Part shown: positions 1-64,000 of the stretch, in pieces | Layout of the letters: the number at the start of each line of letters is the position of its first letter | Position numbering within the stretch: the first letter of the stretch is position 1 | Assembly (NCBI RefSeq): GCF_965363235.1 | Contig: NC_134841.1 | Coordinates: 36,733,440-36,797,439, forward strand | Reading direction: 5' to 3' | Source: Mytilus galloprovincialis | Taxonomy: Eukaryota; Mollusca; Bivalvia; Mytilida; Mytilidae | DNA length: 64,000 nt | The notes under the pieces: generated by a model | The model's database searches: none | The model's input: the letters and a program-made list of their open reading frames with translations, nothing else | Told to the model about the DNA's origin: nothing | Translations under genes and position numbers: made by a program

Positions 1-844
1 AAAACCAGATTAATTTCATGCACCTCAACATTAGACAGACGTTTGAAGGACAGACCGTTAAGTTAAATTTGTTCTAAATTTATAATTTCATCTGATGAAA
101 GATTTTTTACAATTTTTAAACACTAAATTGTTAACTTCAGTCGATTGAATTATTTCGTAATTTCAAGATTTTAACTGATCTGATAATAAAGGACGCTCAA
201 ATTCATGCTTAATTATCAAAAATCTATAAAATGTGCCATAAATCGTCTCAAATGGAAGTGGCTACATTCGTGTTCTATGTCATCTTTTATGTATAGTAAG
301 TAATATCACTAAATACAACATATATTTACATATTAGGAGTAAACACAAGTGCAGCACCTTCGGTTTTTAAGAATAGTACAAACACGTTCAGATGAAGGAC
401 TACCTTGTGCAATGACGAAATATAATAAATGACACATTGCAGAATACATATATTTAAACATGGGAAAACTGTTAAACTTAACGCCAATGTTAGTGTCGAT
501 TTTCAAAGACCTCCCAGTAATTTGATAATCTTGAATGATAGATTTGTTCTAAAAGAAAAGTAAACTAACATTTAACGGATCTAAATTTGCAAGCTCTAAG
601 ATTATCGCCGTAAAAAATGATGTGATATATACGATTTGTTATAAAATTACTACAGAAAAAGATAAACTTTGAAACAAAACAATGTTTCATCACCCTTTGA
701 AAATGTATTAAACGTCCTATACTTGTATTAACCTAACTGTAAAGTGTGATTTATGTATTTGCTATCTAGAAAGATCTAGAAAGTCAATGCGTCTCTCTTC
801 TGAACTGGGGCATTGAGGAACAGGCATAGATTACATAAGCCGTA

Positions 845-1001
845 TTTGGCACAACTTTTTGGAATTTTGGATCCTCAATCCTCTTCAACTTTGTACTTGT
901 TTGGCTTAATAAATACGTTGATTTGAGCGTCACTGATGAGCCTTATAAAGACGAAACGCGCGTCTGGCGTACTAAATTATAATCCTGGTACCTTTGATAA
1001 C
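845..1001 (+). repeat. Dispersed repeat family A, copy 1
   Basis: Contains the core GACGAAACGCGCGTCTGGCG, preceded by a GAGCGTCACTGATGAG block and followed by a CCTGGTACCTTTGATAA tail. The same unit recurs at 15018-15143 (inverted), 27376-27446, 33420-33505 and 62755-62895 (inverted), with a weak partial copy near 30398-30450. I recognise it as an abundant Mytilus repeat. No coding capacity is visible. Confidence 0.8.
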
Positions 1002-1084
1002 CAATTAGCATACCACTGACGTTTCACAGAATTTTGTTTTGTAGAAAAATAATTACATATTCTAATTTTTTTTGGTAGTGAGGG

Positions 1085-1215
1085 TAATGGATCAGAAACA
1101 ACAAACATGGTTTGAATCACTACCAACACACAAATGGTTTGAATCACTACCAACAACAAAAATGGTTGGAATCACTACCAACAACGAAAATAATTTGAAT
1201 CACTTCCACAAAAAC
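1085..1215. repeat. Minisatellite, about 32-bp unit, four copies
   Basis: Four imperfect direct repeats built on ATGGTTTGAATCACTACC followed by an AACAACAAA-type spacer. The reverse strand gives a short open frame that is only a by-product of the repeat. Confidence 0.8.
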
Positions 1216-2554
1216 AACTTATGATAATAGACAAATGACTGTATTCATTCACTTTTCATTAATTTGATTTCATTACGATTGCTTTGTACTCATAGCAAGT
1301 GTTAATTCGCTATCTTTAAATGAGACAGCTTTTGTTGGAATATCAAAACTGAAGTTTTGTGGAGTGGAAGAAAAGCATAAATATAAGAAAACATTAAATT
1401 CTATATATTGCAATTATGAGTTATTAAATCTTGAGGTCAGCATCAAGCCTGTATTCATTGTACGCCCAATGTTTAATTTCAAAACTGTATCTTAATTTGG
1501 TTTACACATGTATGTGAAGCAATATTTTGATGTATTATGCAACAATTTTTGGTATGAAAGAATTACTATGAGCAATGATGTGTGTATGTTGTGATAACAT
1601 ATACATTTATTTTATCATCTTAGCGTTGTTTTGTACTAATGAATACATTTATATAAAATGCACGACTGTTTTCGTGAAGATGATTATACTTGCTCTGGTA
1701 TCTTTTTCATAAACATTTAATCGTACTCAAAAAGCTTAAACTTAAACAATAAGCTACATCAGATACTTTAAGCATGACAGTTGACTATAATAATGTAATA
1801 GATCAGTAAAATCTGATAATAAATCTAACGTATTCTCCTCACTTCCTGGAAGAAAAAAACAAATTTATGAAATATGGAACATTTATATCAAAGTTGCAAT
1901 GCCGTTGGTTTACATCGTGTTGATATAGACCTTTTATTTTAAGAGCCTAAAGACCCAAGTTCACTCCTTTTATTTTGAGAGCCTAAAACCCCAGGTTCAC
2001 TGCATTGTTATTTTCGTAAATTTAATTGGATCCCTTATGTCCCCATTAAATAACCCCAACAAAACTTCCCTTTTGAAAAATATTATTTAATTCTCTATTC
2101 AACACAGACGACAATAAACAGGCTGCAGAATATTAAAGAATATAAAACTAATTATACACGTATCATGGACATACAATTATAAGTGATTACTAGCAGTACA
2201 TTATCGAAGAAAATTTGTTGAAGTCTGAATTTTAAAAAAACCCAAAACATTCTCAATCTAAAAAATGCAGATTTTGTTGAAATGCCCTAATCTTTTTCTT
2301 TGACAAACGCTTCAATATACAAAATGTTCTATAAAAATCGAAAATTTAAGTTTTATGTAAAACTCCATGCAGCAAAGTGACATAAAGGTCCAGTGTTCTA
2401 TATTGTTGCGTTACATTTACGTAAATCTTATACTTCTTATACATTATTTTGAAATCAATAATAGTGAGAACTGAATTTCGAGGAACAGTTTTGTAAATAC
2501 AGACTGCAATGTTATGAATATGCTTCACTGATGTATGATTGGTCAATGTCATTT

Positions 2555-2665
2555 CTATTTATTTATTCAATTATTTTTCATTCATTTTGTTACTTATTTA
2601 TTCATATTGTTACTTATTTATTCATTTTGTTGTTTATCTATTCATTTTGTTATTTATTCAATATC
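2555..2665. repeat. Short tandem repeat of TTATTTATTCATTTTGTTAC type
   Basis: About five imperfect units of 18-22 bp. The hydrophobic open frame across it (2531-2713) comes from the T-rich repeat and is not a gene. Confidence 0.75.
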
Positions 2666-4011
2666 CATTTGCATGTGTATATTATAAAAGATGACCTATA
2701 TGTAGTTTTCTAAATTAATAGATAAAAGCTGAGGTAAACAGTCTATTTACAATTAAACTTCACGCTGACATTAACTTGTGTCTAATTAATATATCTTGCA
2801 CAATGTTTCTATAAATGGAGAGATTGACAAGTAGAAACAAACCAATAAAGGTGATGTTATTGCAATTGATGCTTAATTTTCAGGAATTAACGTCACATAA
2901 ATACTAAATGAACTGTTAATGTACACAAGTTTTTAATGTACTAACAATCTATTACATATTCATTGATAAACTTATTCAGGAAAAGTCGAGCTCAGGTCAT
3001 ATAGCTCTTTGCGTGTTCAGGATACTTATACATATGTGGCTTTCCTATTGAAGTTAAATATAGAAAGGCGCTTTGAGTGCAACACAAGTTTATTTTCATT
3101 ATCTTTAACCGTTAATAACTTTGATTAGATCGCCAATTATTGCAGTAATAGGAGTGGTTTATAAACTTTCACGTTATCGAGTAAGTATAGTCGAAATAAA
3201 CTCTAACACATTGTCAATTACAACGTAACGCAATATATTGATAAAGAATAACATACACAAAACAAAGCTGATCGTCTCACCTAAATGTGCTCTTTTTTAT
3301 CAATCCATTTTTTTTTTTATCTCAATTGATTTATGACTTTTGAACACCGGTACTCTTAAATATAATGTTAAGAACACCCAAACGGTAAAAAACATCAAGA
3401 GCAAATATTGTGTTCATTTTTGACAATCATATATTTTTTTGTTGAATAATAATCAGACTATGTATGTGTCATTATCTTTGTTATTTTTTAGATAATAAAA
3501 TTATAAAAGTTTGTGTATTTACTGATGTTATGCGACAACCTTTAACGTGATCTAAGAGTAGAATTAAAAGTTAAACATGGCGACAATTTTCATAGACGAT
3601 TGAAAATGCACAGTTAAGAACAATGTGACAATATAAGTGTGTCTAGCAATAATTTATAATGAGATAATAAAGTTATCTGCAAAAAGGGGAACATGTTCTT
3701 TCCAGAGTTACAAAGATTATCCCTATTTTGGAAGAGTTTGTGTTTCGCAATCGTTTTTGTTATATGTAGTGTTTAAGCTAGGATGTTGTCTCCTTTTTTA
3801 CTTATACATTTTGATTGCACCCTTGATTATTTCTCTTTTTCTATGGTATAACTGTTGTTGAAATTTTTTACAGATGTTGGATCATCTATGAAGCGATTAT
3901 AGTTTTTATAAGATTGTTTTTAATTAAAATTATGAAATGCAACTTTTTGATAGTGCAGTTTCTACGAAAGCTGAATGAATACAAATGCCATAGTTAATAA
4001 AAAGTAAAATA

Positions 4012-4330
4012 ACTAAAATACTGAACTCCGAGGACAATTTAAAAAGGAAAGACCCGAACCAAATAGCAAAAGGGTTAAAAACATCAAACGAATGGACAAA
4101 AAACAGTCACAAACCCAACCTGGCACATGCATGTTTCAATGTAGAAAAGCTGGATTATATATAGTATTAAAGCCAGCCAAACTTTGTATTAAAGTCGCAA
4201 TAATTGCATCAAATTGACAATACTTTATGAACAAAACAAACACACATAAAAGGTAATACGCAAAAATGGGCAACATTGTGTTATAGTTATATAGTTAATA
4301 AAGTTAATGATGTTTTGTGACTGAACCAGC
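4012..4330. repeat. Dispersed repeat family E, copy 1
   Basis: Begins with TACTGAACTCCGAGGA and runs to an AACATTGTGTTATA block. The same order of blocks recurs at 57575-57895, and shorter or inverted copies lie at 4735-4905, 10545-10645, 22712-22765, 37455-37655, 50995-51160 and 56290-56360. Confidence 0.7.
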
Positions 4331-4499
4331 GTGAATTTTCCAGACAACAGATTGTATTTTCGTTAATTAAATAATGTTATTAGTGAACCTTAAAAGAAAA
4401 ATATCCCTTTCACAGATGATATCGGATATGTTCCCTATGACTTAACTACAATCCCGTTCCCTTTTCACGAATGTGACCTACCGAATCAGACTATTTACC

Positions 4500-4680
4500 G
4501 GCTTTGTAACAACATGAGCAGCACGATGGGTGCCACATGTAGATCAGGATCAGTTTTTCTTCCAGTGCACATGAAATCCACCCAGTTTTTGGTGGGGTTC
4601 GAGTTGCTGTTGAACCCCTATTTGCGGCATTTTTATACATTGTGTTTGGTTGTTTTATTCACACATCGTTTTTAATATAA
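4500..4680 (+). repeat. Dispersed repeat family B, partial copy 1
   Basis: Contains GGATCAGTTTTTCTTCC and CCCAGTTTTTGGTGGGG, the landmarks of family B. Fuller copies lie at 13790-14075, 23555-23780, 32660-32960, 39300-39700, 50365-50575 and 61855-62040. Confidence 0.6.
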
Positions 4681-4734
4681 TTGAATTTGATGAGACTTTC
4701 ATACGAGTGAAAGTTTTGGCTAGCTTTAAGGCCT

Positions 4735-4905
4735 GGTTTAATCTTCCATTTTCATAAGATAATGTCTGTACCAGGTCAGAAATATGCCAGTTGTTATCGA
4801 TTCGTTTGATGTCTTGGAACTATTAATGTTGCCACGTGAATAATGACTTTCTGTTTTGAATTTTCCTCGGTGTTCATTATTTTTGTAATTTTACTTTTTA
4901 TACAT
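4735..4905 (-). repeat. Dispersed repeat family E, inverted copy
   Basis: Ends with GTTTTGAATTTTCCTCGG followed by TTTTGTAATTTTAC, the reverse complement of the family E start. Confidence 0.6.
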
Positions 4906-6149
4906 ATTTGCTGAATTTAAGACTTTTCAAGACTGAATGTTTTTGTATACGTATACAGTTAACTATATGTTAGAAGAAAAAAACTAAGTGCATATATATA
5001 ACAGCTAGTGTTCGTTCTGTTATCTTTATCTACCAAATATATAGTAACAATGACATTTTCAGCATTGTCGATTTCAGCAGTAGGGGTAAATGCGTTTATT
5101 TTGTGTAAGTGTCGTCTTTTCTTCTACCATGGTGTTGGTTTTTTGTTTGACCTATTTTTATGATTAGATTGACCCTTGGTCAACTACATCTCCCGTTTAG
5201 TTCACCTTCCACACATATAAATCGTTAAAAATCATATAAAAAAGAAGGTCTTCTACCTCCCCGCTGCTCTAAAAAAAGATGGAAGAAACACGAAGTAGAC
5301 CATAAAGATGAAAACACCTCTTTGAATTTAAAGCCATAACATTTTTGGATAATTCGTCAAAATGTAGTTTTTATCATGCTTTTTATCAAATATAACAAAA
5401 AATGTGGTCACCGAACTTTTTTTATTCAGTCTACAGCTTGTTCAACATTGTAAAATTTTGAATGATAATGCATGGAAAACCCAATTTTATGTGATAAAAA
5501 GAAAACTATACTATAGAATTTTGATAAGATCAAATGTGCTACCAGATAAAAAAAAGACAAAATAAGGTCAGCCGGCTTGTTTTCTTTCTTCATATCAAAA
5601 TACGTAACTCCCCAACACTCTCTATTATAAAATTATACCCTACAATTAGAGTTACCTCCCCTTATGAGGAAAAAGTTGAAAAAAAATGAATCAAACATAA
5701 GTATTGTCTTTTATAGAAAATACAGCCGTTAATATGATAAAACACATAATTTTCTATATCAACAGGAACACTTATAGGGTTATGCTTTATTTTTTGTGTA
5801 TTTTCACCACGTATATGTACTGCAATATTCTGCAATACTAGTGTACATCATGATTGAGAAATAAGAATAATTTCACAGAAAATTAATAAATTTGTTTTAG
5901 TTTTATGAACAAATTATTTGCTCACGATATTATGAATTTTAATTGGATTTCATTAGCGACCGATCGGAGGTTTGGTTAACATTTTCTCATACAAAAAATT
6001 TAAAATAATGAAAGGCTATCTAAAATTCAAAAAGTAGAAAGATTTTCAGAGTTAGCTGAAGTACTAAAAGTTAATAATCGGAACAGTTCATATGTGTTTT
6101 CCGGATGAACACACAATATATAAAAGACTATAGATTGACCAATTTCACC

Positions 6150-6480
6150 TTTATTTGTTACCTGGTATGTGAGCTTTATGAATGAAATAATTTTCGTGTG
6201 AAGGTTAAAGGGAACATATTTGTAGTATTTTAATTGATATGTATTGCTGAATATAATCTACGTTGACATTACAAAGGTAATTTTAAATATCCTACATACT
6301 TCCTTAATTAGATTAAAGACGGATTTGTAAGCAGAAACGGTGGAATAACAATCAAAATACTTCACCATGGATGTCATACACCTGTGATTAGAATTTTAAC
6401 TGATTGGCATAGTAGGGTTGGCTCAACCGAAATTGTTAAGGTAAAGAGGTTTATTGTTAATTTTGATGAGGGACGCGAGT
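6150..6480 (+). other. Diverged copy of the conserved spacer block found before genes 2 and 3
   Basis: Resembles 16310-16620 and 32090-32390: CTTTATTTGTTA, then GTATNTGA..TTATGAATGA..ATAATTTT, then an AAAATACTT..TGGA.GTCAT segment. In the two downstream copies that last segment encodes a signal-peptide-like start followed by a donor-like GT. Here the frame is closed by an early stop, so it is not a working exon. Its position about 1.8 kb before the signal exon of gene 1 matches the pattern of the array. Confidence 0.5.
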
Positions 6481-7784
6481 TAGCGATGAAAGTGGTTGTT
6501 GCATATATGTGTATGAAATGCAGTAAACATAAAAGAGGGACGTGGAAAAGATGCGACGATACATACATATTTTTTATTGCAAATTTTTCTACAAATTTTA
6601 TATAGAGTAACAATGTCATAGAAATATCAACATAGCTAAACTATTTAAGAGATAACGACGAAGTGTATGAATAAACAAACAATAAGTCAGATCTTGCAAT
6701 GGGTAAATACTATTCATTTATGTTTGGTTTATCATGTTTATGTTATGCCTGTTTTTATATATTTATCTACAAACAGAAATCTATTTTAAATATCTTTGTA
6801 TCGATCAACGTATTGACAAACGTAATATGTCAAATGAACTTTATTGAATGTTCAGAAGTTGGTAAACAATGTACTACACTATATACACTTTGATGCATAC
6901 ATTTGACATTTAAATATCACATGGGCGTATATAATCAAACAAAGGATTCTTTCTACCATGTAAAATTGAGTTGATTAAGGACATTTTAGAAAATACAATA
7001 AAGATATACTTCTTCAATTCTTTTTAGGCTACAGTTTTTATTGAATTCCCATACGTTGTAAGGATGGCATGATGATAGTATGGGAAAACCATATTTTGCA
7101 ATCATAGGAAAACGAAATGAAAGACTTTTGAAATTGATTAAAGATGAAAACCCGTGTTAAAGATGTGTTTACATGCCAAATGAATATTCAAACGCATAAT
7201 GCCATGGCAAAACGACCAATTACAATGAGAAAAACAACAGAATGAAAGCACAAAACGCTGCTTTGAAAACAAAGACTGAGCAACAAGAACCTCATGAGAA
7301 AATAATTGTGATCTCATTAAATGATTTAAGACAATTAATTTATTAAAAGAAAGATGGTGTCCCAAAATTTAGAGCCAACTTATAAAAAAGATAAATTCAC
7401 AGCTATTTTATTAAGTATAGTATCTGAGTCATATCCTCTCATTTACTTTGGTTTTTAGACTTTGAATCAACACAAGTATTTTTTTTTTTTATTTGATTTG
7501 ATAAAAAGCTATTAGCACCAAAAATTGTATAGTAGTAATGTTCGCGTGTTTGATTTAACAGTCTGATCAAAGAAATATATTTATTACAATTTAGGAAGAT
7601 TCAAAAGAATCCCGTCCTATCTAAAATAGTTTAAAAAATGAAATAAGCTGTAGTTTATAGTAAGACATCAGTTACAATTTTTAGCTATCAAAAGTTTTTA
7701 AAGGATACTATGCTGGTTCTAAAAACTAAAGAGGTGATTGCTTTTTAAAATTAAAGCAGCTTATTGTTATTGACTTTTATAATA

Positions 7785-8028
7785 TACAGTAAACAAACTT
7801 ATTTTCGCGGAAACATTATTTCGCGTTTGACCATTTCTTGCACATCTCGCGGCGATTTAATTTCACGATTATCAAATTTACTTGATGTAGTTAAGTACGA
7901 AAAAATACAAGTTAACTACGAAAAAATACAAGCTTGACATAATCGCGACGATTTCTATTCGCGTTATTTTTCTACTCGCGAAAGTCGCGAAAATAAATCG
8001 CTCGCGAAAATTAGTTGGTTTACAGTAT
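7785..8028. mobile_element. MITE with terminal inverted repeats, about 240 bp
   Basis: The left end reads TACAGTAAACAAACTTATTT and the right end, reversed, reads TACTGTAAACCAACTAATTT. Both continue into TTTTCGCG motifs. The interior is rich in TCGCGA words and has a tandem pair of TACGAAAAAATACAAG. There is no coding capacity. It ends about 170 bp before the first coding exon of gene 1. Confidence 0.75.
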
Positions 8029-8201
8029 GACATTAAGTATTCGATCATTGTTTTGTGATTTTTTATGATATATTGTAAATACAGGTCACGTTTTAAAATG
8101 AAGATATGAACAGTTTTAATCACACAGCTTTATGCACTTGAAATTTTAAAACTTCTACATGTATGTATACCTCTCTACTTAAAATATTTCAGGGAGGGAA
8201 T

Positions 8202-11200
8202 ATGCCATTATGGAGCTTACTGTTGTCATGGTACAGTATGCTGTTTGTGTGTACAGGTAAATTTGCGTTAAGCCAATAATGTATTTATTCATATTTTATT
8301 TAATATGCTACCTTTATCGCTTTTTCGACAAAAAAACTTTCGACAATTCAAAAATCTGATACACTTTGTGTTTATATTCACTAACATGCAAACAGTATAA
8401 AAACAAATCCTGAACTTCATAAATAATTGATTGGATTCTGTAATTTACTTTCGGTTTCTTCGGTTTAATGGATGTTAGGCTTCAAATGATACATCGACAA
8501 ACTATCTTCACATTCTTAGTCATGATTACTTCATGTATGATATACCCCGAATTATTTTTTCTGAACAACAAAGGGTTTTTTCCATTAATAAAAATGTTTA
8601 ATTTGATATATACTGTGCATGACAAAAACCTTCCAAGTCTTGTTTCAGCGTCCTAAGGGTCCTCCATCTGGTTGCTGTTACCAGGGTAATAAAAAGTTAT
8701 TGTTTTTTTTCTATTGTATCTATGTTTGGAAGATGTACTGCAACTTAAATCTGTAATGGTCAATTTTTAAATTACAGTTTTATATATTTTATAGATGGTT
8801 GTAGGAGACGTTCCGACAATTCAAACAGAATAATCTTCAGAGTAGATAACGAAACCATCCCAGAAAATCATAGACTACATTGTACAGATAATGAGACACA
8901 AGATGTAGCCTGTTTGAATGGAGGATCATGCTTTGCTGTGTATGTAGAAGACAGAACAGTGCAATGTGCGTGAGTATCTATATTATATTTGTATTAAGTT
9001 CATTCCATAAATCGATACAACACCAAATCTAAAATGTAAATGAGAAAGTTTAGTAGAAGATGAAATTAAGATGAACTCGAGTTCAAGTGTGAAATCAGAA
9101 GAAGTTACAGCTCATGAGATAGCATTGATTGTGCACATATTGTGCACATATGAATGTTAATATCAAAAAGAAATTAGCAAAACCTACTTTTACGTCAATT
9201 ACTGTGACTTGACTGTTTGTGTTGCTCTCTACCTTGCTGCTTATTCATAATTCTTACCAATTTGCAATTTGTTTAAAAAAAAATGAGGTTCGTGTTGAAG
9301 TTACAGTACGTTGTTGATAAGTTTCCATGGGATATAACCTAAAACATTATTTTTTTTTGATAACTTAGTCTAGTAAAAATTTATTATATCTCATGAACAC
9401 TTTATAAAAACGTGTTGTTATTGCAGACATATTTTACTGAATATAAAATGTTTTAACTCAAATGATGTCTGATTCTTATGAAATAAAAGACTATCGAACA
9501 ACAATTGTATGAAAGCTTAGTGTATACTTTTGTATAGCCATTCAAAATTACTACCTATTACCTTCCGCATGACAATAACAATAAATTTATATACAAACTG
9601 TTAAACTGATTTTACATAATAACATTGAAATGGAATTAAAGTAGTATAGGATTGTATGCTTTATTTTATCACCTGGCAATTTCACAACTTGAATGTGGTT
9701 TTCAACAGCAATTTATTGACATTTCTGACCAGTTAAACAGTTTGGTTTTATAAAAAAAATGCAATTTGGTCATAATTTTGAATAAGTTGCAACAGGTGGA
9801 GAACTACTAATACAGTCAAGTCAAAGTAATGTAAACCAGTTTAAGGTTTTGTTTCCCAATTAATTGAACTATTGAAATATACAAATGTAATATATGATTG
9901 GTTTTCATTCATATTTCTCTTTCAGATGTTTAACTAAATATATTGGTAGTCAATGCGAAATGATAGATCCTGAAATTATATTTGAGCAATATGAAAGTAA
10001 GCTTTTTGACTAATTGATTTAATTCCAAAGTTTGAGAATAAAATCTACAAACAGCATAAAAAACGAAAAACGAAGAACGAAAAAAAAAAAAACTGTAACA
10101 ATTTATATAAATATATACTGCGTTGTCTTGTCAGTTGTATTCCATAGCAAGACGGTAAAGATCTGAATTATTTATCCAAGCCCAGCAGTAATTTTGTTTT
10201 AAATTCACTTATAAATATAATCAACAATTTCATTGAATTAATTTGTGAACTTTACTGCATTTCAACTTAATAATTGGTTTGTCATTTTTAACGGTTGGAT
10301 TCTAGTGCTATGTTTATTCGACGCCTTGTATACTGTATAATTTTGAAACATGTTATTTTGTTATGATGTTCAACCATTCAGTAATGTATTGCAAGAAACA
10401 AATCGGCAATAATTCATTAAAAAATATAGCAAGCAGTTTCGTATTCATAAACACAAATACACATTTATGTATTTGTTAATGAAACACTGACTAAACGACA
10501 TTAACAGACAAAATACATATAGATGTCGACATACACTCATAATGGGAGGACATTCGTTTGATGTGTTTGAGCTTTAGATTTTCGAATTTGATTAGGGACT
10601 TTCCGTTTTGAATCTTGCTATTTTTACTATTTTACATTTGTTTTTATATTTTTAGCGAGACAAAGAAAAGTCAAAATTGCCTGCATTTCAGGTTTTGGTG
10701 GATTAGGCTACGTTTTACTTATTATTGTTTTAGCAATTGTTTACAAAATATGTACAAAGAAGAGGTAAGTTTGGTTTCTCAATGAAACTTACAAAATACC
10801 TTACTCGTTCTTACTTTCAATAGAAAAACTTTTTTACATCTTCATATATATCCCTGCAGCATTTTCACTTTAAGAAGAACATACCACTGTTAAATCTACT
10901 CATGATCTCGTTAATGGCATAAACTTCATAACGTATGAAACGACAAGACATAGATATAGGAATAACAATTTATAAAAATAAACAATTATAGGTCAACGTA
11001 CGGCCTTCAACACGGAGACGTGGCTCACACCGAACAATAAGCTATCAAGGGCCCCAAAATTACTAGTGTAAAACCATTCAAACGGGAAAACCAACGGTCT
11101 AATCTATATTAAAAACGGGAAACGAGAAAAACGTATAAATTACATAAACAAACGGCAACTACTGTGCATCAGATTCCTGACTTAGGACAGGGGGCAAACA

Positions 11201-13102
11201 TTTGCAGCGGGATTTAACGTTTTAATGGTACCAAACCTTCTCCCTTTTTCTGAAACAATAGAATAACATCACAACATAGAAAAACACACGATAAATTATC
11301 AATTGGAAGGCTGAACTCAATCAAAAAACGTAAATACATATATTTATTACATTGATTTCCAAGTGAAATAAAATCCGATAAATTCACATGTGAAATAAAC
11401 GTGGTTATTTCACTCTCTTGTGACGTCACACAACAATGGGCGTTGTCATTCGAAAATTCGTTCTGTTACTCGTTAAATATTTGTCTTTATTGAAATTCTT
11501 CGATTAGTTATTCTATAAATAGATAAACAAATGCATCTTGATAAACACACTTCAGAGTGAATATAATCTTGGTCTGAAAAAATATGAAATATCATGGCTT
11601 TGGCAATCATATAAAACCATATGTTGATATAATGGATCTGATCTCCAAACAAAACCTCGATTAAAGTGCATCAATGATAGTTAATGGTGAGAACATCCTT
11701 CAAGCAACTGTTTAAGCAACAGAAGTAATAATTTTCATTGTTGTAATCATGTACACTGTTAATTCAAGTCTTAAAGGACTACCAACATTGATTTGTCGTA
11801 CTATACCCTTTTCCTATCCAAACATGAAGTACTAACATTGAGGAAACTTTTTGATATATCAACTGTTTACTCATCAAATCCTCAAAGGTGTGGAAATTGA
11901 ATAATTCTAAACATTAAAACTTTCATCGAGAACCATTTATCAATTTCTAATATATTTTTGCAATGATTTTAATGGTATGAAGCATCTTGCAAACTCTTCA
12001 AGTATGGTAAGAAGATTATAATACATTTTGATCTACTATCTATATCTCGTGAAGAATCATAAAAGAGAGGTGAAACATTTAAACACCATAAAATATCTTT
12101 CTTCATCAATATAAAGAATAGGCACGTCGTTTGCATTAGTGCTGTGAAGAATTCGTACCTTCAAATTACATGCATCAAAGATGCTAAGTGGGGAACAAAT
12201 AAAAAAAGTAAAATAAAATCAAAAGAGAACAAATTTTGAGAGGTGCAATTTGATAAACAGAAATAGTCTGATTATAGGAATAGCCAATACTTTTTTCGTT
12301 CGGATGAAAATGTTCCCTGCAAACTGCATCTGCTTAGATGAAAAAGATTATGTCAAAGGCCAAAATGTTATTTGTTTTTTTAGTTGAAAGACATGTTTTT
12401 GCTTTGGTATCAATGTTACAGGCTTTGATCTAGTAATAGAACACACATGTAACATCTACAACGCTGAGAATTCGGAGTCAATGGATAGTTTGCTATAGTT
12501 AATCAAACCAAACCATAAATAAAACCAAAACCATCAGTACCATCTTTTTTCTTTATTTGCATCATAGTTATTAATGAAATGTACAATATTTAATGAGATG
12601 AAATTTTTTCAAAATTAAAACACACGCAACAAATCATAGACAATCTAAATTACATTTTATTTAGCTTGTTTAATCATCATAGATTCAAATTATAACGTCA
12701 TCCTTCCGAACATTTATCAATGGATGTAGGGGTTTTGTTTTGTCGCAGTACAGTGTTTCTGTTGTTCTGTAGTTTTCCTCTTATACTTGATGTGTTTCCG
12801 TTTGTAACCCGGATTTGTTATCGCTTTTTATCGATTCATGACAATTTAACAGCGCTATACACCTGTTGCATTTATTTGAACCAACTTCATTAAATCATAT
12901 CACGATCACGATTCATATCTAGAAATAATTTTTTTTATAAAGTAATGCTAGGAAAGTGGTACATGCTCCTTATTATTCCTTGTATTTTCTTTTCTTATTC
13001 AGTGATGATGTACATAACCGCGACCAATCAGCAACACCTTTGAACCCATACGATGATAAACAAAGAACACAGAAAGCGATTAAAGAGACATCATTAATCT
13101 AA
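8202..13102 (+). CDS. Gene 1: single-EGF membrane protein, ErbB-ligand-like (169 aa, 5 exons)
   Basis: Coding exons are 8202-8256, 8795-8969, 9926-9996, 10656-10764 and 13003-13102, all with GT-AG junctions and intron phases 1, 2, 1, 2. Residues 1-18 form a signal peptide. The EGF domain has Cys at 48, 58, 64, 76, 78 and 87 (C-x9-C-x5-C-x11-C-x-C-x8-C) with the LNGGSCF core, an NET glycosylation sequon at 51-53, and a conserved CEMID segment after Cys6. Residues about 108-132 form the membrane helix, followed by basic KICTKK. The 33-residue tail ends in SLI, which would fit a class I PDZ ligand (inference). The intron between Cys4 and Cys5 matches known ErbB-ligand genes. A membrane-tethered or shed growth factor is the likely role. 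Arg before Cys6, important in EGF, is Gln here. An acceptor-like AG at 8191-8192 suggests an upstream 5' untranslated exon. The tail exon is the least certain, since it follows a 2.2-kb intron. Confidence 0.85.
10545..10645 (-). repeat. Dispersed repeat family E fragment next to exon 4 of gene 1
   Basis: Carries TTGATTAGGGACTTTCCG and TTTTGAA, diagnostic of family E in reverse. It ends about 10 bases before the acceptor at 10655, so the repeat probably supplies part of the pyrimidine-rich tract. Confidence 0.6.
10985..11215 (-). repeat. Dispersed repeat family D, inverted, in intron 4 of gene 1
   Basis: Contains CGGCCTTCAACACGGAGAC, GGGCCCCAAAATTACTAG and AAACGGGAAAACCAACGGTC. The reverse complements occur in order at 28610-28865 in gene 2. 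Confidence 0.75.
12725..12850 (+). repeat. Dispersed repeat family C in intron 4 of gene 1
   Basis: Contains GTTTCTGTTGTTCTGTAG, GATGTGTTTCCGTTTGTAAC and CCCGGATTTGTTA, matching 30555-30775 and, in part, 49075-49190. Confidence 0.7.
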
Positions 13103-13789
13103 CGATTACTGTGTGTCTGTAACGAGATATGATTCCCGTAGCTGTGCAGTTGGGTGCAGAATAAGCGTAACGTGAAAACAGCTGGAAAAAGTTAATTCGG
13201 CGTAACCTCATGTGCATTTCATGTAAACGTCACGTTATGCGTTTAATGCAAAATTATCAAAGACACAAACATTAAACGGGCGTTAAAACTCTGAATTAAC
13301 ATGAAAACCGCGCTTTTTAGATTAAACTATTCCAGACAAAGGATAACACGTGAACAGGAGACGTAGATACTTCTTTTGAATAGGCAAAGGCTGTGACATC
13401 GTAGAAGCAAATTGCCATAAAAAGGAATCTTCGTTCATGTATACTCGTGTAACATATCTTCAATGTATAAATATTTTTAAAAAATTTGTTCTAAGGACCA
13501 ACACCACTGACAAATCTGTAGTTGTCCTTTAAAAATAACGTTCTTGTTTGAACATAACACTATACTAGCTGCTTAGTAAAGGATGGAAGTTATTTTTACA
13601 ATTCACTAAATAGAACATCCGTACACCTACATTTATATGACTAAAGAAAAATCTTGCAAAATCTTGAGTTGTTTTATGTCAGTTTTGGGTTTTAACACTA
13701 ATCCCAACTATCTGAATATACCTTCACCTCAATCACAAAGTATCAGTCGGTTGAAATTTTTAATCGAAGCATATGATAATTGAAGACTT

Positions 13790-14075
13790 AACATTTTCCC
13801 TCTCAAGAATAGATGTAAACGGGTTCCGTTCAAGTGGATCAGATTCTATTATAGTTTGGAGAATAAAAGAAGGGCGAAAGATATCAAAAGGACAGTCAAT
13901 ATCATAAATTGAAAACGTACAAAAAAGAAACAGACAAACAGACAAATAACAGTACATAAAACACGAAAAACAAAACTAATGAATAAGCAACACGAACCCC
14001 ATCAAAAACTGGGGGTGATCTCAGGTGCTCTGGTAGGGTAAGCAGATCCTGCTGCACATGTGGGACCCGTCCATA
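13790..14075 (-). repeat. Dispersed repeat family B, inverted copy
   Basis: Contains AAAAGAAGGGCGAAAGATAT, AACACGAACCCCATCAAAAA, TGATCTCAGGTGCTC and AGCAGATCCTG in order. Repeats of the same build lie at 32660-32960 and 39300-39700. Confidence 0.8.
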
Positions 14076-14769
14076 AAACATAGATCACATACATGTACAA
14101 TGCAAAACCGATTATACAAGATATATCATCATGTTACTAATTATTGAATTCTAGATAACATTGATAAATGCCATTTCATTTATATTTATGTTGAAGTGAA
14201 GCTTTGTGTATGTTAGTGAAGTGAAGTTTAGCAGCATTTAATTTCTTAATAGAACTGTTTTTTAGATTTGATAATTGTTCCCTTTAAAACTATATTTGTA
14301 AACATCTTATTTTGTGTATAGATGCCAGCAGGTGTTTTCAGGAGGTTTTTACATTTCAATGCTTAAAATTAATGTGTTGTTATGAAAATGTCAATCAAGT
14401 ATGCATTATACATTAGGCTTATACATTATGGAAGAATATTATGTTCCCGACAATTTTTGGGGAAATATTTTAATCATGTTCATAGTATTTGTAGTTACTT
14501 GATTTTAAAGACAATTATTTTCAGGAGAGTTATGATAAAGGAATCTTTATTAAAATCAATTTTGAATGTTAAATTATCGTGATTTGATAACGTCCAGTGA
14601 CAAATATTTAAAGCAAAATCAGTTCAATTACTGAACGGTGAAATATATTTTCGGAATATTTATTCTGACACAATGAAATCAATTATATATTTTACACCAC
14701 AAAAAGGGACCGGTAGGTTTACGCTATAAAGGGAGATATTATCTACATTCGTTTACAATTCTCTGAAAC

Positions 14770-14895
14770 TGACATTATGAAGATGATGATTTTTTGTTGG
14801 CAACATATTTGTTACGTTTGGAGGAAAGTCGATAATAAATTGATTATGATTTTTTTGTTTGACAACATATTTGTTACGTTTGGAGGACGTTTGAA
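14770..14895 (+). pseudogene. Reverse-transcriptase fragment, duplicated in tandem
   Basis: Two direct copies about 67 bp apart both contain CAACATATTTGTTACGTTTG and translate to a DNIFVTFGG-like motif. This is the segment before the GIPMG motif of the reverse transcriptase whose remnants also occur at 15215-15560, 31125-31460 and 60245-60720. Sequence after it does not continue the domain. Probably Penelope-like (from memory, not verified). Confidence 0.4.
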
Positions 14896-15017
14896 TTTAA
14901 AAAAAAAAACAAACAAAAAACGACATTCCCATCGACACCAACTGAGCTTCTCTTCTTACCTACTTGTTATTTTTTCGTCTAAGTCTTACATCATAAACAG
15001 CTTCTTATTAAAAATAA

Positions 15018-15143
15018 TTATCAAAGGTACCAGGATTATAATTTTGTACGCCAGACGCGCGTTTCGTCTACATAAGACTCATCAGTGACGCTCATATGAA
15101 AATATTTATAAAGCCAAACAAGTACAAAGTTGAAGAGCATTGA
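15018..15143 (-). repeat. Dispersed repeat family A, inverted copy 2
   Basis: Carries the reverse complement of the family A core, TACGCCAGACGCGCGTTTCG, with the CAAAGGTACCAGGATTATAA end and the AAGTACAAAGTTGAAGAGCA tail. Confidence 0.85.
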
Positions 15144-15214
15144 AAACAGAAATTAACAATGTCGTTAAACTTCGCTTTCTTCTATATTGCAATTGAGAAT
15201 GTTTTCTCACTAAA

Positions 15215-15560
15215 TAGTTCAAAAATTTTGGCTATGTTGAACTCATCTATCCAATTGAACTTGAGATAAAAGATACAACAGATACTGTAAAATCTGGGTC
15301 ATATTTGAATTACATAAAAAAATAACAATAAGGGTCGGTTGAAAACAAAAATTTACGACACAAGAGATTATTTTAGCTTCTTAAGTGTTCACTTTCAATT
15401 TTTCGGTCGCAACAGTCCAGCAACGCCTGCTTATGGAGTATATATCTCTCAGTCGATACGATATTCCAGGGCTTGATTTTCTTATTTTGACTCCTTTGAT
15501 AAAGGTGGTTACTGGTCATTTGGTATAGTTCCTCCCTCATTTAATATGAATATGAAACAC
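15215..15560 (+). pseudogene. Reverse-transcriptase remnant (probably Penelope-like)
   Basis: The + strand encodes ELIYPIELEIKDTTDTVKS and, after several stops and frame changes, an AYGVYIS..IRYSRA-like segment. These are C-terminal blocks of a reverse transcriptase common in bivalve and cnidarian genomes. The same fragment sits at 31125-31460 in the paralogous spacer before gene 3, so it predates the spacer duplication. Assignment to Penelope-like elements is from memory and uncertain; degeneration is plain. Confidence 0.5.
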
Positions 15561-16508
15561 TGCTTTACAATAGATTTTAAAAGTGCTAGTTTACAAGGTA
15601 AAAAATCAATAAGAAGAAATATCAACCTACCTGGACTCCTTTTGATGACTTTTGATCGACCGGTATTGGCACTTCTGGATGCATTCAATGTTTATTTTGT
15701 TTACAAGGGTTGGTTTCAAGAACCTCCACATACTCGAGGCAAAAGCAAAGATCTACATTTTCTTTATAAATATAAACATTTTTCTGAGGAAAAAAATCTC
15801 AAAATAAAACTTTACAGTAGCCAAGTTTATAACACTTATGGAATGTTATTTTGCATTTTCTGTTGTTTAGGTTATACAAATGTATAATTTCATGTCTTTG
15901 GAATCTGTGATTATCTGTGCTGATATCTAACACTTTTACGATAAAGGTTCAAAAGTTGTATGCCCTATATTGGTATATTGGTATGGGACCAGAATTGCCT
16001 TTAAATATTTACCTTCAGAAAGTCGGTACGAAGAATTCTTCTGACATAATAAATTTGTTTTAAATACAATAATTGTTCGACAGATTTGAAGTTTTTGTAC
16101 CAACAATCATCTTTTATATAGGGAATACTTTTAATTAGAAGAAACTATTAAATGATCTAAGAAGCTAGAAGTTTTTATATCATGAATTCTAGTAAAAACG
16201 GAATGATGTTTTAAAATTAGCCAAAGTACAATTTACTGACGGACAGGAGTACATACGACTTTATGAAAGAATGTAAAGATTTGCACTTTTTTTTATCGAA
16301 GAGTATCGAGTTACCTATTTCAGCTTTATTTGTTAATTGGTATTTGAACATTATGAATGATATAATTTTGGTGGGTCACTGAAAAGGTAAATATGCGGGG
16401 TATTTAAAATCGATATTAGGATTAGATAGTCATTGTAGACATTTAAAACTTTTGTTTTGAAATTAATTCAATGTACACGGATCTGTAGATTAAATGATCG
16501 GAATATCC
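15561..16508. other. Duplicated spacer before gene 2, paralogous to 31461-32270
   Basis: Long collinear similarity to the spacer before gene 3, for example TGTAAAGATTTGCACTTTTT and CGAAGAGTATCGAGTTACC in both. The open frame at 15546-15887 is not kept in the paralogue, so I do not call it a gene. Confidence 0.7.
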
Positions 16509-16581
16509 ATGAAAAAATACTTTTTCTTGGAAGTCATGCATGTTCTATTAGAATTGTTCATTAGCTTTTCTGAATGCAATG
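16509..16581 (+). other. Candidate alternative signal-peptide exon (unit 2)
   Basis: ATG at 16509 opens a frame of 24 codons, MKKYFFLEVMHVLLELFISF then SECN, ending with one extra base before a donor-like GTCAGT. Phase 1 is the same as after the signal exons of genes 1, 2, 4 and 5. The paralogous spot at 32296-32341 keeps a hydrophobic frame and has a better donor (GTGAGT). It lies about 9.4 kb before the signal exon of gene 2, most of it later insertions. It may be an alternative first exon, a decayed gene start, or chance. Confidence 0.35.
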
Positions 16582-16872
16582 GTCAGTTATTAGCTGACAT
16601 TTTGTAAGGTAAGTTCAGTAAAAATGAGAGTTTGCGTAGGAACATAAACGTTATGCATCGAGGAATTACACAGAAACAATACATAAATCTTGTCGCGTCG
16701 TCATGTTTAATGTTACTCTGAAAAATCTGGTTTAAAATTACGATAAATACATCAATGATATATCAACAGAAGCTATATTTGTCGGCTTAATGGTATTTTA
16801 TGTTTAGTATAAATTACTGTAAGCAATGAAATATTTATCAAATCCAACCAATAAATAACAATTAGCAGTAAC

Positions 16873-18142
16873 TAGAGGCTCTTAAGAGACTGTTTCCCTC
16901 ACCTTTGTGAATGTGCATAATAAAAATAGACACAGAAAGATTCATAACAAAATAGTGTTTTTGTGATGGTGATGTGTTTATAGATCTCACTTTACTGAAA
17001 ATTCCTGCTGCTTACAAATATCTCTATCTATAATAAACTTGCCCCAGTAGTTACAGTGGAAATTTTTTGTAAAAAATTTACAAAAATTTACAAAATTTAT
17101 GAAAATTGTAAAAATATACTATAAAGGGCAGTAACTCCTTGATGGGTCAATTGACCATTTTGGTCTCGTTGACTTATTTGAAGGTCTTACTTTGATGTAC
17201 ATTTAACTGTTTACAGTTTATCTCCATCTATAATAATATTCAAGATATTAACCAAAAGCTATAAAATTTTCTGCAAATTACCAATTCAGGGGCAGCAACC
17301 CAACAACAGGTTGTCTGAATCGTCTGACAATATCAGGGCAGATAGATTTTGACCTGATAAACAATTTTACTCTGTTAAATGTGCTCTAAATGCTTTGGTT
17401 TCAGAGATATGTTCCAAAATCTACATTTTACCCCTTTGTTCTATTTTTAGTCATGGTAGCCATCTAGGTCAGTTGGCCAGTTTACCAAACACAGTTTTGA
17501 AAGAAACTAAATACCCCAATGATGATTGTGGACGAGACTGGGTAACTTTGGCTCAGTAGTTTCAGAGGAGAAGGTTTTTGTAAAAGATTACAAAAATGTA
17601 AGAAAAATTGTTAAAAATTTACTATAAAGAGCAATACGTCCTTAAGGGGTCAACTGACCATTTTAATAATGTTGACTTATTTGTAGATCTTACTTTGTTG
17701 AATATTATTGCTGTTTACAGTTTATCTATAATAGTATTCAAGATAAAAACCAAAAAGTAAAATTGCCTGAAAATTTCCAATTCAGGGACAGAAACCCATC
17801 AAGGGGTTGTCTGAATCGTCTCAAAATTTGAAGGGAGATGGATCATAACCTTAGGACAATTTTATTCCAAGCAGATTTGCTCAGATTTGGTTTCAGAGAT
17901 ATAAGCCAAAAACTGCATGTTATCCTTATGTTCTATTTCAGCCTTGTCGGCCATATTGGTTGGCAGGAGGGATTATCGGACACATTTTTTTTCACTAGAC
18001 AACCTTATGATGATCGTGGCCATGTTTTGTTAAATTGGCTCAGTATTTTCAGAAAAGAAGATTTTTATAAAAGTTAACGACGACGGATGACGGACGCCAA
18101 GTGATGAAAAAAACTCACTTGGCTCTTCTGGCCAGATGAGCT
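16873..18142 (+). repeat. Dimeric dispersed repeat, about 1.27 kb
   Basis: Starts near AGAGGCTCTTAAGAGAC and ends GCTCTTCTGGCCAGATGAGC. The interior is two tandem monomers of about 0.5 kb (roughly 17040-17560 and 17560-18075). Each contains TTACAGTTTATCT, CAATTCAGGG, GGTTGTCTGAATCGTCT and GGTTTCAGAGATAT. The GACGACGGATGACGGACGCC segment near its end is a mark of a repeat common in bivalve transcripts. The open frame at 17838-18077 is part of the repeat. Confidence 0.75.
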
Positions 18143-18659
18143 TAAAAGAATAATAAAAAAATGTTAAGATATAAAATATAAGGCATTTATGTCTGTTTTG
18201 CACATTTTTGGCTATGAAATACAAATATCGTAAACATCTTGAAGTGATATTTCATACTAGTAGTTATTAACTAAAGCTAGGTTCATACTGCCGATCAGAT
18301 AAACTCGATGATCCCGATTGTCCAAATTTCCACGACCGAGCGAAACCAAATTCTTGATCAGGCCTGTTGACGACTCCTAACCGACTACTATCCGACTGTA
18401 CACGAACTTAACTCGATCATTCACGACTCCTTGACGACTCCGTCACGATTCCAACCTGACCACTAATTTAATATATATTCGATGATACCGACCAATTCAC
18501 GATCTCTACACGGTCTTTACTCGACTAGCTAGACCAAATTAACTATACTCGATCTCAGTCTGATCTCGGGCAGATCAGATCGACTTGATTGTATAGGGGT
18601 CGTAGGGATAGTCGGGTATTAGTCTGGTATGTACAATATCAGTATAAAACGTCTGATTC

Positions 18660-18874
18660 TTTTTTTATATCACCCAATGCAGCGGAGGAGGCATTAAATG
18701 TTACCCTTGTCCGTCCGTAAGAACGTATACGTACGTCCGAACAATTAGTTTCCGTTCTCTAATTTCATTTTGTCTCGATCAAATTCTATGAAACGTTTGG
18801 ACAATGCTTACTACCATGAAACACAGATCAAGTGCGTATTTGGGTGGTGTCACTTTTATCATTCTTGGGTAATG
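18660..18874 (+). repeat. Dispersed repeat, left half, split by LINE 1
   Basis: CAATGCAGCGGAGGAGGCAT, then ACCCTTGTCCGTCCGTAAG. It resembles the type at 30774-31060 (GTAGAGGGGCATTATG, then GTCCGTCCG). The right half, GCTGGGGCATTATCTGTG, resumes at 22478-22515 after the LINE insertion. Confidence 0.55.
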
Positions 18875-18888
18875 ACTCTTTATAGCGT
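18875..18888 (+). repeat. Target-site duplication of LINE 1, 5' copy
   Basis: ACTCTTTATAGCGT, repeated exactly at 22464-22477 directly after the LINE 3' end. Confidence 0.9.
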
Positions 18889-21800
18889 ATGCTGGTGGTT
18901 TTTACCACAGGGGTTGTGTATGCGTCTAGTGCAGTGGTAGAGTTAATACTATATCACTGCCGCTGGCTAACTCACTGGTGGGTGAAAAGAAAGTCGAGTG
19001 TGTAAATCTTTCCTGCCAGTACACAGCCTCTACACTATCCAAGACTTCTACAGTGCCTCCTCGCGACAGCACACGGTAACTAGGTTTTATTATCCTAGGC
19101 GTCATCTGTAGAGGATCTCGGAGCAGCAAGGGCCCCAGAGATGCAGTGTGTAGGCCCACCGGCGTGTGGACACGCCCTAGCACTCATCATACTTGCCCCA
19201 GCTATGGGTCAAATAGTATCACTGCCTTGTGATTGGATTCTTGATTCAAAGGCTATGGAAGTAAATCCAGACAGAAAATCCGGGTAGATGGAACTCGATA
19301 GCAACAACAATCGTCTAAGGGATGGAACCCCTACAGAAAAGCTGCCGGTCCTCCGGGCACAGGGGGTTAAGCGTAGGGTTAATCACCCTGCCTTGGAAAA
19401 AAATATTGATTACAGAAACGACTACAATAGCCAATACTCTTTCTCGTCACAGACTGGAGGAAGAACATGTTTTTAATCGAAAACAGTAGATGACGCGAAG
19501 GCCGATGGAGCTGTTTTCAAACAAACTCACCACCAGAATAGGCACATGGATTGTAAGAACACTATACCAAAGTGGTAAATGTGCACAAGTAACAAAAGAG
19601 ATGGATAGATACAAGATCGAAATTCTAGGACTAAGTGAAGTTAGATGGAACACATCAGGCATGACAAATTTGAATACAGGCCACACCATCATATATTCCG
19701 GAAACACCAAACAAAATGACCCACACGAAAAGGGAGTTGGATTTCTAATAACGAAAAGATCTAAAACAGCTTTGCTGGAGTGGAATCCCATCTCACCAAG
19801 AATTATCACAGCACGCTTTAACTCACGTTTCCAAAAAAACACCCTGATACAAGTTTACGCCCCAACCAATGGTGCAGATGACTGTGAAAAGGAAGACTTC
19901 TACCACTCATTACAAACAACTATAGAAAAAGTGCCAAAAAGAGACCTATTGGTACTTATGGGTGACCTAAATGCTAAGGTTGGATCAGAAAGAAAGGGAT
20001 GGGATAGAGAAATCGGCCCCATGGGATAGGAAAAATGAACGAAAACGGTGAACTGTTTGCAGACTTCTGTGCTACCAACAACCTTGTCATAGGAGGAACA
20101 CTCTTCAAACACAAGAACTGCCATAAGGTAACCTGGGTGTCACCAGCAGGAAATGCAGAAAACCAAATAGACCACATAACTATTTCTCAGAGATGGAGGT
20201 CTTCACTGCAAGATGTAAGGGTAAAAAGGGGAGCAGATGCAGCATCAGACCATCATTTAGTTATAGGGTCAATAAAGATGAAACTTTTAGCCCCAAAAAA
20301 ATCAGTTGTCAAAAGAAGAAAGTTCAACGTTGGGAATCTGAAAATACCAAACATAAGAGAAGAATTCCAAATATCTCTTCAAAATAGATTCTCAGCTATA
20401 AGTGACCTGGATATAGAGGAGAATGATATTAACAACACATGGGAGCAGACAAAAAATGTAATACTAGAAACATGTGAGGAAACATTAGGATACATGCAGT
20501 ATAACCTCAAAAACTGGATGTCAGATAATACATGGGTTAAGGTTGAAGAACGGAGAAAAGCCAAAGAAAAAGTCTTAAATGCCACCACAAGACAACAAAA
20601 AAGACAAACACAAGACCTTTATAGAGAGAAAGACAAAGAAGTAAGGAGAACTGTAAACAGGATAAAAGAAACTATGTTGAACAATTAGCACAAGAAGCAG
20701 AAATTGCATGTAGCAAAGGAGACATAAAATCTCTCTACAACACAACTAAACAACTAAGTGGAAGAAGATCGAACTCAAATGCTACAGTTAAAGATAAAAA
20801 TGGCAATGTGATAACAAAAATTGAAGAGCAATTAAAACGATGGAAAGATCATTTTGAAGAAGTGCTAAACAGACCCCCTCCAACAGACCCACCTAACATT
20901 GAAGGGAGACAGGTCCTGAACATCAAGACAGGAGATATAACTAAAACAGAGGTAAACACTGCAATAAGACAACTAAAGAATGGGAAAGCAGGAGGGATCG
21001 ACAACATACCCCCTGAAGCTATAAAGGCAATGGATAACATATGTATTGATAAACTTCACCAACTACTTAACAAAATATGGAATGACGAACATATACCTGA
21101 TGACTGGCGTAAAGGAATCCTCATTAAAGTACCAAAGAAAGGCGACAAATCAATCTGTAGCAACTGGAGAGGAATTATTTTGCTTTCCATTCCTAGCAAA
21201 GTCTTATGTCACATCATCCTACAGAGGTTAAAGAAAGAAGTTGATAAGTTACTAAGAGACTAACAGGCCGGTTTCAGACAAGAGAGATCATGCATTGACC
21301 AAATTGCCACATTAAGAATCATCATCGAGCAAACCATTGAATGGCAGACATCCCTATACTTAACATTTCTAGATTTCGAGAGGGCCTTTGATAGTATAGA
21401 CCATCAAGTACTATGGAACATCCTTAGACATTATGGAATACCCGAAAAAATCATAACCGTCATCCAACAGCTCTATGACGGTTTTACATGTCAAGTGAGC
21501 CATGCAGAGACTCTGAAAGATCCATTTCCTGTATCAACGGGTGTCAGACAAGGATGTTTACTTTCCCCTCTCCTTTTTCTAATAGTGATAGATTGGGTGA
21601 GTCGGAAATCGTACAATACTCCATTAGGTATTAAATGGACATTACAGTCATGCCTTGAAGACCTGGACTTTGCAGACGATATCTGCCAGCTTTCCCATCG
21701 CCATGAAGACTCACAAAAGCAAGCAACCAACCTTGAAACAACTGCAAAACAAGTAGGACTTTACATAAATGCAAAAAAGACAAAATCTATGAGGGTAAAC

Positions 21801-22463
21801 ACAAACCAACTTAACAAAACCAAAGTGAGAGATGCTGAAGTTGAAGATGTCAATGAGTTTACATATCTTGGAAGTGTCATAAGTACATCAGGTGGGACAG
21901 ATGAAGACATCCAATCAAGAAAAAGAAAAGCTCAACAAGCCTTTGCTATCCTAAAACCAGTCTGGAGAAGCAAAGCGCTCAGAACAAACACCAAAATTAG
22001 GATCTTCAATTCAAATGTAAAATCTATTCTTCTTTATGGGTCAGAAACTTGGAGACTGACAGCTGCATCTACAAAAACATTACAAGTTTTCATGAACAGA
22101 TGCCTAAGAAACATCATTGGAATCAAGTGGCCAAACACAATCAGCAACAAAGAGTTATGGAAAAGGACAAGGCAAGAGCCAATAGAAAGAACGATAACAA
22201 CACGAAGATGGAAATGGATTGGACACACTCTTCGTAAAAGCAACACAAATGTAACAAGACAGGCACTAGATTGGAATCCTCAGGGCCATCGTAAAAGAGG
22301 GCGACCAAAATCCACCTGGCGCAGAGATTTAACATCTGATCTTCAGAAAATTGGGAAAACATGGGGTGAAGCAAAGAAACTGGCAAAGGACAGGAAAAGA
22401 TGGAAAGCTACAGTGGTCGCCCTATGTCCCCCATGGGACGAAGTGGATTAAGTCAAGTAAGTC
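18889..22463 (+). mobile_element. Full-length RTE-type LINE (LINE 1)
   Basis: A 3575-bp non-LTR retrotransposon bounded by a perfect 14-bp target-site duplication. It has a GC-richer 5' leader of about 600 bp, one long coding region (endonuclease then reverse transcriptase), and a very short 3' end of AAGTCAAGTAAGTC. Short AAGT-type tails and no poly(A) fit RTE-clade elements. A similar tail closes the minus-strand LINE at 40868. The intact duplication and few lesions imply a fairly recent insertion. Confidence 0.85.
19490..22451 (+). pseudogene. LINE 1 endonuclease-reverse transcriptase, lightly broken
   Basis: Order: an apurinic-type endonuclease with IGTWIVRTLYQSGK at the start, EVRW, MGDLNAKVG and SDHHLV; a linker; then the reverse transcriptase with NGKAGGIDNIPPEAIK, NWRGI, AGFRQERSCIDQ, LDFERAFDSID, RQGCLLSPLLF and the catalytic FADD; and a C-terminal RRWKWIGH...RGRPKSTWRR block. 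Reading moves from one frame to another near 20025-20035 and again near 20670-20690. One in-frame stop sits at 21261-21263, where a Gln codon is expected before AGFRQ. Otherwise the frame is open to the stop at 22449-22451. The endonuclease type annotated as craniofacial-development-protein-2-like in many genomes comes from RTE elements, supporting the clade. Confidence 0.85.
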
Positions 22464-22477
22464 ACTCTTTATAGCGT
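22464..22477 (+). repeat. Target-site duplication of LINE 1, 3' copy
   Basis: ACTCTTTATAGCGT, identical to 18875-18888. Confidence 0.9.
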
Positions 22478-23904
22478 TATATGCAGGCTGGGGCATTATC
22501 TGTGTTCCATTTTCCGTTTATTTGGTTTGATTCAGTAGTTCACAGAATGTCTGAGAAAAATTATTATACATTTAAAGTATCTACATGGAAATAAAGCAGT
22601 TGGATTATTGGGCAAGGTGGCTAGAGCTCAGATAGACAGGTTAATGGCTTTGACGGATGATGCAGTTGTTGACACAGCGACCACTATGTGGGCAGTATCA
22701 ATTGTAATCACAAAAATACTGATCTCCGAGGAAACTGGAATGTCCCTAATCAAATGGAAAAATCAAAAGTAGGAGAGATTTGCAGAAGCTCAACAGAGAG
22801 GAGACGCTGATTTGTTATGGGAGTTTAACTGCTCTTTTCTTGCTATTTGGCACTCGATAAGTACTGGTGTAAAATACATGTTAGATACATGTAGAAATAA
22901 ACATCTAAACATCAATTGTTCCATCCCCTATTTTTACTTTCTTACAAATTAAGCCTACTGTTTGTGCCATATGTGTGCATACTTGAATGTATGTAATCAG
23001 TTATTTCCATAGATCTGATACCCAGTAGTTGAATGGTTCACGCTATTCCTTTTTGGTGTATCCATGGCAACAACCTGCTTGTTTTTACTAATAATATTGC
23101 AAAAAAGGGGTAAAGATGTCGCATGTTTTCACTTAATTTGGCCAAATATAAAATTTTAATCTCTTGGAGGATACTGTTTCTGAAGCTGTTTACATATATC
23201 TTTCACGAATTTAAATAAAAAGTATTTGTCTTTCGTCTCATTGTTTTTTTATAAAATTGCGTCAAAAACCGTATGAAAAAAGTGTTTGTGAACATTCGAC
23301 CGTACGGTTACACATAGCTGTTAATTTATGTTTCATTTAGTCTCCTGTGGAGAGTTGTCTCATTTGCAATTATACCACATTTTCTTATTTTTATACTACA
23401 AAAGTTTTATGGACATACGGAAAATACGGACAGCCAAACAAAAATTGCCTATTAGACAGGTTAAAAATAATATTGATGTTCTTAAAAACTACCTTTGAAA
23501 GCTAAATTAGTCATCAGTTGTCTGTTAGTGAGTTTAAATGCACAATTACTTTCATATTTGAAAAATTCTCTTGGCTCAAAATGCAGGATCTACTTTCCTT
23601 CCGGAACACCTGAGATCATTCCAGGCTTTATTGGGTTTCGTGTTGCTAGGTTGTGTTATGTAGACTGCTGTTTGTCTTCTCATCTGCTTTCATTTTTCGC
23701 TTTGGCTGTGTCGGTTTCGACCTTTGAGTTTGATTGTCCCTTTAGTATCTTTTGTCTGTCTTTTAAAATTGTACGCCTCCTTGCAAAAGTACAGACGCGT
23801 ACTGTACATGGAGGCATTTGTGTATAGTTTAGAAATAAATAGAGACAACATAGTTTTGCAGAAACGAAGTTACGGGAGTTAATCAGAGCTCACACATATT
23901 TAGA
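22478..23904. repeat. Interior of foldback element 1 with old repeat fragments
   Basis: Includes the right half of the split dispersed repeat (22478-22515), a family E fragment (22712-22765), a family D fragment with GAGAGTTGTCTCATTTGC (23325-23390) and a family B copy (23555-23780, CAGGATCTACTTTCC and ACACCTGAGATCATTCC). No transposase-like frame was seen. The 110-residue frame at 23495-23827 is the family B repeat translated. Confidence 0.6.
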
Positions 23905-24481
23905 GAATCGTGTTTGGCCGAGTAGAGATCGAAGAGTGGTCGATCGAATGTGGTTGCGTAGAGATCGGGTGTTGGTCTAGTTGGTATAGGATGAAAAAAA
24001 TACAGAAGTCGCAGTGATTATAAAGCGATCGGGCATTGATCGAGTTAATCTGGACCACATATCGAACAGGTTGGTTTTGATCGGGAAATGATCGGAAATA
24101 AGTCGAGCAAAGATCGAAATGATCGAGTGCTGATCGGTAAACTATTTGTATTCCGACCAAACTCGATCTCTACACGATTCTTTCTCGATCAATTCGACCA
24201 CTAGTCGACAAATTCTCGATCTTTTCTCGAGTGAACGGCTTCTGGGTCCTTACTCGAATGTTTTTGACATTTCAAAAACTCTCGGCAGGAAAGTCAGATC
24301 CAAGGTAGACCACCCCGAACATTTTTGTCAATTGAGTCAGACCAGTCTCAAGATCGTTTAATTTGTCTTGATCGGCATTGGTCGAGTTGGTCTGATCGGA
24401 AGTGTGAACCTAGCTTAACATAAACAGTTCCATGTACATATACCTTGTTGAACGCGACAGAACTTACTAGTATATGCCTAA

Positions 24482-25726
24482 TACCGCAGTCCCACTAGGC
24501 CATGATCGCACTATGATTTGTGAAAAAAATGCAAAATTTGGCGATCGTAGTGCGATCGTGAAGATTGCAGTAAGGTCATAATACGGTAATGGTGAGGTCT
24601 TCAAGATCGTGATGAGCGTGGACATCTTTGAACATGTTCAAAACAATCGTGGTATGGTCGTGGCGAAATCAGGTCGTAGTAGAAGCGTAGTGAGAGCGAA
24701 TTTAAGTCGTGGTAAGATAGTAAAGGTCGCTGTACCATCGTAGCGAGAGCGTAGCGAAATCGTGCTTCTTTTCGGAGAGACTGTGCTATGATATCACAGC
24801 GACGTAACTACGACCTCACTACGACCATCACGTTCTCACCACGACCCATCTACGCTTCCACTACGACTATACTACGTTTACACCACGCTGTTCAAGACCA
24901 TAGTACGATTCTAGCACGCCATGCATGCCGTCCTCATCGCGCTCTTCGAACGACCTGAATAAGTTCATACTACGACCATCATGCTCATTGTCATTTTCAC
25001 ATGAAATATATAAAAACCCTCCAGGTTTTGTTTGTCTGAATGCAATTTGGACTTCTTGTCCTTTTTCTGCTACAGCTCAATCATGCTTGACACCTATGTG
25101 TCATCTCTGCTGGTGTTCACTTAAACATCGTCATTTGAGCTTGATGGACCAGCAATAGGTTGTGATTTAGGTTGTATTGGTCGGTCCGACGTCTCTGCTA
25201 GATCAGGATTCGTTAGTATCAGAGCTCCCTCTACCTCTACACCTACTCCTACCATCACGCCCACATGTTCTGGTAAATTTTGGTGGCCTGACTGTGTTAT
25301 ATCCGAGAAATCTACTTATTAATCAGAAATATAAGGAAACGAACAGTATTATATGGAACACTATTTTACGTTATTGCTGAGAACGTAGAAAGATCGCGGT
25401 ATACACGTGGTATAATCGTGGTAAGAACGTGCTTTAATCGCATAAAAAGCATGGTAAGATCGTGTTGCATTGAGATAACTCGTGGTATGGTCGTAGTGAT
25501 AACGTAATGAGCGTAGTAAGATCACGATCATCGTAGAGAAAGCATGGTTAGAACGTGGTATAATCGTAGCGGGAGCGTTGTAGAAGCGTAATGAGGATGT
25601 AGTAGCATCCTGAAATTAACGAAAATTAACATTTTCATGCCCCTCATACTGCGACCTCACGACGATCTGAATTTATTTTAGATCACGGTGAGCGTGGTGC
25701 GATCGTGGTCTAGTGAGACTGGGACT
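24482..25726. mobile_element. Foldback-like DNA element 2, 1245 bp
   Basis: The left end and the reversed right end share CAGTCYCACTAGRCCAYGAT then CGCAC over about 30 bp without gaps. The arms are tandem runs of CGTAGTGAGAGCG-like words (left half G/T-rich, then the complement from about 24790). TAA flanks both ends (24479-24481 and 25727-25729). The paralogous spacer has one TAA at 32594-32596 in the same context (ATATGC..TAACGAC), an apparent empty site. The central 25000-25330 part is not repetitive and could be a captured or residual coding piece on the minus strand. Family likely the same as element 1; no transposase was found. Confidence 0.7.
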
Positions 25727-25729
25727 TAA

Positions 25730-25963
25730 CGACATCTATATAAATTATTCTTACCAGATTTATTCCTTGGTATATGTGTTTTAATCAATGGAAATATGTC
25801 TGTACTTGTATAAATAATAAAAAAAAAGAATGAATAAAATTATGGAATTTCTTAGTTTAAGTCTCATTTTTGTACTTGCTTGGCAATATGTACACTTTTG
25901 AATCTTAGCTTTGATCTTGTCTTATTTTTGTTATAGATTGTCTAGCTTTCCTAGGAAAGCAAC
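25730..25963 (+). promoter_or_regulatory. Conserved sequence just before gene 2
   Basis: Collinear with 32597-32650 and 33000-33320 before gene 3 (AAATTATGGAATTTC, AATATGTACACTTTTGAATC). Conservation may simply reflect recent duplication. No core promoter motif stands out. Confidence 0.3.
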
Positions 25964-28900
25964 ATGTTATTAGTGAGCCTATCGTTTTCATGCTTTAGTC
26001 TGCTGTATGTGTATACAGGTAAATTTACATAAGAAACTTTTTTTTATTCAAAGTAAGAACTTATTTATATCGCTTTTTCGACAACAAAACATTCAATGAA
26101 TTAAATAAAAAATATAGGCTCTTTTTCATTCACAATAATAAAAATACTTTATTCCGAAAACCAAAACAAATAAAATCTGATAGATAAGATGTTAATAAAT
26201 ATAAACAAATGTATTGTACAAACGACGTAGATGTGCTAATATCCATAATACATCTCAAAAAGATGAACACAAATAGTGAATGCAAAACGAAATTCTAATG
26301 GCGATGGTATCCTTTTTTAAATAACTGACTAAGCTTAGCAATTTATGTATTGTTGAACAGCAGCAGACCATTCAATAACGATAACTAACTTTTGAGTAGT
26401 TTAATGTTTGTATAGAACTGTATTTTTAGAATAGATATATGTGTGAAAATATTTTTGTTTAGTGCTATAACCGAATCACACAATGAAAAAAAATTAAACA
26501 CACAAATTATATCACACTCCGAAATATTTACAACACTTGTCAAAATGTATCAGCTTGAAAGCGAATCAGCAAACATATCCAAATCAATTTTACCGACTTA
26601 GAAATGGAAGAAAAAGCTACAGTGTTCATCTCATGAATTTAGACTATTAACCAAGAAATAGGTTACGATACAATGAAAGAACGAAAATATGCATGATCAA
26701 GCCGTTCTCATCAAAATCATGTTTAGACAATGTTCGAAAAGAAAAGAGATGTACAAAAAATAAAACACTAAGATTTAAAAAGTTGTCAATAAGTAGCTTT
26801 TCCTTGAAAAAGTTTACGCTTTAATAAACAAACATTCTGGTGTTGAACCAAAACAAATGGTGTTCATCCGATGAAAAATTTAAATTATTATTTGAAGTCG
26901 TCATCGTAAAGCAATTTTGTACTATATTTACCATGTAGAAGAACTCTGCTTGAATCACACTTTTTTTTCTTTTTTTTTTTATGAAAATAATAATGGATGA
27001 CAAAATGTGTACAAAATATATAGCACATAATCCCTATAAATATATCGGTCCCAGTTCGACATAAGTAACTGAGACAGTAAAGTCTTTATTATGGATATTC
27101 ATTTGATATACAAATTCAGTAACATGTGAGACAACTTGTTAAAAGTGTAAAGATTGATTGAAAGTGTTTAATATCTTTACAAGGCTAGTGGTATATAACG
27201 ATTTTCGTATTTTCATAGAAGTGAATAGCCAAATGATTCCTGAAAATCATAGACTTAGTTGTTCAGATAATGAGACAAAAACGGTAGCCTGTTTAAATGG
27301 AGGATCTTGCTTTGCCGTATATGTAGAAGACAGAACAGTGCAATGTGCGTGAGTATCTTTAATAAAAAATATTATTTGAGCGTCACTGATGACTCTTTTG
27401 TAGACGAAACGCGCGTCTGGCGTATCAGATTATAAGCCAGGTATTTTGGAAAACTATATACTTGAATAAAATGCTTTTATGAAACAATAACAATACAGAA
27501 TACAACGTGGAACCAAGGATTTGTATAATAAGACTTACTATACAAATCCTTGGTGGAACTAACAAATAACCAGCAAACAAAACAAAGCAAAGCATGATAT
27601 TCGTGTGTACGGAAACCATTAATGGGCAAGGATATCTATCTATTGCCAAATAGTATGTAAAACGAAATCCTAAATATTTTTTTTTCAAGTTTAATGTCAA
27701 ATGTATCAATATATTATCTTCGTTTTCTGATTGTTGTTTATTTTCTAGATGTTATAGTAAATATATAGGAAGGCGCTGTGAAATGATAGACCCAGAAATA
27801 ATATTTGATGACAAAGAAAGTAAGTCTTCTGTTCAACCACTAAGTTATGACCTGCTGGCAAAGATATTTCGAAGCGAAGCCGTTTATATATATTACTGTT
27901 AAATACTTTTCTAGACTTAAGCCGATTAAAATCTCTTCGTTTTGATAATTTTTATTTTTTATTCTCTTCTATCCCTAATTATTTTTGCCTTTGATCTTCT
28001 GAAATGAGTGCTTCTGGTAAGATTTATGTAGTGCAACCACTCGTGTAGATGCGTTATCAATAAGATAATTAATTAAATCTGGTATGTTAAATAGTTTATG
28101 TTTAGCTTTTGGATGCAATTATGTTCCTTAGTGTAATAAAAATTTTACTAAATGGTTGAAGAGCATGATTTTCATTGATTCGGTATAACATTGTGTTATA
28201 AACATTTAAGCATGTTTCCATGAAACAGTACATCAGGATAAATATGTGAGCGCAAAAGCATTTAATCGGATTGTAAACAGTTAATTATGAATAAAACAGA
28301 ATGTGAAATATATGCCGATGAAACAGCAACTCATCAGTCAATATTTTTAATCAATTTTAAAACTATCTTAAAAGGTCTGTTAATAGAAAATAAAGAAAAT
28401 GTAAAAGATATGATATGAACAGTATTTGTCTTTTCAGCGGGACAAAAAGAAGTCGCAATTGGATTAATCTCAGGTTTTGCAGCATCAATTTTCCTATTTA
28501 TTGCTTTTGTGATAATTGGCTGCGTTTGGTTTATAAAACAAAAGTAAGTTTGTAAAAAGAAGGTAAGTTTCGGCAACACGGTCTACCGAAGTGTGAACCA
28601 AGGAAACTTATTCAAATGAACAGAAGTTGTTGTTTGTTTATGTAATTTATATGTTTTTCTCGTTTTTTTTATTTTATATATATTAGACCGTTGGTTTTCC
28701 CGTTTGAATGGTTTTACACTAGTTATTTTGGGGCCCTTTATAGCTTGTTGTTCGGTGTGAGCCAAGGCTCCGTGTTGAAGACCGTACATTGACCTATAAT
28801 GGTTAACTTTGTTTAATTGTTATTTGGATGGAGAGTTGTCTCATTGGCACTCACACCACATCTTCCTATATTCAATCATATTTAAGTATTTGAAGATATC

Positions 28901-30052
28901 ATCAAAGCGTTATATAAATGCAATGTCAGTCATAGCAAACATGTCCAAGCTTAGAAAAACACCTATCAAATATTTTTCATTTTATTATGTTCAACAATAT
29001 TTTACATACATGACAATACATCAAGTTTATCTTATCCGCGAAGATATGGTGTTATAACATAAAAGAAACCTGGCGAGCAAAACAAACCGAAAATAGGACC
29101 GGAACTTTTTAAAAAATAATTTAAAATTACAGCATTATGATATGATTAATATATTCACCAAAGTTGTACAAAAGTTCGAACATGTGAAATGTTCTTGTTC
29201 ATAATGTATCCATATTTAGTTATTTTTAACTAAGTTAGTTCGATTCAGAATTGGTTATTCCTGCAAAATTTGATTCAAAAGTCCAACATGGTATCATGAG
29301 CTCTGTAACATAGTTAGTACTTCGTTTCAGGTATGATTTATAACGTTTTAAATATTCAGAAACTAAGGTTTCATATCCTGGAGGCTAAGTTGACCTTGTA
29401 ACGTTTTAGCTTTATTTTACAATCCTTTAGGTAGTATTTCTTTTCAACTGTTTCGGTTCTTATACATCTTTGGATTTCAAATACTCCACTTTGATAGTTC
29501 CTGATGAAATGAATCAAGAATCGATGTATGACGCATTACATTTATAGCGAGATATTTTTATATGTGATTTGGGTCGTTTAAAGTCATTCAAGCTTTTTAA
29601 GTCAAAATGGATTGTGACATTTTACCAAATGAATAATTTCATAATCTATATTATTTATTTTCAGACCTGTTGGCAACCAGTATACAGCAACCAGAACCAG
29701 CTGCTAGTTTTTGGTGTATCTTCACACAATTTCTATATAAGTAAACAAAAAAAAAATGATAAAATTTCTACTAGTCTATGTAAGAGGTTAACAGAGATTT
29801 TATGTGTATTTGATTATAAATATTCTATGTACGAATAATACAATTATTAACGTTCAACAATTTAAGACTGTTTACATGATATATAAACAGATAAATTCGG
29901 CTGTTTTCACTTTAGTCGGTTTGTTTTCTCTTTCACACATTCCTCATTTCCATTTTTAATGTTACAGACATGTACGCACATTCCTTGGAAAACTGTCCTC
30001 ACAAGAAAACATAAACACAGATAACAACAAAATGGCAAACTTTGACAATTAA
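25964..30052 (+). CDS. Gene 2: single-EGF membrane protein, ErbB-ligand-like (158 aa, 5 exons)
   Basis: Coding exons are 25964-26018, 27189-27348, 27749-27819, 28438-28543 and 29968-30052, phases 1, 2, 1, 2. Signal peptide 1-18; EGF cysteines at 43, 53, 59, 71, 73 and 82 with NET sequon at 46-48, LNGGSCF core and KYIGRRC end; membrane helix about 102-128; then KQKH and a 25-residue tail ending NKMANFDN. Arg precedes Cys6, as in EGF and neuregulin, so this copy keeps a residue known to matter for ErbB binding. Residues from PENHRL through EGF loop 3 are nearly identical to gene 1, while the N-terminal lead differs. The first coding exon begins after an acceptor at 25953-25954, so a 5' untranslated exon is expected. 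Another possible last exon lies at 29665-29707. AATAAA follows 24 bases after the stop. Confidence 0.85.
27376..27446 (+). repeat. Dispersed repeat family A in intron 2 of gene 2
   Basis: GAGCGTCACTGATGA, then the GACGAAACGCGCGTCTGGCG core. Not present at the equivalent place in genes 1, 4 or 5. Confidence 0.85.
28610..28865 (+). repeat. Dispersed repeat family D in intron 4 of gene 2
   Basis: Contains AGACCGTTGGTTTTCCCG, GGGCCCTTTATAGCTTG, GTGTTGAAGACCGTAC and GGAGAGTTGTCTCATTGGC, with a CACACCACATCTTCCTAT end. Other copies: 10985-11215 (inverted), 34985-35355, 61316-61440. Confidence 0.8.
29665..29707 (+). other. Candidate alternative last exon of gene 2
   Basis: A TTATTTTCAG acceptor in the right phase after exon 4 would add KPVGNQYTATRTSC and stop at 29705-29707. 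The exon at 29968 is equally well formed and gives a longer tail, so this could be an alternative tail or chance. Confidence 0.3.
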
Positions 30053-30075
30053 TTGCGAGGAACACATTGATAGTT

Positions 30076-30085
30076 AATAAATAAA
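30076..30085 (+). terminator. Polyadenylation signal of gene 2
   Basis: Overlapping AATAAA hexamers (AATAAATAAA) lie 24 bases after the gene 2 stop codon. Repeat sequence begins directly afterwards. Confidence 0.5.
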
Positions 30086-30345
30086 GGCAGCAGTAGTATT
30101 CCGCTGTTCAAAAGTCATAAATCGATTAAGAGAAAACAAATCCGAGTTACAATCTAAAATCAAAGGAAACATAACAACTAAAAGAACAATGACAGTAAAA
30201 TGCAACAATAAAAAAAATACTTATGCAACATACATAGAAACGAGCTATTTGAAAACGAGAGTTATATTCCTGACTTTGTACTGGACATTTTAAGAAATAA
30301 TGGTGGGTTGAACCTAGTTTTATGGCTAGTCAAACCCCTGTTTAT
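30082..30345 (-). repeat. Dispersed repeat family C, inverted copy
   Basis: GCAGCAGTAGTATTCCGCTG, AAATCCGAGTTACAA and TGCAACATACATAGAAACGA. It faces the direct family C copy at 30555-30775. Confidence 0.75.
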
Positions 30346-30554
30346 ATGACAATGTTAAATTTACCCAATGTCATTGAAAATGAAAGTCATATTTTATTGT
30401 GTGGACGAAACGCACATCTTGCGTATTAACATTGAAAACCTGGTACCTTTTGTTAGCTATTATTACTGTGTTTCTCTGTACTATATGTTCTCCCATGTAA
30501 TTGTATTGTAGTCCTGTCATGTAATGTTGTCATTTTAATGTTATATTTAACATT

Positions 30555-30775
30555 GCCATAAATGCGGGAGGTTTGGCATGTAACAAATCTAGGTTCAAAC
30601 CACCATTTTTTTCTTAAATGTCCTGTTCCAAGTCAGGAAATAGCCATTGTTATATTATATTTCGCTTCTCTGTGTTACATTTTAATGTTGTGTTTCTGTT
30701 GTGTCGTAGTTCTCCTTTATTTAATATGTGAAGCGTTTCCCTCAGTTTTAGTTTGTAACCCGGATTAGTTTTTTT
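30555..30775 (+). repeat. Dispersed repeat family C, direct copy
   Basis: CGGGAGGTTTGGCATGTAAC, GTGTTTCTGTTGTGTCGTAG and GTTTGTAACCCGGATTAG. The 68-residue frame here is repeat-derived. Confidence 0.75.
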
Positions 30776-31060
30776 ATGCCCCACCTACGATAGTAGAGGG
30801 GCATTATGTTTTCTGGTCTGTGGCCCCGTTCGTCCGTCCGTCTGTCAGTCCGTCCAGGTTAAAGTTTTTGGTCAAGGTAGTTTTTGATGAAGCTGAAGTC
30901 CAATCAACTTGAAACTTAGTACACTTGTTGCTTATGATATGATCTTTCTAATTTTAATGCCAAATTAGATAATTACCCAATTTCACGGTCCATGGAACAT
31001 GGAAAAGGATAGTGCGAGTGGAGCATCCGTGTACTTTGGACACATTCTTGTTCTCAATCG
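30774..31060 (+). repeat. Dispersed bivalve repeat with GTCCGTCCG motif
   Basis: TGCCCCACCTACGATAGTAG, GGGGCATTATG, then CGTTCGTCCGTCCGTCTG and GAGCATCCGTGTACTTTGG. Resembles the repeat split by LINE 1 at 18660 and 22478. Confidence 0.65.
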
Positions 31061-31124
31061 ATTTATAAATTTTGAACAGCGGTATTCTACTGTTGCCTTT
31101 ATTTTCTCACTGATAGTTCAAAGT

Positions 31125-31460
31125 TGATGGCTATGTTGAACTCATATATCCCATTGAACTTAAGATAACAGATACAACAGGAACTGTAAAATACGGGTCA
31201 TATTTTGAATAACATAAAAAAGAAATAACAATAAGGGTCAGTTGAAAACAAAAATTTACGATAACAGAGATTATTTCAGCTTCAAAAGTGTTCACTTTCA
31301 ATTTTTCTGTCGCAACAGTCCAGCAACGCCTGCTTTTGGAGTATATATCAGTTGATACGATATTAAAGCGCTTGATTGTTTTGTTTCCATAATTTCTTTG
31401 ATAAAGGTGATTGCTGTTCAATTGGTATATTTCCTCCCTCATTTTATATGAATATGAACC
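31125..31460 (+). pseudogene. Reverse-transcriptase remnant, paralogue of 15215-15560
   Basis: Same order as the unit 2 copy: an ELIYPIEL-like stretch, then CAACAGTCCAGCAACGCCTG and GGAGTATATATC. Reading is interrupted several times. The minus-strand frame at 31131-31442 is its antisense shadow. Shared position shows it was present before the spacer was duplicated. Confidence 0.5.
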
Positions 31461-32295
31461 CTGCTTTAAAATATATTTTAGAGATGCTAGTTTATAAGGA
31501 AACAGTTAATAGGAAGAAATGTCAACCTATCTGGACAGCTTTTCATGACTCTTGATCGATTGGTATTGGCACTTCTGGATTTATTCAATGTTGCTTTTTT
31601 TTTTTACAAAGAGTGGTTTCAAGAACCTCCACACTTTACAGTAGCCAAATTTATGAAGTTTATAACATTTATGAAATTTGATTTTGCATTTTCTATTGTT
31701 TAGGTTATAAAAATGTATAGTTTCATTTCTTTGGAATCTGTGCTTATATCTAACGCTTTGAATGTTGTATGCTATATATTGGTATATTGGTATGTGACCA
31801 GAATTGCCTTTAAACATTTACCTTCAGAAAGTCAGTAATAAGAATTCTTTTGACAGAATAAATTTGTTTTAAAATAAAAATTGTTCGACAGATTTGAAGT
31901 TGAATCATATTTTGATATCTACATTTTTGTACTAACAATCATCTTTTAAACAAGGAATACTATTTATTGGAAGAAACTATTAAAAAATATGCTTAGATCT
32001 AAGAAGTTTTTATATTATGAATTCTAGTAAATACGAAATGAAAGGAGTACGACTTTATGAAAGAATGTAAAGATTTGCACTTTTTTTTATCGAAGAGTAT
32101 CGAGTTACCTATTTCAGTTCTATTTGTTAATTGGTATTAGAACATTATGAATGATATAATTTTGGTGGGTCGCTGAACAGACAAATAGGCGTAATATTTA
32201 AAATCGATCTTTATAATTAAATAAGAAGCAATTTACACGGATCTGTAGATTAAACGATAAGAATATCCACGAAAAAATACTTCTTCTTGGAAGCC
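31461..32295. other. Duplicated spacer before gene 3
   Basis: Collinear with 15561-16508, with scattered small gaps and substitutions. No gene is seen; the minus-strand frame at 31581-31817 has no counterpart in the paralogue. Confidence 0.65.
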
Positions 32296-32341
32296 ATGCA
32301 CGTTCTATTACAATTGTTCATTATTTTTTGGGAATGCAATG
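32296..32341 (+). other. Candidate alternative signal-peptide exon (unit 3)
   Basis: ATG at 32296 opens MHVLLQLFIIFWECN plus one base, then a good donor GTGAGT at 32342. Hydrophobic core, length and phase 1 fit the signal exons of the array. It lies about 1 kb before the damaged signal exon of gene 3 at 33321. Paralogous to 16509-16581. No downstream partner is proven. Confidence 0.35.
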
Positions 32342-32529
32342 GTGAGTTATTAGCTGAAATTTTGAAAGGTAAGATCAGTAAAAATGAGAGTTCGCGTCGG
32401 AACTTTAACGAAATGCATCGAGGTATTACATAGAAACAACTAATAGATTTTGGTGCGTCGTCATGTTTAATGTTGCTCTGAAAGAGGTCTGTTCTAAAAT
32501 AAAAATAGATCATCACGAAGCTACATTAA

Positions 32530-32600
32530 CTAACATATTTAGTTCCATGTATATATACCGTATTCAACACGAAAGAACTTCATATAATATGCTTAACGAC
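32530..32600 (+). other. Paralogous empty sites for foldback elements 1 and 2
   Basis: TAA at 32531-32533 and TAA at 32594-32596 lie in a stretch collinear with 18265-18274, 24416-24481 and 25727-25740. Each TAA is single here and doubled around an element in the spacer before gene 2. Confidence 0.65.
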
Positions 32601-32659
32601 AACTATATAAAATTTTCTTTCCAGATTTATTTCCTGTTTCTTTAAAAAATAAATACATG

Positions 32660-32960
32660 CAATGTAATAAAAGAAGGGCAAACGATACCAGAGGGACAGT
32701 CAAACTCATAGATAAAAAATAAACTGACAACGCCATTGCTTAAAAAAAGAAGAAAAAAATCAAACCGACAAACAATACACAACATTAAAAACTAAAGACT
32801 AAGCAACACGAACCCCACCAAAAACTGGGGTGATCTCAGGTGCTCCGGAAGGTTAAGCAGATCCTGGCACCCATCGTGTTGCTCATGTTATCACACACCC
32901 AGTAAATAGTATTATTCCGTAGGTCACATTCGTGCAAAGGGAAACGGATTGTAGTTATAA
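32660..32960 (-). repeat. Dispersed repeat family B, inverted copy
   Basis: AAAAGAAGGGCAAACGATAC, ACACGAACCCCACCAAAAAC, TGATCTCAGGTGCTC, AGCAGATCCTGGCACCCATC. Absent from the paralogous place before gene 2, so inserted after duplication or lost there. Confidence 0.8.
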
Positions 32961-33419
32961 GTGTTTTAATTAATGATAACAGTATGTACTTTAAAATCAT
33001 AAAAAGAACGAATTAAATTATGGAATTTCGCAATCAAGCCTCATTCATGAATTTGCTTGTTTTTCTGACCTGAATCCTGACCGTTCGCGTTCCTACGTTT
33101 GTGATTCAAGCCTATAAAAGACTAGAAGCTTGAATGGTGCAAAAATTCTTCAGAGATATCAGGCTTATAAATCAACGATTAATGAAAATACATCATTTCT
33201 AGTAACTATAAATATTGTGTAACTTTTGCGTTTTTTTTCGGTCTGCATGGAAATATGTACACTTTTGAATCGGAGCCTTGATCATTCCTTATTTTCTTAT
33301 AAATGTTTTAACTTTTTCAGGAAAGCAACATTTTATTATCATGCTTTTGTCTGCTGTATGAGTATACAGGTAAATTTATAACTTCGTACTTTATTCGGCC
33401 TTTTTAAACATTGTTTTAT

Positions 33420-33505
33420 TCGAGCGTCACTGAGGAGACTTTTGTAGACGAAACGCGCCTCTGGCGCAAATATATAAAATTTCAATCCTGGTATTTATGA
33501 TGAAT
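33420..33505 (+). repeat. Dispersed repeat family A in pseudogene 3
   Basis: GAGCGTCACTGAGGAGAC, then ACGAAACGCGCCTCTGGCGC. Position differs from the copy in gene 2, so the two insertions are independent. Confidence 0.8.
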
Positions 33506-33771
33506 TTATTAACCTAAGAAACTTGCCAAGATATTTAATTGTATTCAAAGTAAGAACTCATCTATATTGCCTTTTCGACAACAAAAGCATTCAATGAACT
33601 GAATAAAAAATCTCAATCGCTATATGCTCGTTTTATTTACAATGGTGAATGCAAAATAAAATTCTCTGAGGATGATATGCTAAATTTAATAACTAACTGA
33701 GCATCGTACGTTATTTATTTTTGAAGAGTAACATACCAAATACTTCATTTTGTATCCAATATTGGAAAGTT

Positions 33772-34163
33772 AACACTATAATAAACATATATTATGATGT
33801 TTGCACAAAACAGTTTAAGGTTACTTGTTTATTTGATGAAAACTTCAGGTAATTATTTGAAAACGTCATCGTGTAGTCATAACATCTGTAACTTGCCAAG
33901 AACTCTGCTTGAACTACGTTTATATTTTTAAATCATTTCATATTTCTGATTTATTTATCTTATTGATAACACTATAATTAACATATATTATGATGTTTGC
34001 ACAGAACAGTTTAAGGTTACTTGTTTATTTGATGAAAACTTCAGGTAATTATTTGAAAACGTCATCGTGTAGTCTTAACATCTGTAACTTGCCAAGAACT
34101 CTGCTTGAACTACGTTTATATTTTTAAATCATTTCATATTTCTGATTTATCTATCTTATTGAT
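33772..34163 (+). repeat. Tandem duplication, 196-bp period, in intron of pseudogene 3
   Basis: 33772-33967 and 33968-34163 are nearly identical, beginning AACACTATAAT and ending in TTATTGATAA. Part of the unit matches a single copy in gene 2 intron 1 (near 26870-26950), so the doubling happened in this copy. Confidence 0.85.
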
Positions 34164-34854
34164 AATTCATGACAAAATGTTTAGTATCCGTGTAAGTCAA
34201 ATGTTGTATAACGATTTCCGTATATTTATAGAAGTAAATAGCCAATTGATTCCAGAAAATCATAGACTAAAATGTACAGATAACGAAACACAAACATTAG
34301 CCTGTTTGAATGGAGGAACGTGCTTTACAGTATATGTAGAAGACAGGATAGTGCAATGTGCATGAGTATTATATGAGTTTTTATGCTATAATGAAAACAC
34401 AACAATACATAATACAACGTGGTATTATCAAACCATCAGCAAATCGAACAAAGCAAAACGTAAAAAAATACCATCAATTGGCAAATGATTTTAGGCTATT
34501 GGCAAACATGTTTGAAATAGAAATAGTAAATCCTTATTCATTGTAAAAAAAGTATTGTCTTTTAAGACTAATGGGATATTTTCGTCGTGTTCAGAATCAT
34601 GTTTATTTTTAAGATGTTTTAGTAAATATATAGGCAAGCAATGTGAAATGATAGACCCAGATTTATTTTTGATGACAATAAAAGTAAGCCTTGTATTTAG
34701 TTTCTGGTTGATTTTGTTTAACTAATCTGAACTTTTAGAAGATTATCTAAAAACAGCTGGTTGTTTGTGATTAACATTTGTATGTAATTGTTATCATCAA
34801 TGTATTCACATTTTAATACATTTTGTTGTTAAATATTGTGTTATAAACATCTAG

Positions 34855-34930
34855 ATAGTGACAACAGTAGTATACCGCAGTTCAAAAGTCATATTTCAAT
34901 TGAGAGAAAACTAATCCGGGTTACAAACCA
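34855..34930 (-). repeat. Dispersed repeat family C fragment, inverted
   Basis: AACAGTAGTATACCGCAGTT and CTAATCCGGGTTACAAACC. Confidence 0.65.
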
Positions 34931-34984
34931 CTTGTATTTTTGTCCATCTGATGAGTTAAGCCTTTTTCAACTGATTTTTAAGTT

Positions 34985-35355
34985 CGTTCTTATGTTGTAC
35001 TGTTATACCACTGTCCAAGGTTAGAGGAGGGTTGGGATCCCGCTACCATGTTTAACCCTGCCACATTATTTAGGTATGTGCCTGTCCCAAGTCAGGAGCC
35101 TGTAATTCAGTGGTTGTCGTTTGTTTATGTGTTATATATTTCTATTTCGTTCATTTTTTTTTACATAAATAAGGCCGTCAGTTTTCTCGTTTGAATTGTT
35201 TTACATTGTCTTATCGGGGCCTTTTATAGATGACTATGCGGTATGGGCTTTGCTCATTGTTGAAGGCCGTACGGTGACCTATAATTGTTAATGTCTGTGT
35301 CATTTTGGTCTTTTGTGGATAGTTGTCTCACTGGCAATCATACCACATCTTCTTT
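34985..35355 (+). repeat. Dispersed repeat family D, long copy
   Basis: GGGTTGGGATCCCGCTACC, CCTGTCCCAAGTCAGGAGCC, AAGGCCGTCAGTTTTCTCG, GGCCGTACGGTGACC, and an end of AGTTGTCTCACTGGCAATC followed by a T-rich tail. Confidence 0.8.
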
Positions 35356-35359
35356 TTTT

Positions 35360-38300
35360 TTTTTTTATAAAAATCGAGGGAACACATCAACTATAAGAGG
35401 AAAACAACGAAAGCACAGACACTCAAGTGCAACAAAAACAAACGACAGTGCAACATATATAGAAACGAGCTACAAGTTTAAGTTTAACCTTTTAAGCATT
35501 TATCAGTTTATTCATGAAACATTACATCAAGATAAATCTTGAAACGCAAATAATTTGAATCGAATTGCATTTACTGGTGTTGATGCATTACTAAAACGGT
35601 ATACGAAATATGTGCCAGTGAGACAGCAACTTATCAGTCAAAAGTCAATATGTCACCATTCAACTGTCAAAAATAAATAATACACAAGCTAAAAATGATC
35701 TGCCATCGGATTTACTCAATAAACGTAAAAGATGGCTGATAAAATGTAACGGAAACAACGTGTGTCTTGTCGAGATCTACATTTGTTATGTTGGATTTAA
35801 AATTATTGGACAATCTGTTTTGGAACTAGGGCACCAAAACTGTTTTTGGGGTCCGAAATGATGATTGTTTGGTTATAACTCAAAAGTGGTTAGAGATAGA
35901 AAGAAACTTTGAATTGCAAAAATGTTCAGCATAATAAGATCTACAAAGTTAGGTCAAGGTCAGAGGTCAAGTCCCTAGCATCGACATAAAACACCTTAGC
36001 AACCATATATTTTTGAACTTAGAAGGCTATGATTAATATAAATATGAAATGTTTAATACTGGAAATGACATTTTTGTCCCTAGCAACGACATATAATACC
36101 TTAGCAATCACGTATTTTTATGTTGCAATTTGATAAGGGACAATCCGATTTTGCTTAAAGTACCATTTGTAAAAAAAAACTATTATTGAAAAAAAAAGTT
36201 TTATTTAACAGCCAAACAATGTAGACATCAATAAAAAAAATTAGACTGAACAAAAATCTTTCGTTAGTTTAACCCAAGCATTATCAAGTGTCTAAACATA
36301 AAAAATCTTGAATATTAATTGTGCGTGTCAAAAGCGCTTTTCTATAATCACTTTCTTCAGGAACGCCCAAACTGTAAGAATAAAGGTCAAAGATGGATAC
36401 ATACTTTAATATCGAGAAAATATAAGACCAAAGCAACAATCATTGAAAGCCAAATCCATAAAAAAGTACTTAAAAAATACTTTATATTCATTTAATATTT
36501 ATCAATTTAGAAATAAGTAAGAATTGAATTTCCACCTTCTTCTGAATATAGACATTAGTTCACTTTTTCTATTTACTTTTTGTTATTCCTTTTAAGTCAT
36601 AAAACTTCTCAAGATGCCAGTCTTTCAAAATTTTATTGTTCCTGATGAAGAAAATTCAACAAAAGCGATATCTATTTTTAATTTCAAATTGAATAGGGAT
36701 ACTTCTCTATGGAATCGTTCTGATTTAACTGACATAACAGTGAGAAAAAAATCAAACGGATAAGTGTTACTTGCCATTTAGCAAGTTCTCTGTTCCTGGA
36801 ACGAAAATACGAATATTGTTTAATAGAAATATGCGGTTACTCAATTTTGGAAGTTGTACAAAATTATGGAATATACTTTCCTCATGCAAAGATTAGATTC
36901 ACGTACGGTTTTTGTTAAACTTTGTGGCCTTGTTTATAGTTTTATTAGCATTTTGATTTTTAAATAAGTTTTGGATTTTCAAATATTTTAACCTACATCA
37001 CTAAATTGATATTAAATGTAGAAATACATATCTGGTGTAGTAATATTGGTCCCGTTAAAATGATTGCAGTTTTAATGCCCCTTGAATATAATAAAAAGCT
37101 CCATTAGTTTTACAAAGAGCAGCATTTAAATGTTAGGCTGTGTGATAAGTAATAAGATTTTATTTTTACACAGTCTAAATTAATATAAATTTAAGCTTAG
37201 TATGTGATTGAACGAAAATCGATTTCTCTGCGAAATCCTGTATTTTAACTTTCTTATACTTTTTCAGATCAGATATGCAGTTTAAATCGACAGCTGAAGG
37301 TGATCACTGTCTTGTAATATGTCATAGAAAACAAAAGTGTATTGAGTGAAGTTATAATCTTTTTCTAACAGTAAATTTAAATTTATATCAAACAGCCTTT
37401 AGAGGCTTATGATGCACTGTCATTTATGTACGAACAATTATTTGAATTAATTTCAAAATCATATTAATCCTAATTATATCTGGGGCTTTACATCCACCAT
37501 TTTCTACATTTGAAAATGTCTGTACAAAGTCAGGAATATGACAGTTGTTGTCTATTTATTTGATGTGTTTTATCATTTGATTTTGCCATATGATTAGGGA
37601 CTGTCCGTTTTGAATTTTCCTCGGAGTTCAGTATTTTTGGGATTTTACTTTTTGATTCTTAGAAGATACAATGTATTTTCAATATATCAGTTGTGTTTGA
37701 TATTAAATGAGAAAATAAAGATGAAATATATAAAGACTTATTAGATGATAATGTAAGGTTGTACATGGAAAATTAGGAAGCAAAGAGTTGTTTCTCTTAC
37801 GTATCCGCATTATATTATGACAACAATTTAATTTGAAATAAAAGATAAAAGAGAATTGACTAAACTCTGACAGTTGATCTTTATAATAATCATTTATCCC
37901 TTTTACTGAGATAGCAAATAGTATGTAAACACTATAGCTAATTTTGAAAAAAGTATAATTAAAAATGTAAATGTATACAAGTAAAACTATGACACTATCT
38001 ATCACTATAAGTACATAACAAGCATGTGTAACAATGAAGAGACAAAATCCTACTTAATACAATGCAGCTATTATAATATATATATTAAATGACTTAAGTG
38101 TTTATAAATGTGTAGTTTGCCTTTTCATCTTGTTGTTAGTTTTGGTTATCCCCCTTTAGCAAAATTGAAAAATTAACATTTTCATCTTATTTGGATGTAT
38201 ACTGTTTACTTTATTTTCTTTTGTAAAGGTAGTTTTATCAGCATACACAGTGGTTCTATTGTGTTAAAGTGAATTTGTATTATTGTGTATATCAATGTTT

Positions 38301-38521
38301 ATGTTGCCGAACGCATGTCTCAAGTACTACATTTTAAGCATTTCATATTTGAAGTAATAGAATACAGTAAAGTATTTGCTTTATTTAAAAGAAGGTCATT
38401 TTCAACATAATTTTCTCATTAACCTTAATGTGTCCTCTTAGTTATATTATACACTCCAAATTTCTATTTTAAAACAGTTTATGAATATTTAAAAAAAATG
38501 CTTTTATGCTTTTATTTTAAG
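35360..38521. other. Non-coding stretch between pseudogene 3 and the orphan exons
   Basis: 35560-35750 still aligns with the intron before the gene 2 membrane exon (GAGACAGCAACTTATCAGTC against GAAACAGCAACTCATCAGTC), but the exon itself is missing. 35930-36130 carries a weak internal duplication around GTCCCTAGCA and CACCTTAGCAA. A family E repeat, inverted, lies at 37455-37655. Nothing else is recognised. Confidence 0.5.
37455..37655 (-). repeat. Dispersed repeat family E, inverted copy
   Basis: ACCATTTTCTACATTTG, CAAAGTCAGGAATATGACAG, TGATTAGGGACTGTCCG, TTTTGAATTTTCCTCGGAG. Confidence 0.75.
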
Positions 38522-40184
38522 GAATATGCATGACAACAGTTTTTGTAATCATTGGAGCGGTAGCCAGCGGAATAATTGTTGCTTATTTCTTTAAAGTACA
38601 CAGATCACATACGGAAACATACTTTACCAAAGTGAGTTTTTATTCATAAGCGATTACTTTAGTACCAGGTTAAATAAGTTGAGTGTATTTTTAGGAAACC
38701 ATGAGGTATTATTTATGATGTTAATGTTTAAAGCGGCTTGATACGTAAGCTGAAACTAAAGAAATGTTATATTTGAGAATTTCTGACTGTCGATTTACAT
38801 TGTAATAGGTTTGAAATGCGTTTTATCGATTCGATGGTCTATTGTCTTTCACTTACCCCGTCAATTTTCATGTTTTAAAAAGAGATAGACTATTTCAAGA
38901 GATATGCATAATACAGTTATATAAGGGATTCAAAGTACTGACAAATATTTAGAAGTATAGCTTGAAAGAACTTATATTTTTTTATTTTTGGTCCTGATAA
39001 TTTAGTGTATATTTTAATATGAACATGATTTATGGAGTATAAAATGATTGATACTCATGTCGACTTTTGAAATGAAAAATAATCTTTAATTATCAGCACA
39101 CGCATCTTTTGTGACTGACATAAATCAATTAAAAAAAGATGTCTATATATTTACTGAGACATTGTGTAAGTTATTTATATAATCGCAAATGTAATATACA
39201 GTGGATAAAATCATGCTTTAAAAATCGAGCATTTAGGCTAAACGTTGATACGTCTTATATGTCAGGAACTTTTGAATAGAGAGCATGCTCCATTTGCTTT
39301 TTGTCGTCTAATAGAGAGGTCAGGATACCAAAGGGACATTCATACTCATCAGACAAAAATGAACTGACAACCCTATAGAAAATAAAAGACAACACACATG
39401 CAACAGAATAAAAAACATAAACAACATAGAAAACTTGAGACCTAGCAACAAAAACCACACCAAATTCCATCAGAGATATTTAGTTGCACAAAAAAATATA
39501 TACAAAGCACACAAAACAGTATACAAAACACAAAAAAGACAAAAAAAAAAAAAAAAAACACTGAACAACACGAACCCAATCTAAAACCGTGGGAGATATG
39601 AAGTACTAACAACGGCTAGCAGATCCTGATCCACATACGGTATTCCTCATCTTGCTCATGTTAGTACAAACATGATCAACTGTACACACAAATATATAAA
39701 CTACTTTATAATTGTGCGTCCAATAAGACCATATTTAGTAAATCAGTTAAATGTATGATGCCGCCTGCTACATAATTTGTTAAAATAAATATTTAGGTAT
39801 ACTTGTAAGTGTACTGCAAACTTGATACAGACTGATGCTTCAAAGCATAAACAGAACAATCGATGACTCAAAAGACATATTGAAGCTGCTATCTTATGAC
39901 AAGAATTCGAACAAAAAAAATCTGTAAACATCAAACTTAGTACATCAAACAATCACTACTTACACAAAATTGTATTGAGATATTCCTGAAATCAATTACT
40001 GTAAGTATATATAAATATATATAAATATATCTTTTAGAAGCAACCAAAGGAGGAGTTACAAGAACTGGATGTATTTGAATGCTCAACTGAACAACCAAAT
40101 TTAAATGAAAAAGGAGTTGTCGAATATTCGAGAAACATTCCTCCAATTTCTGTCAGCCTACCTTACGAGAAAAAATCATTTTAG
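38522..40184 (+). CDS. Orphan membrane and tail exons of an EGF membrane gene
   Basis: Exon 38522-38631 enters in phase 1, as all membrane exons of the array do, and encodes a helix TTVFVIIGAVASGIIVAYFF, then KVHRSHTETYFTK. It leaves in phase 0 at a good donor (GTGAGT). Exon 40038-40184 continues with KQPKEELQELDVFECSTEQP and ends EKKSF before TAG, with AATAAA at 40190. The tail is acidic then basic and has VEYSR and LPYEK tyrosines. Other genes leave the membrane exon in phase 2, or, in gene 4, end within it. This pair may therefore be the 3' end of a separate lost copy or of pseudogene 3; the one-base loss in the latter would put it out of frame. No EGF exons are seen within 3.8 kb upstream. 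Confidence 0.55.
39300..39700 (-). repeat. Dispersed repeat family B, long inverted copy with poly(A)-like run
   Basis: GATACCAAAGGGACATTCAT, AACACGAACCCAATCTAAAA, AGCAGATCCTGATCC, CTTGCTCATGTTAGTAC. It lies in the intron between the orphan exons. Confidence 0.75.
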
Positions 40185-40856
40185 CTTTGAATAAAAACAA
40201 CTGTATTATAACTTATTTTTTTTCTACAATTTACTCTCAAGTTCATAATTAAAGATTAAAAGATCGTCTCCAATCTTTTTTTTTTACCAAGTATGTCTGA
40301 TGGAAAAGCAATAATGAGATGTATCATTTCAGATAATCACAACACGTATCCGACAAAACAGGATGCATAGAAAAAGCGCATTTTCTGAAAGTCGTTATTC
40401 AAAAGTAAGACGAACAAAATGTTCAGAAAGCTTTGGTCGAGTCAAAGAAATGTATCGACAGCACACATTAGCATAACAACACTGATGCTGTTTGTTCAAG
40501 TGACAGGAGCGTTCAAATCTAATCGGTATTGACAATGATTTCCAATTTTCCCGACGAAAGTCATTGGTTCTCTAACGACTTCCTATACTAATAAAATCTA
40601 ACCTTGCGTTAAAAAACTAAAATCTATGAAAATTCATTATAATCACCTCATCCTGCAAGTTCAAAACGACCCCTACCATCGGTTTGAGCGGAAGTCCTTA
40701 CTAGAAGTGCAAGGTAGAACATATTTTTCATTTGTTATCCTTCAATTACGTTTGCATATTTTGCCAAGATGTTTCTATCAAACACATAGATAAAATTCTA
40801 CAATTCATCCAATGAGTCTAATCATCTATATTGATTTCATGAAAAAACAGTTACAC
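40185..40856. other. Spacer after the orphan exons
   Basis: No gene or recognised repeat was seen. It is the 3' flank of the orphan exon pair, then unique-looking AT-rich sequence up to the LINE 2 target-site duplication. Confidence 0.5.
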
Positions 40857-40867
40857 AATTTTCATAA
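40857..40867 (+). repeat. Target-site duplication of LINE 2, copy at its 3' end
   Basis: AATTTTCATAA, repeated at 47772-47782. Confidence 0.7.
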
Positions 40868-40876
40868 CTTACTTAC

Positions 40877-41209
40877 TTAATCCTCTTCGTGCTTCGATAC
40901 ACATAAGGCCGACACTAGATCCCTCCATAACACTCTGTCTTGTGCTTTCTTCTCTACTTCTCGCCATGACATCCCAACCTCCTTCATCTCGCTTTCCACT
41001 GTTCTTCTCCATGTTTCTTTAGGTTTTGGAGTTGGAGTCCACCTCAGTGACACTTTAGCGATGTTTGCTGGTTCCTTCCTTAAGACATTGCCTATCCATT
41101 TCCATCTTCTTGTTTTTATTTTATCTCTTATGTCTCTTTGTGCTGTCAGTTTAAATAGTTCCTGATTGGTTATTTTGTTGGGCCAAAAGATTTTGCATAT
41201 TCTTCTCAA
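40877..41209 (-). pseudogene. LINE 2 C-terminal coding fragment
   Basis: A 110-residue open frame with KIFWPNKITNQELFKLTAQR, RRWKWIGNVLRKEP, PKPKETWRR, WREVEKKAQDR and a KHEED end. It matches the C-terminal block of LINE 1 (IKWPNTISNKELWKRTRQ, RRWKWIGHTLRK, RPKSTWRR). Upstream the frame continues to the insertion point at 41424. Function when intact: C-terminal zinc-finger-less tail of the retrotransposon polyprotein; role not defined. Confidence 0.8.
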
Positions 41210-41424
41210 GCAGGTATTATGGAATGCAGCCAGTTTGTTGAAGTCAGTTTGTATAATTCTCCAACATTCTGAGCCATAAAGCAGTACAGATTTGACATTG
41301 CTGATGTAGATTTTAAGCTTTGTGTTTCTGGCAAGGGATGACGATTTCCAGATTGGTCTGAGTAGACAGAAGGATGTTCTAGCTTTACTCAGGCTTGCTT
41401 TGATGTCTTTGGTGATCCCATTAT

Positions 41425-41673
41425 ATTTATTTCTATTCCGTTATATTTGGAATTTCCCTATTCTATTTCTATCTTTAGACTTGTGGTACAAGTTTGGCTA
41501 GTATGTAAATCAGAAGTGGTCTGATGTTACTGTTGTTTTCTGCACGAATATTTCGAGGGCGGTAGTACGGGTGGGGTTTTATAGGCATATATAAGTCCTG
41601 ATTACGTTTGATTATTATCGATGTGCTCGAGTAACTTTGATAGACGAAGTTAACGTTAAGCTCTGCATAATAT
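41425..41673 (+). repeat. DIRS-order element: A1 terminal repeat
   Basis: A 249-bp direct repeat starting ATTTATTTCTATTCCG and ending AGCTCTGCATAATAT, matched by A2 at 46048-46296. Confidence 0.9.
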
Positions 41674-42427
41674 GTCCGAGGAAGGCTCCGACCATGATGA
41701 ACGCCGTGCTACTACTCAACATGCTGAAAATAGTAACGAAACAGAGTTAAGTACGGATGGGGCTATTTCGCTTTTCACTTCAGCTTTAAACAATGCTTTA
41801 GAGAAGCAAAAACATTCCTTGATTAATCATTCTGAAGCTCGTTTAGGAAAAAGTGTTAAAGCAACCGGTGTCGATCAACCAGAATTTGTATTCCATAGTG
41901 AGGGAATTAAAGTGCAACATTCGTTTAATACCGAGCGTCTGGAGAGGCTTGATGCCGTTGAAAGTTGTATAAAGCTTGGAAACGCTTCCGAAGTTAGTGA
42001 AATCATTTCCCAGGAAAAGGAAATCATCCGTAAGCGTAACAAAATTCTAAAGATAGCCGACAAGTATGGATGGGACACGGTTAAAGAATACTTGGATAGT
42101 CCGTTGGCCGACAATAAAGAAGATGCTAGTGATTTGCGTGCTGCTATTTCCAGGGCTTCTCGTCAAAGAAGTTCCAAGCCGTACAGTAAACCAGAATCTT
42201 CCAATAGTGGTTCCGGAAAAGGAGAATTCAATTCTAGGAGTTTTTTTCGTGGCCTTGGCCAAGTCAGTGATACCGAGTTCTCCAAAGCAGGCAAGTCAGA
42301 AAGTTACAAGTGTTTCTATTGTAACCAGCCCGGGCACTTTGCAAGGAACTGCCCCGAAAAAAGGAGTACTACAGCGACAGTTGGTGCAACAAAGTTCCAG
42401 GAACAGAACACAGGAAAGACCCAGTAA
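41672..42427 (+). CDS. DIRS-order element: gag-like part
   Basis: About 251 residues, starting at the edge of A1. It is hydrophilic, with a single zinc knuckle CFYCNQPGHFARNC near the C-terminus. In this family such a protein binds the element RNA. The reverse-transcriptase frame overlaps its 3' part, as is usual for the family. Confidence 0.8.
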   Translation: MSEEGSDHDERRATTQHAENSNETELSTDGAISLFTSALNNALEKQKHSLINHSEARLGKSVKATGVDQPEFVFHSEGIKVQHSFNTERLERLDAVESCIKLGNASEVSEIISQEKEIIRKRNKILKIADKYGWDTVKEYLDSPLADNKEDASDLRAAISRASRQRSSKPYSKPESSNSGSGKGEFNSRSFFRGLGQVSDTEFSKAGKSESYKCFYCNQPGHFARNCPEKRSTTATVGATKFQEQNTGKTQ

Positions 42428-42429
42428 CA

Positions 42430-44420
42430 AAACAGATACAGACATAGATGAAGTTGAGTATTGTTTTCAATTTGTTAACAAGTATGAGAAAAAATCTGGT
42501 CAAAATCTTATAAATGTGAAAGGAAATTTAAGAAAGCATGCATTGTTTTGGAAAAATGTACTTAACGCTAATGATTTTATAATGAATGTTATTAATTTTG
42601 GTTATAGAATTCCTTTTCTGAGTGAACCACCGACTATTTTTCTAAATAATAATAGATCCGCGTTAAAACACTCAGAATTTGTGGAAAATTCTATTGAAGA
42701 ACTTTTAACTAAAGAATGTATGAAAGAAGTAAATCGACCATTTGTCGTTAATCCACTTACTGTGTCGGTAAATAGTACGGGTAAAGAAAGATTAGTCTTA
42801 GATTTGAGACATGTTAATAAATTTGTCGAGAAACAAAAAGTTAAATTTGAAGGGGTTAAAGAAGCTATGACATTTGTAATTTTTAGCGGTTTTGGGTTTA
42901 AATTTGATTTAAAGTCTGGTTATCACCATATAGAAATTCACCCTGATCATCAAAAATATTTAGGATTTTCTTGGCAATATGGTGATACAGTGCGTTATTT
43001 TACTTTTTCGGTTTTGCCTTTTGGACTTTCATCAGCTGGTCATATATTTACCAAGACAGTACGTGTGTTAGTTAAATACTGGAGATCTTTAGGATTTCCC
43101 ATGGTGGTTTATTTAGATGATGGTATGGGTACAGCAGAAAATTTTGATACATGTTTTGAATTATCGAAAACAGTAAAAAATGATTTACTGCTTTCCGGTT
43201 TTATTGCTAATACAGAAAAGAGTGTCTGGGAACCAGTACAAAATATTGATTGGTTAGGTTTTGTTTGGAACTTTAAAGATTGTACTTTAGAAATATCGCT
43301 TAAAAATTATTTGCTTTAAAGCTGGTAATATCGAGCGTAGTAGATGGCAAAACTATTTTGACTTATAGATGTATTGCTAAAATATGTGGAAAAATCATTT
43401 CTATGATTCCTGCTCTTGGTAACGTTTGTCAAATGATGACGAAGCATATGCATATGCTAGTCTGTTGTAGATCTGCATGGGACGATGTCATCCCTATAAA
43501 TGACAACATTTTGAAGGAACTAAAATTTTGGTATTTTGAATGTGAGTCATTATCTTTCCAACGCATTGTACCTATAAATAGAATACCACAGCGTGTAATT
43601 TTCACTGACGCTAGTCAGTATGCCGGAGCAGGGTTTATAATGAATGATAACAAAATTGTACATTTTATGTTTGATGGTCATGAAAGAAGCAAAAGTTCTA
43701 CATGGAGAGAATTGAAAACTGTAGAAAAGAATATTTCTTCTTTTAAATCTGATTTAACAGGAAAATTTGTTAAACTTTATACAGATAACCAAAATGTAGT
43801 ACAGATTGTTAAAAAGGGTAGCATGAAAGTAGAATTACAAGACATTGCTTTAAGCTTATTTCATATTTGTTTGTCACATAATATTTTCTTGGATGTTGAA
43901 TGGATACCTAGAGATAAAAATACTTATGCAGATTATCTGAGCAAAATTTTTGATTATGACGATTGGGGTGTTCCTATCAAATTTTTATATATTTTGATAA
44001 AATATGGGGACCATTCACATGCGATCGTTTTGCAGATTCGAAAAACAAAAAAGTAGACTATTTTAACTCTAGATATTATTCACCGGATACTTCCGGGGTT
44101 GATGCTTTCGCATATGATTGGTCTGCTCATAATAACTGGTTAGTTCCACCAGTTTGTTTAGTTAGCAAGTGTTTAAATCACATGCAATTATGTAAAGCTA
44201 AAGGCACTTTAGTTGTACCTAAATGGCCATCAGCGTTATTTTGGCCTATCTTAGTGAATAGGTTTTCAGACAGATTTAAATCTTTTGTTATAGACTTTAG
44301 AGAGTATGTAAAACCTATGAACTTTTTTACAAAAGGTTCACAAGAAAAGAGTATATTTGCACAGAGACCTTTTAACAGTAATGTATATGTTTTGTTGTTG
44401 GATTTCTCGAAGTATTGAGA
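42430..44420 (+). other. DIRS-order element: reverse transcriptase and RNase H region
   Basis: Reverse transcriptase blocks VLDLRHVNKFV, FKFDLKSGYHHIEIHPD, LPFGLSSA and VYLDDG (the DIRS form of the catalytic box) are followed by RNase H blocks FTDAS and YTDNQN. A C-terminal stretch with FNSRYYSPDT and WLVPP is typical of DIRS polyproteins. Coordinates are for the region as a whole. Confidence 0.8.
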
Positions 44421-44671
44421 TTTATGCATTGAATGTTGTATACAGACTGTAGTTGATTTAGTTTTCTGCGATGGTTATTTGCCGCAGTTATCAGAGACTA
44501 TATTCGAAAGAACGTTAAATTTAACATTGTGATGTTTTAACTGCAACAATTAGATATGTCATTGTTAACATTGTTGATTAATTGTTTATGAATACAGTGA
44601 GGGTTAATGCCACTGTATATATATAAGTATATGACTTTTTTAAATACTGTGAGGTTGAATGCCACAGTAAG

Positions 44672-44840
44672 TGTGCGAGGAAAATGCCGCATTCATTTGT
44701 TTGCGAGGAAAATGCCGCACTCATTTGTTTGCGAGGGAAATGCCGCATTCATTTGTTTGCGAGGGAAATGCCGCATTCATTTGTTTGCGAGGGAAATGCC
44801 GCACTGGGTTGTTTGCGAGGGAAATGCCGCATTCATTTAT
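44672..44840 (+). repeat. Minisatellite, 29-bp unit, about six copies, inside the DIRS-order element
   Basis: The unit is GCGAGGGAAATGCCGCATTC plus ATTTGTTT. Degenerate forms (GTGAGGTTGAATGCCACAG) precede it from about 44595. It sits between the RNase H and recombinase parts. The open frames across 44607-45116 arise from the repeat length and are not separate genes. Confidence 0.85.
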
Positions 44841-45106
44841 AGTAGTAATGTTAATCATATTTACTTTGTTTATAGTTATTACTTGGTATTCATTATTATA
44901 TTTATTTTACAGATCAATGGAAACAATTTGAGTGTTATGCCAATGATTCAAGATTTGCCAGTATCATACGAGATTTACCCTCTTTTGTCGAATCGTCTAG
45001 ATCAAATTCTACAATTAAGAAATACAAGTGCTATTTTAAAAAGTTTGAAAAATGGTGTGTTTCATGTTCACTTGAGTGTTTACCAGCGAAAACTACTACG
45101 ATTTCT

Positions 45107-45871
45107 ATGTATATAGGTGGACTCATTCAACAGGGATCCAGTGTTGCGATTTTAGATGCAAGTTTTTATTCAATAAAATGGTTTCATGACTTTAATTTCA
45201 AATATAATCCTTGTTCAGACAAATTCCTTGGTTTTATTTATGAAGGAGGAAGGAGATTGCTAAGTAAACCTATAAACAAAAAAGAACCTATTACGCCAGA
45301 TATATTAAGGAAAATTGTTTTGAAGTTCGGAGATCATAATAATCTCAAAAAATTGCGTGTAGTAGTATTATTTCTGTTAGGATTTTCTGGATTTTTGAGG
45401 TATAGTGAATTGGCTAATATTAAGATGAATAATATTGAGTTTCAAGTCAGTCATGTTAAAATTCGCATTGATAAAAGCAAAACTGATTTATACAGAAGGG
45501 GTAATTCTGTTGTTATAGCTGCAACAGGTACAGATTTATGTCCAGTTTTTTGGTTAAATAAGTATATCAATTTAGCTGAATTGAGTAAAAATTCTGATAG
45601 CTATATTTTCAGAGCACTGTCTTTTACGAAATCGAAAGATGTTTATAAATTATGTAATGTAAATAGTCCATTGTCCTATACCAGAGCGAGAGAAATTTTG
45701 TTAGAGAGTTTATCAGATATTGGTTTAGATAAGCTTAAGTTTGGGCTTCATAGTTTGAGAAGTGGTGGCGCTTCTACGGGGCTAATAGAGGAGTCTCTGA
45801 TAGGTTACTTAAAGTCCACGGTAGATGGGCTTCTGATAAAGCCAAAGATGGGTATATTAAAGACAATTTAA
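45107..45871 (+). CDS. DIRS-order element: tyrosine recombinase part
   Basis: About 254 residues with LLGFSGFLRYSELANIKMNN (the Arg box region), an IRIDKSKTDLYRRG strand and the HSLRSGG box, diagnostic for DIRS recombinases. These enzymes insert circular DNA copies without target duplication. Confidence 0.8.
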   Translation: MYIGGLIQQGSSVAILDASFYSIKWFHDFNFKYNPCSDKFLGFIYEGGRRLLSKPINKKEPITPDILRKIVLKFGDHNNLKKLRVVVLFLLGFSGFLRYSELANIKMNNIEFQVSHVKIRIDKSKTDLYRRGNSVVIAATGTDLCPVFWLNKYINLAELSKNSDSYIFRALSFTKSKDVYKLCNVNSPLSYTRAREILLESLSDIGLDKLKFGLHSLRSGGASTGLIEESLIGYLKSTVDGLLIKPKMGILKTI

Positions 45872-45940
45872 AATCTCAATTGGCTGTTTCCTTGAATCTT
45901 GGCATATAGTTCTCAAATTATTTATTCCTTTGTTTTATCG

Positions 45941-46047
45941 AAGTTACTGCGAGCAAACAAACCTAAATTATGACTTGTCTCTTATTTAGCCATGTATTTA
46001 GTATAGAAATGTTTTAAATTCGGACGAATTCATGAGGGAGAATTTAA
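45941..46047 (+). repeat. DIRS-order element: B1 repeat
   Basis: A 107-bp repeat starting AAGTTACTGCGAGCAAAC and ending GAGGGAGAATTTAA, identical by eye to B2 at 46428-46534. Confidence 0.9.
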
Positions 46048-46296
46048 ATTTATTTCTATTCCGTTATATTTGGAATTTCCCTATTCTATTTCTATCTTTA
46101 GACTTGTGGTACAAGTTTGGCTAGTATGTAAATCAGAAGTGGTTTGATGTTACTGTTGTTTTCTGCACGTATATTTCGAGGGCGGTAGTACGGGTGGGGT
46201 TTTATAGGCATATATAAGTCCTGATTACGTTTGATTATTATCGATGTGCTCGAGTAACTTTGATAGACGAAGTTAACGTTAAGCTCTGCATAATAT
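46048..46296 (+). repeat. DIRS-order element: A2 repeat
   Basis: Second copy of the 249-bp A repeat, directly after B1; about two differences from A1. Confidence 0.9.
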
Positions 46297-46427
46297 ATTA
46301 CAGTTATGTTTGTATTGATATGTATTTAGAGGACATTGTGAATGTATATAGATGGAATTGTGGTATATTTTTGTAATTTGTAAAATGTTTACAAGATATT
46401 AAATGTTGTTTCGCTGAGAAAATAAGA

Positions 46428-46534
46428 AAGTTACTGCGAGCAAACAAACCTAAATTATGACTTGTCTCTTATTTAGCCATGTATTTAGTATAGAAATGTT
46501 TTAAATTCGGACGAATTCATGAGGGAGAATTTAA
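46428..46534 (+). repeat. DIRS-order element: B2 terminal repeat
   Basis: Second copy of the B repeat. LINE 2 sequence resumes at 46535. Confidence 0.9.
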
Positions 46535-47771
46535 CACTGCTTATTACACTGCCTAGGTATGTAAAGTCTTCTATTTCCTCGATGTTTATGGATCCAATCT
46601 TTATTGGAATTTTATTTGATTGGTTGTTGATTGACATGCCTTTCGTTTTCTCGATGTTTATTTTGAGCCCATGTTTGTTTGACATATCATTCAGTCTTGA
46701 AGTTTTTTTTTGCATTTGTGTTCTGTTGCTGAATAGTAAGCAAATGTCATCTGCAAAGTCCAAATCTTCAAGAAAGGAGTTGAGTGTCTATCTAATCCCA
46801 GTGTTTCCATTTCCTAAGGTTGATCTCATTCATCAGTCAACAACTATTAAAAAGAGAAGAGGAGAGATTATGCATCCTTGTCTGACACCTGTATCCACTG
46901 AGAACCAATCAGAACGCTGTCCATTGTTTAATACACTACATTCATACTTGTCGTAGAATATTTTTATCAGCTTGACTATTTTTTATGGTACTCCATATGC
47001 TCTTAGTATGTCCCAGATATATTCTCTTATTACACTGTCAAATGCTCTTTGGAAGTCAATGAAGTTTAATACTATTTTGTTCTGCCACTCTATGAATTGC
47101 TCTATGATGTTTCGGAGGGTAAATAGACGGTCAATGCAGCCTCTGTTATTTCTAAAACCTGCCTGTTCTTCACGCAGCTTACCGTTGATGGAATCAGTAA
47201 TTGTATTCTTGATGACTCTGAGGAATACTTTACTAGGGATTGAAAGTAGTGATATTCCTCGCCAGGTTCTGCAGAGTTTCAGGTCTTCCTTCTTTTGCAG
47301 TTTTATTATAATTCCTTTGTCCCATTCAGTTGGTATTTCTTCATCTATCCATATGTTGGAAAATAGATAATGCAGTATCTCGCTTGTTGACTGTATGTCT
47401 GATTTTAGTAGTTCTGCACTGATGTTATCTATACCTGGTGCTTTACAATTTTTTAGTTATTCAATTGCCTTTTGGATTTCATCTTTGCATACAGCTTCTG
47501 TGTCTATTTCCATTGCATCTCCAAACGGTTGAATGTCAGGTATATCATCGTTTACATCAGCCCTATTTAGGATACTTTTGAAGTGTTCTGCCCAACGATC
47601 AAACTTTTCCTTATCTGTAGTAAGAAGCTTCCACTCTTTGGATAGTACTGGTGCGTCATTATTCCTGGACTTTCCACAGAGCTGCCTAGTGATTTTGTAT
47701 ACTACACTGAGCTCTCCACGCTTTGTGTAGTATACAAAATCACTAGGCAGCTCTGTGGAAAGTCCAGGAAT
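46535..47771 (-). pseudogene. LINE 2 reverse-transcriptase fragment
   Basis: Minus-strand coding from DNA near 47771 down to the insertion junction. Contains a linker with WAEHFKSILNR, then APGIDNI, a WRGISLLSIPSKVF block, QAGFRNN, FQRAFDSV, TGVRQGCIISP and MDFADDICLL. At least three stops interrupt the whole. Homologous to residues in the second half of the LINE 1 polyprotein. Confidence 0.8.
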
Positions 47772-47774
47772 AAT
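47658..47774. repeat. Perfect 50-bp inverted repeat at the LINE 2 5' end
   Basis: Arms 47658-47707 and 47725-47774 are exact reverse complements around a 17-base loop (TGAGCTCTCCACGCTTT). The first arm is LINE sequence; the second is its inverted copy and ends in AAT, which overlaps the target-site duplication. This is the structure expected from inverted (twin-primed or snap-back) 5' ends of LINE insertions. Confidence 0.85.
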
Positions 47775-47782
47775 TTTCATAA
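47772..47782 (+). repeat. Target-site duplication of LINE 2, copy at its 5' end
   Basis: AATTTTCATAA, as at 40857-40867. Confidence 0.7.
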
Positions 47783-48344
47783 AGTTATTGTTTTATGTTG
47801 GTTGAGTTGTAGCACTGCATTTTATAAGTATCTAAATCTTAAAAACGAACAACCACGCTGGCTAAAAACAACATTATCGATCCATATTTTTTTCCGAGTA
47901 TTAGTTGAAAGCAAAGACCAAAAAATAAAACAAACGATTAATGATTCATCATGGAATTCAATATATCAGCAAAAACTTTGGATTCAGATCAAGCAAACTA
48001 ATGATAGTTATTATTAGACTGTCAACGAAAAATGATACCTATCTTGTTTCATAAAAAGCATGTATCTAAGCACAAACAAATAATAAAGGAACATGAAGAT
48101 TACTATGGTTCAAGTTGATACAAACCCTAAACAAAGACATTTTTGTTAAAACAACATGGCACCAATAGAAGATCCGGATTTTGTGTCTATGTTATCTTCA
48201 TAATACAAAAGAAAGGGGAATATAGCATGTGCATTTATCTGCAGATAAACAAAATGAGTCTAAGTTGTTAAACCAATCCAATTATCACATCACTACTTCT
48301 TTTGAACATATGCATTTGTTTAATGTTGAAGCCAAATAAAGCCA

Positions 48345-48415
48345 ACAGTAGTATACCGCTGTTCGAAATTCATAAATCGATTAGGAAAAAAAAAAAAAAA
48401 CAAATCCGAGTTGGC
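48345..48415 (-). repeat. Dispersed repeat family C fragment, inverted
   Basis: CAACAGTAGTATACCGCTG, then TTCATAAATCGATTAGG and CAAATCCGAGTTGG. Confidence 0.65.
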
Positions 48416-49074
48416 CTCAATATATATTATATTCATCTTTGGCTTTAAACATGTATTCATAAACGTATTACGTTTTAATATTTTAATTGTCATTATGCTG
48501 GTAAAGGTTTCAAACAGAATGTACAAATGCATGTGAGGTATGATTTGCCCCCGCCGGCCGATGTTTTAGAACCTTTCCCATGAATTAAAGATCTTACTTA
48601 AAAAGACTCGTAATAACTTCCAAATGATAATTATATGCTTGGTATGTAACTTGAATATGATACACAACTTGAGTAGCCAACATTTGTTTTGTTTATATCT
48701 GAAAACATACTCAAATCATGACTCTTATTATTTCTTCCACACAGGCAAAGCTATATACACTTACATTGTATGATAGTACCACATTAAAAGTAATAACGAT
48801 ATGAAGTTTGATCCGCGCTTGTATTTACAAAATTAAAGAATCACTAATCAGATTGATAAATTGTCGTTAGAACATTGACCTGTTATGTTATTGTGTACTA
48901 CAAAAATATCAGGATGGACATGATACGTTTTGAACATGCGAATTAAAAATTCTCATTGAAACATTTAAGTTTGTAGCTGTGTAAAAGGTATTTTACTCAG
49001 AATTATAATTAGCTGAATAGAGTTAAATTAATGTATTTGCCCTGATATCTTTGAAAACTTTGCCACACATGTAT

Positions 49075-49190
49075 TCCTCTTATAGTTGATGTGCTTACCT
49101 CTGTTTTAGTTTGCAACCCTGATTTGTTTCTCCCAATCGATTTTTGACGATTGAACACCAATATTTGACTGTTGCCTTTATTTAAGTGTC
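49075..49190 (+). repeat. Dispersed repeat family C fragment, direct
   Basis: GATGTGCTTACCTCTGTTTT, GTTTGCAACCCTGATTTG, GATTGAACACCAATATTTG. Confidence 0.6.
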
Positions 49191-49904
49191 TACTTATGTC
49201 ATACATTTGCATGCATTTCCCAACAAAATAAAAATGAGAGATGTTTTGATTTTTAAAAAATGTCATTTAAATTATCATGTATGGTAGATAAAGGATTTTT
49301 TTACTACCGGTATTCGTCTATTCTTTTCGGAGATGGTTGTTAGTTTAAACATATTAATTTTATTTCGGTTGTTCTGGCCTGTTGTAAGTCTAATACAGTC
49401 ATTCATGTTCCTTTTTTTTTTAAAGTATTTATAGCCAAAGTTCCTTATCATGTGGACAGTCATATTCTCGAAGGTTGCAGTGATAATACATTTGTATGGC
49501 ATTCATAAGCAGCAAATATTCCGGTTTATTAGTTTAAAGTTTTGTAAATGTATTCATGTCTACCTGTATAAATCGAGTTTTTATCATGTAATACATGCGA
49601 TAAGGAAGGTAAAAATAAATATTTAAGATTTTTTGAAAAGAGAAGGTTCACTGATTAAATGAACTAAGAATAAAAAAATAATATGAATTATAAACTTAAA
49701 TTACATTTTATACTGGGTATTGGTTAAAGACGTTATGAGTTAATTTATTACCCGTAACTTAATCTACGTTATCTTGATTTCAAATTTTCACGGCCTTGCC
49801 ATTTAAATTATCCTAAATTAAACGATATAACTTAAAAACTGTCAACCGGATATGTTTTTTATCATAATTATTTACCTGGCGGTAAGATAGGGTACCCCCT
49901 AGAG

Positions 49905-52900
49905 ATGTTGTTGGTACGAATTCTGCTTACTTGTTTTATTTTGATAGAATACTGTACAGGTAAAGTCACTTTACGTTTATTTTTACTAAAATGATTATGC
50001 ATATTACTATCGATGCAGCTACTAATAAGTTAATACTTGACTTTTTTACAGCAAGATGTGTTATTGAAAAGTTTTGCAATGAGTTTTTTTTATATTGTAT
50101 ACCTCACTCTAAGCATTTTAGTATTAGAACGAAACCAACTTAAATGATGGCCTTTCATTTCTGTCAACGAGTTGATACAATCGTTTAATGATTATCACCG
50201 AAGAACCATGATCTCGTATACACTTACATTGTTTGTTTCTATATTTACTATCAATATTTGCATATGATTACATCTGATTATTAACATATGGATTCGAAGT
50301 GGTTAAGGCAGGCCTTTGCTATACCTTATAGATCAATTCTTGTTAGTTGGTTTTATTTCGAGTTTGACGAATGACAGGTGCCACTACTGGGACAAAAGCC
50401 AACTACACTTCCAGAGCACCTGCTCTCACCCTAGTTTTGATCAGTTTTAAGTGTTTTATGTTGTGTTTTGTGGACTTGTTTATCTTTTCGTCGTTTGATT
50501 TGTCGACCTTCGACGTATTAGTTTTGAATGTCCCATTAGTAGCTTCTGTCTCGTTTGTAGCTAGTTAGCTATGAAACCATGGTTCTGTAACTTTTGGGCT
50601 TTTTCACATTTCTTGATTGGTGTAAGAAAGATATTTCTCCTCACCAGTGAAATATCTGTTCTAGGTAATGATTAGTAGAAATTCAATTATGACGACTAAT
50701 GTTCTTGGTTTCTTATGAATTTTTCAATTTGATATCACGAAAAAGGCGACCATTCCTTAAGACGTCACATATAAAAACACAATTTTCTGCAAATCTGTGA
50801 AAAGGAAGGGAAAAAAATGTCATAACAGAAACAGATTCAATCACTACAACTCGTGTGAACGATTTTTCTTCATTCTCAACATTAAATCAAATGTATTAAA
50901 AAAAACTCGACAAGCATCACGCTTCAAATACTTAAATTTAACTGTGTCGGGAAGAGAAATATCGAAACATAATTGTTGCAGTCTTGGAATTTATATTTAA
51001 TCCACCATTTTCTACATAAGGAAAAGCCTTACCAAGTTGTTTTCCATTTGTTTCATGTGTTGAAGCTTTTGATATTGCAATTTGATATAGGACTTTCCGT
51101 TTTCAATTTTCAATGGCGTTCGGTATTTTTGTTATCATACTTTTTTTCTTTAAAGAAACTAGGGACATGGTTTACTTTTCATTTGGCTAAGAATTTTATC
51201 AACTTATTTTAGAGTGTTTTTAGGGGGTGATATTTTGACATTTCTACGAATGAGTCACTATTTTATTTTTACGTCTTATTCATACACAAGGTCAAAATGC
51301 TCCACATGATGAAGTTAAAATGGCAGTTAATCACAGACTGAAATGTACAGAAAATGAAACACAAACCATATCATGTCGGAACGGAGGGACATGTTTCGCA
51401 ACTTTCATAGAAGATAGATTTGTTCGCTGTGCGTAAGTATATTAACGTACAAATACGAAAATGCGGCGTTCATTTTCCAGTGTCCGTAAAAATCATTAAT
51501 GAGCATAATAAATGTTTTATTTTATTTTGTGTCAATAAAGAAATTGTTCCTGTTGCTCATTTTATTGTGTCGTGACGCAGTATATGTTTTTCTTGAAAGA
51601 ATTTATTCATTTTAATACAACGTTACTGTAAACTTGATGTCTTTTAGAAATCGCAAAATGCAATTTATTTGTTTTTATTTTAAAATTTCTTTGTTGTACA
51701 TACCTTGATTTTTTGTTTCAGATGTGTAAAAAAATATACTGGTAAATTTTGCGAAATGATAGATATCAATATCATTTTTAAAAGTAAGTTTCATTAATCA
51801 TCTATATATATATATCAAAATGAGGAAACGTGGTATAAATGCTTATGAGACGACTATCATCAAAATATAAATTGGAGTAGAAGAAATCAATTATAGACCC
51901 CCGTGTTATCAGCAACAATACAAGAACGTCCATATCTTATATCGGCTAAAAGCAACAATGCAAGAACGTCCATATCTTATATCGGCACAAAAAGGCCCCG
52001 GGCTACATTAAAAAGATGAACCCATTCTAACAAAAAAAAAAAAAAAAACGAATGGCCTACATAACACGAAAAAACAAATATGACATGCATGAATGAACAA
52101 CAAGCACTGTACTACAGTTTCCTGGGACAGCCACAAAACAATTGAGCGCGCAACTCTGCGAACTAGGGACAGGCTGTAAGAACACAAAATAAGGATAAAC
52201 TGTAAACAATCAGTTGCAATCGGCTTTACTTAAAAGATCAACACAAGGAGCAAAAACAGCTAACATAAAAACAATAGCCACCAGTGAAATATGATTGATG
52301 GATTGTTTGTGTTTTAACGCCATTTTTAAGGGCCACATTTGAGCTATTTCGTGGCGGGCAGTTTTTATTAGTGGAGGAATCCGGAGTGCCCGGAGAAAAC
52401 AACTGACCTTCGATTTGGAAAACTGACAACTCTAGTCAAGGTTGGAGTCGTGTTCACCCACACGAGAGGGGTTCGAACTCTCAATATTAGTGTTGACTGG
52501 CTAGTGATTACAGTAGGAATAACATTGTGCAATGTCAAAATAAAAGTAAACAGTATCGGCAGGATGTAGAATGTTAAGTTCACATGACTGTAAATGTATC
52601 ATTTTATAGCAGTATATATTAAGTTATGTTTAAATTTTTTTTTAAACAAAATCATTGTTAAAAGCAATATTGAAATTTTCATTACTGTTTTAAATTGATT
52701 GAAAATTTCGAATTATGACGGGTATAAATATATTTGTGGCTTTCGATTATATTTTTACTCTTTGGTCAGGTTTTTGTTGTTTCTTTGACACATTATGTAT
52801 AATCATGAACTCCAGGAATTACCTGATAATGAAATTAATTGACAGTTTATGTTGGTTGTTTGTTTGCGTACCGTCAAATGAAATTATCTATGCCTATTCT

Positions 52901-53665
52901 GGACGAAAAAACATTTTACATTTACTACATGTTCTGTAAGGTAGTTATATCCGAAAAAAAGTTTAGGAAATTGAATAGCCACCAACATGATTATATGTTG
53001 CCAGTGGCGGATCCATTTTCATAAGTTGGGGCCCACTGACTGACCTAAGAGGGGCCCGCTCCAGTCACGCTTCAGTGATTCCCTATATAAGCAACCAAAT
53101 TTTTTTCCAAAAAGGGGGGCCCGGGCTCCCTGGGTTCCTCCTAAATCCGCCTCTGGTTGCAATTGGAATTGGGCAGAAATTTATCCATGCAACTTAGCAA
53201 CTTAGGACCCTCAGAGTGTTGTTGCAAGGGTTCTTTATCGTGCATAGAGCAGCGTAGGCGGTCTACACAACGCATTTCATTAATTACTATTCGAACCGTA
53301 CGTGGCTTCGTATTTAAACAAACGGACGTCCTACTTTAGCAAGGGTTTAATGCCGGTCGAATGAAGAAAGGGGTGGCCATATTTCTATACACCAGTTTTT
53401 GAGGAAATAAATTTTAAAATCATCAGTAAGTGTTTCAATCACACTTGAGATAATACATATATATTAGTCCGTTTGATATGCACACTTAATCTATTTCACA
53501 GGAGAACGAGAAGAGAAAACAACGAATGCAGGATTGATTGCTGGCATTATAACCATTGTGTTACTCTTTACTGTAGTCATAATTATATTAATCTGCAAAA
53601 AGAAACATAAGAGAGAGACAGAATTACCAGATATAAAACCGGAGGAAGAAATTTTAAAGGTGTAA
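49905..53665 (+). CDS. Gene 4: single-EGF membrane protein, ErbB-ligand-like (140 aa, 4 exons)
   Basis: Coding exons are 49905-49959, 51291-51432, 51722-51783 and 53502-53665, phases 1, 2, 1. Signal peptide 1-18; short lead; EGF cysteines at 37, 47, 53, 65, 67 and 76 (same spacing as gene 1) with NET sequon at 40-42; membrane helix about 97-117; then KKKHKR and an acidic tail ending EEEILKV. Phe replaces the Arg before Cys6. This is the most diverged working copy. The final AAG is followed by GTGTAA, so a donor in phase 0 after EILK is possible and would parallel the orphan exon at 38522. The simple reading, a stop at 53663-53665 in the membrane exon, is preferred because no tail exon was found. 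AATAAA at 54031 may be its polyadenylation signal. Confidence 0.85.
50365..50575 (+). repeat. Dispersed repeat family B, diverged copy, in intron 1 of gene 4
   Basis: CTTCCAGAGCACCTGCTCTC, TTTATGTTGTGTTTTGTGG, GAATGTCCCATTAGTAGC. The 65-residue frame is repeat-derived. Confidence 0.6.
50995..51160 (-). repeat. Dispersed repeat family E in intron 1 of gene 4
   Basis: CCACCATTTTCTACATAAGG, then GATATAGGACTTTCCG and TTTTCAATTTTCAATGGCG. Confidence 0.65.
51830..52220. repeat. Dispersed repeat remnants with a 43-bp tandem duplication in intron 3 of gene 4
   Basis: AAGAACGTCCATATCTTATA occurs twice about 42 bases apart. Flanks carry a GAGACGACTATCA end and an A-rich run, similar in build to family D inverted. 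Confidence 0.5.
52285..52525 (+). repeat. SINE-like dispersed repeat with tRNA-type B box
   Basis: GGAGGAATCCGGAGTGCCCG, GAGAAAACAACTGACCTTCG, CACACGAGAGGGGTTCGAAC and GGCTAGTGATTACAGTAGG. GGTTCGAACTC fits a pol III B box. I recognise the type from bivalve genomes. It is not a functional tRNA. Confidence 0.6.
53001..53156. mobile_element. MITE of CCAGNGGCGGAT type in intron 3 of gene 4
   Basis: The left end CCAGTGGCGGAT and the reversed right end CCAGAGGCGGAT form the inverted ends. TTG flanks both sides (52998-53000, 53157-53159), an apparent 3-bp target duplication. Interior GGGGCCC-rich, no coding. Confidence 0.75.
53190..53345. repeat. Dispersed repeat fragment
   Basis: CTCAGAGTGTTGTTGCAAGG, TCTTTATCGTGCATAGAGC and GGCGGTCTACACAACG, GC-richer than the surroundings. 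I recall the type from other bivalve loci, but cannot class it. Confidence 0.4.
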
Positions 53666-54030
53666 ATAACAGATGAAATTAAACCAAGTTAATAGCTTAC
53701 TCTCAAAGATATAAACTACAGAAACTAACAGTAACATACGATGATAGCCAAATATAAAACTTTGTTATCTTTGATTTACAAGTTTGCATCATGTATAAAC
53801 CATAAAATACAGCCAGTAACAAAAGGAGAAATATATGTGTTAAGATCAGTGTTAGACAGTACAATTTCAATTAGACACTGAAAGATTATAATTGGAAAAA
53901 AGTAGAATTTTCTTTCCATGACATTGATATACCTATGTTATGAAGTCAACATTTTAGTGCAGATTGGCTGTCTGAGTATAGCATATTTTCTTATCAATGA
54001 ACAACTGTTATAAATTTTGGAATACGTGCA

Positions 54031-54036
54031 AATAAA
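54031..54036 (+). terminator. Possible polyadenylation signal of gene 4
   Basis: AATAAA 366 bases after the gene 4 stop, in AT-rich sequence, before any repeat. Confidence 0.35.
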
Positions 54037-54659
54037 TCTTAAACAATTCCGAAAACGGCTTTTGAGTTTTTATCTTAAGAACGTGTAGAATGACGGTTGC
54101 TATGGATACTATAACAAGCTCAATATGAAGATGGTTATGCCGTTATTTGGTGTTTATTACTAGAATAGAATTTAAAATGCTTCTTTCGCACACATCTTTC
54201 CATTTTCCTAATTTTTATTATATAATGTAAAATATTCAGAAAATATGATTTTAATCGCCGATGGGGCAAACATACTTCCGGCGTTTTTTTCTAAATAGGA
54301 AAATATAAAAAAAAAAAAAAAACAGAGAAAACACAAAACCTAGAAGAATTCAGGAAGACTATAAAAATAATCAAAAATCAAAAAATCTACAAGAGAACAT
54401 AAGACTGAATAACACGAACTCGACCAAAACCGATTAACCTATATCAATGAAGGAAATCTCAAGTTTGAGACAACAACAGTGTTTATTTGCGACATCTTAT
54501 TTTTTTACACTGCAACTAGTTGTGTTTATTTCCGAAATAAAGTAACACAGCTATAATTTGTGCAATGTCAATTTCACCATGGAACACTTTCTCCACAATC
54601 AGGGGTTCATTAAGGGGTGAAAATAAGTTATCGTTTGTGTTACGATTTAAAAACATCTA

Positions 54660-54920
54660 TCAATAAAATTGAGAAAGGAAATGGGAAATGTGTCAAAGCG
54701 ACAACAACCCGACCATAGAGCAGACAACAGCCGAAGGCCACCAACGAGTCTTCAATGTAGCGAGAAACTCCCGCACCCAGAGGCGTCCTTCAGCTGGCCC
54801 CTTAAAAAATATGTATACTAGTTCAGTGATAATGGACGTCATGCTAAACTCCGAATTATACACAAGAAATTAAAATTCAAAATCACAAGACTAACAAAGG
54901 CCAGAGGCTCCTGACTTATC
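54660..54920 (+). repeat. Abundant Mytilus dispersed repeat
   Basis: GGAAATGGGAAATGTGTCAA, GACAACAGCCGAAGGCCACC, AATGTAGCGAGAAACTCCCG, GGCGTCCTTCAGCTGGCCCC, GACTAACAAAGGCCAGAGGC. I know this as a very common, highly conserved Mytilus repeat. It supports the genus assignment. The 61-residue frame is repeat-derived. Confidence 0.8.
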
Positions 54921-56289
54921 AATGTATTAATTTCACTTGCAGTATAAAAACAAGATTAAGTCAATGTCAAAAAGATATAAACTTTGTTGTACTCGGCGCA
55001 AAACCAGTTTCTCAGCCTTATACAAAAAAGTTAAAGTTTTTCTGACATTGACCTAATATTGTATATTTTTTAGATACCAATATAGTCGTCATTACTTGTA
55101 TTTTTTTTATGCCTGATTGTGACAATGTGACTTAGTGTAGATATCATGGCTAATGATGTATTTATAACAGTAGACGGTAACCCTGTCGATGCATCCGGTT
55201 TCGCTTCTTTAGGAATTCATGCGATTACATATTTTTTTTATTTGTTTCCTTGATTTGCTTTTCTTAATCGATTTACAAGTTTTAATGAACATCGTAAACT
55301 ACTGATGCCTATAAATATTAAAATATAGAAAAGTTAGCTAAATGTAAAAGCAGCAGATAATAAAATTTTACATGGTGATCAATGAAAGAGAAATTCAATA
55401 CCAGTCTCTTTTATGACATGGTTACGTTCATAAAACTTTCCATTTCAACTACTTTCAAGGATGTACTAAGTTGAAAATTTAAAAAAAATCAAGAAATTAA
55501 AATTGATACTATAAGCCAAAAGCGCACCAGGTAAGAAACAAAATAAGCTGAAAGAAATGATAGGTCACGCAGCTCCTTTTTGAGATATTTGAGTTTTAAA
55601 AAATGGATGGAAAAAACCTGACTCGTACTTTTACCTTACATTTGCATTGGCATTATTCGGGTCTCAAATTGTAAAAAACATAAAGAATATACTTGAAAAA
55701 TGATCTGTTATGCACTTATAAAGACTTTTATGAAAAGAAAAGTGGGTTTTATGGGACAAATATTTTACCCTGTATCGTAGTAAAAAAACCAAGGAGTCTG
55801 AAAATCTGACACAAATTTCCAAACTTCTCCTTAAGAAACATTGGTTCAGACACTTTTCTATAAACTGCATACTTCAATCAACACCGTGATTCAAGCGCAA
55901 GCCCAGGGATAATTTCTAAGTTGGAGATATACACTCCATGCATATATGATGTTGAAATGTTGCTTCAGAGTAATATCCTCATCTTTCTATAGTTAATTTT
56001 CTCAATCATCTCTTCCTACAATTTGTTTTTTAACCTGTGATATTTTTCGACCGTGTTTGGAAGACTTTACTTTGCATTTGACAAATTTGGTATGGGTTCA
56101 AATAGAAAATAGAACTCACTCTCTATATTTGTTTAATAGTAACTACCACTATTATTTGAGACCATAATCTATGTTTATGAGAAATCTCAGATCATAAAGG
56201 GATTTCATTCTTTATAAGGCTGAAATAGAAGCATATTTCATTGACATCTACCTTTATTTTTTTTCCAGATTTTTTTAATAAATGCTCTC

Positions 56290-56360
56290 CTTTATGATAT
56301 TGCCATTTGATTAGGTACTTTCATTTTTGAATTTTCCTCGGAGTTCAGTATTTATTTACT
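56290..56360 (-). repeat. Dispersed repeat family E fragment
   Basis: GCCATTTGATTAGGTACTTT, then GAATTTTCCTCGGAGTTCAG. Confidence 0.7.
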
Positions 56361-57468
56361 CAAAAACTATTTTTCTATTGATTTCGTATGCATTATAACA
56401 AAAGTTAATGATGATAAATCATTTGACAGTTGAACGAGCATACTCATTTCTAGTCAATTGCATACACTTTGATTGGTCTATCTCATGTATTCATCACGGG
56501 CTTTCAATTTTCATTCCTCCTCTTTAATGAAATGTGTTCAGTATCTTGTACATGCAAGTTTAAGGAACCATAAGATTAACAAACACGTAAGCGACTGTCA
56601 TATTAGTCAGCTTGTACATGTATTATCTATAGATTGAACTTGTAGGAACCTATTGCAAAACTTAGGGAAATACAGACTATTATCTATAATGTATATTTAT
56701 GCAATGATTTGCGATTAGAAGAAGAAATGACTTACATATTCTTTTGGTAAGTAATGTATTCTACAGATAACATTATTAACACTTGCTTGATTTTGATATA
56801 AGATTAAAAACTTTAGTTGTTTTTCAAAATACAATTACGGTATATACAAAAATACAAGTTTTCTTCAGCATTTTGTAAAAACATTCTATTTGTTTTCTTT
56901 TGGGTAAAAATATAAGTAATAGTGCATTAAAATATATTTTCTTAAACTAAAGGCAAGCTCATTACTGAACCTGATGATGGTATATAATATATATCACGCA
57001 ATCCTACAATAAAACATCGGAAGCTGGGAAGAGATCATATAGCAAATTCTCAAACAGAAAGACATGAGAGATTTCGTATAATGCACAGGATGAATTTCGA
57101 TTGAATAAACATAATAAAGAAAAACGAATTTTTTTTTAGACGGTATTGACACTGCAAACATAAAGAAGAATTCGAAGTATTTAATTGTTAAATTCAAAGT
57201 AAATGTAAAAACTTTAATGTCAAGGTTTGTATATATATCTGTAATTTGATCTTATCTGATGTTATGGTTCAACATTTCGTTCACGTTTCGATATTTGTAT
57301 ACAAAATATATAACATACTTTGATCACGTATACACAATACTTGATGAATATCAAAATATTGCAAATAGTTTTAAATATTATTATAATGCAAATTGTTATG
57401 TTGTACGTTCTTTGCATTAAGTTAGTTATATAATTATTTTATTTCCCCAGAAAAAATAGCATTTAAAC

Positions 57469-60400
57469 ATGCAGCTCATTCAAATATTCACATATTGGAC
57501 ATGTTGGATGTTGTTTTGGATGTGTGCAGGTATATATTATTTCTTTATATATCAAATGTTACAAAAAAAAGAAGTAAAATCACAAAAATACTGAACTCCG
57601 AGGAAAATTCAAAACGGAAAGTCCCTAATCAAATTGCAAACCCAAAAGCACAAACACATCACAAGAATGGAAAACAACTGTCATATGCCTGACTTGGTAC
57701 AGGCATTTTCTTATGTAGAAAATGGTGAATAAAACCTGGTTTTATAACTAGCAGAACCTCTCACTTGTATGACAGTCACATGAAATTCCATTATATTGAC
57801 AACGATGTGTGAACAAAACAAACAGACTTGATAGGTAAAAATGTAAAAAAAATATAGCAATCAACATTGTGTTATAATCTTAATCACTAAAAAACATACA
57901 AAATGTAACAGAGAAGCACAAAACAAAATGGCATATGAAACACATTCAAGAGGCACCGAAAAGATTAAGAGCAGAGATGATTAACATTTCGGAATAGGAA
58001 CTTTAGTAAAAAAATATATAAAACATGACTAAAACCTATAAGATAAAAAGCCTGGTAAAAAGATAAATTATATAAATGGCAATACTAGAAGATACAATTT
58101 CCTGTTCTGAATTGCAACTTAATTTGAGGCTCGCATAAAAAAGTTCTTATCAGATTTATATACATGTACTAAGAATAACAAATTGAAAGGAAAAGGGGAA
58201 ATACAGATTTTTTTTACTTTTAGTAATGCAAAGTAGGTGTATAAATGTTCTTGTCAATTGTATTTGTTTAATAGGTTATATTACAAAAACGGGCATATGA
58301 AAACAATCTGAATTGTTTCAATTCCAAACGAGGGTAGAGTTCCCTTTAAATCTATCTTATTGTACTGTATAAAAACGTAAGGACAAAGATAAATTTAAAA
58401 AAAATTGTTGTACAAACAAATATAAAAACTAGTTGCTTTCGTAGGTTTTGTCTGTTAAATTGAAGGCAGGTGTATTAATTAAAATAAAAAACAGTGGGCA
58501 TCATTTTGAAATGGCTAACGACTATATGTATATAGCTAGTTTAACTGGCTGACGTCCATGATTTAAAATACAACAACTAGTTTTGAAAGAAATTACAACT
58601 GAGAATTTGTCGATATCTGTCAATTTTGTCAAATGATATGAATTAAATAAGGAAGATATGTACATAAGGTTTGTACCAGTAAAGTAGCAGTCAAACCCCA
58701 TGAATTTAAAAGATTTACTATAGCATATATAATATGCAGCACTTACAAAAATATGTAATTAAACACCCTTTTAACACGTGGAAGTATCATAGGGCAACAC
58801 CAGTCTTTTGAAATCACAATCCTACACACTTTAAAATTCGCCGAACCAGCTAAACTCTAAACAGGTCAGATAAAGGTTTATGAATAACGTACAAAAGCTA
58901 GTATCATGGAAAAAGAAGTTCAGTCTACAATGTATAATAAATGTAAAAACACAAGTACAAACAAACCAGTTAACATTGCTGTAGCAAAGAATTATGTTAG
59001 CGCTTACAGAAAAGTTTATCATACTAAAAGTACATAACCTGATAAGAAATCTAGACGTTCTACATGTACACTTTCATATCGTTGTCAATTTCGTTCAGTT
59101 ACGTCATAAGCAGTTCACAAACTTGATCAATATCAAGAATAAATCCGTACTGAATTTAAATGGTGAATAAACTAAAGAAACATTTTTTCCTGTTTCAAAC
59201 TATGATTCTGCAAATTGGTTGTGTATATAGAAGTGACAATGAATGTATTGTGGTAAAATTTACGCAGTTTCTGTTATTAAACCAAAAAGAAAGAACATTT
59301 TAGCTAGCATCACAATTGAAATAATCTTAAAAAGGGTAGTTTTAAATACAAGGTTTACTTAATTTCGTTCAGGCGAAATGATCCTTCTTCCACAATTAAA
59401 AATCAAATTTCTGAAAAGATTTTTTTACGTTTTCATTTATTATGTTATAATTTTTGATTTTTTTTTATATTTTAGAGGGTCGTAATAATGATAACAAACA
59501 TACTCAATTTAAAATTTCTGAGCACAGAAAAGAAAATACAACACTCCTAGACAACACCACTGACCAAAGAAGAGAATATACAACACATTCCGACAAAACT
59601 ACTGTCAAAAGAAAAGAATATACAACACTTCTGTTCCAAATAACTGACCAAAGAAAAGAACTCACAACTCTTCCAGACAAAACAACTGGTCAAAGACGAG
59701 AATATACAACACTTCCAGACAATCACAGATTAAGTTGTACAAAAAATGAAACAGAGACAGTCGCTTGCTTCAACGGAGGATCGTGCCTTGCAACAGATGT
59801 AGGATTTAGAATAATACGATGCGCGTGAGTAGAAATAACCAACTTAACTGTTCGTTTTCAGACATGCTTTTGCTTTTGGTATTTTTCTTGACAAACTTAT
59901 CTTATTAGTTATTGTTTGGAGATGGGGTGTGATTGACAAAATGACGTATAGTATCAACAATGCAGTGTCTAAATGAACCTGTTGTAGTAGTGTAACCGTA
60001 AACAGAAGAAAAAAATGTGCGGTCATTTTTAGTCTCGGTGTACAAGTAGCGAACCACGCCAAATAGACACTTAAAAAAATAGACCTTACAGTAAAAGTAA
60101 TAATTTACAAGGACAAACAAAAGAATGCTTTTACACATTTTTAAGTTGATAAACAATGCCAATATCATTTACAAAGACGAACAAAAGATTGCTATAACAC
60201 ATTTTTAAGTTGATAAACAAACCCAGTACAAAGAATCTATACTTCAAGACCATTGTGTATTATTTGTGAAGTTTATACGGGATATCTATCAGCAAGGTCT
60301 TGTTATCTTCCGCTGAAGTTTCTTTTAGGGAAAAGACGAGACCTTCTTTTTGATATACCCTTGGTACATCCACTTTCTGAACAGACACTGGTGAAGTTTT

Positions 60401-63400
60401 ATAATGTCTGAGTATACGTAGCAGCTGCAAACTCATGAATACCGAATGAGTTGGGAAATGTATATCCCATTTGCAGGTGAAGTTGGTACATGAGGCAGAG
60501 GAAGCCGTGTTTGTTGATTGGATTCCCTGATCTTCTTGTTTGTGACATGTGTCTCAATTAACTCCGAATCATATATTTATTAAAAGAGGTTGGCAAGGAG
60601 AGGCGCACAGTTCTATCCCATAGGAATACCGACAATTTGTTTAAAAACATCTATTACCTCCAAATTCACCAAATATGTTGTCAACAAGAAACTCCAGCAT
60701 ATTGATAACTCTCCAACGTTGTTCATTATATGTCTTCAAGTTGACTGCATTCATGTATATAAGAAAAAAAGATCTTGTAAAAAAATTGCCTCCATGTATA
60801 TGAATGCTCCTTGTTTTATTTCAGATGTACTTTTAAATATACTGGTGACCGATGCGAAATGATAAACCTAGAAATACTTTTTGCAAGTAAGCACCACCGT
60901 GCAATAAATAAATGAATAAAAAAATATTGTTGAAGTCATTGGCAATGCAGTGCATATGATTTTATCAGCTGTTTTAACATATCCTGTAAAGGTCTTAACG
61001 AAAAAAATCAACCACGTTACTTTGCGTCATCTTACTAAATATGTTCAGGCTCATATCCTTAAAATTACTTTCTTTTTCTTGAAGGCGTCCTTATGTTTAT
61101 GATCATGATTGTCAGATCTAAGCTATAATAGATATCTGCATTCGTACTTGTTTTTGCTTGACTAGTGTTTTTAGTCTACAAAAAGGATGATGTTCATAAC
61201 AGCTTTGATAACGACATTGAATGGCGTACAGACGTTTTAATTTGGTTGGGTAGTATCGATTGTCTTTTGATATCAACAATAATAGCCTTACTGAAAATAA
61301 TGGCATGATGAGTTAAGCTGACTATGTGGTATGGGCTTTGCTCATCGTCTATGGCCGTAAGGTGACATAATAACTTATAATTTCTATGTCATTTAGTCTT
61401 CTGTGGAGAGTTGTCACATTGGCAATCATACAATTCAAACAAGAAAACAAGAAAACTAACGGCCTTATTTATGTTCAAGTCACCATTTTTATCAGTTAAT
61501 TGCTTTATTACACAAATTCAGCGACAACATTTAGAAAAATCTTGCTATAAATGGAAACCTTTAATTCTGATGGGATGACTGTGTTTTCTTAAAATTCTTA
61601 AATATTACGCGAACATTTAATTTATCTAAAACGATGTTTCCTCAAGTTTAAGATGATCATTTATCGTTACATGAAAAATGCAGACACGAAATTTACGATT
61701 CTTTTAAAAACAGTTTTAATTTATTAGACCATTATGGAATATTTGTATCTCAGATGACCACAGTTTACTGATATGTTTCGCTCACAATTCCATCCTATTT
61801 CCTATCGAAAGCAACTATTCATCGAATCTTGACTTGCATTAATATAAGTAACATGACGGATGCCACTAGTGATGCAAAAACTGCTTATCCTGGTATTACA
61901 TATAGGAAGTATAGGAAGGTTCCTGTTTAACTTTTGGTGAAGTGTTTTTGACTGTAACATTTGTTTGTCTTTTCGCCTTTTTTTTTTTAACTTGTCTCTT
62001 TTATTGAATTAACGGTTTTGATTGGGTATCTTCTCCTCTCCATTTCTTACTTCTATTATTTGCTCATAACCGATTCCCTGAGCTACGATTTAAGCCCTGT
62101 TATCATGCCGATATACAGTCAAAATAAAAATTGTCTTATCCAATGCAAATTAGGTTTGATCTTGACCGAAACACACCGAAAATCATAAAGTTACTTGTAT
62201 CGAGTGTTGTCTGCTCCAGCTTTTGGTGGGAGATATTGCATGAATATACTGAACGCAAACAAATATTGTTAGCATAGTGACAAAGTAAACCGTAGTACTA
62301 CCATGTTTGCATCACATTTCTTGTTAGATCAAAATAAGACATAATAGTAATGGACATCAAAAGAGAAATACTTTTGGAGTTATATACTAGAACCTAGTAG
62401 GTTGTATACTAGAACCTAGTAGAGGTAAATAAAGAGAATAGCCTTGATTTCTGACTAGAAGACGCAAAAACACAAACACACAAAAACATCGAAGATGTAT
62501 TAGTCGAAAGGCTCTGTTGACCAATAATTGGTGTTAGAAATATACCTGGTGTATGTATATGCTACTAGTACATCAAAAGCTTTTTAGATTCCCTTCAAAA
62601 GAATTTATTTTTCTAACCGGAACCAATGTTTGATGGGATGTGATCGTTCTGAATGCTCATTCTTCTATTTAAGCGAGCACAGTGCCATGATAACATCGTT
62701 GTTTGTTAAAAAATTTGACTTATCAGTCTCTGCATTATAATTTCAATATATAATAAACCCTGACACAATAGAAAACAGGATTAAAATTTTATACTTGTGG
62801 CAGACGCGCGTTTCGTTTACAAAAGACTCATTAGTGGCACTCGAATAAAAAAAAGGTTAAAAAGGCCAAATAAAGTACGAAGTTGAAGAGCATAGATGAT
62901 TCAAAATTCATAAAAATTTTGCCAAATACAGCTAACTTTAAGGTAATCTATTCCTGAGGTAGGAAAGCCTTAGTATTTCAAATATTCAAAGTTTTGTAAA
63001 CAGTTGATTTTATAATACTTATTATAAAACTTAAAACAAACAGTTCACATCAGCTTACATCGATTAAAAACAAAATACATATTTTTTTTTCTTTCAAATG
63101 ATATCATTTGTCAAATGTTACTATATTCTTTAGGTAAACACGTATTTTTTCAGTGAATAAAGAAAAGAAAGAAGTTAGAACTGGTCTTGTTTCCGGATTT
63201 ATTGCTTTAATAGCATTATTATTGCTTGCAGGGTTGTTATTAGCTTTTAATATATTTTTCAAAGTAAAAAGGTGAGTTAGTGAATTTATTTTACTTAATA
63301 TAAGTGCTTTGTTACTAAAAGTACCGAGTAAACATTATCAACCCAATCTGGACATATATATTTGTTTTTATTACAAAAAAAGAAAAAAAAAAAAAAAGAA

Positions 63401-63765
63401 AAACACTTTACAACAAGAGGAGTACAACGTCCCAATACCTAACGGACTTTAAAACAAATTTATACATTTATATATATAGCTGTATGGGATGTTGACGAAA
63501 CCCTCAGACGGTGAAACCGGGATTGTTCTTGTGAAAAACATTTTTTCAGCTTATTCATAACTATTTTTTACAATAATACCTTGAAAAGATAAAAAAATCA
63601 ATGTCCTTTTTTTTTTTTTTTTATTAAGTTTTCATTTTTAGATAAAATACCGAAAACCATCAATTTTGATTACCAGTTCTTATGTGCAATACTACAATCC
63701 ATATTATTTATTGTAGAGTTAACACATATGAAGAGATATACTCAAGAGGTCGGTTATTTATATGA
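57469..63765 (+). CDS. Gene 5: EGF membrane protein with Thr-rich repeat stalk, ErbB-ligand-like (212 aa, 5 exons)
   Basis: Coding exons are 57469-57529, 59476-59824, 60825-60886, 63154-63271 and, less surely, 63717-63765; phases 1, 2, 1, 2. An acceptor at 57449-57450 precedes the start. Signal peptide 1-20. Residues 38-93 are four 14-residue repeats (RKE-N/Y-TTLLDNTTDQ type), then a fifth partial unit runs into PDNHRL, the conserved lead of the EGF domain. EGF cysteines at 108, 118, 124, 136, 138 and 147; NET sequon at 111-113; KYTGDRC end with Arg before Cys6. Membrane helix about 168-191, then basic FFKVKR. The tail NTYEEIYSRGRLFI has two tyrosines in a YEEIY pattern that could be phosphorylated (inference). 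Thr and Asn-X-Thr sites in the repeats suggest a glycosylated stalk. The real last exon may lie beyond the window. Confidence 0.8.
57575..57895. repeat. Dispersed repeat family E, full copy, in intron 1 of gene 5
   Basis: Starts TACTGAACTCCGAGGA, then GGAAAGTCCCTAATCAAA, CAACTGTCATATGCCTGAC, TTCTTATGTAGAAAATGG, and ends at an AACATTGTGTTATAA block. It is the fullest copy in the window. Confidence 0.8.
59526..59720 (+). repeat. In-frame 42-bp coding minisatellite in gene 5
   Basis: Four 42-bp units (59526-59693) and a partial fifth, with the recurring core AAAGAAAATACAACACT or GAGAATATACAACACTTCC. Length is a multiple of three, so copy-number change keeps the EGF domain in frame. Confidence 0.9.
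60104..60221. repeat. 64-bp tandem duplication in intron 2 of gene 5
   Basis: CACATTTTTAAGTTGATAAA and ATTTACAARGACRAACAAAA each occur twice, 64 bases apart. Confidence 0.75.
60245..60720 (-). pseudogene. Reverse-transcriptase remnant in intron 2 of gene 5, antisense
   Basis: The minus strand encodes MLEFLVDNIFGEFGG, then a degenerate GIPMG..NCAPLLANLF block, and later NGIYISQLIRYS. Blocks are in the right order for the same element as at 15215 and 31125. Many stops. Probably Penelope-like (uncertain). Confidence 0.5.
61316..61440 (+). repeat. Dispersed repeat family D fragment in intron 3 of gene 5
   Basis: TGTGGTATGGGCTTTGCTCA, GGCCGTAAGGTGACAT, GTGGAGAGTTGTCACATTGG. Confidence 0.75.
61855..62040 (+). 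repeat. Dispersed repeat family B, diverged copy, in intron 3 of gene 5
   Basis: GACGGATGCCACTAGTGATG and TTTGTTTGTCTTTTCGCC resemble the gene 4 intron copy (GACAGGTGCCACTACTGGG). Confidence 0.5.
62384..62423 (+). repeat. 20-bp tandem duplication
   Basis: TATACTAGAACCTAGTAG occurs twice in direct succession; each unit contains the near-palindrome CTAGAACCTAG. Confidence 0.8.
62755..62895 (-). repeat. Dispersed repeat family A, inverted, in intron 3 of gene 5
   Basis: GCAGACGCGCGTTTCG, CAAAAGACTCATTAGTGGC and AAGTACGAAGTTGAAGAGCA. Confidence 0.8.
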
Positions 63766-64000
63766 ACCTGGTATCTTCGATTACTGTTTTGAAAAATGGA
63801 TAATGGCATGCGTGCACGGTTGCAAGTTTGAATCTTCCTGGACATCACGAGTTTGGGTGCATAATTATATAACAATAATACAGAAGTAAACATACAAAGA
63901 GAGACAACTATTTTTTCGATGAACTAATGATTTTTCAGAATTATAATGTTAGAATTGACTTCAAATGATAAGTGTTTTAGTAAAACAAAATAATCCGTGT
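63766..64000. other. End of window, 3' flank of gene 5
   Basis: Nothing recognised. If the last exon call for gene 5 is wrong, this is intron. Confidence 0.4.

What the first reader, a model, noticed from the sequence alone, without database searches (positions are those of the whole stretch)
8202..63765. Tandem array of ErbB-ligand-like EGF membrane genes in a mussel
Four assembled genes, one decayed copy and one orphan 3' part share the same plan: signal peptide, one EGF domain with C-x9-C-x5-C-x11-C-x-C-x8-C spacing, a CEMI(D/N) segment, a membrane helix and a short tail. Lead sequences and tails differ strongly while the EGF core is kept. I know of no description of such an expansion of EGF-type ligands in bivalves. 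It could be a diversifying signalling or recognition family.
Basis: partly seen in the sequence, partly recalled or inferred. Interest (0 to 1): 0.85.

Follow-up and report, generated by a model that had tools for sequence, protein, structure and literature searches.

The report
Tandem EGF membrane-ligand gene array
A run of five related genes, one of them dead, seems to code for small membrane proteins with one EGF domain that are built like the growth signals of the EGF-receptor pathway, although some residues those signals use to grip the receptor are missing; it looks like a local gene-family expansion in an animal genome.

Summary
I find five units on the + strand. A, B and D can be assembled from signal exon to membrane helix. 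E has everything except a signal exon that I could find. C is a pseudogene with four lesions. I saw no separate orphan 3' part. Cysteine spacing is identical in A, B, D and E (9-5-11-1-8), and splice phases agree.

In all five copies the EGF coding sequence is split between cysteines 4 and 5, and in the four with a helix it lies 22-28 residues before it. These are the two marks Stein and Staros (2006) proposed for ErbB ligands. In solved-structure searches A and B fall with TGF-alpha, Spitz and neuregulin; D and E are ambiguous.

Against a plain ErbB-ligand label, the aromatic residue before cysteine 2 is absent in 5 of 5 copies, and the arginine before cysteine 6 is kept in 2 of 4 live copies. 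The EGF core shows purifying, not diversifying, selection.

Best reading: a lineage-specific tandem expansion of membrane-tethered ErbB-ligand-like genes with eroded receptor contacts. "Mussel" could not be tested. Expression and binding are unknown.

The parts
8202..8256 (+). Copy A, signal-peptide exon (18 codons + 1 nt)
   Evidence: ATG at 8202, donor CAG|GTAAAT, phase 1
8795..8969 (+). Copy A, lead + EGF N-half (C1-C4)
9926..9996 (+). Copy A, EGF C-half (C5, C6, CEMID; Gln before C6)
10656..10764 (+). Copy A, membrane-helix exon; in-frame TAA follows KKR if the donor is not used
25964..26018 (+). Copy B, signal-peptide exon
27219..27348 (+). Copy B, lead + EGF N-half
27749..27819 (+). Copy B, EGF C-half (Arg before C6)
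28438..28543 (+). Copy B, membrane-helix exon; in-frame TAA if the donor is not used
33330..33369 (+). Copy C, remnant of signal exon: ATG is ATT and 15 bases are missing relative to B
34232..34361 (+). Copy C, EGF N-half exon, intact frame but donor GT replaced by AT
34614..34683 (+). Copy C, EGF C-half, 70 bases against 71 in B (one-base deletion after CEMIDP); no helix exon found
49905..49959 (+). Copy D, signal-peptide exon
51291..51432 (+). Copy D, lead + EGF N-half
51722..51783 (+). Copy D, EGF C-half (Phe before C6)
53502..53665 (+). Copy D, membrane helix plus 23-residue tail to stop TAA (complete 140-aa reading)
59476..59824 (+). Copy E, long lead with about five 14-residue Thr-rich repeats + EGF N-half; no signal exon found upstream
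60825..60886 (+). Copy E, EGF C-half (Arg before C6)
63154..63271 (+). Copy E, membrane-helix exon
63717..63765 (+). Copy E, candidate last exon, tail RVNTYEEIYSRGRLFI then TGA
   Evidence: acceptor TTGTAG, phase fits; a second AG two bases on would give an immediate stop

Best explanation
The array is a lineage-specific tandem expansion of EGF-type ErbB (EGF-receptor) ligand-like genes. Each live copy encodes a type I membrane precursor: signal peptide (not found for E), variable lead, one EGF module 22-28 residues outside a single helix, and a short tail. Most likely the EGF module is displayed at the cell surface or released by cleavage at or near the membrane, as Spitz and TGF-alpha are, and acts on the animal's EGFR. 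Copies have diverged in lead, tail and receptor-contact residues: B and E look closest to agonists, while A and D may be weaker ligands, modulators or have other partners. Shown: exon anatomy, splice phases, EGF cysteines, membrane helix, purifying selection on the core. Inferred: expression, shedding, receptor binding, signalling.
For: Intron between C4 and C5 in all five copies, phase 2 (donor destroyed in C), and EGF close to the helix in 4 of 4 copies with a helix: the two marks that Stein and Staros use to tell ErbB ligands from other EGF modules (PMC1618406). Single-EGF architecture, the EGF-type ligand class of PMC4914847. Best 12 of 58 solved-structure sequences (E up to 10) for B: 11 ErbB ligands (TGF-alpha, Spitz, neuregulin/heregulin, betacellulin) and one ant peptide. 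Best 12 of 35 (E up to 0.1) for A: again 11 ErbB ligands, one of them an EGF/TGF-alpha chimera, and the ant peptide. NG86 dN/dS of the 48-codon core 0.09-0.44 in 10 of 10 pairs, two of them near saturation at silent sites. Excess of synonymous change p = 2.6e-7 to 0.022 in the 6 pairs of live copies, 4 of 6 below a Bonferroni cut of 0.0083.
Against: The residue before C2, Tyr or Phe across known ligands except tomoregulin-2 of two teleosts (PMC1618406), is Ala in A, B, C and E and Ser in D: 0 of 5. The Arg before C6 is present only in B and E (2 of 4 live copies; A Gln, D Phe, pseudogene C Gln). The C1-C2 loop is two residues longer than the x7 I recall for human EGF, and carries an N-glycosylation sequon (NET) in all five copies. 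For D and E, Notch, uPA and PVFP-5 chains rank above or among the ErbB ligands; for the four-copy profile three Notch chains and uPA rank just above Spitz. The Pfam EGF model matches A, B and D below its cut-off and E not at all. Meprins, mucins and IMPG2 share the splice mark without proven ligand action, and Drosophila Spitz, Keren and Gurken lack it, so the mark is neither sufficient nor necessary.
Confidence: 0.52

Rival explanations
1. Membrane EGF proteins that share the ErbB-ligand gene structure but do not signal through EGFR, like the EGF modules of membrane mucins, IMPG2 or tomoregulins: surface glycoproteins for adhesion, protection or recognition.
For: No aromatic residue before C2 in 5 of 5 copies and no Arg before C6 in 2 of 4 live copies. 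Stein and Staros list mucins, meprins and IMPG2 with the same splice mark, several with a changed or variable residue before C6. Copy E's Thr-rich repeat lead resembles a mucin-type stalk (resemblance by eye).
Against: A and B fall with ErbB ligands in structure-sequence searches. B and E keep the Arg. No other domain of such proteins was matched in the four joined readings (Pfam, E up to 1).
Confidence: 0.26
2. Antagonists or decoys of EGFR signalling, or a set of agonist and antagonist ligands, with A and D as low-affinity competitors and B and E as agonists.
For: The contact Arg is split across copies, 2 of 4, while the fold core stays under purifying selection.
Against: No functional or expression data; loss of contacts may equally mean loss of EGFR binding.
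Confidence: 0.12
3. Relics: a decaying local family with few or no working members.
For: C is dead by four lesions; E lacks a visible signal exon; transposable elements lie between the copies.
Against: A, B, D and E keep frames, splice sites and all six cysteines; the core shows purifying selection.
Confidence: 0.07
4. The EGF module belongs to the Notch/fibropellin type of repeat.
For: Notch chains top the lists for D and E and for the four-copy profile.
Against: Those top ranks are whole-chain sums over 3-5 domains. The best single Notch domain among the chains shown in detail scores 19.2 bits (profile, 3 chains), 17.3 (E, 5 chains) and 17.7 (D, 3 chains), against Spitz 25.4, neuregulin-1 24.2 and neuregulin-1 21.5 in single-module chains. 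uPA scores as high as these (25.5, 24.0, 24.3), and for D one single-repeat Notch chain (21.9) slightly beats neuregulin-1. There is one module per protein, next to a helix.
Confidence: 0.03

Closest known systems
EGF-type ErbB ligands (TGF-alpha, EGF, betacellulin; Spitz in insects)
   Same: Single EGF module near one helix, type I precursor, intron between C4 and C5; top structure-sequence matches of A and B.
   Different: No aromatic residue before C2; Arg before C6 in only 2 of 4 live copies; x9 C1-C2 loop with a conserved NET sequon; five copies in tandem.
Neuregulin EGF module
   Same: Best-scoring single-module ErbB ligand for E (24.2 bits) and for D (21.5 bits).
   Different: No immunoglobulin domain matched, which PMC4914847 uses to define the NRG type.
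Tomoregulins (TMEFF), membrane mucins, IMPG2, meprins
   Same: C4-C5 splice mark, EGF near helix, and in several of them a changed or variable residue before C6.
   Different: None of those proteins' other domains was matched (their domain make-up is partly recalled).
Planarian and other lineage-specific EGF-ligand expansions (8 EGF-type in Schmidtea mediterranea)
   Same: Multiplication of EGF-type ligands, ascribed there to gene duplication.
   Different: There a genome-wide set; here five copies in one head-to-tail array. That survey listed one ligand each for Lottia gigantea and Crassostrea gigas.

Membership tests
[quoted passage not shown] absent in Drosophila Spitz, Keren, Gurken) | tested here: met
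   5 of 5 copies, phase 2; the donor is destroyed in pseudogene C. Predicted from sequence, no transcripts seen
ErbB ligands | EGF module close to a transmembrane helix | tested here: met
   C6 to helix start 22-28 residues in 4 of 4 copies with a helix exon
ErbB ligands | Six-cysteine EGF module with CxC and x8 last loop (recalled) | tested here: met
   9-5-11-1-8 in 4 of 4 live copies; first loop longer than the x7 of human EGF (recalled)
ErbB ligands | Arg immediately before C6 (in all verified ligands except tomoregulins, PMC1618406) | tested here: inconclusive
   B, E yes; A Gln, D Phe, pseudogene C Gln. Met for B and E, not met for A and D
ErbB ligands | Tyr or Phe immediately before C2, contacting the receptor (PMC1618406) | tested here: not met
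   Ala x4, Ser x1 in 5 copies; no aromatic residue in the C1-C2 loop
ErbB ligands | Sequence similarity to ErbB ligands above other EGF modules | tested here: inconclusive
   A and B yes; D, E and the four-copy profile mixed
ErbB ligands | Binds and activates an EGFR/ErbB receptor | not testable with these tools
   needs protein and the native receptor
NRG-type ErbB ligands | Immunoglobulin domain with EGF and a helix | tested here: not met
   no Ig match at E up to 1 in four joined readings, though E's first exon is missing
Notch/fibropellin-type EGF repeats | Tandem EGF repeats in one protein (recalled) | tested here: not met
   one module per copy

The most novel reading that the evidence does not exclude
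A bivalve-specific branch of ErbB-ligand descent in which tandem copies kept the fold and membrane display but lost or traded the receptor-contact residues and carry a conserved glycan site in the first loop. The set would then act as mixed agonists and antagonists, or as a recognition family with a new partner.
Probability: 0.27. Interest if true: 0.65.

Novelty: new variant of a known kind. Interest (0 to 1): 0.45.

Why it matters
The 2016 survey found a single EGF-family ligand in each of two molluscs (PMC4914847), and oyster EGFR is reported to have a ligand-binding domain poorly similar to the human one (PMC4883820). A tandem set of ligand-like genes with varied contact residues would be a natural test of how EGFR and its ligands co-evolve. 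If the source is a mollusc, it would also give concrete candidates for growth, wound-healing or recognition signals.

Tried and rejected
Searches for relatives with the EGF N-half alignment in viral contigs (22 pattern matches) and genome contigs (20) gave none confirmed; those collections hold viral and bacterial/archaeal contigs. No whole genome is held. A text search for a repeat motif to identify the species found nothing; the motif occurs 5 times in the window, and I only recall it as common in bivalves. Rfam and tRNA scans found nothing. The signal exon of E was sought with a donor scan (which also missed A's exon), relaxed scans and an HMM; the best guess (57469-57529) has no homology and is not claimed. 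The last exons of A and B were not found; the reading may simply stop just after the helix (in-frame TAA over the donor). A DNA tree of the five cores did not resolve, 0 of 2 inner branches supported. A rhomboid-type site at the helix start (L-x-x-G in B, D, E, not A) was compared only by eye with passages of PMC2941825; hydrophobic helices match easily, so it is not counted.

Full report
What is there. The + strand of the window holds five copies of a gene built from the same exons. HMMs made from the exons find five EGF N-halves, five EGF C-halves, four membrane-helix exons and three signal exons, each far above the next hit in six frames of the 64 kb; the fourth signal-exon hit (i-E 0.0029) is the remnant in copy C (built from these exons, so the gap is what counts). 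Copy A spans 8202-10764, B 25964-28543, C 33330-34683, D 49905-53665, E 59476-63765.

Exon plan. Signal exon of 18 codons plus one base with the same ACAG|GTAAA end in A, B and D; lead plus EGF C1-C4; EGF C5-C6 plus CEMI(D/N); membrane helix and tail. Junction phases are 1, 2, 1 wherever both sides are present. D reads through to a stop as 140 residues. A, B and E have a consensus-like donor just after the helix, and would otherwise stop at once. For E a last exon at 63717-63765 fits and gives RVNTYEEIYSRGRLFI; a second AG two bases on would give an immediate stop instead.

Three, not four, copies run from a start codon to the helix; E lacks a convincing signal exon in the window, though the scan missed A's known exon too. 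I see no orphan 3' part: each of the four helix exons lies behind its own EGF exons. C is dead by four lesions: start ATG to ATT, a 15-base loss in the signal exon, the donor GT to AT after the N-half, and a one-base deletion in the C-half. No helix exon was found for it.

What kind of EGF module. Spacing is 9-5-11-1-8 in A, B, D and E. In all five copies the coding sequence is split between C4 and C5, and in the four with a helix the module lies 22-28 residues before it. Stein and Staros (PMC1618406; abstract and passages seen) proposed these two marks for ErbB ligands. They note that some mucins, meprins and IMPG2 also have them, and that Drosophila Spitz, Keren and Gurken lack the splice site. 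Against solved-structure sequences, 11 of the best 12 of 58 for B (E up to 10) and 11 of the best 12 of 35 for A (E up to 0.1) are ErbB ligands; the remaining one in both is an ant peptide named U-myrmeciitoxin. For E the best 12 of the 60 shown (64 found) are 6 Notch, 3 neuregulin, and 1 each of PVFP-5, uPA and an EGF/TGF-alpha chimera. For D the best 12 of 40 are 9 Notch and 1 each of PVFP-5, uPA and neuregulin. With the four-copy profile the order is three Notch chains, uPA (25.5 bits), Spitz (25.4), Spitz, the chimera (24.6) (60 shown of 66). The top Notch ranks are sums over several domains: single Notch domains in the chains shown in detail reach at most 19.2 (profile), 17.3 (E) and 17.7 (D) bits, against 24.2 (E) and 21.5 (D) for neuregulin-1. 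But one single-repeat Notch chain scores 21.9 for D, and uPA scores 24.0 (E) and 24.3 (D). So D stays undecided. In Pfam the EGF model matches A, B and D below its cut-off and does not match E.

Receptor contacts. The same paper reports Arg before C6 in all verified ligands except tomoregulins, and Tyr or Phe before C2 across ligands except in tomoregulin-2 of two teleosts. Here the Arg is in B and E only, and the aromatic residue in none of five. A NET sequon in the C1-C2 loop is present in all five. This lowers the claim that the copies are ordinary ErbB ligands; it does not touch the claim that they are built like them.

Selection. NG86 on the 48-codon core gives dN/dS 0.09-0.44 in 10 of 10 pairs; B-D and C-D are near saturation at silent sites (dS 2.96 and 2.02), and four of the ten pairs involve pseudogene C. 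Approximate Fisher tests on rounded counts for the six pairs of live copies give p 2.6e-7 to 0.022, 4 of 6 below 0.0083; pairs with C were not tested. Counts are small and the pairs are not independent. Signal exons seem to diverge faster (A-B dN 0.33, dS 0.28; A-D silent sites saturated; 18 codons). Nothing here supports diversifying selection on the EGF core; the leads were not tested. Residues before NHRL are 42, 27 and 31 (signal included) in A, B and D and at least 81 in E, whose lead holds about 4.9 copies of a 42-base repeat. A, B and C are close (85% core identity per pair); D and E are at 66-72% to the others. The tree is unresolved.

Context and novelty. In the 2016 survey of EGFR ligands, Lottia gigantea and Crassostrea gigas had one ligand each, while Schmidtea mediterranea had eight EGF-type ones (PMC4914847; section 6, figures-and-tables section and passages read). 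None of the rows listed by eight searches showed a bivalve array. These cover open-licence papers only, and each showed 10-20 rows of 23 to 6,852 papers. Passages of two listed pearl-oyster papers, PMC11270918 and PMC6434816, speak of ErbB/EGFR signalling but describe no such ligand genes. Oyster EGFR is reported with a ligand-binding part poorly similar to the human one (PMC4883820, passages).

Mechanism. Most likely these are tethered precursors whose EGF module acts at the surface or after cleavage near the membrane on the animal's EGFR, with copies tuned differently. Shown: anatomy, phases, fold signature, constraint. Inferred: expression, cleavage, binding, signalling. Membrane EGF proteins without EGFR action are the main rival.

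Noticed in passing
window 41421-46534: A young-looking DIRS-superfamily retrotransposon of Ngaro/PAT type (type name recalled): zinc-knuckle ORF, reverse transcriptase, RNase H and a tyrosine-recombinase-like ORF (just below the Pfam cut-off), with split direct repeats 41421-41673 = 46044-46296 (99%) and 45941-46047 = 46428-46534 (100%), between copies C and D.
   Followed up: partly
window 19490-22451: A LINE-type element with an endonuclease-like ORF (below the Pfam cut-off), reverse transcriptase and DUF6451 over several frames; fragments with related domains on the - strand at 40877-41440 and 46983-47456.
   Followed up: partly
window 44671-44838: About six tandem copies of a 28-base unit inside the DIRS-like element.
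   Followed up: no
window 950, 15052, 27403, 33447, 62801: Five copies of a short motif GACGAAACGCGCGTCTG (3 exact, 2 with one mismatch), 0 expected by chance, part of a dispersed repeat.
   Followed up: partly
window 15202-16754 and 31102-32515: Two stretches aligned in four pieces of about 79-93% identity, upstream of copies B and C; perhaps a dispersed element or part of the duplication unit.
   Followed up: no
window 33771-33969 and 33967-34165: A 199-base tandem duplication, 98% identical, directly upstream of the EGF exon of pseudogene C.
   Followed up: no
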